A DNA stretch of 64,000 bases from Siphonodentalium dalli (Eukaryota; Mollusca; Scaphopoda; Gadilida; Siphonodentaliidae), in the NCBI GenBank assembly GCA_032622095.1, contig CP136065.1, positions 206,624,151 to 206,688,150 on the forward strand, read 5' to 3'. The translations under genes and the position numbers were made by a program. Positions within the stretch are counted from its first letter, which is position 1. Each line of letters starts with the position of its first letter. This document shows positions 1 to 64,000 of the stretch, one piece after another. The notes beneath the pieces are model-generated. The model had not been told where the DNA came from and did no database searches. It worked only from the letters and a program-made list of their open reading frames with translations.

Positions 1-1510
1 AGAAAACAAGGATCATGAGTGTTACTTAATCAATTTATACCAACATCACAATAGCGGTCCTCGGCCTCTTGTTTTATCACTCTCTTCTTCCGGTCCCGAC
101 CGCACCTCTTCTGAAATTTTAAACTACACTAGTATATACCTTGTATCATGGAAGTGGCTATATATAGATTTGTTGGAAATCGACAATGAAATGTTTGTAT
201 TTAATTTGTGTGCTCCTCGCATAGAGACGGTGCCGATTTGGCAACTTTGAATCATTATGCACGTATTCTCTGTCTAATGGATATAACTATACACATGTAT
301 ATGCCTTTTGTTGTGCCCTGGCCTGTAGCGCCACCTCTAAAAAATCAAACTCAAAGATTTGATGCCCCTCATTTCTTCCATATCGACTCTCACACGGAGT
401 AACTTTAGAAAAAGTTTAACCTGCACCTTTATCTTTCTCGTTATATTCCGTTGGAGCCATCTAGATTGCATCATTTAAATTATATAGCGGACTGATAGAC
501 GGAAAGTATGACAGACGAACATTCGCAAAATATAGATCACGTACATGATATATGGGTAATGCAGGAAACAATATTAGGGGTGTACCTATAATGATGAATC
601 ATACTGATCAGCAGTTCTACAATTTCCCCCGAAATTTGTAAAAAAAAATGGACGCCAGCAGCCATCTCGGATTTACTCTTTCCCTGACTAAACCCGTGAC
701 GAATTTGAAGTTGAAGTTGAGCTGCACAATTTCATTCATTATTTTTTGTGAATGGTCCACGACAGCCAGATATTATTCTGGTCATATAGTTTCTATAATT
801 TCCCTTTCTTACAAACCATCGTGGAGTCGCGAGAGCAGATTCACTATATGGGCGTGTGTGTACTGGTGTATACATATACAGGGGTCTCAAAAACACAGAG
901 AAAGCAAGTTTCTTATTTGCCAACTGTTTCAATTGGTACAATGCTGTAATACGCCAACTTTGTTATGCAAATCAGTCAATGTTTGTCTGGCTTTAGTTTA
1001 TGCAGTAATATAGTTTCTAATCTTGCAGTATATTTCTGTGAATGCTCCATGGTGTCCTGTTATCAGACTACCAATTTAGTTGGCTGACATCAGTGTCTCG
1101 TGAGAGCAGCTGGGCTGGTGATGTGTTCTGTGCCGGCCACCGTCCTGGTTTGCTCTCATCGTATACACACAATCAGCCTTGTTTGTCCTGCAAATTAACT
1201 CGTAGCAAGAAAAATCTTCACCCGCCAAGATGGGATAGTTACATATGCCTTGTTTACCTTCGAATTGTCACAGAGTAAGAGTGTCACCTTGTAAGAGTGT
1301 CACCTTGTAAGATTACTATCCCAGCATGCACGCTCGCCGAGCGTGTAATTCGCCGCTTGTTGACTGCAGTACTGCCTCTAGAACAGAGTGCAAAGTCGTC
1401 AACATTGACGTCGGCTCGTTCCACCCGGTTACTTGTATAACCGACTGTTCTTGGAATGATTCGATTCCTTTTGGTAACCAAACATTGTTGATATCGGACA
1501 GTAGTTAGAC
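1..1510. other. Upstream region of the P450 gene, no gene recognised
   Basis: I see no convincing coding sequence here. Short open frames such as 648-1,013 have no recognisable motifs and overlap other frames. At about 1,275-1,306 a 16 bp unit (GTAAGAGTGTCACCTT) is repeated twice in tandem. The region ends just before the P450 start codon and should hold its promoter and 5' UTR. No clear TATA box at a usual distance was seen. Confidence 0.5.
1329..1345. promoter_or_regulatory. Perfect 17 bp palindrome with paired GCGTG cores upstream of the P450
   Basis: The sequence CACGCTCGCCGAGCGTG is a perfect inverted repeat around a central C, about 170 bp before the P450 ATG. Each arm carries GCGTG on one strand, which is the core of the AhR/ARNT xenobiotic response element known from CYP promoters. 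The full XRE consensus is not matched well, so a regulatory role is only an inference. Confidence 0.3.
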
Positions 1511-1847
1511 ATGTTGTTAATTGGGACTGGATGGTGGATTATTGGTCTAGTTGCTGCGGGATTATTTTACTACTATTTCTGGTTTTATGGACAGAAGCAT
1601 TGTCACCCAGGACCATTACCTTTTCCACTATTCGGAAACATGTTGAGTATTTTTATCAATGACTATACCATCCTCTTTGAGGAATATCGGAAACGTTATG
1701 GCGACGTCTTCACGTTCTGGTGTTTCCATAAGCCAATCGTTGTACTGAACGGCTATGACGTCATTCGGGAAGCGTTTGTGAATCGAGCAGATGACTTCAT
1801 CGGTGGGCCGAAGGCAGAACTATTGGATTCTTCATTTGAATGTCCAG
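1511..1847 (+). CDS. Cytochrome P450, CYP2-like, exon 1 (N-terminus)
   Basis: Encodes 112 codons plus one base of a haem-thiolate monooxygenase that would sit in the ER membrane. Residues 1-27 form a hydrophobic, aromatic-rich anchor (GWWIIGLVAAGLFYYYFW). The proline-rich hinge HPGPLPFPLFGN follows at about 32-43. Next come the helix A and beta-1 region (EEYRKRYGDVFTFW, about 58-70) and the helix B segment VIREAFVNRADDF (about 84-96), all typical of animal CYP2 clan proteins. The start is the first ATG, and it places the hinge at the usual distance. The donor CCAG|GTAATG at 1,848 leaves phase 1. The leftover G joins exon 2 to make the codon GGT, giving ECPG-MWSSDG, a normal CYP2 junction before helix C. 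The open frame continues into the intron to 1,996, but that extension has no P450 similarity. Confidence 0.88.
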
Positions 1848-2949
1848 GTAATGTATTTAACCATTCAATGACGGTTGCTCATATATGTATACAATTATCG
1901 GTGATAATATATACACAGAGTGTGTTCGAGATATATCCTTTATGCACATATAGGCTTCAGAAACTTCACCATGAAGCTTGCCTATTCTCAGTGTAGTCAT
2001 TTGTGATTTTCTGTTTGATGTGGCTTATTCATGTTACATCTTGAACAAATATTAGTATCATTGTGTAGCAATACCGTGTCTGTCACCAGCCTATATTTTA
2101 GAAGGACTGTGGTTCGAATTATGAAAGTTTTAGATTCTGTCGACATTGCAATGATTGAACCACAATGGTACATGCATAGTTTCACATTAAAAAGTCGCCC
2201 ACCTATCAATGAAAACACAGGCAATTGGCTAAACAATGCGAGCTTTGCAAGCAGCTTTATTGACGGTCGTATTTAGTAATTTCAATCCCTACAAAACATG
2301 CATCGCAATACACACGGTAAAACTGAAAAATGAGAGTATCAATCTCATAAAAATCAACTGGGTTTGAAGACATCAATGGAATAAATTAGTTCAAACGGAA
2401 TGTAACACTATGATGAAATTACTCACATCGCATAGAAGATAGCGATGTACCTGCCAATCGTTAGCTTCATGCAAAGCCAGTTAATATTCACACTTTATCA
2501 AAACTGTCTGTCTCGCCTAGTTACTGCAAATCACGTGTATATCACACTCTTAACTGCTCAAACGTCGAGAAAGTTACCCATTCAAAATCCAGCCAATGTA
2601 CGTCACTTCATAACTTGGGAATGATCAGACAGGAAACGTGAATCGAATGGAATTGCTTTTGCAAACAAATTATAATCTATTAATCCAGTTCGTATTTTAC
2701 TACTGACATATATAACTGCCGGTACGTCACACACCAAATAATGATTTGACTACGGTTGTATTATTCTCAAATTGGTGAAAGGTGAAACCGTGTAGCGCAG
2801 TTAACTCCCGATAGAACCGGCCAAAACCGACCAAATAAAGCTTCAACAGCCTAAAATATCTTCGGTCTGTCTCAATAGAACCATACAAATATGGATATCA
2901 TTGGAACCGGCTCCTTGACCACATTGTGATAGTTACAGTTATTCCCTGT

Positions 2950-3018
2950 GCCAATGCATTCTCTTATATATGCGAGTCGACCATAGGTCGCCTCGCATAT
3001 ATAAGAGAATGCATTGGC
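2950..3018. repeat. Perfect hairpin inside MITE copy 1 (first)
   Basis: Two 27 bp arms beginning GCCAATGCATTCTC pair perfectly across a 15 bp loop (TCGACCATAGGTCGC). The second hairpin of the same element is its exact reverse complement. Confidence 0.9.
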
Positions 3019-3097
3019 CTAAAAAAAATCTTTTTTTAACACTTTTTACCAATTTTTCTTACATTCTTTAACAATTTTATAATTTTTAATGTGTTAA

Positions 3098-3166
3098 GCC
3101 AATGCATTCTCTTATATATGCGAGGCGACCTATGGTCGACTCGCATATATAAGAGAATGCATTGGC
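3098..3166. repeat. Perfect hairpin inside MITE copy 1 (second)
   Basis: Same 27 bp arms as the hairpin at 2,950-3,018, with the loop in reverse complement (GCGACCTATGGTCGA). It is separated from the first by about 80 bp of A/T-run DNA. Confidence 0.9.
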
Positions 3167-3196
3167 ACAGGGCCCTTCTGTTGGGTAAAGGGTTAA

Positions 3197-4535
3197 CTCC
3201 CGATAGAACCGGCTTGATTCGGGCACAAGCGGTGCATACCATGATAGTCGCAGAACGAAATATTCTGACTCATAATACTATCAAAGACCAAGCATCTATA
3301 AAACTATCTCAACTATATTCACCAGAGTGGCATTTGAAACAACACAAATGCCGAGTCTGTTCATAAAAGAAATAGTCCACTTATGTAGTAAAAAGTAGTC
3401 AATACTCATGAAATGTGTATACGTTTCAGGATCATTGGCTAATTTAAATATACATATTTCCCAAGCTAAACTAATAATCGTACTCCTGGTTTATACTAGT
3501 AATACTATTTTGTAATTACTCAATTAGTCGATACGTAAGTTATATACATGCACGTACACTTAATTCACTTAGATTTGTGAATGCACATCTACATACCAGT
3601 AACTCATTAGTATGGTGTTTTATGGACTTTGATTCAGTTACACATAAATTGACAATTTTGGTAGTTTAACTCTTGGAAGCATTGCATCTGATAAGTACAA
3701 TTCGTGGTACTTATCTTGGTCCAGGACACCTGATGCAGCTCAATGAACTATCTATATCTTGAACTTACCAGATGACTTGAAGATAATAATATTTATTGAC
3801 TTTACTCCAATTATATCAACATGGAGGCCATCGTCAACTCACTTTGGAAACAGTAGCTGCTTAGTGATTTATATAGATATATTTACATACACCTAATATC
3901 TCTTCCGATTTCCCCATAGCGTTACGGTAGACACGCCCCTTATCCAATACGTTCATAAAGCTATGAACGCAACGTGACGTCACTTCCAATGTCGTTCATA
4001 GGTTTACGAACACATTGGTCCCGGAAATGACCGGATATTGTCGGACATTGCCGACTGCTTGAGTATCTATATAGTACGTCCGGATTTGGCAAGAAATTTA
4101 TTTTGGTCTATAATCAGTGTTGTTGTCCGTTGTTACTGAGCGTTGATGTTAAAAAGGCCCGATACTCAATAGCGTTTTACCATTTTCCTTACCGCTACAA
4201 ATACCCCCCCCCCCCGAACCTCACAAATATATCATTATGGTAGAACGGCGTGTTGTCGATTTCTTATCCACAGCCGAAACTTAATTGTTAGTTTCAGATA
4301 TCATTCTTGAAATCAACAGGTCTACATTAGTTACTAGGTAAACATAGACAGTTTGTCATATGTGTATACGTAACTGTGAAATTGCGTTTTTTTCCGTTCT
4401 CAATGAACGGATTCTCAAAATGTTTGGTTTTCCAAAAAAACAGGATTCAAACTTTCTTAACTGGACTCCATGCGTTCATTTAAATAGATGAATAAATAGT
4501 GGGAAAGACAGACAATCCTAGTTCATAATGAATTT
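3197..4535. other. Intronic DNA without recognisable genes
   Basis: AT-rich. It holds a perfect CRE-like TGACGTCA at about 3,975, a short inverted repeat CGTTCATA...TATGAACG near 3,950-3,970, and a run of 12 C at 4,204-4,215. Nothing else was recognised. Confidence 0.5.
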
Positions 4536-4713
4536 AAGTATATAAATATAAATAATAAACGGCGGATTCAACGTGGTCATGGGTTTTGACCGCGATTAAA
4601 AATCAGCAAACTCCACATGAACCCCTTCGGGTTCATGCAGTTTGCTGATTTTTTCTCGCGGTCAAAATCCCATGACCACATTGAAACCGCCGTTCATTTC
4701 TTATATTATGATA
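4536..4713. mobile_element. Fold-back (palindromic) MITE-like element
   Basis: Long imperfect hairpin centred at about 4,625. The left arm (AACGGCGGATTCAACGTGG, then TTTTGACCGCG and AATCAGCAAACT) is mirrored by the right arm down to CCACATTGAAACCGCCGTT. The innermost stem is CATGAACCC/GGGTTCATG. AT-rich outer arms extend the symmetry less well. Small open frames crossing it (4,617-4,802 +, 4,633-4,887 -) are by-products of the palindrome. No target duplication was identified. Confidence 0.75.
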
Positions 4714-5546
4714 CATTGATACACCGCATATGTCGCCACATTCCTGAACCACGCTTACAAGATGGATCGGACGGCTATCTATGCACAACATTTTTTGGAT
4801 GATAAATCTTGGATTTATTGAATGTGCGTCTTCTGTTGTTTTATCGCATGGTATATAACTATGGAATTCAACGACTGGATTGCACAATTGATTCGTGACA
4901 GATATTTGAAGGCTAATTTCTGGTTAATCTGAGTTGAATAACAACTTCGTATATTACATAGTTACTGCGCATGTATCAAACTGTTTCTTGTTTAAACATA
5001 TTTTTATTGTAATATAATATTACAAGAGGGATCAGGGCACACGTTTTGGCAACTTACATCCGCCCTCTCCCATTATCATTTCAACAAATACAACGTAGAT
5101 GACGAACATAACATATATACAGGACGATGTGTGGTGTGTTTGTGATTCTGTCAGTCCTAACCTGCTTTTGAAATTTCATCTGAGGTAGTCAACATTTGTA
5201 ACGCACATGAGGATCGCCAATATTTTTAGCAGAGGGGGCCGAATTAAATCGTTTCGTTGATGAAATGCATGAATGAATAAATGGAAAAGAATTTCATTGC
5301 GTCGATTTTATTCTGATGATATCCCTGTGAGTAAGGAGGAAATGTTAGATATTAAAAAATTGGTGGGCTGCAATCTTGTATCAAACTGTTGGGCCTGCAC
5401 ATTTTGTAAGTAGTTTGTATCCCATATCCTAGCAACTGCAGCCCTGTACGGTAAATGTCCTAACAATTTGCTTGGTCAATTTGTCAGCATGTGAACACAC
5501 CAGTATCAATAGCATTGTCCTTACGTTTGGAACATGTTTATAACAG
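4714..5546. other. Distal part of P450 intron 1
   Basis: No genes or strong repeats recognised. It ends with the acceptor of P450 exon 2. Confidence 0.5.
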
Positions 5547-5860
5547 GTATGTGGTCGTCAGACGGGAAGGATTGGCCATATTATCGCAGTTTCGTCCTAA
5601 GGACTCTCAAAGATTTTGGAATGGGGAAAAACCTTATGGAGATGAAAATTCACGAAGAGATTATAGCACTGATAGAAGATATTGACACCACTGGGACTGA
5701 ACCATTCGATATTACGGATAAGTTGCAAACTGTGATGGGCAACATAACGGCCTCACTTACATTGGGTAAACGATTCGAACTTCATGACGAAAAATTCAAG
5801 GCTATGCAACGGAGCGCTGTTCTGGTTCTTGAAAACCAGTTTACATTAATGCTTCCAGAG
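5547..5860 (+). CDS. Cytochrome P450, CYP2-like, exon 2 (helix C to helix F)
   Basis: 314 bp, so exons 1 and 2 together give exactly 217 codons and the exon ends in phase 0. It carries the helix C motif WxxxR as WPYYR (about residues 122-126), whose W and R normally contact the haem propionates. The CYP2-typical LRTLKDFGMGK follows at about 131-141, then IHEEIIALIEDID and NITASLTLGKRFE, the usual helix D/E region. The acceptor is TTTATAACAG|GTATG and the donor is CCAGAG|GTAAGAA at 5,861. Vertebrate CYP2 genes divide this stretch over two exons, so the fused exon is a structural difference. Identity as a P450 is secure; the subfamily cannot be fixed by eye. Confidence 0.9.
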
Positions 5861-7732
5861 GTAAGAAATTCGTAGAAATATATCTTAAATATAAAGCGGC
5901 ATATAAACACGAAGCATACACACAGTTTTATACTCAAGAACGGACACTGATTTAGATCCATATAATTAAATGGTTTGTTCGGGCCAAACTTTCCAATTTT
6001 CGATCAACCGCGGGTAGACGGCGGGAGTAACCATGACTCTCTCATGGTGGTTTTTTTTGTTTTCTTCTTCTTTCCTTTTGCTTCGCCTTTGATGGCCTCA
6101 ATGTCAATGTTTAGTAACCCACGGGCGATTTCTCTTCCCCAAGATTCAAGAGATCATCCTAAATCATTGATATACATGTGACTAGATACGATACCAGGCT
6201 AGATAATATGGGGAGAAATATCACTCAGCAGGTGTGATGTCTGCTGGTGGTTTAAGTGGAACTTAACGAAACAGTGGGTAAATACAGTCCAATACAGGGA
6301 GAAATGATGCAGTTCTTGTCTGGAAACACGATTTTTATTAATATATTTTCTATGACAATTTTATATATGTGTGGACTAAAACTACGCACCCGACATCAGC
6401 CTGTTGGAAGTCTAGCCACTGTATTTCGTGTTTTATGTCTTACAAGACAACGCGCTATTTCTAAAAGTGGCATGACTGTGACGTGTACTTGGCAGAATAA
6501 GTTTTAGAACCAAGATAAATACCCAAATAAGCGCCATTTGCTAATCGGTCAATCGTTTGTCATGGTCGCGGAAAACACAAATGGACATCCAATAACGCTG
6601 TTTGGCAATGTAACTGGATGTCAGTACCAACAATCTTCAAGACGCAAACAAGTAGCACTTCAATACATGCAAAGAAATGATAACTTAGTAACTTTAAACG
6701 CACCCCTTCGATTATTCGGGCTCCAAACTTGTGTTGACGGACCCCCAATACAAATTCGAGAATAGTCGGACCACTAATCACGACGAGAGGCGACTGGCTC
6801 GTTGTCCACTTCGTCATTAAAAGGGCGCTCTGTCCATAATCATTCATTTTAACAAAATAGCCATTTTTGGCCATACAATCTGAATTTTGTTGTAAATGGT
6901 TAAAATATCAGATTATAAGGCGCTTCGACAGGCTGTCCCTATTTTTGTTCACTCTGGGATGTGTGTTGAATGGTGGTCAAAATCTGCTACCCGACAAGCC
7001 GACGATACCACAATACACCATGTTTGCCTATAAATCCCCTTAAGTTATGGTGTGTACGACTGGATGCATTAATAGGGGTTATCACGCTTGCTGCATATAC
7101 CAAATTATCGTATGAACTATGTATGATAAAACAGTTCCGACACAACGAGAATTACCCGACGATCGCTTGCTCTTTATATACCTATACGTTTCTGAAATAC
7201 TTATATACATACTGTGTTTGTCTCAGATCGAACTATTTCTGAATTAATGAGATTCACAAATGCTTAACGCTGTTTCAGCCGCTTAGCCATATCACGACTT
7301 CGAACAGGAACAGGTCGACAAATATTGCAGCGAAGCAACTGCTTATATAAAGTAGACAGTGGATGAGACTAAACAATGATCTATGTAGAAATTAAATCAC
7401 CCAAGAGGAAATGTTTCCATAGGAATACGTATACGAGAATTGACTAGTGTGACAATATAACCTAAAAACCTAAAATTAGCATACAAATACAAGAGAAATA
7501 AATAATAAAACTAATATTAACATTAAATTTACCGAGGCTCCACGTCGAATATGTAAAGACGTTACTATTTGAAATTGGCAAGATATTTATAATAGTTTAT
7601 GAGTCTGATGTGAGCCCGTGTCAAGCTAATGGTCGACTCTCATCAAACTGGAAGCTTCAAAGCACAAATGTTGTTTTCTATCTTTCAAACGCAAACTGTT
7701 TTCTTCGCGCATCGTGTTGAACTTTTCTAACT
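5861..7732. other. Unique DNA between P450 exon 2 and the satellite
   Basis: No gene recognised. Short frames at 6,256-6,507 (+), 6,560-6,874 (-) and 6,970-7,242 (+) lack known motifs and carry no splice or family support. A small hairpin around ACCATGA..TCATGGT lies near 6,031-6,050, followed by a T-rich run. Confidence 0.5.
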
Positions 7733-7790
7733 CAAATATCAACCTATATCTGAGAGCCCAATGTTAAATATCAACCTTTATCTGAGAGTC

Positions 7791-10700
7791 CAATGGTAAA
7801 TATCAACCTAGATATCTGAGAGTCCAATGTTAAATATCAACCTAGATATCTAAGAGTCCAATGTTAAATATCAACCTAGATATCTGAGGGTCCAATGTTA
7901 AATATCAACCTATATCTGAGAGTCCAGTGTTAAATATCAACCTAGATATCTGAGGGTCCAATGTTAAATATCAACCTATATCTGAGGGTCCAATGGTAAA
8001 TATCAACCTAGATATCTAAGAGTCCAATGTTAAATATCAACCTAGATATCTAAGAGTCCAATGTTAAATATCAACCTAGATATCTGAGGGACCAATGTTA
8101 AATATCAACCTAGATATCTGAGAGTCCAATGTTAAATATCAACCTAGATATCTGAGGGACCAATGTTAAATATCAAGCTATATCTGAGGGTCCAATGTTA
8201 AATATCAACCTAGATATCTGAGGGTCCAATGTTAAATATCAACCTTTATCTGAGGGTCCAATGTTAAATATCAACCTATATCTGAGAGTCCAATGTTAAA
8301 TATCAACCTAGATATCTGAGAGTCCAATGTTAAATATCAACCTAGATATCGGAGGGTCCAATGTTAAATATCAACCTAGATATCTAAGAGTCCAATGTTA
8401 AATATCAACCTTTATCTGAGGGTCCAATGTTAAATATCAACCTATATCTGAGAGTCCAGTGTTAAATATCAACCTAGATATCTGAGGGTCCAATGTTAAA
8501 TATCAACCTATATCTGAGGGTCCAATGGTAAATATCAACCTAGATATCTGAGGGTCCAATGTTAAATATCAACCTTTATCTGAGGGTCCAATGTTAAATA
8601 TCAACCTATATCTGAGAGTCCAATGTTAAATATCAACCTAGATATCTGAGAGTCCAATGTTAAATATCAACCTAGATATCGGAGGGTCCAATGTTAAATA
8701 TCAACCTAGATATCTGAGAGTCCAATGTTAAATATCAACCTATACCTGAGAGTCCAATGTTAAATATCAACCTTTATCTGAGAGTCCAATGTTAAATATC
8801 AACCTTTATCTGAGAGTCCAATGTTAAATATCAACCTATATCTGAGGGTCCAGTGTTAAATATCAACCTTTATCTGAGGGTCCAGTGTTAAATATCAACC
8901 TTTATCTCAGAGTCCAATGTTAAATATCAACCTTTATCTGAGAGTTCAATGTTAAATATCAACCTATATCTGAGAGTCCAATGTCAAATATCAACCTATA
9001 TCTGAGAGTCCAATGTTAAATATCAACCTTTATCTGAGAGTCCAATGTTAAATAGCAACCTATATCTGAGAGTCCATTGTTAAATATCAACCTATATATC
9101 TGAGGGAACAATGTTAAATATCAACCTTTATCTGAGAGTCCAATGTTAAATATCAACCTATATCTGAGAGTCCAATGTCAAATATCAACCTTTATCTGAG
9201 GGTCCAGTGTTAAATGTCAGCCTATATCTGAGAGTCCAGTGTTAAATATCAACCTATATCTGAGGGTCCAGTGTTAAATATCAACCTATATCTGAGGGTC
9301 CAGTGTTAAATATCAACCTATATCTGAGAGTCCAGTGTTAAATGTCAGCCTATATCTGAGGGTCCAATGTTAAATATCAACCTTTATCTGAGAGTCCAAT
9401 GTTAAATATCAACCTTTATCTGAGAGTCCAATGTTAAATATCAACCTTTATCTGAGAGTCCAATGTTAAATATCAACCTATATCTGAGGGTCCAGTGTTA
9501 AATATCAACCTAGATATACGAGAGTCCAATGTTAAATATCAACCTATATATCTGAGGGTCCAATGTTAAATATCAACCTATATCTGAGAGTCCAATGTTA
9601 AATATCAACATTTATCTGAGACTCCAATGTTAAATATCAACCTAGATATCTCAGGGTCCAATGTTAAATATCAACCTAGATATCTGAGAGTCCAATGTTA
9701 AATGTCAACCTAGATATCTGAGGGTCCAATGTTAAATATCAACCTAGATATCTGAGAGTCCAATGTTAAATATCAACCTATATCTGAGGGAACAATGTTA
9801 AATATCAACCTAGATATCTGAGAGTCCAATGTTATTTATCAACCTATATCTGAGAGTCCAATGTTAAATGTCAACCTAGATATTTGAGGGTCCAATGTTA
9901 AATATCAACCTAGATATCTGAGAGTCCAATGTTAAATATCAACCTATATCTGAGAGTCCAATGTTAATATCAACCTATATATGATAGTCCAATGTTAAAT
10001 ATCAACGTTTATCTGAGTGTCCAATGTTAAATATCAACCTAGATATCTGAGAGTCCAGTGTTAAATATCAACCTTTATCTGAGAGTCCAATGTTAAATAT
10101 CAACCTTTATCTGAGAGTCCAATGTTAAATATCAACCTAGATATATGAGAGTCCAATGTTAAATATCAACCTAGATATCTGAGAGTCTAATGTAAAATAT
10201 CAACCTATATCTGATAGTCCAATGTTAAATATCAACCTAGATATCTGAGAGTCCAATGTTAAATATCAACCTAGATATCTGAGAGTCCATTGTTAAATAT
10301 CAACCTTTATCTGAGAGTCCAATGTTAAATATCAACCTATATCTGAGAGTCCAATGTTAAATATCAACCTATATCTGAGAGTCCAGTGTTAAATATCAAC
10401 CTAGATATCTGAGAGTCCAATGTTAAATATCAACCTAGATATCTGAGAGTCCAATGTTAATTATCAACCTAGATATCTGAGGGTCCAATGTTAAATATCA
10501 ACCTAGATATCTGAGGGTCCAATGTTAAATATCAACCTATATATCTGAGAGTCCAATGTTAAATATCAACCTTTATCTGAGAGTACAATGTTAAATATCA
10601 ACCTATATCTGAGAGTCCAATGTTAAATATCAACCTTTATCTGAGAGTCCAATGTTAAATATCAACCTAGATATCTAAGAGTCCAATGTTAAATATCAAC

Positions 10701-13700
10701 CTAGATATCTAAGAGTCCAATGTTAAATATCAACCTAGATATCTGAGGGTCCAATGTTAAATATCAACCTAGATATCTGAGAGTCCAATGTTAAATATCA
10801 ACCTAGATATCTGAGGGTCCAATGTTAAATATCAACCTAGATATCTGAGAGTCCAATGTTAAATATCAACCTATATCTGAGAGTCCAATGTTAAATATCA
10901 ACCTTTATCTGAGAGTCCAATGTTAAATATCAACCTAGATATCTGAGAGTCCAATGTTAAATATCAACCTAGATATATGAGATTCCAATGTTAAATATCC
11001 ACCTATATATGAGAGTCCAATGTTAAATATCAACGTATATCTCAGAGTCCAATGTTAAATATCAACCTAGATATCTGAGAGTCCAATGTTAAATATCAAC
11101 CTATATCTGAGAATCCAATGTTAAATATCAACCTTTATCTGAGAGTCCAATGTTAAATAGCAACCTAGATATCTGAGAGTCCAATGTTAAATATCAACCT
11201 AGATATCTGAGAGTCCAATGTTAAATATCAACCTAGATATCTGAGAGTCCAATGTTAAATATCAACCTATATCTGAGAGTCCAATGTTAAATATCAACCT
11301 TTATCTGAGAGTCCAATGTTAAATATCAACCTAGATATCTGAGAGTCCAATGTTAAATATCAACCTAGATATATGAGATTCCAATGTTAAATATCCACCT
11401 ATATATGAGAGTCCAATGTTAAATATCAACGTATATCTCAGAGTCCAATGTTAAATATCAACCTAGATATCTGAGAGTCCAATGTTAAATATCAACCTAT
11501 ATCTGAGAGTCCAATGTTAAATATCAACCTTTATCTGAGAGTCCAATGTTAAATAGCAACCTAGATATCTGAGAGTCCAATGTTAAATATCAACCTATAT
11601 ATGAGAGTCCAATGTTAAATAGCAACCTTTATCTGAGAGTCCAATGTTAAATATCAACCTAGATATCTGAGAGTCCAATGTTAAATATCAACCTATATAT
11701 GAGAGTCCAATGTTAAATATCAACCTATATATGAGAGTCCAATGTTAATATCAACCTATATATGAGAGTCCAAAGTTAAATATCAACCTTTATCTGAGTG
11801 TCCAATGTTAAATATCAACCTAGATATCTGAGAGTCCAGTGTTAAATATCAACCTTTATCTTAGAGTCCAGTGTTAAATATCAACCTATATCTGAGGTCC
11901 AATGTTAAATATCAACCTATATCTGAGAGTCCAGTGTTAAATATCAACCTATATATGAGAGTCCATTGTAAAATATCAACCTATATATGAGAGTCCAATG
12001 TTAAATATCAACCTATATCTGAGAGTCCAATGTTAAATATCAACCTATATCTGAGAGTCCAGTGTTAAATATCAACCTAGATATCTGAGAGTCCAATGTT
12101 AAATATCAACCTATATATGAGAGTCCATTGTTAAATATCAACCTATATATGAGAGTCCAATGTTAAATATCAACCTATATCTGAGAGTCCAATGTTAAAT
12201 ATCAACCTATATCTGAGAGTCCAGTGTTAAATATCAACCTAGATATCTGAGAGTCCAATGTTAAATATCAACCTATATATGAGAGTCCATTGTTAAATAT
12301 CAACCTATATATGAGAGTCCAATGTTAAATATCAACCTTTATCTCAGAGTCCAATGTTAAATATCAACCTTTATCTGAGAGTTCAATGTTAAATATCAAC
12401 CTATATCTGAGAGTCCAATGTCAAATATCAACCTATATCTGAGAGTCCAATGTTAAATATCAACCTATATCTGAGAGTCCAGTGTTAAATATCAACCTAT
12501 ATCTGAGAGTCCAATGTTAAATATCAACCTAGATATCTGAGGGAACAATGTTAAATATCAACCTTTATCTGAGAGTCCAATATTAAATATCAACCTATAT
12601 CTGAGAGTCCATTGTTAAATATCAACCTAGATATCTGAGGGAACAATGTTAAATATCAACCTTTATCTGAGAGTCCAATGTTAAATATCAACCTATATCT
12701 GAGAGTCCAATGTCAAATATCAACCTTTATCTGAGGGTCCAGTGTTAAATATCAACCTATATCTGAGAGTCCAGTGTTAAATATCAACCTTTATCTGAGA
12801 GTCCAATGTTAAATATCAACCTATATCTGAGAGTCCAATGTTAAATATCAACCTTTATCTCAGAGTCCAATGTTAAATATCAACCTTTATCTGAGAGTTC
12901 AATGTTAAATATCAACCTAGATATCTGAGAGTCCAGTGTTAAATATCAACCTATATCTGAGAGTCCAATGTTAAATATCAACCTATATATGAGAGTCCAT
13001 TGTTAAATATCAACCTATATATGAGAGTCCAATGTTAAATATCAACCTTTATCTCAGAGTCCAATGTTAAATATCAACCTTTATCTGAGAGTTCAATGTT
13101 AAATATCAACCTAGATATATGAGAGTCCAATGTTAAATATCAACCTATATCTGAGAGTCCAGTGTTAAATATCAACCTAGATATATGAGAGTCCAATGTT
13201 AAATATCAACCTATATCTGAGAGTCCAGTGTTAAATATCAACCTAGATATATGAGAGTCCAATGTTAAATATCAACCTATATCTGAGAGTCCAGTGTTAA
13301 ATATCAACCTAGATATATGAGAGTCCAATGTTAAATATCAACCTAGATATATGAGAGTCCAATGTCAAATATCAACCTATATCTGAGAGTCCAATGTTAA
13401 ATATCAACCTATATCTGAGAGTCCAGTGTTAAATATCAACCTAGATATATGAGAGTCCAATGTTAAATATCAACCTATATCTGAGAGTCCAGTGTTAAAT
13501 ATCAACCTAGATATATGAGGGTCCAATGTTAAATATCAACCTTTATCTCAGAGTCCAATGTTAAATATCAACCTTTATCTGAGAGTCCAATGTTAAATAT
13601 CAACCTTTATCTGAGAGTCCAATATTAAATATCAACCTATATCTGAGAGTCCAATGTTAAATATCAACCTATATCTGAGAGTCCATTGTTAAATATCAAC

Positions 13701-14261
13701 CTATATATGAGAGTCCAATGTTAAATGTCAACCTTTATCTGAGAGTCCATTGTTAAATATCAACCTATATCTGAGAGTCCAATGTTAAATATCAACCTTT
13801 ATCTGAGAGTCCAATATTAAATATCAACCTTTATCTGAGAGTCCAATGTTAAATATCAACCTATATCTGAGAGTCCAATGTTAAATATCAACCTATATCT
13901 GAGAGTCCAGTGTTAAATATCAACCTTTATCTGAGGGTCCAATGTTAAATATCAACCTATATCTGAGAGTCCAGTGTTAAATATCAACCTTTATCTGAGG
14001 GTCCAATGTTAAATATCAACCTTTATCTGAGAGTCCAGTGTTAAATATCAACCATTATCTGAGGGTCCAATGTTAAATATCAACCTATATCTGAGAGTCC
14101 AATGTTAAATATCAACCTATATGTCTGAGAGTCCAATGTTAAATATCAACCTATATACGAGAGTCCATTGTTAAATATCAACCTATATCTGAGAGTCCAA
14201 TGTTAAATATCAACCTTTATCTCAGAGTCCAATGTTAAATAGCATCCTTTATCTGAGAGTC
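7791..14261. repeat. Higher-order block A1 (about 6.47 kb)
   Basis: First copy of a large duplicated block. It is recognised by rare markers in fixed order, for example AATGGTAAAT at 7,791, TATCGGAGG near 8,345, CTATACCTGAG at 8,741 and GTTAATATC...ATGATAG at 9,964. The same series recurs 6,471-6,505 bp further on. Boundaries are accurate to about one unit. Confidence 0.85.
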
Positions 14262-17200
14262 CAATGGTAAATATCAACCTAGATATCTGAGAGTCCAATG
14301 TTAAATATCAACCTAGATATCTAAGAGTCCAATGTTAAATATCAACCTAGATATCTGAGGGTCCAATGTTAAATATCAACCTATATCTGAGAGTCCAGTG
14401 TTAAATATCAACCTAGATATCTGAGGGTCCAATGTTAAATATCAACCTATATCTGAGGGTCCAATGGTAAATATCAACCTAGATATCTAAGAGTCCAATG
14501 TTAAATATCAACCTAGATATCTAAGAGTCCAATGTTAAATATCAACCTAGATATCTGAGGGTTCAGTGTTAAATATCAACCTAGATATCTGAGGGACCAA
14601 TGTTAAATATCAACCTAGATATCTGAGAGTCCAATGTTAAATATCAACCTAGATATCTGAGGGACCAATGTTAAATATCAAGCTATATCTGAGGGTCCAA
14701 TGTTAAATATCAACCTAGATATCTGAGGGTCCAATGTTAAATATCAACCTTTATCTGAGGGTCCAATGTTAAATATCAACCTATATCTGAGAGTCCAATG
14801 TTAAATATCAACCTAGATATCTGAGAGTCCAATGATAAATATCAACCTAGATATCGGAGGGTCCAATGTTAAATATCAACCTAGATATCTAAGAGTCCAA
14901 TGTTAAATATCAACCTTTATCTGAGGGTCCAATGTTAAATATCAACCTATATCTGAGAGTCCAGTGTTAAATATCAACCTAGATATCTGAGGGTCCAATG
15001 TTAAATATCAACCTATATCTGAGGGTCCAATGGTAAATATCAACCTAGATATCTGAGGGTCCAATGTTAAATATCAACCTTTATCTGAGGGTCCAATGTT
15101 AAATATCAACCTATATCTGAGAGTCCAATGTTAAATATCAACCTAGATATCTGAGAGTCCAATGTTAAATATCAACCTAGATATCGGAGGGTCCAATGTT
15201 AAATATCAACCTAGATATCTGAGAGTCCAATGTTAAATATCAACCTATACCTGAGAGTCCAATGTTAAATATCAACCTTTATCTGAGAGTCCAATGTTAA
15301 ATATCAACCTTTATCTGAGAGTCCAATGTTAAATATCAACCTATATCTGAGGGTCCAGTGTTAAATATCAACCTTTATCTGAGGGTCCAGTGTTAAATAT
15401 CAACCTTTATCTCAGAGTCCAATGTTAAATATCAACCTTTATCTGAGAGTTCAATGTTAAATATCAACCTATATCTGAGAGTCCAATGTCAAATATCAAC
15501 CTATATCTGAGAGTCCAATGTTAAATATCAACCTTTATCTGAGAGTCCAATGTTAAATAGCAACCTATATCTGAGAGTCCATTGTTAAATATCAACCTAT
15601 ATATCTGAGGGAACAATGTTAAATATCAACCTTTATCTGAGAGTCCAATGTTAAATATCAACCTATATCTGAGAGTCCAATGTCAAATATCAACCTTTAT
15701 CTGAGGGTCCAGTGTTAAATGTCAGCCTATATCTGAGAGTCCAGTGTTAAATATCAACCTATATCTGAGGGTCCAGTGTTAAATATCAACCTATATCTGA
15801 GGGTCCAGTGTTAAATATCAACCTATATCTGAGAGTCCAGTGTTAAATGTCAGCCTATATCTGAGGGTCCAATGTTAAATATCAACCTTTATCTGAGAGT
15901 CCAATGTTAAATATCAACCTTTATCTGAGAGTCCAATGTTAAATATCAACCTTTATCTGAGAGTCCAATGTTAAATATCAACCTATATCTGAGGGTCCAG
16001 TGTTAAATATCAACCTAGATATACGAGAGTCCAATGTTAAATATCAACCTATATATCTGAGGGTCCAATGTTAAATATCAACCTATATCTGAGAGTCCAA
16101 TGTTAAATATCAACATTTATCTGAGACTCCAATGTTAAATATCAACCTAGATATCTCAGGGTCCAATGTTAAATATCAACCTAGATATCTGAGAGTCCAA
16201 TGTTAAATGTCAACCTAGATATCTGAGGGTCCAATGTTAAATATCAACCTAGATATCTGAGAGTCCAATGTTAAATATCAACCTATATCTGAGGGAACAA
16301 TGTTAAATATCAACCTAGATATCTGAGAGTCCAATGTTATTTATCAACCTATATCTGAGAGTCCAATGTTAAATGTCAACCTAGATATTTGAGGGTCCAA
16401 TGTTAAATATCAACCTAGATATCTGAGAGTCCAATGTTAAATATCAACCTATATCTGAGAGTCCAATGTTAATATCAACCTATATATGATAGTCCAATGT
16501 TAAATATCAACGTTTATCTGAGTGTCCAATGTTAAATATCAACCTAGATATCTGAGAGTCCAGTGTTAAATATCAACCTTTATCTGAGAGTCCAATGTTA
16601 AATATCAACCTTTATCTGAGAGTCCAATGTTAAATATCAACCTAGATATATGAGAGTCCAATGTTAAATATCAACCTAGATATCTGAGAGTCTAATGTAA
16701 AATATCAACCTATATCTGATAGTCCAATGTTAAATATCAACCTAGATATCTGAGAGTCCAATGTTAAATATCAACCTAGATATCTGAGAGTCCATTGTTA
16801 AATATCAACCTTTATCTGAGAGTCCAATGTTAAATATCAACCTATATCTGAGAGTCCAATGTTAAATATCAACCTATATCTGAGAGTCCAGTGTTAAATA
16901 TCAACCTAGATATCTGAGAGTCCAATGTTAAATATCAACCTAGATATCTGAGAGTCCAATGTTAATTATCAACCTAGATATCTGAGGGTCCAATGTTAAA
17001 TATCAACCTAGATATCTGAGGGTCCAATGTTAAATATCAACCTATATATCTGAGAGTCCAATGTTAAATATCAACCTTTATCTGAGAGTACAATGTTAAA
17101 TATCAACCTATATCTGAGAGTCCAATGTTAAATATCAACCTTTATCTGAGAGTCCAATGTTAAATATCAACCTAGATATCTAAGAGTCCAATGTTAAATA

Positions 17201-20200
17201 TCAACCTAGATATCTAAGAGTCCAATGTTAAATATCAACCTAGATATCTGAGGGTCCAATGTTAAATATCAACCTAGATATCTGAGAGTCCAATGTTAAA
17301 TATCAACCTAGATATCTGAGGGTCCAATGTTAAATATCAACCTAGATATCTGAGAGTCCAATGTTAAATATCAACCTATATCTGAGAGTCCAATGTTAAA
17401 TATCAACCTTTATCTGAGAGTCCAATGTTAAATATCAACCTAGATATCTGAGAGTCCAATGTTAAATATCAACCTAGATATATGAGATTCCAATGTTAAA
17501 TATCCACCTATATATGAGAGTCCAATGTTAAATATCAACGTATATCTCAGAGTCCAATGTTAAATATCAACCTAGATATCTGAGAGTCCAATGTTAAATA
17601 TCAACCTATATCTGAGAATCCAATGTTAAATATCAACCTTTATCTGAGAGTCCAATGTTAAATAGCAACCTAGATATCTGAGAGTCCAATGTTAAATATC
17701 AACCTAGATATCTGAGAGTCCAATGTTAAATATCAACCTAGATATCTGAGAGTCCAATGTTAAATATCAACCTATATCTGAGAGTCCAATGTTAAATATC
17801 AACCTTTATCTGAGAGTCCAATGTTAAATATCAACCTAGATATCTGAGAGTCCAATGTTAAATATCAACCTAGATATATGAGATTCCAATGTTAAATATC
17901 CACCTATATATGAGAGTCCAATGTTAAATATCAACGTATATCTCAGAGTCCAATGTTAAATATCAACCTAGATATCTGAGAGTCCAATGTTAAATATCAA
18001 CCTATATCTGAGAGTCCAATGTTAAATATCAACCTTTATCTGAGAGTCCAATGTTAAATAGCAACCTAGATATCTGAGAGTCCAATGTTAAATATCAACC
18101 TATATATGAGAGTCCAATGTTAAATAGCAACCTTTATCTGAGAGTCCAATGTTAAATATCAACCTAGATATCTGAGAGTCCAATGTTAAATATCAACCTA
18201 TATATGAGAGTCCAATGTTAATATCAACCTATATATGAGAGTCCAAAGTTAAATATCAACCTTTATCTGAGTGTCCAATGTTAAATATCAACCTAGATAT
18301 CTGAGAGTCCAGTGTTAAATATCAACCTTTATCTTAGAGTCCAGTGTTAAATATCAACCTATATCTGAGGTCCAATGTTAAATATCAACCTATATCTGAG
18401 AGTCCAGTGTTAAATATCAACCTATATATGAGAGTCCATTGTAAAATATCAACCTATATATGAGAGTCCAATGTTAAATATCAACCTATATCTGAGAGTC
18501 CAATGTTAAATATCAACCTATATCTGAGAGTCCAGTGTTAAATATCAACCTAGATATCTGAGAGTCCAATGTTAAATATCAACCTATATATGAGAGTCCA
18601 TTGTTAAATATCAACCTATATATGAGAGTCCAATGTTAAATATCAACCTATATCTGAGAGTCCAATGTTAAATATCAACCTATATCTGAGAGTCCAGTGT
18701 TAAATATCAACCTAGATATCTGAGAGTCCAATGTTAAATATCAACCTATATATGAGAGTCCATTGTTAAATATCAACCTATATATGAGAGTCCAATGTTA
18801 AATATCAACCTTTATCTCAGAGTCCAATGTTAAATATCAACCTTTATCTGAGAGTTCAATGTTAAATATCAACCTATATCTGAGAGTCCAATGTCAAATA
18901 TCAACCTATATCTGAGAGTCCAATGTTAAATATCAACCTATATCTGAGAGTCCAGTGTTAAATATCAACCTATATCTGAGAGTCCAATGTTAAATATCAA
19001 CCTAGATATCTGAGGGAACAATGTTAAATATCAACCTTTATCTGAGAGTCCAATATTAAATATCAACCTATATCTGAGAGTCCATTGTTAAATATCAACC
19101 TAGATATCTGAGGGAACAATGTTAAATATCAACCTTTATCTGAGAGTCCAATGTTAAATATCAACCTATATCTGAGAGTCCAATGTCAAATATCAACCTT
19201 TATCTGAGGGTCCAGTGTTAAATATCAACCTATATCTGAGAGTCCAGTGTTAAATATCAACCTTTATCTGAGAGTCCAATGTTAAATATCAACCTATATC
19301 TGAGAGTCCAATGTTAATATCAACCTATATATGATAGTCCAATGTTAAATATCAACCTTTATCTGAGTGTCCAATGTTAAATATCAACCTAGATATCTGA
19401 GAGTCCAGTGTTAAATATCAACCTATATCTGAGAGTCCAATGTTAAATATCAACCTATATATGAGAGTCCATTGTTAAATATCAACCTATATATGAGAGT
19501 CCAATGTTAAATATCAACCTTTATCTCAGAGTCCAATGTTAAATATCAACCTTTATCTGAGAGTTCAATGTTAAATATCAACCTAGATATATGAGAGTCC
19601 AATGTTAAATATCAACCTATATCTGAGAGTCCAGTGTTAAATATCAACCTAGATATATGAGAGTCCAATGTTAAATATCAACCTATATCTGAGAGTCCAG
19701 TGTTAAATATCAACCTAGATATATGAGAGTCCAATGTTAAATATCAACCTATATCTGAGAGTCCAGTGTTAAATATCAACCTAGATATATGAGAGTCCAA
19801 TGTTAAATATCAACCTAGATATATGAGAGTCCAATGTCAAATATCAACCTATATCTGAGAGTCCAATGTTAAATATCAACCTATATCTGAGAGTCCAGTG
19901 TTAAATATCAACCTAGATATATGAGAGTCCAATGTTAAATATCAACCTATATCTGAGAGTCCAGTGTTAAATATCAACCTAGATATATGAGGGTCCAATG
20001 TTAAATATCAACCTTTATCTCAGAGTCCAATGTTAAATATCAACCTTTATCTGAGAGTCCAATGTTAAATATCAACCTTTATCTGAGAGTCCAATATTAA
20101 ATATCAACCTATATCTGAGAGTCCAATGTTAAATATCAACCTATATCTGAGAGTCCATTGTTAAATATCAACCTATATATGAGAGTCCAATGTTAAATGT

Positions 20201-20733
20201 CAACCTTTATCTGAGAGTCCATTGTTAAATATCAACCTATATCTGAGAGTCCAATGTTAAATATCAACCTTTATCTGAGAGTCCAATATTAAATATCAAC
20301 CTTTATCTGAGAGTCCAATGTTAAATATCAACCTATATCTGAGAGTCCAATGTTAAATATCAACCTATATCTGAGAGTCCAGTGTTAAATATCAACCTTT
20401 ATCTGAGGGTCCAATGTTAAATATCAACCTATATCTGAGAGTCCAGTGTTAAATATCAACCTTTATCTGAGGGTCCAATGTTAAATATCAACCTTTATCT
20501 GAGAGTCCAGTGTTAAATATCAACCATTATCTGAGGGTCCAATGTTAAATATCAACCTATATCTGAGAGTCCAATGTTAAATATCAACCTATATGTCTGA
20601 GAGTCCAATGTTAAATATCAACCTATATACGAGAGTCCATTGTTAAATATCAACCTATATCTGAGAGTCCAATGTTAAATATCAACCTTTATCTCAGAGT
20701 CCAATGTTAAATAGCATCCTTTATCTGAGAGTC
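14262..20733. repeat. Higher-order block A2 (about 6.47 kb)
   Basis: Second copy of block A1 in direct tandem. The offset drifts from 6,471 to 6,505 and back to 6,472 bp, because single 32/34 bp units were gained (near 14,560) and lost (near 18,220). Near 19,316-19,400 it carries a patch (TTAATATC...ATGATAG...GAGTGTCC) copied from elsewhere in the array in place of the A1 sequence at about 12,850, which points to patchy conversion. Confidence 0.85.
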
Positions 20734-23293
20734 CAATGTTAAATATCAACCTTTATCTGAGAGTCCAATGTTAAATATCAACCTATATGTCTGAGAGTCC
20801 AATGTTAAATATCAACCTATATACGAGAGTCCATTGTTAAATATCAACCTATATCTGAGAGTCCAATGTTAAATATCAACCTATATGTCTGAGAGTCCAA
20901 TGTTAAATATCAACCTATATGTCTGAGAGTCCAATGTTAAATATCAACCTTTATCTCAGAGTCCAATGTTAAATAGCATCCTTTATCTGAGAGTCCAATG
21001 TTAAATATAAACCTAGATATATGAGAGTCCAATGTTAAATATCAACCTTTATCTCAGAGTCCAATGTTAAATAGCATCCTTTATCTGAGAGTCCAATGTT
21101 AAATAGCATCCTTTATCTCAGAGTCCAATGTTAAATAGCATCCTTTATCTGAGAGTCCAATGTTAAATAGCATCCTTTATCTCAGAGTCCAATGTTAAAT
21201 AGCATCCTTTATCTGAGAGTCCAATGTTAAATAGCATCCTTTATCTGAGAGTCCAATGTTAAATAGCATCCTTTATCTCAGAGTCCAATGTTAAATAGCA
21301 TCCTTTATCTGAGAGTCCAATGTTAAATAGCATCCTTTATCTGAGATTCCAATGTTAAATAGCATCCTTTATCTCAGAGTCCAATGTTAAATAGCATCCT
21401 TTATCTGAGAGTCCAATGTTAAATAGCATCCTTTATCTCAGAGTCCAATGTTAAATAGCATCCTTTATCTGAGAGTCCAATGTTAAATATCAACCTAGAT
21501 ATATGAGACTCCAATATTAAATATCAACCTAGATATATGAGAGTCCAATGTTAAATATCAACCTAGATATATGAGAGTCCAATGTTAAATATCAACCTAT
21601 ATCTGAGAGTCCAATGTTAAATATCAACCTATATCTGAGAGTCCAGTGTTAAATATCAACCTTTATCTGAGGGTCCAATGTTAAATATCAACCTTTATCT
21701 GAGAGTCCAATGTTAAATATCAACCTATATCTGAGAGTCCAATGTTAAATATCAACCTTTAACTGAGAGTCCAATGTTAAATATCAACCTTTATCTCAGA
21801 GTCCAATGTTAAATAGCAACCTTTATCTGAGAGTCCAATGTTAAATATCAACCTATATCTGAGGGTCAAATGTTAAATATCAACCTATATCTGAGAGTCC
21901 AATGTTAAATATCAACCTTTATCTGAGTGTCCAATGTTAAATATCAACCTAGATGTGAGAGTCCAATGTTAAATATCAACCTATATCTGAGAGTCCAATG
22001 TTAAATATCAACCTTTATCTGAGTGTCCAATGTTAAATATCAACCTAGATGTGAGAGTCCAATGTTAAATATCAACCTAGATGTGAGAGTCCAATGTTAA
22101 ATATCAACCTATATCTGAGAGTCCAATGTTAAATATCAACCTATATATGAGAGTCCAATGTTAAATATCAACCTAGATGTGAGAGTCCAATGTTAAATAT
22201 CAACCTAGATATCTGAGATTCCAATGTTAAATATCAACCTATATATGAGAGTCCAATGTTAAATATCAACCTATATCTGAGAGTTCAATGTTAAATATCA
22301 ACCTAGATGTGAGAGTCCAATGTTAAATATCAACCTAGATGTGAGAGTCCAATGTTAAATATCAACCTAGATATCTGAGATTCCAATGTTAAATATCAAC
22401 CTATATATGAGAGTCCAATGTTAAATATCAACCTATATCTGATAGTTCAATGTTAAATATCAACCTAGATGTGAGAGTCCAATGTTAAATATCAACCTAG
22501 ATGTGAGAGTCCAATGTTAAATATCAACCTAGATATCTGAGATTCCAATGTTAAATATCAACCTATATATGAGAGTCCAATGTTAAATATCAACCTATAT
22601 CTGAGAGTCCAATGTTAAATATCAACCTAGATATCTGAGAGTCCAATGTTAAATATCAACCTATATCTGAGAGTCCAATGTTAAATATCAACATATATCT
22701 GAGAGTCCAATGTTAAATATCAACCTATATCTGAGAGTCCAATGTTAAATAGCAACCTTTATCTGAGAGTCCAATGTTAAATATCAACCTTTATCTGAGA
22801 ATCCAATGTTAAATATCAACCTATATCTGAGAGTCCAATGTTAAATATCAACCTTTATCTCAGAGTCCAATGTTAAATAGCATCCTTTATCTGAGAGTCC
22901 AATGTTAAATATCAACCTTTATCTGAGAATCCAATGTTAAATAGCATCCTTTATCTGAGAATCCAATGTTAAATAGCATCCTTTATCTGAGAATCCAATG
23001 TTAAATAGCATCTTTTATCTGAGAATCCAATGTTAAATAGCATCCTTTATCTGAGAGTCCAATGTTAAATATCAACCTTTATCTGAGAATCCAATGTTAA
23101 ATATCAACCTATATCTGAGAATCCAATGTTAAATAGCATCCTTTATCTGAGAATCCAATGTTAAATAGCATCCTTTATCTGAGAATCCAATGTTAAATAG
23201 CATCCTTTATCTGAGAGTCCAATGTTAAATATCAACCTTTATCTGAGAATCCAATGTTAAATATCAACCTATATCTGAGAATCCAATGTTAAA
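20680..23293. repeat. Higher-order block B1 (about 2.61 kb)
   Basis: Marked by units with TATATGTCTGAG and TATATACGAGAG near 20,784-20,830, a run of AGCATCC units, and then TAGATGTGAG units. The marker at 20,784 recurs at 23,398, an offset of 2,614 bp. Confidence 0.8.
20948..21478. repeat. Dimeric AGCATCC tract
   Basis: Within block B1, nearly all units carry AGCATCCTTT. CTGAGAG and CTCAGAG often alternate, giving stretches of a 64 bp dimer repeat. The same tract appears at about 23,570-24,090 and 33,080-33,605. Confidence 0.75.
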
Positions 23294-26200
23294 TATCAAC
23301 CTTTATCTCAGAGTCCAATGTTAAATAGCATCCTTTATCTGAGAGTCCAATGTTAAATATCAACCTTTATCTGAGAGTCCAATGTTAAATATCAACCTAT
23401 ATGTCTGAGAGTCCAATGTTAAATATCAACCTATATACGAGAGTCCATTGTTAAATATCAACCTATATCTGAGAGTCCAATGTTAAATATCAACCTATAT
23501 GTCTGAGAGTCCAATGTTAAATATCAACCTATATGTCTGAGAGTCCAATGTTAAATATCAACCTTTATCTCAGAGTCCAATGTTAAATAGCATCCTTTAT
23601 CTGAGAGTCCAATGTTAAATATCAACCTAGATATATGAGAGTCCAATGTTAAATATCAACCTTTATCTCAGAGTCCAATGTTAAATAGCATCCTTTATCT
23701 GAGAGTCCAATGTTAAATAGCATCCTTTATCTCAGAGTCCAATGTTAAATAGCATCCTTTATCTGAGAGTCCAATGTTAAATAGCATCCTTTATCTCAGA
23801 GTCCAATGTTAAATAGCATCCTTTATCTGAGAGTCCAATGTTAAATAGCATCCTTTATCTGAGAGTCCAATGTTAAATAGCATCCTTTATCTCAGAGTCC
23901 AATGTTAAATAGCATCCTTTATCTGAGAGTCCAATGTTAAATAGCATCCTTTATCTGAGAGTCCAATGTTAAATAGCATCCTTTATCTCAGAGTCCAATG
24001 TTAAATAGCATCCTTTATCTGAGAGTCCAATGTTAAATAGCATCCTTTATCTCAGAGTCCAATGTTAAATAGCATCCTTTATCTGAGAGTCCAATGTTAA
24101 ATATCAACCTAGATATATGAGACTCCAATATTAAATATCAACCTAGATATATGAGAGTCCAATGTTAAATATCAACCTAGATATATGAGAGTCCAATGTT
24201 AAATATCAACCTATATCTGAGAGTCCAATGTTAAATATCAACCTATATCTGAGAGTCCAGTGTTAAATATCAACCTTTATCTGAGGGTCCAATGTTAAAT
24301 ATCAACCTTTATCTGAGAGTCCAATGTTAAATATCAACCTATATCTGAGAGTCCAATGTTAAATATCAACCTTTAACTGAGAGTCCAATGTTAAATATCA
24401 ACCTTTATCTCAGAGTCCAATGTTAAATAGCAACCTTTATCTGAGAGTCCAATGTTAAATATCAACCTATATCTGAGGGTCAAATGTTAAATATCAACCT
24501 ATATCTGAGAGTCCAATGTTAAATATCAACCTTTATCTGAGTGTCCAATGTTAAATATCAACCTAGATGTGAGAGTCCAATGTTAAATATCAACCTATAT
24601 CTGAGAGTCCAATGTTAAATATCAACCTTTATCTGAGTGTCCAATGTTAAATATCAACCTAGATGTGAGAGTCCAATGTTAAATATCAACCTAGATGTGA
24701 GAGTCCAATGTTAAATATCAACCTATATCTGAGAGTCCAATGTTAAATATCAACCTATATATGAGAGTCCAATGTTAAATATCAACCTAGATGTGAGAGT
24801 CCAATGTTAAATATCAACCTAGATATCTGAGATTCCAATGTTAAATATCAACCTATATATGAGAGTCCAATGTTAAATATCAACCTATATCTGAGAGTTC
24901 AATGTTAAATATCAACCTAGATGTGAGAGTCCAATGTTAAATATCAACCTAGATGTGAGAGTCCAATGTTAAATATCAACCTAGATATCTGAGATTCCAA
25001 TGTTAAATATCAACCTATATATGAGAGTCCAATGTTAAATATCAACCTATATCTGATAGTTCAATGTTAAATATCAACCTAGATGTGAGAGTCCAATGTT
25101 AAATATCAACCTAGATGTGAGAGTCCAATGTTAAATATCAACCTAGATATCTGAGATTCCAATGTTAAATATCAACCTATATATGAGAGTCCAATGTTAA
25201 ATATCAACCTATATCTGAGAGTCCAATGTTAAATATCAACCTAGATATCTGAGAGTCCAATGTTAAATATCAACCTATATCTGAGAGTCCAATGTTAAAT
25301 ATCAACATATATCTGAGAGTCCAATGTTAAATATCAACCTATATCTGAGAGTCCAATGTTAAATAGCAACCTTTATCTGAGAGTCCAATGTTAAATATCA
25401 ACCTTTATCTGAGAATCCAATGTTAAATATCAACCTATATCTGAGAATCCAATGTTAAATAGCAACCTTTATCTGAGAGTCCAATGTTAAATAGCAACCT
25501 TTATCTCAGAGTCCAATGTTAAATAGCAACCTATATCTGAGAATCCAATGTTAAATATCAACCTTTATCTGAGAGTCCAATGTTAAATATCAACCTTTAT
25601 CTGAGAGTCCAATGTTAAATATCAACCTTTATCTCAGAGTCCATTGTTAAATATCAACCTATATCTGAGAGTTCAATGTTAAATATCAACCTATATCTGA
25701 GGGTGCAATGTTAAATATCAACCTTTATCTGAGAGTCCAATGTTAAATAGCAACCTTTATCTCAGAGTCCAATGTTAAATAGCAACCTATGTCTGAGAGT
25801 CCAATGTTAAATATCAACCTTTATCTGAGAGTCCAATGTTAAATATCAACCTTTATCTGAGAGTCCAATGTTAAATATCAACCTAGATATCTGAGGGTCC
25901 AATGTTAAATAGCAACCTTTATCTGAGAGTCAAATGTTAAATAGCAACCTTTATCTGAGAGTCAGATGTTAAATAGCAACCTTTATCTGAGAGTCAGATG
26001 TTAAATAGCAACCTTTATCTGAGAGTCAAATGTTAAATAGCAACCTTTATCTCAGAGTCCAATGTTAAATATCAACCTATATCTGAGAGTCCAATGTTAA
26101 ATATCAACCTTTATCTGAGAATCCAATGTTAAATATCAACCTATATCTGAGAGTCCAATGTTAAATAGCAACCTTTATCTGAGAGTCAAATGTTAAATAG

Positions 26201-29200
26201 CAACCTTTATCTCAGAGTCCAATGTTAAATATCAACCTATATCTGAGAGTCCAATGTTAAATATCAACCTTTATCTGAGAATCCAATGTTAAATATCAAC
26301 CTATATCTGAGAATCCAATGTTAAATAGCAACCTTTATCTGAGAGTCCAATGTTAAATAGCAACCTTTATCTCAGAGTCCAATGTTAAATAGCAACCTAT
26401 ATCTGAGAATCCAATGTTAAATATCAACCTTTATCTGAGAGTCCAATGTTAAATATCAACCTATATCTGAGAGTCCAATGTTAAATAGCAACCTTTATCT
26501 GAGAGTCCAATGTTAAATATCAACCTAGATATCTGAGAGTCCAATGTTAAATATCAACCTTTATCTGAGAGTCCAATGTTAAATATCAACCTATATCTGA
26601 GAGTCCAATGTTAAATAGCAACCTTTATCTGAGAGTCCAATGTTAAATATCAACCTATATCTGAGAGTCCAATGTTAAATATCAACCTATATCTGAGAGT
26701 CCAATGTTAAATATCAACCTATATCTGAGGGTCCAATGTTAAATATCAACCTTTATCTGAGAGTCCAATGTTAAATAGCAACCTTTATCTCAGAGTCCAA
26801 TGTTAAATATCAACCTTTATCTGAGAGTCCAATGTTAAATAGCAACCTTTATCTCAGAGTCCAATGTTAAATAGCAACCTATATCTGAGAGTCCAATGTT
26901 AAATAGCAACCTTTATCTGAGAGTCAAATGTTAAATAGCAACCTTTATCTCAGAGTCCAATGTTAAATAGCAACCTATATCTGAGAGTCAAATGTTAAAT
27001 AGCAACCTTTATCTGAGAGTCAAATGTTAAATAGCAACCTTTATCTGAGAGTCCAATGGTAAATATCAACCTAGATATCTGAGAGTCCAATGTTAAATAG
27101 CAACCTTTATCTCAGAGTCCAATGTTAAATATCAACCTAGATGTGAGAGTCAAATGTTAAATAGCAACCTTTATCTGAGAGTCAAATGTTAAATAGCAAC
27201 CTTTATCTGAGAGTCCAATGGTAAATATCAACCTAGATATCTGAGAGTCCAATGTTAAATATCAACCTTTATCTGAGAGTCCAATGTTAAATATCAACCT
27301 TTATCTGAGAGTCCAATGTTAAATAGCAACCTTTATCTGAGAGTCCAATGTTAAATAGCAACCTTTATCTCAGAGTCCAATGTTAAATAGCAACCTATAT
27401 CTGAGAATCCAATGTTAAATATCAACCTTTATCTGAGAGTCCAATGTTAAATATCAACCTTTATCTGAGAGTCCAATGTTAAATAGCATACTTTATCTCA
27501 GAGTCCAATGTTAAATATCAACCTATATCTGAGAGTCCAATGTTAAATAGCAACCTTTATCTGAGAGTCCAATGTTAAATATCAACCTAGATATCTGAGA
27601 GTCCAATGTTAAATATCAACCTTTATCTGAGAGTCCAATGTTAAATATCAACCTATATCTGAGAGTCCAATGTTAAATATCAACATTTATCTGAGAGTCC
27701 AATGTTAAATATCAACCTAGATATCTCAGGGTCCAATGTTAAATATCAACCTATATCTGAGAGTCCAATGTTAAATAGCAACCTTTATCTGAGAGTCCAA
27801 TGTTAAATAGCAATCTTTATCTGAGGGTCCAATGTTAAATATCAACCTAGATGTGAGAGTCCAATGTTAAATAGCAACCTTTATCTGAGAGTCAAATGTT
27901 AAATATCAACCTAGATGTGAGAGTCCAATGTTAAATAGCAACCTTTATCTGAGAGTCAAATGTTAAATAGCAACCTTTATCTGAGAGTCAAATGTTAAAT
28001 AGCAACCTTTATCTGAGAGTCCAATGGTAAATATCAACCTAGATATCTGAGGGTCCAATGTTAAATATCAACCTTTATCTGAGGGTCCAATGTTAAATAT
28101 CAACCTATATCTGAGAGTCCAATGTTAAATATCAACCTAGATATCTGAGAGTCCAATGTTAAATATCAACCATTATCTGAGGGTCCAATGTTAAATATCA
28201 ACCTATATCTGAGAGTCCAATGTTAAATATCAACCTTTATCTGAGAGTCCAATGTTAAATATCAACCTTTATCTGAGAGTCCAATGTTAAATATCAACCT
28301 TTATCTGAGAGTCCAATGTTAAATATCAACCTTTATCTGAGAGTCCAATGTTAAATATCAACCTATATCTGAGGGTCCAGTGTTAAATATCAACCTAGAT
28401 ATATGAGAGTCCAATGTTAAATATCAACCTAGATATATGAGAGTCCAATGTTAAATATCAACCTATATCTGAGGGTCCAATGTTAAATATCAACCTATAT
28501 CTGAGAGTCCAATGTTAAATAGCAACCTATACCTGAGGGTCCAGTGTTAAATATCAACCTAGATATATGAGAGTCCAATGTTAAATATCAACCTAGATAT
28601 ATGAGAGTCCAATGTTAAATATCAGCCATTATCTGAGGGTCCAATGTTAAATATCAACCTATATCTGAGAGTCCAATGTTAAATATCAACATTTATCTGA
28701 GAGTCCAATGTTAAATATCAACCTAGATATCTCAGGGTCCAATGTTAAATATCAACCTAGATATCTGAGAGTCCAAGGTTAAATGTCATCCTAGATATCT
28801 GAGGGTCCAATGTTAAATATCAACCTAGATATCTGAGAGTCCAATGTTAAATATCAACCTATATCTGAGAGTCCAATGTTAAATATCAACCTATATATCT
28901 GAGAGTCCAATGTTAAATATCAACCTATATCTGAGGGAACAATGTTAAATATCAACCTATATCTGAGAGTCCAATGTTAATATCAACCTATATATGATAG
29001 TCCAATGTTAAATATCAACCTTTATCTGAGTGTCCAATGTTAAATATCAACCTAGATATCTGAGAGTCCAGTGTTAAATATCAACCTTTATCTGAGAGTC
29101 CAGTGTTAAATATCAACCTATATCTGAGAGTCCAATGTTAAATATCAACCTATATCTGAGAGTCCATTGTCAAATATCAACCTTTATCTGAGGGTCCAGT

Positions 29201-32200
29201 GTTAAATATCAACCTATATCTGAGAGTTCAATGTTAAATATCAACCTATATATGAGAGTCCAATGTTAAATATCAACCTATATCTGGGAGTCCAATGTTA
29301 AATATCAACCTATATCGGAGAGTCCATTGTTAAATATCAACTTATATCTGAGGGTCCAATGTTAAATATCAACCTATATATGAGAGTCCAATGTTAAATA
29401 TCAACCTTTATCTGAGAGTCCATTGTTAAATATCAACTTATATCTGAGAGTCCAATGTTAAATATCAACCTATATCTGAGAGTCCAACGTCAAATATCAA
29501 CCTTTATCTGAGGGTCCAGTGTTAAATATCAACCTATATCTGAGAGTTCAATGTTAAATATCAACCTATATATGAGAGTCCAATGTTAAATATCAACCTT
29601 TAACTGAGAGTACAATGTTAAATATCAACGTATATCTGAGAGTCCAATGTTAAATATCAACCTATATATCTGAGAGTCCAATGTTAAATATCAACCTATA
29701 TATGAGAGTCCATTGTTAAATATCAACCTATATCTGAGAGTCCAATGTTAAATATCAACCTTTATCTCAGAGTCCAATGTTAAATAGCAACCTTTATCTG
29801 AGAGTCCAATGTTAAATATCAACCTAGATATCTGAGAGTCCAATGTTAAATATCAACCTATATCTGAGAGTCCAATGTTAAATATCAACCTATATATCTG
29901 AGAGTCCAATGTTAAATATCAACCTATATATCTGAGAGTCCAATGTTAAATATCAACGTATATCTGAGAGTCCAATGTTAAATAGCAACCTTTATCTGAC
30001 AGTCCAATGTTAAATATCAACCTTTATCTGAGAGTCCAATGTTAAATATCAACCTTTATCTGAGAGTCCATTGTTAAATATCAACCTATATCTGAGAGTC
30101 CATTGTTAAATGTCAACCTTTATCTGAGAGTCCAATGTTAAATGTCAACCTTTATCTGAGAGTCCAATGTTAAATAGCAACCTTTATCTGAGAGTCCAAT
30201 GTTAAATATCAACCTATATCTGAGAGTCCAATGTTAAATATCAACCTATATCTCAGAGTCCAATGTTAAATATCAACCTATATCTCAGAGTCCAATGTTA
30301 AATATCAACCTATATCTCAGAGTCCAATGTTAAATATCAACCTATATCTGAGAGTCCAATGTTAAATGTCAACCTTTATCTGAGAGTCCAATGTTAAATA
30401 GCAACCTTTATCTGAGAGTCCAATGTTAAATAGCAACCTTTATCTGAGAGTCCAATGTTAAATATCAACCTTTATCTGAGAGTCCAATGTTAAATATCAA
30501 CCTATATCTCAGAGTCCAATGTTAAATATCAACCTATATCTGAGAGTCCATTGTTAAATGTCAACCTTTATCTGAGAGTCCATTGTTAAATGTCAACCTT
30601 TATCTGAGAGTCCAATGTTAAATGTCAACCTTTATCTGAGAGTCCAATGTTAAATAGCAACCTTTATCTGAGAGTCCAATGTTAAATATCAACCTATATC
30701 TGAGAGTCCAATGTTAAATATCAACCTAGATGTGAGAGTCCAATGTTAAATATCAACCTAGATATCTGAGATTCCAATGTTAAATATCAACCTATATATG
30801 AGATTCCAATGTTAAATGTCAACCTTTATCTGAGAGTCCAATGTTAAATGTCAACCTTTATCTGAGAGTCCATTGTTAAATATCAACCCTTATCTGAGGG
30901 TCCAATGTTAAATATCAACCTATATCTGAGAGTCCAATGTTAAATATCAACCTAGATATCTGAGAGTCCAATGTTAAATATCAACCTTTATCTGAGAGTC
31001 CAATGTTAAATATCAACCTAGATATCTGAGAGTCCATTGTTAAATATCAACCTTTATCTGAGGGTCCAATGTTAAATATCAACCTTTATCTGAGAGTCCA
31101 ATGTTAAATATCAACCTTTATCTGAGAGTCCATTGTTAAATATCAACCTTTATCTGAGAGTCCATTGTTAAATATCAACCTTTATCTGAGAGTCCAATTT
31201 TAAATATCAACCTATATCTGAGAGTCCAATGTTAAATAGCAACCTTTATCTGAGAGTCCAATGTTAAATATCAACCTTTATCTGAGAGTCCAATGTTAAA
31301 TATCAACCTATATCTGAGAGTCCAATGTTAAATATCAACCTATATCTGAGAGTCCAATGTTAAATATCAACCTATATCTGAGAGTCCAATGTTAAATAGC
31401 AACCTTTATCTGAGTGTCCAATGTTAAATATCAACCTTTATCTGAGGGTCCAATGTTAAATATCAACCTTTATCTGAGAGTCCAATGTTAAATATCAACC
31501 TAGATATCTGAGATTCCAATGTTAAATATCAACCTATATCTGAGAGTCCAATGTTAAATATCAACCTATACCTGAGAGTCCAATGTTAAATATCAACCTT
31601 TATCTGAGAGTCCAATATTAAATATCAACCTTTATCTGAGGGTCCAATGTTAAATATCAACCTATATCGGAGAGTCCAATTTTAAATATCAACCTTTATC
31701 TGACGGTCCAATGTTAAATATCAACCTATATCGGAGAGTCCAATGTTAAATATCAACCTTTATCTGAGAGTCCAATATTAAATATCAACCTTTATCTGAG
31801 GTCCAATGTTAAATATCAACCTATATCGGAGAGTCCAATTTTAAATATCAACCTTTATCTGAGGGTCCAATGTTAAATATCAACCTATATCGGAGAGTCC
31901 AATGTTAAATATCAACCTATATCGGAGAGTCCAATTTTAAATATTAACCTATATCTAAGGGTCCAATGTTAAATATCAACCTTTATCTGAGAGTCCAATG
32001 TTAAATATCAACCTATATCTGAGAGTCCAATGTTAAATATCAACCTTTATCTGAGAGTCCAATATTAAATATCAACCTATATCTGAGAGTCCATTGTTAA
32101 ATATCAACCTATATCTGCGAGTCCAATGTTAAATATCAACCTATATCGGAGAGTCCATTGTTAAATATCAACCTTTGTCTGAGAGTCCAATGTTAAATAT

Positions 32201-32541
32201 CAACCTATATCTGAGGGTCCAATGTTAAATATCAACCTATATCAGAGAGTCCAATGTTAAATATCAACCTTTATCTGAGAGTCCAATGTTAAATATCAAC
32301 CTATATCTGAGGGTCCAATGTTAAATATCAACCTTTATCTGAGAGTCCAATGTTAAATATCAACCTATATCCGAGAGTTAAATATTAAATATCAACCTTT
32401 ATCTGAGAGTACAATGTTAAATATCAACCTTTATCTGAGGGTCCAGTGTTAAATATCAACCTTTATCTGAGAGTCCAATGTTAAATATCAACCTATATCT
32501 GAGAGTCCAATGTTAAATATCAACTTATATCTGAGAATCCA
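23030..32541. repeat. Higher-order block C1 (about 9.5 kb)
   Basis: First copy of the largest duplicated block in the array. Markers such as AGCATCC at 23,039, GGGTGCAATG at 25,701 and CCTATATCGGAGAG at 31,661 recur at 32,551, 35,213 and 41,367. It ends where the second copy begins, as expected for a direct tandem duplication. Confidence 0.88.
23294..25450. repeat. Higher-order block B2 (partial copy of B1)
   Basis: Repeats B1 at an offset of 2,614 bp and stays aligned to about 25,450, after which the array moves into different unit variants. It overlaps the start of block C1. Confidence 0.75.
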
Positions 32542-35500
32542 ATGTTAAATAGCATCCTTTATCTGAGAGTCCAATGTTAAATATCAACCTTTATCTGAGA
32601 ATCCAATGTTAAATATCAACCTATATCTGAGAATCCAATGTTAAATAGCATCCTTTATCTGAGAATCCAATGTTAAATAGCATCCTTTATCTGAGAATCC
32701 AATGTTAAATAGCATCCTTTATCTGAGAGTCCAATGTTAAATATCAACCTTTATCTGAGAATCCAATGTTAAATATCAACCTATATCTGAGAATCCAATG
32801 TTAAATATCAACCTTTATCTCAGAGTCCAATGTTAAATAGCATCCTTTATCTGAGAGTCCAATGTTAAATATCAACCTTTATCTGAGAGTCCAATGTTAA
32901 ATATCAACCTATATGTCTGAGAGTCCAATGTTAAATATCAACCTATATACGAGAGTCCATTGTTAAATATCAACCTATATCTGAGAGTCCAATGTTAAAT
33001 ATCAACCTATATGTCTGAGAGTCCAATGTTAAATATCAACCTATATGTCTGAGAGTCCAATGTTAAATATCAACCTTTATCTCAGAGTCCAATGTTAAAT
33101 AGCATCCTTTATCTGAGAGTCCAATGTTAAATATCAACCTAGATATATGAGAGTCCAATGTTAAATATCAACCTTTATCTCAGAGTCCAATGTTAAATAG
33201 CATCCTTTATCTGAGAGTCCAATGTTAAATAGCATCCTTTATCTCAGAGTCCAATGTTAAATAGCATCCTTTATCTGAGAGTCCAATGTTAAATAGCATC
33301 CTTTATCTCAGAGTCCAATGTTAAATAGCATCCTTTATCTGAGAGTCCAATGTTAAATAGCATCCTTTATCTGAGAGTCCAATGTTAAATAGCATCCTTT
33401 ATCTCAGAGTCCAATGTTAAATAGCATCCTTTATCTGAGAGTCCAATGTTAAATAGCATCCTTTATCTGAGAGTCCAATGTTAAATAGCATCCTTTATCT
33501 CAGAGTCCAATGTTAAATAGCATCCTTTATCTGAGAGTCCAATGTTAAATAGCATCCTTTATCTCAGAGTCCAATGTTAAATAGCATCCTTTATCTGAGA
33601 GTCCAATGTTAAATATCAACCTAGATATATGAGACTCCAATATTAAATATCAACCTAGATATATGAGAGTCCAATGTTAAATATCAACCTAGATATATGA
33701 GAGTCCAATGTTAAATATCAACCTATATCTGAGAGTCCAATGTTAAATATCAACCTATATCTGAGAGTCCAGTGTTAAATATCAACCTTTATCTGAGGGT
33801 CCAATGTTAAATATCAACCTTTATCTGAGAGTCCAATGTTAAATATCAACCTATATCTGAGAGTCCAATGTTAAATATCAACCTTTAACTGAGAGTCCAA
33901 TGTTAAATATCAACCTTTATCTCAGAGTCCAATGTTAAATAGCAACCTTTATCTGAGAGTCCAATGTTAAATATCAACCTATATCTGAGGGTCAAATGTT
34001 AAATATCAACCTATATCTGAGAGTCCAATGTTAAATATCAACCTTTATCTGAGTGTCCAATGTTAAATATCAACCTAGATGTGAGAGTCCAATGTTAAAT
34101 ATCAACCTATATCTGAGAGTCCAATGTTAAATATCAACCTTTATCTGAGTGTCCAATGTTAAATATCAACCTAGATGTGAGAGTCCAATGTTAAATATCA
34201 ACCTAGATGTGAAAGTCCAATGTTAAATATCAACCTATATCTGAGAGTCCAATGATAAATATCAACCTATATATGAGAGTCCAATGTTAAATATCAACCT
34301 AGATGTGAGAGTCCAATGTTAAATATCAACCTAGATATCTGAGATTCCAATGTTAAATATCAACCTATATATGAGAGTCCAATGTTAAATATCAACCTAT
34401 ATCTGAGAGTTCAATGTTAAATATCAACCTAGATGTGAGAGTCCAATGTTAAATATCAACCTAGATGTGAGAGTCCAATGTTAAATATCAACCTAGATAT
34501 CTGAGATTCCAATGTTAAATATCAACCTATATATGAGAGTCCAATGTTAAATATCAACCTATATCTGATAGTTCAATGTTAAATATCAACCTAGATGTGA
34601 GAGTCCAATGTTAAATATCAACCTAGATGTGAGAGTCCAATGTTAAATATCAACCTAGATATCTGAGATTCCAATGTTAAATATCAACCTATATATGAGA
34701 GTCCAATGTTAAATATCAACCTATATCTGAGAGTCCAATGTTAAATATCAACCTAGATATCTGAGAGTCCAATGTTAAATATCAACCTATATCTGAGAGT
34801 CCAATGTTAAATATCAACATATATCTGAGAGTCCAATGTTAAATATCAACCTATATCTGAGAGTCCAATGTTAAATAGCAACCTTTATCTGAGAGTCCAA
34901 TGTTAAATATCAACCTTTATCTGAGAATCCAATGTTAAATATCAACCTATATCTGAGAATCCAATGTTAAATAGCAACCTTTATCTGAGAGTCCAATGTT
35001 AAATAGCAACCTTTATCTCAGAGTCCAATGTTAAATAGCAACCTATATCTGAGAATCCAATGTTAAATATCAACCTTTATCTGAGAGTCCAATGTTAAAT
35101 ATCAACCTTTATCTGAGAGTCCAATGTTAAATATCAACCTTTATCTCAGAGTCCATTGTTAAATATCAACCTATATCTGAGAGTTCAATGTTAAATATCA
35201 ACCTATATCTGAGGGTGCAATGTTAAATATCAACCTTTATCTGAGAGTCCAATGTTAAATAGCAACCTTTATCTCAGAGTCCAATGTTAAATAGCAACCT
35301 ATATCTGAGAGTCCAATGTTAAATATCAACCTTTATCTGAGAGTCCAATGTTAAATATCAACCTTTATCTGAGAGTCCAATGTTAAATATCAACCTAGAT
35401 ATCTGAGGGTCCAATGTTAAATAGCAACCTTTATCTGAGAGTCAAATGTTAAATAGCAACCTTTATCTGAGAGTCAGATGTTAAATAGCAACCTTTATCT

Positions 35501-38500
35501 GAGAGTCAGATGTTAAATAGCAACCTTTATCTGAGAGTCAAATGTTAAATAGCAACCTTTATCTCAGAGTCCAATGTTAAATATCAACCTATATCTGAGA
35601 GTCCAATGTTAAATATCAACCTTTATCTGAGAATCCAATGTTAAATATCAACCTATATCTGAGAGTCCAATGTTAAATAGCAACCTTTATCTGAGAGTCA
35701 AATGTTAAATAGCAACCTTTATCTCAGAGTCCAATGTTAAATATCAACCTATATCTGAGAGTCCAATGTTAAATATCAACCTTTATCTGAGAATCCAATG
35801 TTAAATATCAACCTATATCTGAGAATCCAATGTTAAATAGCAACCTTTATCTGAGAGTCCAATGTTAAATAGCAACCTTTATCTCAGAGTCCAATGTTAA
35901 ATAGCAACCTATATCTGAGAATCCAATGTTAAATATCAACCTTTATCTGAGAGTCCAATGTTAAAATATCAACCTATATCTGAGAGTCCAATGTTAAATA
36001 GCAACCTTTATCTGAGAGTCCAATGTTAAATATCAACCTAGATATCTGAGAGTCCAATGTTAAATATCAACCTTTATCTGAGAGTCCAATGTTAAATATC
36101 AACCTATATCTGAGAGGTCCAATGTTAAATAGCAACCTTTATCTGAGAGTCCAATGTTAAATATCAACCTATATCTGAGAGTCCAATGTTAAATATCAAC
36201 CTATATCTGAGAGTCCAATGTTAAATATCAACCTATATCTGAGGGTCCAATGTTAAATATCAACCTTTATCTGAGAGTCCAATGTTAAATAGCAACCTTT
36301 ATCTCAGAGTCCAATGTTAAATATCAACCTTTATCTGAGAGTCCAATGTTAAATAGCAACCTTTATCTCAGAGTCCAATGTTAAATAGCAACCTATATCT
36401 GAGAGTCCAATGTTAAATAGCAACCTTTATCTGAGAGTCAAATGTTAAATAGCAACCTTTATCTCAGAGTCCAATGTTAAATAGCAACCTATATCTGAGA
36501 GTCAAATGTTAAATAGCAACCTTTATCTGAGAGTCAAATGTTAAATAGCAACCTTTATCTGAGAGTCCAATGGTAAATATCAACCTAGATATCTGAGAGT
36601 CCAATGTTAAATAGCAACCTTTATCTCAGAGTCCAATGTTAAATATCAACCTAGATGTGAGAGTCAAATGTTAAATAGCAACCTTTATCTGAGAGTCAAA
36701 TGTTAAATAGCAACCTTTATCTGAGAGTCCAATGGTAAATATCAACCTAGATATCTGAGAGTCCAATGTTAAATATCAACCTTTATCTGAGAGTCCAATG
36801 TTAAATATCAACCTTTATCTGAGAGTCCAATGTTAAATAGCAACCTTTATCTGAGAGTCCAATGTTAAATAGCAACCTTTATCTCAGAGTCCAATGTTAA
36901 ATAGCAACCTATATCTGAGAATCCAATGTTAAATATCAACCTTTATCTGAGAGTCCAATGTTAAATATCAACCTTTATCTGAGAGTCCAATGTTAAATAG
37001 CATACTTTATCTCAGAGTCCAATGTTAAATATCAACCTATATCTGAGAGTCCAATGTTAAATATCAACCTATATCTGAGGGTCCAATGTTAAATATCAAC
37101 CTTTATCTGAGAGTCCAATGTTAAATAGCAACCTTTATCTCAGAGTCCAATGTTAAATAGCAACCTTTATCTGAGAGTCCAATGTTAAATAGCAACCTTT
37201 ATCTCAGAGTCCAATGTTAAATATCAACCTATATCTGAGAGTCCAATGTTAAATAGCAACCTTTATCTGAGAGTCCAATGTTAAATATCAACCTAGATAT
37301 CTGAGAGTCCAATGTTAAATATCAACCTTTATCTGAGAGTCCAATGTTAAATATCAACCTATATCTGAGAGTCCAATGTTAAATATCAACATTTATCTGA
37401 GAGTCCAATGTTAAATATCAACCTAGATATCTCAGGGTCCAATGTTAAATATCAACCTATATCTGAGAGTCCAATGTTAAATAGCAACCTTTATCTGAGA
37501 GTCCAATGTTAAATAGCAATCTTTATCTGAGGGTCCAATGTTAAATATCAACCTAGATGTGAGAGTCCAATGTTAAATAGCAACCTTTATCTGAGAGTCA
37601 AATGTTAAATATCAACCTAGATGTGAGAGTCCAATGTTAAATAGCAACCTTTATCTGAGAGTCAAATGTTAAATAGCAACCTTTATCTGAGAGTCAAATG
37701 TTAAATAGCAACCTTTATCTGAGAGTCCAATGGTAAATATCAACCTAGATATCTGAGGGTCCAATGTTAAATATCAACCTTTATCTGAGGGTCCAATGTT
37801 AAATATCAACCTATATCTGAGAGTCCAATGTTAAATATCAACCTAGATATCTGAGAGTCCAATGTTAAATATCAACCATTATCTGAGGGTCCAATGTTAA
37901 ATATCAACCTATATCTGAGAGTCCAATGTTAAATATCAACCTTTATCTGAGAGTCCAATGTTAAATATCAACCTTTATCTGAGAGTCCAATGTTAAATAT
38001 CAACCTTTATCTGAGAGTCCAATGTTAAATATCAACCTTTATCTGAGAGTCCAATGTTAAATATCAACCTATATCTGAGGGTCCAGTGTTAAATATCAAC
38101 CTAGATATATGAGAGTCCAATGTTAAATATCAACCTAGATATATGAGAGTCCAATGTTAAATATCAACCTATATCTGAGGGTCCAATGTTAAATATCAAC
38201 CTATATCTGAGAGTCCAATGTTAAATAGCAACCTATACCTGAGGGTCCAGTGTTAAATATCAACCTAGATATATGAGAGTCCAATGTTAAATATCAACCT
38301 AGATATATGAGAGTCCAATGTTAAATATCAGCCATTATCTGAGGGTCCAATGTTAAATATCAACCTATATCTGAGAGTCCAATGTTAAATATCAACATTT
38401 ATCTGAGAGTCCAATGTTAAATATCAACCTAGATATCTCAGGGTCCAATGTTAAATATCAACCTAGATATCTGAGAGTCCAAGGTTAAATGTCATCCTAG

Positions 38501-41500
38501 ATATCTGAGGGTCCAATGTTAAATATCAACCTAGATATCTGAGAGTCCAATGTTAAATATCAACCTATATCTGAGAGTCCAATGTTAAATATCAACCTAT
38601 ATATCTGAGAGTCCAATGTTAAATATCAACCTATATCTGAGGGAACAATGTTAAATATCAACCTATATCTGAGAGTCCAATGTTAATATCAACCTATATA
38701 TGATAGTCCAATGTTAAATATCAACCTTTATCTGAGTGTCCAATGTTAAATATCAACCTAGATATCTGAGAGTCCAGTGTTAAATATCAACCTTTATCTG
38801 AGAGTCCAGTGTTAAATATCAACCTATATCTGAGAGTCCAATGTTAAATATCAACCTATATCTGAGAGTCCATTGTCAAATATCAACCTTTATCTGAGGG
38901 TCCAGTGTTAAATATCAACCTATATCTGAGAGTTCAATGTTAAATATCAACCTATATATGAGAGTCCAATGTTAAATATCAACCTATATCTGGGAGTCCA
39001 ATGTTAAATATCAACCTATATCGGAGAGTCCATTGTTAAATATCAACTTATATCTGAGGGTCCAATGTTAAATATCAACCTATATATGAGAGTCCAATGT
39101 TAAATATCAACCTTTATCTGAGAGTCCATTGTTAAATATCAACTTATATCTGAGAGTCCAATGTTAAATATCAACCTATATCTGAGAGTCCAACGTCAAA
39201 TATCAACCTTTATCTGAGGGTCCAGTGTTAAATATCAACCTATATCTGAGAGTTCAATGTTAAATATCAACCTATATATGAGAGTCCAATGTTAAATATC
39301 AACCTTTAACTGAGAGTACAATGTTAAATATCAACGTATATCTGAGAGTCCAATGTTAAATATCAACCTATATATCTGAGAGTCCAATGTTAAATATCAA
39401 CCTATATATGAGAGTCCATTGTTAAATATCAACCTATATCTGAGAGTCCAATGTTAAATATCAACCTTTATCTCAGAGTCCAATGTTAAATAGCAACCTT
39501 TATCTGAGAGTCCAATGTTAAATATCAACCTAGATATCTGAGAGTCCAATGTTAAATATCAACCTATATCTGAGAGTCCAATGTTAAATATCAACCTATA
39601 TATCTGAGAGTCCAATGTTAAATATCAACCTATATATCTGAGAGTCCAATGTTAAATATCAACGTATATCTGAGAGTCCAATGTTAAATAGCAACCTTTA
39701 TCTGACAGTCCAATGTTAAATATCAACCTTTATCTGAGAGTCCAATGTTAAATATCAACCTTTATCTGAGAGTCCATTGTTAAATATCAACCTATATCTG
39801 AGAGTCCATTGTTAAATGTCAACCTTTATCTGAGAGTCCAATGTTAAATGTCAACCTTTATCTGAGAGTCCAATGTTAAATAGCAACCTTTATCTGAGAG
39901 TCCAATGTTAAATATCAACCTATATCTGAGAGTCCAATGTTAAATATCAACCTATATCTCAGAGTCCAATGTTAAATATCAACCTATATCTCAGAGTCCA
40001 ATGTTAAATATCAACCTATATCTCAGAGTCCAATGTTAAATATCAACCTATATCTGAGAGTCCAATGTTAAATGTCAACCTTTATCTGAGAGTCCAATGT
40101 TAAATAGCAACCTTTATCTGAGAGTCCAATGTTAAATAGCAACCTTTATCTGAGAGTCCAATGTTAAATATCAACCTTTATCTGAGAGTCCAATGTTAAA
40201 TATCAACCTATATCTCAGAGTCCAATGTTAAATATCAACCTATATCTGAGAGTCCATTGTTAAATGTCAACCTTTATCTGAGAGTCCATTGTTAAATGTC
40301 AACCTTTATCTGAGAGTCCAATGTTAAATGTCAACCTTTATCTGAGAGTCCAATGTTAAATAGCAACCTTTATCTGAGAGTCCAATGTTAAATATCAACC
40401 TATATCTGAGAGTCCAATGTTAAATATCAACCTAGATGTGAGAGTCCAATGTTAAATATCAACCTAGATATCTGAGATTCCAATGTTAAATATCAACCTA
40501 TATATGAGATTCAAATGTTAAATGTCAACCTTTATCTGAGAGTCCAATGTTAAATGTCAACCTTTATCTGAGAGTCCATTGTTAAATATCAACCTTTATC
40601 TGAGGGTCCAATGTTAAATATCAACCTATATCTGAGAGTCCAATGTTAAATATCAACCTAGATATCTGAGAGTCCAATGTTAAATATCAACCTTTATCTG
40701 AGAGTCCAATGTTAAATATCAACCTAGATATCTGAGAGTCCATTGTTAAATATCAACCTTTATCTGAGGGTCCAATGTTAAATATCAACCTTTATCTGAG
40801 AGTCCAATGTTAAATATCAACCTTTATCTGAGAGTCCATTGTTAAATATCAACCTTTATCTGAGAGTCCATTGTTAAATATCAACCTTTATCTGAGAGTC
40901 CAATTTTAAATATCAACCTATATCTGAGAGTCCAATGTTAAATAGCAACCTTTATCTGAGAGTCCAATGTTAAATATCAACCTTTATCTGAGAGTCCAAT
41001 GTTAAATATCAACCTATATCTGAGAGTCCAATGTTAAATATCAACCTATATCTGAGAGTCCAATGTTAAATATCAACCTATATCTGAGAGTCCAATGTTA
41101 AATAGCAACCTTTATCTGAGTGTCCAATGTTAAATATCAACCTTTATCTGAGGGTCCAATGTTAAATATCAACCTTTATCTGAGAGTCCAATGTTAAATA
41201 TCAACCTAGATATCTGAGATTCCAATGTTAAATATCAACCTATATCTGAGAGTCCAATGTTAAATATCAACCTATACCTGAGAGTCCAATGTTAAATATC
41301 AACCTTTATCTGAGAGTCCAATATTAAATATCAACCTTTATCTGAGGGTCCAATGTTAAATATCAACCTATATCGGAGAGTCCAATTTTAAATATCAACC
41401 TTTATCTGACGGTCCAATGTTAAATATCAACCTATATCGGAGAGTCCAATGTTAAATATCAACCTTTATCTGAGAGTCCAATATTAAATATCAACCTTTA

Positions 41501-42231
41501 TCTGAGGTCCAATGTTAAATATCAACCTATATCGGAGAGTCCAATTTTAAATATCAACCTTTATCTGAGGGTCCAATGTTAAATATCAACCTATATCGGA
41601 GAGTCCAATGTTAAATATCAACCTATATCGGAGAGTCCAATTTTAAATATTAACCTATATCTAAGGGTCCAATGTTAAATATCAACCTTTATCTGAGAGT
41701 CCAATGTTAAATATCAACCTATATCTGAGAGTCCAATGTTAAATATCAACCTTTATCTGAGAGTCCAATATTAAATATCAACCTATATCTGAGAGTCCAT
41801 TGTTAAATATCAACCTATATCTGCGAGTCCAATGTTAAATATCAACCTATATCGGAGAGTCCATTGTTAAATATCAACCTTTGTCTGAGAGTCCAATGTT
41901 AAATATCAACCTATATCTGAGGGTCCAATGTTAAATATCAACCTATATCAGAGAGTCCAATGTTAAATATCAACCTTTATCTGAGAGTCCAATGTTAAAT
42001 ATCAACCTATATCTGAGGGTCCAATGTTAAATATCAACCTTTATCTGAGAGTCCAATGTTAAATATCAACCTATATCCGAGAGTTAAATATTAAATATCA
42101 ACCTTTATCTGAGAGTACAATGTTAAATATCAACCTTTATCTGAGGGTCCAGTGTTAAATATCAACCTTTATCTGAGAGTCCAATGTTAAATATCAACCT
42201 ATATCTGAGAGTCCAATGTTAAATATCAACT
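32542..42231. repeat. Higher-order block C2 (about 9.7 kb)
   Basis: Near-identical copy of C1. The offset is 9,512 bp in the first half and 9,706 bp in the second, because about six units were gained near 37,050-37,240. The few differences seen include GAAAGTCC near 34,210, an extra A near 35,964 and an extra G near 36,114. The duplication looks very young. Confidence 0.88.
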
Positions 42232-44619
42232 TATATCCGAGAGTTAAATATTAAATATCAACCTTTATCTGAGAGTACAATGTTAAATATCAACCTTTAT
42301 CTGAGGGTCCAGTGTTAAATATCAACCTTTATCTGAGAGTCCAATGTTAAATATCAACCTATATCTGAGAGTCCAATGTTAAATAGCAACCTTTATCTGA
42401 GAGTCCAATGTTAAATATCAACCTATATATGAGAGTCCAATGTTAAATATCAACCTATATCTGAGTGTCCAATGTTAAATATCAACCTTTATCTGAGTGT
42501 CCAATGTTAAATATCAACCTTTATCTGAGAGTCCAATGTTAAATATCAACCTAGATATCTGAGAGTTAAATATTAATTATCAACCTTTATCTGAGAGTCT
42601 AATGTAAAATATCAACCTATATCTGAGAGTCCAATGTTAAATATCAACCTAGATATCTGAGAGTCCAATGTTAAATATCAACCTAGATATCTGAGAGTCC
42701 ATTGTTAAATATCAACCTTTATCTGAGAGTCCAATGTTAAATATCAACCTATATCTGAGAGTCCAATGTTAAATATCAACCTATATCTGAGAGTCCAGTG
42801 TTAAATATCAACCTTTATCTGAGGGTCCAATGTTAAATATCAACCTATATCTGAGGGTCCAATGTTAAATATCAACCTATATATCTGAGAGTCCAATGTT
42901 AAATATCAACCTTTATCTGAGAGTACAATGTTAAATATCAACCTATATCTGAGAGTCCAATGTTAAATATCAACCTTTATCTGAGAGTCCAATGTTAAAT
43001 ATCAACCTTTATCTGAGAGTCCAATGTTATATATCAACCTAGATATCTGAGAGTCCAATGTTAAATATCAACCTAGATATCTGAGAGTCTAATGTAAAAT
43101 ATCAACCTATATCTGATAGTCCAATGTTAAATATCAACCTAGATATCTGAGAGTCCAATGTTAAATATCAACCTAGATATCTGAGAGTCCATTGTTAAAT
43201 ATCAACCTTTATCTGAGAGTCCAATGTTAAATATCAACCTATATCTGAGAGTCCAATGTTAAATATCAACCTATATCTGAGGGTCCAATGTTAAATATCA
43301 ACCTAGATATCTGAGGGTCCAATGTTAAATATCAACCTATATATCTGAGGGTCAAATGTTAAATATCAACCTAGATATCTGAGAGTCCAATGTTAAATAT
43401 CAACCTATATCTGAGTGTCCAATGTTAAATATCAACCTATATCTGAGAGTCCAATGTTAAATATCAACCTAGATATCGGGGGGTCCAATGTTAAATATCA
43501 ACCTATATCTGAGGGTCCAATGTTAAATATCAACCTATATCTGAGGGTCCAATGTTAAATATCAACTTATATCTGAGGGTCCAATGTTAAATATCAACCT
43601 ATATCTGAGAGTCCAATGTTAAATATCAACCTATATCTGAGGGTCCAATGTTAAATATCAACCTATATCTGAGGGTCCAATGTTAAATATCAACCTTTAT
43701 CTGAGAATCCAATGTTAAATATCAACCTTTATCTGAGGGTCCAATGTTAAATATCAACTTATATCTGAGGGTCCAATGTTAAATATCAACTTATATCTGA
43801 GAGTCCAATGTTAAATATCAACCTATATCTGAGGGTCCAATGTTAAATATCAACTTATATCTGAGAGTCCAATGTTAAATATCAACCTATATCTGAGGGT
43901 CCAATGTTAAATATCAACCTATATCCGAGGGTCCAATGTTAAATATCAACCTATATCTGAGGGTCCAGTGTTAAATATCAACCTATATCTGAGGGTCCAG
44001 TGTTAAATATCAACCTTTATCTGAGAGTCCAATGTTAAATATCAACCTATATCTGAGGGTCCAATGTTAAATATCAACCTATATATCTGAGGGTCAAATG
44101 TTAAATATCAACCTAGATATCTGAGAGTCCAATGTTAAATATCAACCTATATCTGAGTGTCCAATGTTAAATATCAACCTATATCTGAGAGTCCAATGTT
44201 AAATATCAACCTTTATCTGAGGGTCCAATGTTAAATATCAACCTAGATATCTGAGGGTCAAATGTTAAATATCAACCTAGATATCTGAGAGTCCAATGTT
44301 AAATATCAACCTAGATATCTGAGGGTCCAATGTTAAATATCAAACTTTATCTGAGAATCCAATGTTAAATATCAACCTTTATCTGAGAATCCAATGTTAA
44401 ATATCAACCTTTATCTGAGGGTCCAATGTTAAATATCAACTTATATCTGAGGGTCCAATGTTAAATATCAACTTATATCTGAGGGTCCAATGTTAAATAT
44501 CAACTTATATCTGAGAGTCCAATGTTAAATATCAACCTATATCTGAGGGTCCAATGTTAAATATCAACTTATATCTGAGAGTCCAATGTTAAATATCAAC
44601 CTATATCTGAGGGTCCAAT
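40745..44619. repeat. Higher-order block D1 (about 3.87 kb)
   Basis: Begins within C2. Markers CAATTTTAAA at 40,901, CCTATATCGGAGAG at 41,367 and AGATATCGGGGGG at 43,471 recur at 44,776, 45,242 and 47,282, an offset of 3,875 falling to 3,811 bp. Boundaries are approximate. Confidence 0.8.
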
Positions 44620-47600
44620 GTTAAATATCAACCTTTATCTGAGGGTCCAATGTTAAATATCAACCTTTATCTGAGAGTCCAATGTTAAATATCAACCTTT
44701 ATCTGAGAGTCCATTGTTAAATATCAACCTTTATCTGAGAGTCCATTGTTAAATATCAACCTTTATCTGAGAGTCCAATTTTAAATATCAACCTATATCT
44801 GAGAGTCCAATGTTAAATAGCAACCTTTATCTGAGAGTCCAATGTTAAATATCAACCTTTATCTGAGAGTCCAATGTTAAATATCAACCTATATCTGAGA
44901 GTCCAATGTTAAATATCAACCTATATCTGAGAGTCCAATGTTAAATATCAACCTATATCTGAGAGTCCAATGTTAAATAGCAACCTTTATCTGAGTGTCC
45001 AATGTTAAATATCAACCTTTATCTGAGGGTCCAATGTTAAATATCAACCTTTATCTGAGAGTCCAATGTTAAATATCAACCTAGATATCTGAGATTCCAA
45101 TGTTAAATATCAACCTATATCTGAGAGTCCAATGTTAAATATCAACCTATACCTGAGAGTCCAATGTTAAATATCAACCTTTATCTGAGAGTCCAATATT
45201 AAATATCAACCTTTATCTGAGGGTCCAATGTTAAATATCAACCTATATCGGAGAGTCCAATTTTAAATATCAACCTTTATATGACGGTCCAATGTTAAAT
45301 ATCAACCTATATCGGAGAGTCCAATGTTAAATATCAACCTTTATCTGAGAGTCCAATATTAAATATCAACCTTTATCTGAGGTCCAATGTTAAATATCAA
45401 CCTATATCGGAGAGTCCAATTTTAAATATCAACCTTTATCTGAGGGTCCAATGTTAAATATCAACCTATATCGGAGAGTCCAATGTTAAATATCAACCTA
45501 TATCGGAGAGTCCAATTTTAAATATTAACCTATATCTAAGGGTCCAATGTTAAATATCAACCTTTATCTGAGAGTCCAATGTTAAATATCAACCTATATC
45601 TGAGAGTCCAATGTTAAATATCAACCTTTATCTGAGAGTCCAATATTAAATATCAACCTATATCTGAGAGTCCATTGTTAAATATCAACCTATATCTGAG
45701 AGTCCAATGTTAAATATCAACCTATATCGGAGAGTCCATTGTTAAATATCAACCTTTGTCTGAGAGTCCAATGTTAAATATCAACCTATATCTGAGGGTC
45801 CAATGTTAAATATCAACCTATATCAGAGAGTCCAATGTTAAATATCAACCTTTATCTGAGAGTCCAATGTTAAATATCAACCTATATCTGAGGGTCCAAT
45901 GTTAAATATCAACCTTTATCTGAGAGTCCAATGTTAAATATCAACCTATATCCGAGAGTCCAATGTTAAATATCAACTTATATCCGAGAGTTAAATATTA
46001 AATATCAACCTTTATCTGAGAGTACAATGTTAAATATCAACCTTTATCTGAGGGTCCAGTGTTAAATATCAACCTTTATCTGAGAGTCCAATGTTAAATA
46101 TCAACCTATATCTGAGAGTCCAATGTTAAATAGCAACCTTTATCTGAGAGTCCAATGTTAAATATCAACCTATATATGAGAGTCCAATGTTAAATATCAA
46201 CCTATATCTGAGTGTCCAATGTTAAATATCAACCTTTATCTGAGTGTCCAATGTTAAATATCAACCTTTATCTGAGAGTCCAATGTTAAATATCAACCTA
46301 GATATCTGAGAGTTAAATATTAATTATCAACCTTTATCTGAGAGTCTAATGTAAAATATCAACCTATATCTGAGAGTCCAATGTTAAATATCAACCTAGA
46401 TATCTGAGAGTCCAATGTTAAATATCAACCTAGATATCTGAGAGTCCATTGCTAAATATCAACCTTTATCTGAGAGTCCAATGTTAAATATCAACCTATA
46501 TCTGAGAGTCCAATGTTAAATATCAACCTATATCTGAGAGTCCAGTGTTAAATATCAACCTTTATCTGAGGGTCCAATGTTAAATATCAACCTATATCTG
46601 AGGGTCCAATGTTAAATATCAACCTATATATCTGAGAGTCCAATGTTAAATATCAACCTTTATCTGAGAGTACAATGTTAAATATCAACCTATATCTGAG
46701 AGTCCAATGTTAAATATCAACCTTTATCTGAGAGTCCAATGTTAAATATCAACCTTTATCTGAGAGTCCAATGTTATATATCAACCTAGATATCTGAGAG
46801 TCCAATGTTAAATATCAACCTAGATATCTGAGAGTCTAATGTAAAATATCAACCTATATCTGATAGTCCAATGTTAAATATCAACCTAGATATCTGAGAG
46901 TCCAATGTTAAATATCAACCTAGATATCTGAGAGTCCATTGTTAAATATCAACCTTTATCTGAGAGTCCAATGTTAAATATCAACCTATATCTGAGAGTC
47001 CAATGTTAAATATCAACCTATATCTGAGGGTCCAATGTTAAATATCAACCTTTATCTGAGAGTCCAATGTTATATATCAACCTATATCTGAGGGTCCAAT
47101 GTTAAATATCAACCTAGATATCTGAGGGTCCAATGTTAAATATCAACCTATATATCTGAGGGTCAAATGTTAAATATCAACCTAGATATCTGAGAGTCCA
47201 ATGTTAAATATCAACCTATATCTGAGTGTCCAATGTTAAATATCAACCTATATCTGAGAGTCCAATGTTAAATATCAACCTAGATATCGGGGGGTCCAAT
47301 GTTAAATATCAACCTATATCTGAGGGTCCAATGTTAAATATCAACCTATATCTGAGGGTCCAATGTTAAATATCAACTTATATCTGAGGGTCCAATGTTA
47401 AATATCAACCTATATCTGAGAGTCCAATGTTAAATATCAACCTATATCTGAGGGTCCAATGTTAAATATCAACCTATATCTGAGGGTCCAATGTTAAATA
47501 TCAACCTTTATCTGAGAATCCAATGTTAAATATCAACCTTTATCTGAGGGTCCAATGTTAAATATCAACTTATATCTGAGGGTCCAATGTTAAATATCAA

Positions 47601-48430
47601 CTTATATCTGAGAGTCCAATGTTAAATATCAACCTATATCTGAGGGTCCAATGTTAAATATCAACTTATATCTGAGAGTCCAATGTTAAATATCAACCTA
47701 TATCTGAGGGTCCAATGTTAAATATCAACCTATATCCGAGGGTCCAATGTTAAATATCAACCTATATCTGAGGGTCCAGTGTTAAATATCAACCTTTATC
47801 TGAGAGTCCAATGTTAAATATCAACCTATATCTGAGGGTCCAATGTTAAATATCAACCTATATATCTGAGGGTCAAATGTTAAATATCAACCTAGATATC
47901 TGAGAGTCCAATGTTAAATATCAACCTATATCTGAGTGTCCAATGTTAAATATCAACCTATATCTGAGAGTCCAATGTTAAATATCAACCTTTATCTGAG
48001 GGTCCAATGTTAAATATCAACCTATATATCTGAGGGTCAAATGTTAAATATCAACCTAGATATCTGAGAGTCCAATGTTAAATATCAACCTAGATATCTG
48101 AGGGTCCAATGTTAAATATCAAACTTTATCTGAGAATCCAATGTTAAATATCAACCTTTATCTGAGAATCCAATGTTAAATATCAACCTTTATCTGAGGG
48201 TCCAATGTTAAATATCAACTTATATCTGAGGGTCCAATGTTAAATATCAACTTATATCTGAGAGTCCAATGTTAAATATCAACCTATATCTGAGGGTCCA
48301 ATGTTAAATATCAACTTATATCTGAGAGTCCAATGTTAAATATCAACCTATATCTGAGGGTCCAATGTTAAATATCAACCTATATCCGAGGGTCCAATGT
48401 TAAATATCAACCTATATCTGAGAATCCAAT
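44620..48430. repeat. Higher-order block D2 (about 3.8 kb)
   Basis: Second copy of D1. It is followed by shorter re-duplications of about 0.3 kb near 48,150-48,720 that share CTTATATCTGAG and CTATATCCGAGGG units, before the array ends at 49,305. Confidence 0.75.
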
Positions 48431-49305
48431 GTTAAATATCAACCTTTATCTGAGAATCCAATGTTAAATATCAACCTTTATCTGAGGGTCCAATGTTAAA
48501 TATCAACTTATATCTGAGGGTCCAATGTTAAATATCAACTTATATCTGAGAGTCCAATGTTAAATATCAACCTATATCTGAGGGTCCAATGTTAAATATC
48601 AACTTATATCTGAGAGTCCAATGTTAAATATCAACCTATATCTGAGGGTCCAATGTTAAATATCAACCTATATCCGAGGGTCCAATGTTAAATATCAACC
48701 TATATCTGAGGGTCCAGTGTTAAATATCAACCTTTATCTGAGAGTCCAATGTTAAATATCAACCTATATCTGAGGGTCCAATGTTAAATATCAACCTATA
48801 TATCTGAGGGTCAAATGTTAAATATCAACCTAGATATCTGAGAGTCCAATGTTAAATATCAACCTATATCTGAGTGTCCAATGTTAAATATCAACCTATA
48901 TCTGAGAGTCCAATGTTAAATATCAACCTTTATCTGAGGGTCCAATGTTAAATATCAACCTATATATCTGAGGGTCAAATGTTAAATATCAACCTAGATA
49001 TCTGAGAGTCCAATGTTAAATATCAACCTTTATCTCAGAGTCCAATGTTAAATATCAACCTATATCTGAGTGTCCAATGTTAAATATCAACCTATATCTG
49101 AGGGTCAAATGTTAAATATCAACCTAGATATCTGAGAGTCCAATGTTAAATATCAACCTATATCTGAGAGTCCAATGTTAAATATCATCCTAGATATCTG
49201 AGTGTCCAATGTTAAATATCAACCTATATCTGAGTGTCCAATGTTAAATATCAACCTTTATCTGAGGGTCCAATGTTAAATATCAACTTATATCTGAGGG
49301 TCCAA

Positions 49306-49888
49306 AGTTTGAGAGATTTTGGAGATTGTGTTGCAGCAATTATCTCAACTTTGGTAGATGTGTCTGCGGCCTGTTATACAGGTTTTGGAACCGAAGCAAG
49401 AATATTATTTCATTTATGTTGCTAGTGATATACTGACTACATTGTTCTGACTCTCCGTTGGAGTGCTAGCATCAAAACATTGTCTTGCGGACACAACCGC
49501 AGAAAATGTGCGGTGCCATCTGGCTGTCGAATACCATGCATATGTAATGTCTTTGTTTTTGAAATTATCTTGGTCATGCTCCTACTATTGATACTTAAAA
49601 CATCGCAAAGGGAATGGCACAAATGTAGTGAGTGGTAGTTTCATGAATCCAACCTTCAACTCCGGTCGGTGATGAGACCGTTTGAAGGTCAAGACATATG
49701 TGCTTAATAGTACTTTCTTACCGTCAATTGTTTTGATATTTGTGCACATTTATGACACTGTGTGGATGTGGAACCAGCTCAGTTATATCGAGGGTTCTAT
49801 TTCAATTGACTAGCTATACAGTAGTGTCTTGTAAATAACAAACCCTGAAGTTGTCTTGACATTGGGATTACAACTAAGAACCAAGTAC
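49306..49888. other. Unique DNA right of the satellite
   Basis: No gene recognised. There is a weak hairpin around CCTTCAA...TTGAAGG near 49,650-49,685. Short frames have no motifs, and the first one (49,234-49,425) begins inside the satellite. Confidence 0.5.
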
Positions 49889-50289
49889 TTAACCCTTTAC
49901 CCAACAGAATGGCCCTGTGCCAATGCATTCTCTTATATATGCGAGTCGACCATAGGTCGCCTCGCATATATAAGAGAATGCATTGGCTTAACACATTAAA
50001 AATTATAAAATTGTTAAAGAATGTAAGAAAAAATGGTAAAAAAGTGTTAAAAAAAGATTTTTTTTAGGCCAATGCATTCTCTTATATATGCGAGGCGACC
50101 TATGGTCGACTCGCATATATAAGAGAATGCATTGGCACAGGGTATAACTGTAACTATCACAATGTGGTCAAGGAGCCGGTTCCAATGATATCCATATTTG
50201 TATGGTTCTATTGAGACAGACCGAAGATATTTTAGGCTGTTGAAGCTTTATTTGGCCGGTTTTGGCCGGTTTGTTGGGTAAAGGGTTAA
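49889..50289 (+). mobile_element. piggyBac-type MITE, copy 2 (intact)
   Basis: 393 bp element between TTAA sites at 49,889-49,892 and 50,286-50,289. Perfect terminal inverted repeats CCCTTTACCCAACA / TGTTGGGTAAAGGG lie directly inside the TTAA. It contains the same two 69 bp hairpins as copy 1 (about 49,919-49,987 and 50,069-50,137) and is oriented opposite to copy 1. No coding capacity. The ends fit the TTAA-specific piggyBac class; the source transposase is not in this window. Confidence 0.88.
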
Positions 50290-51027
50290 CTAAGGATATC
50301 TATCACAATTATTGGAACTACCCTTCGAATAATGGTCGGGCTAACGACTGACACATAGCTGAAGCCGTGACCCGTTTAGACTTTGCATATATCAGCCTCA
50401 TTGTAGCCCCCTCCTCGATGAGAGACATGTATGAATGGTATTTGGTTCAATATTCAACACTCATCAGGACGAAATTTGGTGAAACGTGAGACGACTGTGA
50501 GACGACTAAAACATTATCATAGACGAATAAACAGGAAACATAATTGCAAACATCAGAAAACAATACCACATATAACATAAATTTAATCTAATCTGAAGCA
50601 CCATGGAGATGCGTGAACAGCTGATTGGTTGAGCCGGATCAACCTAATCACCTAGCTTGCGAAGGACGTAGGAGCGAAGTGGACCATGAGCTAAGCCGTG
50701 TAGGTAGGTAGATGTATCACGTGATACGTGACTCCTGCACCACGCCTCGTCGAATTAATCTCACGACAAACAGGGTGCCACGTTATGAGATTCTTATCCA
50801 AAGCAGTGGGCGGTGCACCTAATCTGCCCGGTCCCATATGAGGCGCTCTAATCTATTGCATGCATGATGCATCTGTCTGCCAATTTTGATAAACCGGGTA
50901 ATCGTCGAATCGTTGGTTCAACTTGAGACATGAAGATTGCGAGTCGCTTAATTTAACATACAGACATTTGTCTTGCGATTGATCCGTGGAACTATTTTTA
51001 ACACTGTGATATTTGTATATTTTGTAG
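50290..51027. other. Unique DNA before P450 exon 3
   Basis: No gene or strong repeat recognised. It ends with a plausible acceptor ATATTTTGTAG at 51,027. Confidence 0.5.
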
Positions 51028-51225
51028 GCTGTGAAAAATATACCGGGAGACCCTTTCCGCGCTGGACTAGTCAGGAGCACATTCGAAAACTTGCAGCATT
51101 TATCAGAAGGTTTGTTGATGAGCACGTGGAGAGCTACGACGAGAACAACCTGTCTGACGTAATATACGCTTACATTCACCATGCGGGGATGAACAAACAG
51201 AAGTCGAACGATTTGATTAATTCGA
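51028..51225 (+). CDS. Probable P450 exon 3 (helix F-G loop to helix G/H), apparent frameshift
   Basis: The acceptor is TTTTGTAG and the donor is A|GTAAGT at 51,226. Read in phase 0 from exon 2, it begins AVKNIPGDPF, matching the PGDPF loop seen in many invertebrate CYP2 proteins after helix F. That frame hits TAA at 51,160. From about 51,075 the better P450 match is in another frame: HIRKLAAFIRRFVDEHVES then SDVIYAYI, the helix G pattern FIR...V.EH...(D/N)..D.I.AY. Both halves look like P450, so one base seems to be missing between about 51,058 and 51,075. Alternatively an acceptor at GTCAG|GAG (exon start 51,075) would keep the frame and drop about 15 residues. Later exons (I helix, ExxR, haem cysteine) were not found in the window. 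Confidence 0.6.
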
Positions 51226-51865
51226 GTAAGTTATAGAGAGTTACCCAATCCAGTATAGATGTGCATTGCGTCGGTGTGCTTCGGAAATGTCGTATAATAA
51301 AATTTGCCCCCAAAACTAAATTTTACAGGAGAGCAAAAAACTAAATAATTCTACTTCTGTATGACCTACAACAATGTCGTCAGGCATGGATACTTATTTA
51401 TAGGCCCTCTATTCAATGGATATCATGGCTTATCGATATACTGCCTTATATGGATATTAGAGCTCATACGACATTTCGGAATTATAAACAGATTATACGA
51501 CATGTTTACGACAATTCAGATCTATTGTTCGTGAATGTCCGACATATACGACATTTCTACACTATGTCCGAACTATGATGGCTATTAATTATTCACACAA
51601 TTCACACAATTCCAATGTGGGAATGCCCTATAAACATTGGATGACAATGAATGTGTGTTTCTGTAACATTTTACGATCATATCAGAATACTGGGGTCTTC
51701 AATTGAGCTAAATAATGGTTGTGTACCCACAATGCGATATGTCCAATTACACTTAATTATGAAACTAACCAGAATGACAAGTGTATTATATAGCAGACGA
51801 TGGACAACAACCCATAACCACTGCATGTTCATTATGGGTAATCCGAAAGCGTGTACACATTGGCT
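51226..51865. other. Non-coding DNA after P450 exon 3
   Basis: No gene recognised. A 27 bp segment at 51,269-51,295 (CGTCGGTGTGCTT then GGAAATGTCGTAT) recurs inverted at 57,841-57,867, and shorter ATACGACAT words occur at about 51,467-51,560. Confidence 0.5.
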
Positions 51866-52150
51866 GCGGACACACGTACCACAGTAGCGATGGCATAGTA
51901 GGTGTGACAATTAATTATGGTAGAGTTTGGTGACAATTGGTCAACATAATTTATATGCAATAGGGAGTCGTGTCGCGCGTCGCATATTCGCACAGTGAGT
52001 CGACTGACCAATTAACCCATTGAGTTTCACCAAGGTTGATCTCTACTCAATTACGTTTAGCCACATTGTATTCTCTACGATACATAACATTGCACGACCG
52101 ATCGTCCAGAATTGTCTTGTGTGTTAGCATTAAAAATATAACATTATACA

Positions 52151-52295
52151 GTTGTCGCCCGTTGTCGAGGGAGACATTGAGATTTGTCACCCGCTTGAGA
52201 ACGGAATGTCTCCCGAGGAGCGAAGCTCCGAGGGAGACATTCCGTTCTCGAGCGGGTGACAAATATCAATGTCTCCCGAGAAGAAGGGCAACAAC
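52151..52295. repeat. 145 bp fold-back inside the inverted-repeat element
   Basis: Arms starting GTTGTCGCCC and ending GGGCAACAAC pair across a centre GGAGCGAAGCTCC near 52,222. Both arms carry GGGAGACATT and TTTGTCACCCGC. The open frame at 52,036-52,443 merely reads through it. Confidence 0.85.
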
Positions 52296-53120
52296 TGTTT
52301 TGTTATCCGATTATACCACAGAAAATATCCTTGCCATCCACACGCACGATGTTGCACTGAGTCACGAGTGCTTTCTTTCCCGATTATGTATATTTTCAGT
52401 AACTACTTATCGTCCCATAGGATTTCTGTTCCATAAGCGATAGTCAAGCCGTTAAGCGATTGATAATCCGCGTTTATTTACGATCATTTTGGTGGTTAAA
52501 TCGTCAATATCGGTCCATGCAATGTAAACCAATAAGCCATATAGGTATGTTCTCGTCTCTGCAATGTGGCATATTCAATGCCGTCTTGTGCGCGCAATTT
52601 ACTCGCGATGATCATTTCATAACGGTCTTTCCCGAAAGCTATTGGGAAGTTGTCAATTTCATTAATGTACATTAATATGTGTCAGTGCTCATGGCGATCC
52701 TCACATAAAATACATCTATGATCACATTGCAGACATCGCTGAAGATAAGCGTACAGTACCATTTATTCGCGACAAACGTATGCATTACGTTGTCTACCAG
52801 CGAACTTTTATAACCAACCAACCTAAAGGGATCCTCTCTTTCAATCTTGCATCATAATGTCGATATGAACAAATTGAATCACCGAGATATGGCGATGTAA
52901 AAAGTAAATAATAACGCTTGTCCGATAAATGTATCAACTAAAAATTTAAGAATATTAGTGTTCACTAAATATATGCAAATTAGCAAACACCACAACTGGT
53001 GTGTTTTGCGAATCCGTGGGGTATATAAGATCTATGATTTTTTAGTACGTTGTAGTGATGGGAAGTAGATGAGTTACTGCAGTGTGTGTTTGAAGATATT
53101 CTTGCAATATAATATCAGGC

Positions 53121-53176
53121 GGGCGACAAAAACAATGTCTCCCGGGTCAGCGGGCGACAGTGTGATTTGTCGCCCG
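53121..53176. repeat. Short hairpin related to the 52,151 fold-back
   Basis: GGGCGACAAA at the left pairs with TTTGTCGCCC at the right. The interior AATGTCTCCCGGG resembles the arms of the 52,151-52,295 fold-back. Confidence 0.6.
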
Positions 53177-53460
53177 GCACGTGACAGCACATGGGCCAAT
53201 CAGAAGGGTGGAAAATAGGGAGGAGGATAACAATGCGTGTTGAGTAACGATCAACAGCGACAAGACATTCGGTTTGATAAATCATTGAGATGTCGATCTC
53301 GACGCGGATAGAGCTTGAAAAGACTCATTGTGTGAATGTGCGGCGGGCGACATGTCTTGCTATGGCACAGGAATATGACGACCAATTGTCACCAACATTG
53401 CACCATAATTAATTGTCACACCTACTATGCCATAGCTACTGTGATAAGTGTGTCCGCCGC

Positions 53461-53937
53461 CATTCAGTTGGGTCATGGTAAATTAGCAGACTGGCGATCA
53501 TTGGTATTATTCATTATGAATCAGTTGGAATAATTGGAATGACGTTTTGTTCAAAATGAATGAAGTATTAATATTGATATGTTATTGAAACATAATAATA
53601 AAAAGAAAATACCAATGTAAACAATACCAATTTAAACAAATAATAATAAAGTATCGATAATCTGACACACACGGAAATCCTTCCTCGTGTCTATGCACTT
53701 AAAATTAGTAACATCAGTTTGAAACTATATAATCACAATAACATCGAAAGCATTTTGTCACATAATTTGGCCATAAAAGCAGTTTCATAATTATCGGTAA
53801 TAGACACGTTTAATATCAGCGCGTACGATGACGTCACGGCGTTCTTCAAATGACTTGCGATCGCTGCGGTTTTTATCGTTGTTTTCGATGGATATTTCGC
53901 ATTGCTTCGCGTTTATTTGATCATGTGATAAAAAGTA
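53461..53937. other. Unassigned AT-rich DNA
   Basis: Nothing recognised apart from TGACGTCA near 53,829. Confidence 0.4.
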
Positions 53938-54077
53938 TCTCACACTCGTCCTATTTTATACGTAATTTATCAACCTCGTCCACTAAATTCTATTTGAGCC
54001 TCGGTAAACCTCGGCTCAAATCGAATTTAGTGAACTCGGTTGATAAATTCCGTATAAAATAGAAACTCATGTGAGAT
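53938..54077. mobile_element. 140 bp fold-back MITE-like element
   Basis: Arms of about 63 bp: ATCTCACACTCGT...ATTTTATACG, AATTTATCAACC and CTAAATTC...TTTGAGCC on the left, mirrored after a 12 bp loop (TCGGTAAACCTC). It lies just beyond the 3' end of the minus-strand transposase remnant. Whether it belongs to that element is unknown. Confidence 0.75.
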
Positions 54078-54122
54078 CCTCTATATATTGCTCATGTCAG
54101 TGCTATATTAGCCTATTTTGTT

Positions 54123-55308
54123 TTAGACATGAGCTAGTCTATCGTAGAATGCATGGTAGTCAGATGGGATTATTTGCTTTAAATCCTGTAAATCTCCGTA
54201 CTTTGAGGCCTTAATTGAAATCGGAATGTCGTGAAGTGGTGGCAATTCCGATGCCAGTTCAAGAGACCGACGGGCTGCCCTCATCTTAGGGGGGATATAT
54301 CCAAAGTCGTCGTCGAATTGGAGCTTGTACTTTAGATTGCCATCTGGTAAGTATTTCAAACATCTTAAATCCACAACATACTTATCTCCTGGCTTTGACC
54401 CAGGTCGAATTGAACTGTACAAAGTCAACCCGCGGAAGCACTTGATAAAAGAATGGTCCAGATATTTCACGGTATACGGTTGTTTCTTCCTCGCAACTTT
54501 GATGAGATCCACATAATTGTGCGGTGTGTATATTGGTCGATTGCGAAGGGCACGTTCGATTGTGGAATGGTTTGGGTTTGAAGCGGCGCGTTCCTTGTCG
54601 ACGTTCTTCTCAACCCGTGCTATCTCTTTCTCAGAAATGTGCGTGGCGTATGTTACCTCGTCGATGTTACCTGCCTTGAAAGAAACACACGTATCACACT
54701 GATCCTTTTTTGGTCGAAACAAGGACAAGTTTAGGTCGTGGAACAATTTCATGAACAGTTTTCTTCCAGCAGGGGATTTTCCTTGGGATTTGAGTTCGTC
54801 TGTGTACGAAGAGTATAAGTCACTGAAACTTTGGAATATTGGTTCCAGGTATTGTTTCGTCGTCGACGCCCGACAGTAATGTGATTCCATCTTCACCAAG
54901 GAATTAAAAAGGCAGTGGGCTCGGCCACAGTGTCGGACTCTGTCACAGTTATCGTTGACTTCGGACTAACTGGTAACCCCTCTTCATATTGTTCCAACCA
55001 GGAATACAGCGTTCGTTCTCCAATAGCAAGCGTCGCCAAGAAGAATGGCTTGCAGACACGCAACCTTTCGTCTCCTTTTCGGAAGTAATAGGAGTATGTC
55101 ACCTTTCGTCTACTACCAAGGGTATATCGTTGTCATCTAACACCACATATCGCGGGGTGTCAGTATAAAGCTTGTAATACACTTGTTCGATGAATTGGAA
55201 GGACGCGAACTGGGTGTCTCCTCTCTGTCGCGAAATATGCGTATTATAAATGTTCATGGTTTTTTTAATTCGCACGTCTGTTGGCGCCCGTAGCCATCTG
55301 GATGACAT
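54123..55308 (-). pseudogene. Degenerate transposon-type protein, internally deleted and frameshifted
   Basis: The main frame (54,899 down to 54,123, 258 codons) carries SHYCR (about residues 6-10), PKKDQCDTC (63-71), an IERALRNRPIY segment (114-124), SIRPGSKPGD and a C-terminus PSDYHAFYDRL. I recognise this set, from memory, as a large unnamed family of transposon-derived proteins in invertebrate genomes. Upstream, 55,102-54,893 gives RRKVTYSYYF and RVCKPFFLATL, the normal N-terminal part, but in another frame; a TTTTT run near 54,910 is where the frame breaks. A further piece (55,308-55,099) may be the N-terminus and breaks again at TGA near 55,100. Full-length relatives have about 150-200 residues between the CxxC region and the IER segment. 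Here residue ~109 jumps straight across, so the presumed catalytic core is missing. Function is therefore very unlikely. Confidence 0.7.
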
Positions 55309-56557
55309 TTCGATGTGTACCTAAAATATATTAACAATAATTACTGGTCGGCAAATGAGTAATAACATATATCATCAATAAATAGAGTATCTCCAAAGAG
55401 TCCTCAGATTATATAATAGAGGATCTCCAACGAGTCCCCAGTGTATATAAAATTTACAAATTGTGTACATTTTGTATAAACTGGGAGGAATTATTTTAGT
55501 ACATGATCGAAAACTGCTTTAAATTGCATAAAATGTGCCCATTACTCTAACCTTAAACGCAACGGTGTCTATATGAAATGAAACGTTTGGTGGTTTGGTC
55601 AGGGCGAATATTGTCGATTAATGAACATATTTTATACGATAAAGCATGATATTTTAAGCATGGTATATTCTAATTAACTAGTTTAAGCAAATTACCATCA
55701 TAGGGAAATGAATGTTTTCATCTTATTACACAATATTGCAGTCACAAATTAATGGTTGCTAAGGTATACAAATCAGGTACTAATTCCTGTTACATAACGG
55801 GTTGTTTTACAAAATTGGTTCATTTAACGGATATATTGGCAATCGTAATCATATATACACACATGAAATGTATGAATAAACGTCTAATAAACACGATTGG
55901 TATTATTAGTATCACCAATGGGCTCAAATGAGGGCGTGTTTGATTGTCATTCTCAATGTGGCAGTCAAAGTCTTATTGTATATTATTCATTAACTTTACA
56001 TTTTGATCTCTGATTACGTCATCTGTTGCAAAAAGCATTTGTTGGGATTTATTGGTACCAGTGGGTAACCACACAACAGCATACTATATACGTGTAGAAA
56101 TCAGATAAACATCATAGCGATCGTATATGACAAACATTACCAACCTTGCTGACATTAGACCAGGCGGATACACCAGAAACCCAATTTATATGACTCAAAA
56201 TAATATTATGCTAACAACCTATGTATCCTGTTAATTGAACATCATAAGACTACATGAACCGCACCAACACGTCCACAAACTGGAAGTTATTTGTGTTATA
56301 CCATTAAAGATGACATTCAGTTGATCGTTGATTTGCGTTTTCATGATCGTGTCGTGACAGTTTGCCCTCTGTTGTCAGCATCAATGCTCTAATCAGAACA
56401 ATTTTTATACGTTCTGATAGTGTGTTCTAATATCTTCAAAATGACTCATAAATCATTAATATCCAATTTGAATAAGATAGTATGTATGTCAATATCATTT
56501 CCACTACCCATAACGATCGGGCGTATATGGGGCGCTATCCCTGCAAATATTCGTTTT
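55309..56557. other. Gene-free AT-rich DNA
   Basis: No gene recognised. A 34 bp unit (ATAGAG.ATCTCCAA.GAGTCC) occurs twice in tandem at 55,382-55,449. Confidence 0.5.
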
Positions 56558-57228
56558 CGGAGATATTTCCTTGGATCCAAGCAGATATCTGCTCGCATTA
56601 TGGAGATATCTCCTCGGTTTCAAGGATATATCTGCTTGGAATATGGAGATATCTCCTCGGAAATATTTTCAAGGAGATATCTCCTTGAAACCGAAGAGAT
56701 ATCTCCATAATGCGAGCAGATGTCATCTTGGATCCAAGGAGATATCTCCTTGGATCCAAGCAGATATCTGCTCGCATTATGGAGATATCTGCTTGAAAAA
56801 TATTTCAAGGAGATATCTCCATATTCCGAGCATGATATCTGCTTGGATGCATTTCGATCATAGATATATGTACTGCGGAGAAATCATTAATATTTCATGG
56901 CCGCGGTTTTCCAAGGAGATATCTCCATAATCCAAGCAGATATCTGCTTGGAATATTTTCAAGGAGATATCTGCTTGGAATATGGAGATATCTCCTTGGG
57001 TCCAAGGAGATATCTCGTTGAAAACTATTTCAAGGATATATCTCCATAATCCGAGCAGATATCTGCTTGGATTATGGAGATATCTCCTCGGTTTCAAGGA
57101 GATATCTCGTTGGAAATATTTCAAGCAGATATCTCGTAGTTGCGAGGAGATATCTCCTAGGATCCAAGGAGATATCTCCATAATCCAAGCAGATATCTCC
57201 TTGGATCCAAGGAGATATCTCCATAATG
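56558..57228. repeat. Tract of about two dozen GATATC-centred palindromes
   Basis: About every 26-28 bp there is a 12 bp near-palindrome, either GGAGATATCTCC or GCAGATATCTGC, or a hybrid of the two. Spacers come from a small vocabulary: TTGGATCCAA, TCGCATTATG, ATAATCCAAG, TCGGTTTCAA, GAATATTTTCAA. The spacers occur in both orientations, so the tract is largely its own reverse complement. A break lies at about 56,845-56,910. Open frames of 60-127 codons on both strands (repeating GDIS or RYLL) follow from the lack of stops in the words and are not taken as genes. Confidence 0.9.
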
Positions 57229-57969
57229 GACCATATTCCAAGCGTAAACATAAAATTTAACAAGATAATTCGTGAACGGTATAATGTTATATTAGGCTAT
57301 ATACAAATAATAAATATGTTGAATAGTGGGGTGCTGTGGCATGGGAGCATGGGAACAAGTTCAACTTGGTCCGCCTTGACTGGCTATGGAAGCAATAAAC
57401 TCAAAATTTGAGAATTATTGATCTAAATGAATATATACATAAACACAATTGGACAATTAGGCTGGATTTGTTAATGGTGGTGTATATATACACATGTTGG
57501 GCTTACAATCATGATTAATACTCACAGATTTTAAGTTCTAGTCGTGGGATTGGTCGCTTTCAAACGATGTTTGGTCGCTTTCAAATGATGGGACGTAATT
57601 CCGAAATGACGTATAACACCATGCGGTCAACAAATATAATTAAGAAATGTCGTATAACTTATACGACATTTCGGAAGCACAAGAAATTGACCAATCAAAA
57701 AAATGCATAATAAGAACACGTAATAAATTTTTTCTAGGAGGGGCTTTCTAGCCAGGATTGAATTTTTCCCGCTGTAATCGATGACGTAGAATCCGATTCT
57801 GCAATAAAAATATTTCGCGCCAAAATGACAAAAATCGCAGATACGACATTTCCTAAGCACACCGACGATTGGTGTTATGCATACCGATTGTGACATTGAC
57901 TTGGGACCGATTGACTTGAACCTGAATTGCCACATTACATACACACCTTGTTGTTTGTAGGTGATTTGT
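57229..57969. other. Unassigned DNA with ATACGACATTTC repeats
   Basis: ATACGACATTTC is followed by GGAAGCACA at 57,661 and by CTAAGCACA at 57,841. A short palindrome GAAATGTCGTAT...ATACGACATTTC lies at about 57,645-57,672. No gene recognised. Confidence 0.5.
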
Positions 57970-59020
57970 ATGTGACACCTAAAACATAGATGAGTTGTTA
58001 CACAGTTCTAACAAAAATACGACGCATTTGTAAGCGTTTATTGGGTTTATGAATCAGCTGCATGCTGTGTACTAAATGACAAGAGACTAACGCAATTCAA
58101 TTCAATGCAAGTTTATTGTCTATTTTATCATATAATGTTTCACTTATACCACTTTAATTAACATACATGCATATCGCACGCGTACATGCATATTCCTGGT
58201 TTAGCCTAGGTTCCACCCACAGTCGAAGGCAATTGTGAGCAAACAACAGCCGCAATCTTTGGTACACGATCACTGTATGTAGCTGATGTCTATACACACA
58301 ACTACCAACGACTGTGATTACGCCCAACCAAGCCTGCCACACCACATCGCAAATCCCAGTGGCAGAGTACACACTACTCCACATGGGGCAGATATGCCCC
58401 ATGTGGAGCGGTTCCGCCAGACCCCATGTATCCAGTCACGATATGGCTGTGCCGATGGACGTTTTCTGACCATCTAAAATGGAATCCTAGCGGGTACGTC
58501 TTTGTCTAAATATTCTGACTCTGATTCAAAACTTTAAACATAGGTCATTAATAAATGTGGAATGTCACTTGCATCTGTGGACGGAGCACTCCGTAGATTT
58601 TCAGTTAGGTTTACCCGACATTGAGGTAATGCAGAGAGGTAATGCAAGTCGTATGCGCGAGGCTTCCATTTTAAGTGATGGTCAGAAAACGCACATCGGC
58701 ACTGCTATGTCGTGACTGGATGTGGTCTGGTGGACTCGCTCCACATTGGAGTCATCTGCGTCATATGGAGCGTGGTGTGTCCTGCCACTGGGCCTGGTGA
58801 TGCGGATTAGCAGGGTGGACCGTAGGCTAAACCAGGAATTTACGCGTGTGATATACATGTTAACTAATGTGGTATAAATGCTGTAATAGACAATAAACTT
58901 GACTTGAATTGAATTAGTCTTTAGTCATTTAGTACACGTGCAGCTGATTCGTAAACAAATGCGTCGTGTTTCTGTTAGAACTTTGTAAAAAAACGCCATA
59001 TATGTTTTAGGTGTCGTCCT
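57970..59020. mobile_element. Large imperfect fold-back element (about 1.05 kb)
   Basis: The left arm (about 57,970-58,495) and right arm (about 58,655-59,020) are reverse complements. Shared words in order are GACACCTAAAACAT, CGACGCATTTGT, GAATCAGCTGCA, CTAAATGAC, AAGTTTATTGTCTATT, TTCCTGGTTTAGCCTA, CCAGTGGCAG, ATGTGGAGCG, ATCCAGTCACGA and GTTTTCTGACCATC. The left arm has about 100 bp more near 58,215-58,330. No coding sequence was found. A non-autonomous inverted-repeat transposon is the best reading. Confidence 0.75.
58377..58408. repeat. Perfect 14 bp-arm hairpin
   Basis: CTCCACATGGGGCA and its exact complement flank GATA. It lies within the left arm of the 57,970-59,020 fold-back. Confidence 0.85.
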
Positions 59021-59281
59021 TTCAACAAATTGGCCAGATCGCGACATTGGCAGTTTTATTGATGAGGGAAAGAGCGCGTAAAGGGTTGAATTTGCTGGAA
59101 AATCGCTTGTCAGCAGGTGCAAAGCACAGACCCACAGCAATCTACACGTAATGTGGCTATTAGTCCAGGCTCTTGGTGTAACAATTGTTCAAAATGTGAT
59201 AAAAGCATGAAATTTGGCACATATGTTCCTCAGGCCCTACTGACACTTTTCAGATATGGACGCATTCGCGACATGACCTTC

Positions 59282-59670
59282 CTTAGCAACGGTTGCTAGG
59301 CAACTACCCGGCATTGAAGAAATTCACATATCGCTGATATTATGACAATTTTAACGAATGTACTGACTCATGTAGAACATCTATGGTCAACAAATCCATA
59401 ATAGTTGTTGTTTTGGTAAGCCTGACTAGAATATAGCACAGTGTAGTACTTATGTTGGTAGCAACGGTTGTTAGGGACATACCCAGCATCGGAAAAATGC
59501 TCATATGACTGAATATTATGACAATTTTAACCAACTAAACTGACTCATGTAGCATATCTATGGTGAACAAATCATTAATAGTTGTTGTTATGTTATAATG
59601 ACTAAAATATAGCAAAATATAGTTATTATGTGGGTAGTAGTGGTTGCTAAGGTAGGCCACACCCTTTGAA
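59282..59670. repeat. Direct repeat of about 175 bp, two copies and a partial third
   Basis: Starts at 59,285, 59,460 and about 59,636, each with AGCAACGGTTG or a close form. The copies share ATTATGACAATTTTAAC, ACTGACTCATGTAG, ATCTATGGT and AATAGTTGTTGTT. The first start also contains GGTTGCTAGGCAAC. Identity is roughly 75-80 per cent by eye. Confidence 0.7.
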
Positions 59671-60220
59671 AAAGTATATATATAGCTCTGAAATGCTGGT
59701 AATTAGTAACATAGCTCTCTCTCATACTAGTATACACGATATATCATAGAATGTCGATGGATGAGAATTTGCAATCAATAAACATGTAAACCATATTCTG
59801 ACTGTGAAATAACTGGTCCTCCATACTTACATCTACATGATGTTTTGAAGTTGAAGCGGCGGGAAATTTGATTGTGAAGATTTTTCAACTTTATCATCAA
59901 ATAATGTTAAGGTAAGTGTCTTAAACAAATATAAATTATATTTTCTCTATCTAAGGCTCATGGGGCATACTTTGTTTATAACAAAAAGTAATATTTATGT
60001 TATTATGAGTTAATTAATTATACAGTGAAAATAGGTGACAAGTACCACTTCATGCCACAGTAAAGGTTACTGCATCACCCAAAAAAACTATGGAAAGCCA
60101 GAGTGACAATAAACCCGAAATTTATAATTTTTGAAGTACTATTATAAGAGTTTCCATTTGAAATACATTTCCTGTTACTGGTTGGTTTCCGATTTACATG
60201 CTTATTTATTATTTTCATAT
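59671..60220. other. Unassigned AT-rich DNA
   Basis: No gene or strong repeat recognised. Confidence 0.4.
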
Positions 60221-60683
60221 ATTAAAGGTACTCAATCTGATTAAGCACCCCTAAATTACTATTTCATTGGCTTCAGGGGTAAAAAATATTTTATTCGAGT
60301 CGAGGAACCCATCCATCAAAGCTCAGAGTTATTAGATATTGATTTTTGAAGTTTGTAATTTTCTCGAGATGTGTACTAATAATTGCCCCTAAGTTTGTAA
60401 TTTTCTCGAAATGTGTACTAATAATTTCCACAGAAACACTTATTCAAACAGGCGAAGATGGATAACTCTAAAATCAAGTGTATTAATGACGCAATTTTGA
60501 CCATCCTTTTGACGGCGTGTTTCTGGGCCAAAAACAATAGAAACAACAAAATTTCAAAAATTGATATCTGATCACTCTGAGCGTTAATAGATAGGTTCCT
60601 CGACTCGATTAAATTATTTTTTTATCCCCGAAGCCACAGAAATAGTAATTTATGAGGGCCTGATCGGATTGCGTACCTTTAAT
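60221..60683. mobile_element. 463 bp MITE-like element with inverted repeats of about 140 bp
   Basis: Begins ATTAAAGGTACTCAATC and ends GATTGCGTACCTTTAAT. The inverted arms (about 60,221-60,362 and 60,550-60,683) share TAAATTACTATTTC, GGCTTC.GGGG and TCGAGTCGAGGAACC. The flanks read CATAT at left and TATATC at right, so a TA-rich target is possible. No coding capacity. Confidence 0.75.
60349..60426. repeat. 42 bp direct repeat inside the MITE-like element
   Basis: AAGTTTGTAATTTTCTCGA plus GATGTGTACTAATAATT, repeated once at a spacing of 42 bp with one or two changes. Confidence 0.8.
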
Positions 60684-61145
60684 TATATCATTAACACATT
60701 CATTTCTTGTTTTTTTTTGCTCATATAATAGAGTACATGGCCAGAACATCACAGAAATTCCAGAAATACAGTGGGATAGAAAAAAGAACACGATTCTAAC
60801 GCAATGAAATAACTTGATTTTGAGTATATTCAAACAACCGGTATACCTTACTTGTATGATCGAAACAAGCACATTGATCAAATCACATGGCATCGCGTCA
60901 CTTGTGGCATTTATTTGTGCACCACGGACAATTCGAACTCCTCGACATAAATATATAGAGTTGAATGTCCATATTATAATAGCCTTTCCGTAAAGTAATA
61001 TGCATTAGTTTATGAACGTACTCCAAATCCATTTTTATCTTACAATAATATATAGGAGGCAATTCCTGGTATCCACACATAAACTCTAGATGTAAATTCA
61101 TTAAGCCACTCAACATATTTATATTGTCTTTCCAGGCGGCAAACA
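60684..61145. other. Sequence upstream of the decayed transposon gene
   Basis: No independent gene recognised. The minus-strand frame at 60,898-61,344 is a shadow of the + strand coding remnant. TTGTCTTTCCAG just before 61,137 could be a former splice acceptor. Confidence 0.4.
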
Positions 61146-64000
61146 ATGAATGGTCCACCAGATTACCCAATGCAAAGCAGTACTCTGAAGACAGACTGGA
61201 ATCTGTGTATGCTATGTCAACTCCATACAACTGAGCCGCTGACAAGTCCAATATACAGTAAGCGAACTGATGTCGGGGCTGGATACATGACAATAGCTGC
61301 AAATATAAGTGAGCTAAACTATCTAAAATCCCTTCCATACACACTTGATGTTACTCGACTGAACAATGATGAGGGAATAGAGAAGACAATCATCGACAAG
61401 TCAGCAAAATGGCACAAGTCATGCTCTCTTAAGATCAATTCACGGGCGAAAACGAAAGAGTAGTATAGAGCAGATCACCCCATCAAAAACAATAACCAGA
61501 GGCAGTGTGCATTGTGACTCTACATTATCAGTAAACCCAACACTTTGCCTATTCTGTTCAGAAGATGAATCCTCAGGGAAGCTCCACCACGTATCTACAT
61601 TTCAAATGGACAGTCATATTCGACAGTGTGCAATTGATATAGAAGATAAGATTCTAATCGGGAAATTGAGTGCAGGTGACCTTATAGCTCTTGAGGCCAA
61701 GTACCATGCAAAGTGTCTTGCACAATTCTACAACCGCGTTCGAATGCTTGCTAGATGTACCAGAGGCTCTTTCAGCGCAACTAAGGAATATGTATCAAAT
61801 GAGAAAGTGTACGAGGGAACAACACTAGCAGAACTAATCGGTTATTTAGAAGAAAGCGTTGATAGTGGTACTAAAGTTTTTCGTTTGGCTGATCTGGCGA
61901 AAATATATGGTGACATGTTAGAACAGCTTGGCATTGAAGTTACACGTGTAAACTCAACACACCTCAAAGATCGTCTTATCAAACACATCCCCTCAATAAA
62001 ATCATTCAAGGGAGGGAAGCAAATATTCCTAGCATTCGATGAGGATATAGGGAACCTACTAGAACGAGAGTTTGAAGATTTCGATAAAGAGGTACTGATG
62101 ACCAAAAATGTTGCCGAAACAATACGGAGAGACATTTTTGCACAAGAGACATGCTTCACAGGAAAATTTGACCACAACAGCCAACTAAAGTCAGTTCCTC
62201 AATCGCTACTCACCTTGATTTGTATGCTCAGCCATGGGTCTAACATTGAGGATCACAAAGAGAACACACATACAATCAATCAGTCCTCACCATTGCACAA
62301 CTGGTTGTATTCAATTCGTATAAGAGAACAAGAAAGAACAGCACCATTGATCCATCCACACACAAACATAATAAGATCCGTCAGCCTCCTCTACCTGTGT
62401 ACGTGGGGCTCAAACTCCATTCACTCACTAGAAAGCGCCAACTCATTGACATCATGTATGCTCTTGGAATATCAGATTCCTATGACATAATAATGGACAT
62501 TGTTACTGCTATGGGAAACAATATTGTGAAACACTATCAAGATATAGGTGTTGTCAGTCCTCCTCATATCATACAAGGACTCTTCGTCACAGCTGAAGCT
62601 GACAATATTGACCATAATCCAAGTTCCACAACACCAACATCTTCCTTCCATGGGACTGGAATATCACTGGTCCAACACCATGATTCGGAAACAACTAGTG
62701 TTATGGTGAGATACAGCTCTATAATTCTCAACAAGTCGCGTTGAAGTTATCAAGGGATCAAGGAAAATAGTAGCCTTGCCTGCTGCGTACACATATGTGA
62801 AATCTGCTTTCCTACCTGGGGGTGACGTTAATGTTCCATTATGTGCATCTGAAGCCGATCGTGAACAAGAGTCCACTGAGGAGTATAGCATTCGTAATGA
62901 GTGTGATTGGCTGCAACATGTTAGGAATTCGATGTCCGTATCTTCTTCTGAAAATATAACATGGGCTGCTTATCGATCAAGTTGCTTGCCAGATAAAACT
63001 CTGAAAACATGCATAAATGCAATTTTGCCACCGTTCACAGAAGAAGCATCATCAATTGCTATGGTCCAGCATTGCTTGAAAGTCGTGATGGCCGTGATTA
63101 AGCATGTCAATGCGGAACAGATTCCCTTCATGACAGTCGATCAACCTCTGTTCGCCAACATAAAACAAATGCGTTATATTGCTTGGTGGCCTGCACACTG
63201 AACTCACATCATACAAGATGCTTGGAATTGGCTAGTTGGCAGTGGATGGAAAGAGGTTGTGACATAATCGGGAATAGCCACTTCTTGTGTTGCTGAATCT
63301 TTCCTTGTGGCTTCACACATAAAGAGAACAGGAAATGCCAATCAAGGGACATCATGTGCACTATATGATCTTCTGAACATAGCATATGCTAGTTATCTTG
63401 AAGATAATACTGATGACAGAGCGCTGACGATTCAGGACTGGTGTTCCCGGCGAAGGAAGGAAAGTCCACAACTACTTGTCTTGACTTTTGTTCGGTCTTT
63501 ACTTATGGGCGATTTCCAGCTATATGTTAGCAGCCTGCAACAGCTTACACCATGGTTTTTTGGTCTCAATCATACAAATTATGGTCGTTGGATGCCAGTG
63601 CATATTCGAGACATGAGGAATTTAGAAATAACTCAGCCATCTGTAGCCAAAGAGTTCAACCATGGGAAATTCGTTGCAGCAAAATCAAGCAGAAAAATTC
63701 TCCTTGGTGACCATCGATCAGTACCATGAACAAAATAATGCCGTCATGAAGTCTGACGGAGGTATAATCGGTCTAACCCAAGACTCAGATGCCCTTTCCA
63801 AATGGGCTGTAACCTGTCCTGAAATTGTTAGAGTTATCTCAGAATTTGAGGAATCAGTAGCGATTAAAACACAAGGGGGAATGAAATTTAGTCATCATGA
63901 GCAGACACCATCTCAACAGAATAACTTCTCGAAACAAGTAAAATATTTTACAGATGTTATTGAATCTTTTGGAAATCCATTCTGCGAATCTAACAGAGAA
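61146..64000 (+). pseudogene. Decayed transposon-type gene, continues past the right edge
   Basis: One long protein can be followed through five frame segments. 61,146-61,463: NLCMLCQ, then RLNNDEGIEKT and a WHKSC motif. 61,507 to about 62,330: LCLFCSE, SAGDLIALEAKYHAKC, FRLADLAKIY and AFDEDIGNLLE. About 62,330-62,744: QPPLPVYVGLK, DNIDHNPSSTT and FHGTGISL. About 62,743-63,690: PAAYTYVKSAFLPG and NHTNYGRWMPVHIRDM. 63,698-64,000: TIDQYHEQNNAVMKSDGG. These motifs belong, as I recall, to a widespread unnamed family found in many copies in bivalve, coral and fish genomes, presumably transposon-borne. The copy has at least three single-base frame changes, plus stops at 61,461, 63,199 and 63,265. 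It is not translatable as it stands. The Cys pairs near the start may bind zinc. Confidence 0.75.

Follow-up and report, generated by a model that had tools for sequence, protein, structure and literature searches.

A large minisatellite within an intron of a P450-like gene of Siphonodentalium dalli, probably grown by the copying of multi-kb blocks

Why does a P450-like gene of the scaphopod Siphonodentalium dalli enclose more than 41 kb of one short tandem repeat, and how did the repeat become so long? We addressed these questions in a window of 64,000 nucleotides (the whole stretch of DNA analysed; positions are counted from its first letter). Our preferred reading, to which we give a probability of about 0.7, is a young VNTR-type minisatellite in the former or present intron 2 of a CYP2-like P450, which would have grown by blocks and would have no dedicated function. 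The features on which this reading is built are collected in Table 1.

Table 1. Coordinates of the array, of the block copies inside it and of the flanking features
Feature	Start	End	Strand	Description
P450 exon 1	1511	1847	+	ATG, 112 codons + 1 base; donor CCAG/GTAATG; Pfam p450 profile 2-77, E 1.4e-10
MITE-like palindromic element	2815	3196	+	Intron 1, upstream of array; 98.7% identity over 383 bp, inverted, to 49889-50271
P450 exon 2	5547	5860	+	Acceptor AACAG/GT; donor CAGAG/GTAAGA; ends in phase 0; Pfam p450 profile 86-175, E 2.1e-10
Minisatellite array	7734	49309	+	1,283 units, mostly 32 or 34 bp; 155 distinct unit sequences
Block D1 copy 1	7775	14245	+	198 units
Block D1 copy 2	14246	20737	+	199 units
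Block D3 copy 1	20668	23281	+	
Block D2 copy 1	23016	32527	+	295 units
Block D3 copy 2	23282	25446	+	
Block D2 copy 2	32528	42237	+	301 units
Block D4 copy 1	40744	44484	+	
Block D4 copy 2	44619	48262	+	
Inverted copy of MITE-like element	49889	50271	-	Intron 2, ~580 bp downstream of array; TTAA and CCC/GGG ends (by eye)
P450 exon 3	51028	51225	+	Acceptor TTTGTAG/G; donor CGA/GTAAGT; P450 signal in frame 2

Extent and make-up of the array

In the 64,000-nt window, Tandem Repeats Finder placed the array at 7734-49309 with period 32, 1,283.0 copies, 92% matches and 1% indels, and an anchor scan of the array also counted 1,283 units. The original prediction of a 41.6 kb minisatellite with about 1,280 units at 7733-49305 was right to within a few bases. 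The unit consensus is AAATATCAACCTATATCTGAGAGTCCAATGTT. The array is continuous over 41,576 bp (~41.6 kb) and has a single orientation, the anchor scan finding no antisense anchor in the window. Spacings between anchors were 32 bp in 993 of 1,282 cases, 34 bp in 263 and some other length (25-39 bp) in 26; because they run to 39 bp at most, no insertion exceeds the usual unit by more than 7 bases. Single occurrences account for 23 of the 155 distinct unit sequences. Mean divergence from the consensus is 4.6% among the 1,256 of 1,283 units that are 32 or 34 bp long, with values of 3.3-6.6% per 64-unit bin. Built from many tandem, head-to-tail copies of a unit in the range of ~10-100 bp, the array is a minisatellite, or VNTR.

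The edges of the array are sharp. In the 22 kb of flanks, BLAST gave only chance-level matches of 8-12 bases to the unit, and a loose anchor with three mismatches allowed matched four sites outside the array. Exact searches for the unit returned nothing from viral contigs (43-base pattern) or prokaryote genome contigs (32-base pattern), collections without animal genomes as such, and a literature search for letter strings, three from the unit and one from the MITE, had no match.

These flanks bear on another possible origin, in which the array would be a single member of a satellite family dispersed in the genome, or would form the central repeats of a mobile element. In the Pacific oyster, the Cg_HINE Helentrons are non-autonomous and carry central, satellite-like tandem repeats, which are dispersed in the genome (PMC7492417). 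They share with our array an occurrence outside known centromeric DNA and, probably, in an animal genome. Moreover, MITE-like elements lie on both sides of the array. Unlike the oyster repeats, the array has no recognised flanking element modules and no second copy within the window; paired Helentron-type modules beside its edges were absent from the window, where it occurs as a single copy. The MITE pair, whose members differ by 4 substitutions in ~380 bases, is the only similarity between the left and right flanks at E 1e-3, and it does not abut the array. Given also the sharp edges and the flanks free of unit copies, we consider this origin quite unlikely. By analogy, Helentron repeats are a possible model for how the array arose, one without positive evidence at this locus.

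The P450-like gene around the array and the case for function

Our preferred reading places the minisatellite within a P450-like gene, as did the original prediction, which set it between exons 2 and 3 of one gene. Exons 1 and 2 are open across 217 codons and have GT/AG borders. The gap from the end of exon 2 to the start of exon 3 measures 45,167 bp, and the array takes up 41,576 bp of it. Joined, exons 1 and 2 scored 90.0 bits against the Pfam p450 profile; adding exon 3 in frame 2 raised the score to 100.1 bits, and the match then ended at profile position 249 instead of 175. Frame 0 of exon 3 added nothing (89.9 vs 90.0 bits), and frame 1 is full of stops. The frame-2 peptide gained 11.5 bits against a CYP2B6 fragment, a value reached by none of 1,000 shuffles (best 6.9). 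As a control, peptide windows, 216 in all, taken from flank ORFs of 50 aa or more, were compared with the same fragment; just five scored above 1.4 bits, all of them overlapping exons 1 and 2. Since the frame-2 gain lies beyond all shuffles, exon 3 is, judged by sequence similarity, a real continuation of the P450. With exons consecutive in the profile and on the same strand at either side, the array appears to occupy an intronic position.

Exon 3 alone had no Pfam P450 match, being too short and too weak for Pfam, and its pieces reached E 0.48 at best against PDB chains, to CYP1A2. A weak Pfam match of the frame-2 peptide to PF17752 fell below the curated cut-off and was taken as chance. In frame 0, exon 3 contains the stretch IPGDPF, which we take to resemble a CYP2 motif.

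The reading frames fail to join through the canonical acceptor: it connects exon 2 to frame 0 of exon 3, where a stop follows after 44 codons. Two AGs ending at 51074 and 51077, by eye without a pyrimidine tract, are in phase with frame 2, and the exon 3 shortened at these sites adds 6.6 and 7.2 bits instead of 11.5. Thus, the claim of one P450 gene around the array stood as regards the order of the exons, their strand, their borders and their P450 scores, and became doubtful as regards the gene itself, which may be non-functional.

A single-base frameshift within exon 3 was considered and weakened by the scores. A composite reading (frame-0 start, an X, then frame 2) and the pure frame-2 reading tied on CYP2B6 at 125.5 bits each. 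CYP2B4 chains favoured the composite (best 121.5 vs 118.2), one CYP2C9 chain slightly favoured frame 2 (119.5 vs 118.6), and Pfam also favoured frame 2 (100.1 vs 96.3); in the comparisons inspected, adding just the frame-0 start moved the score by roughly -0.3 to +0.9 bits. Because these scores are split, we claim only that the canonical acceptor does not connect the frames.

The missing clean join between exons 2 and 3 could also come from a misjoin, with exons 1-2 and exon 3 derived from different P450 copies and brought together across the array either as an assembly fault or through a genuine deletion between tandem paralogues. However, all pieces share one strand, and exon 3 takes up the profile where exons 1-2 leave it (2-175, extended to 249), which makes a misjoin very improbable in our view.

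Downstream, Pfam detected no later P450 exon in the three forward frames from exon 3 to 64000 (12.8 kb), although such a search could overlook exons with a signal as low as that of exon 3. The same read-through method recovered exons 1-2 as a positive control, and exons past 64000 lie outside the window. The P450 match spans the N-terminal half alone (profile 2-249). No heme-binding cysteine motif appeared in the six frames of the flanks, in a pattern search run with no positive control. The gene is possibly a pseudogene or a null allele, possibly a gene with an unusual or alternative acceptor, or one intact but for a consensus error. The coding capacity of the reference copy is at best uncertain.

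At the functional level, the searches within the array were negative. No Rfam family reached its gathering score in the whole window, and two array stretches folded as RNA on both strands did no better than shuffles (z 1.23, -0.86, 3.01 and -0.47). Within the array, no stretch free of stops exceeds 52 codons, and one 63-codon ORF overlaps its right edge. The forward strand of the array lacks AATAAA and GTAAG. One might read this absence as selection to keep transcription clean, but we rejected that reading: most 5-6-mers are missing from a 32-bp unit by default, and weaker words are present (85 TCTCAG, 22 ATTAAA and 12 GGTAAAT). Only 59 CpGs occur in the 41.6 kb of the array; the observed/expected ratio is 0.056 there and 0.97 and 0.91 in the two flanks. 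This poverty in CpG leaves CpG methylation little substrate within the array.

These results weigh on a gigantic intron of the Drosophila Y-loop type, in which an intact, expressed gene would carry an array that affects transcription timing, splicing or chromatin, a possibility that the original prediction had raised. The open exons 1-2 with their borders, the P450 continuation in exon 3, the two in-phase AGs that keep frame 2 at 6.6-7.2 bits and the forward strand free of AATAAA and GTAAG are all consistent with it. Against it are the wrong frame through the canonical acceptor, the P450 exons detected no further than exon 3 up to 64000, the default explanation for the missing words together with the weaker words that do occur, and the CpG desert. 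We therefore regard a functional intron of this type as distinctly improbable. For a regulatory role of the array in general, we found no support, and nothing against it beyond the doubtful gene.

Block duplications and the growth of the array

Four in-register, near-identical pairs of blocks, D1-D4, of ~6.5, 9.5, 2.6 and 3.7 kb, respectively, lie within the array. Substitutions between paired blocks amount to 0.05-0.11%: 7 in 6,438 aligned bases for D1, 5 in 9,512 for D2, 2 in 2,165 for D3 and 4 in 3,580 for D4. By this measure, block divergence is ten to twenty times below that of the two flanking MITE copies. The D1 copies further differ by three indels (34, 32 and 1 bp) and the D4 copies by another three (128, 64 and 32 bp), and copy 2 of D2 contains 192 bp and two single bases that its copy 1 lacks. 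In these three of the four pairs, the indels are mostly whole units. Third-copy matches occur at an offset of 12,126, which equals the D2 and D3 offsets together (9,512 + 2,614), and from these offsets we infer that D3 preceded D2.

The order of the units is far from random, as the longest run to recur comprises 101 identical units, vs 3-5 in 200 shuffles of unit order. Of all units, 90.8% belong to some 30-unit block that matches another part of the array at 90% unit identity or above. Taking out one copy of each of D1-D4 removed 683 units (22,116 bp) and left 600 units (19,463 bp). In this collapsed array, the best diagonal matches extended over just 9-11 units, with a score of 37.4 vs at most 13.2 in 20 shuffles, and the diagonal search found no large blocks of intermediate age. 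The power of that search weakens beyond ~0.5-1% divergence (an estimate, not a computed value), since indels break the diagonals.

Identical adjacent units formed runs of 4 at the longest, which is within the shuffles (maximum 2-5 in 200). Since these runs are no longer than in the shuffles, they speak against slippage of perfect tracts. Together with the block pattern, this suggests that the recent expansion probably took place by the copying of multi-kb blocks, guided by homology. Short local duplications, some a few units long, are also present in the array, and they count against block copying as the single process.

All four blocks share nearly the same very low divergence, a pattern that an assembly loop or a repeated haplotype path could mimic. 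If the assembly were at fault, the array would be real in itself, D1-D4 would be duplicated paths made by the assembler, and the true allele would measure ~19-20 kb. Such an artefact would fit the near-identity of the blocks and the empty record of intermediate-age large blocks after collapse. However, the copies of D1, D2 and D4 differ by indels of 34, 32, 192, 128, 64 and 32 bp, mostly whole units, and all four pairs carry scattered substitutions, hence they are not exact loops. Besides, the longest exact repeat within the array (3,386 bp) is within the reach of long reads, and haplotypes joined from an outbred animal are expected to differ more than these pairs do. An artefact in length is, for these reasons, unlikely.

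The growth by real block duplications that we prefer would have started from an older array of ~600 units (~19.5 kb), with units already ~4-5% diverged. This array would have reached 1,283 units chiefly via four recent in-register duplications of ~2.6-9.5 kb blocks, which may have arisen by unequal exchange or by template switching between misaligned homologous units. A host gene of uncertain coding capacity would have relaxed the constraint on intron length and, if the region is transcribed, the array would simply be part of a 45 kb intron. That the blocks are also recent in years presupposes no gene conversion. Concerted evolution could lower the divergence, and old blocks would then look young. 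The 0.05-0.11% divergence of the blocks, read from one haplotype, suggests that allele length is probably variable between individuals.

Known counterparts and meaning

The original prediction regarded arrays of this length and unit size as unusual outside centromeric or subtelomeric DNA, which was overstated. Some human VNTR bands, such as 11q23.2, we take to be interstitial. In a published list of human locus-specific VNTR arrays (PMC2588610), units of 20-125 bp form arrays of 10-53 kb and one of 246 kb. Examples include a 34 bp unit at 13q34, a 40 bp unit with higher-order repeats at 1p36.32 and a 42 bp unit at 11q23.2 (21.6 kb); the 13q34 array is printed as 47,778 bp, and its printed coordinates span ~42.8 kb. 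These arrays resemble ours in unit size, in array size (units of 20-102 bp make up 10-53 kb) and, in some, in irregular kb-scale higher-order blocks, a likeness of description rather than of sequence or gene context. By this analogy, our array would belong to a known class of large minisatellites with human counterparts of similar unit and array size.

The closest analogue that we found is TRACT, a 30-bp VNTR of 3-30+ kb in an intron of human CACNA1C (PMC13131567). Both arrays are intronic, with units of 30 and 32 bp, lengths of kb to tens of kb and many unit variants. In TRACT, expansion is put down mainly to perfect repeat tracts, which in some alleles reach 26 identical units; the authors favour this mode and also cite a report of long-stretch duplication in CACNA1C (PMC13131567). 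In contrast, perfect runs in our array do not exceed 4 units and duplications of large blocks prevail, in another host gene and another organism.

The Drosophila Y genes kl-3 and kl-5 have gigantic introns filled with satellite (PMC6508621; PMC11207136). They are like our locus in having long tandem DNA within an intron, which transcription and splicing would have to deal with. The Drosophila introns contain simple satellite in megabase amounts and their transcription is demonstrated, whereas our array, at 41.6 kb, does not reach the megabase scale. Among P450 genes, intron 4 of human CYP19 has a tetranucleotide repeat with one allele of 171 bp, which is not a large minisatellite (PMC2362434).

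An expressed gene could in principle have a hypervariable intron that jumps by blocks of 2.6-9.5 kb, with its length as a quantitative switch on P450 output. If so, intron length would differ by tens of kb among individuals, and output would be set via elongation time or the choice of an alternative acceptor in exon 3. We regard such a switch as highly improbable; most likely, the array is a repeat that grows fast and serves no dedicated purpose.

The large minisatellite in this P450-like intron is real, and it is probably fast-changing. Most can be learned from its block map, and the chief question concerns the state of the gene. The map clearly records a way in which a minisatellite can double, by the copying of multi-kb blocks and not by slippage of perfect tracts. 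If it holds, the locus would be a natural test case for the block-wise growth of VNTRs, and also for asking if a repeat-filled intron of 45 kb is tolerated in failing genes only.

Repeats and palindromes

Three long inverted repeat pairs downstream of exon 3 of the CYP2-like P450 gene look like decayed DNA transposon termini, and three self-complementary palindromes are possibly further MITE families (table). The degenerate, palindrome-rich tandem repeats, with the core GGAGATATCTCC, also match their own reverse complement.

Repeats and reading frames in the window
Feature	Positions	Strand	Identity
Palindrome-rich element, left copy	2815-3196	+	98.7% to inverted right copy
Palindrome-rich element, right copy	49889-50271	-	98.7% to inverted left copy
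Inverted repeat pair	51861-52001 / 53322-53462		71-83% (range across three pairs)
Inverted repeat pair	57974-58218 / 58813-59015		as above
Inverted repeat pair	60217-60354 / 60549-60688		as above
Palindrome, ~160-170 bp	4545-4707		80-84% (range across three palindromes)
Palindrome, ~160-170 bp	52138-52306		as above
Palindrome, ~160-170 bp	53928-54086		as above
Broken ORF pieces	54123-55320	-	
Tandem repeats	56559-57227		
ORF chain	61083-63729	+	

Broken reading frames

The broken minus-strand ORF pieces may represent a decayed transposase; one piece gave only weak HTH matches, under the cut-off, and a PDB search with a 280-aa piece returned no match. On the plus strand, overlapping ORFs that shift frame from one to the next form a chain resembling a decayed mobile element or multi-copy gene. 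Four of its pieces gave nothing above the cut-off in Pfam, one had only marginal PDB matches, and no phage match was found.

An inverted element pair around exon 2 and the minisatellite

Exon 2 and the minisatellite array are enclosed by the two inverted element copies, with ~47 kb between them. Because the right copy has TTAA ends and CCC/GGG termini, which we take to be a piggyBac-type MITE signature, its sequence suggests that the element is a MITE of this type. The pair could mediate inversion.
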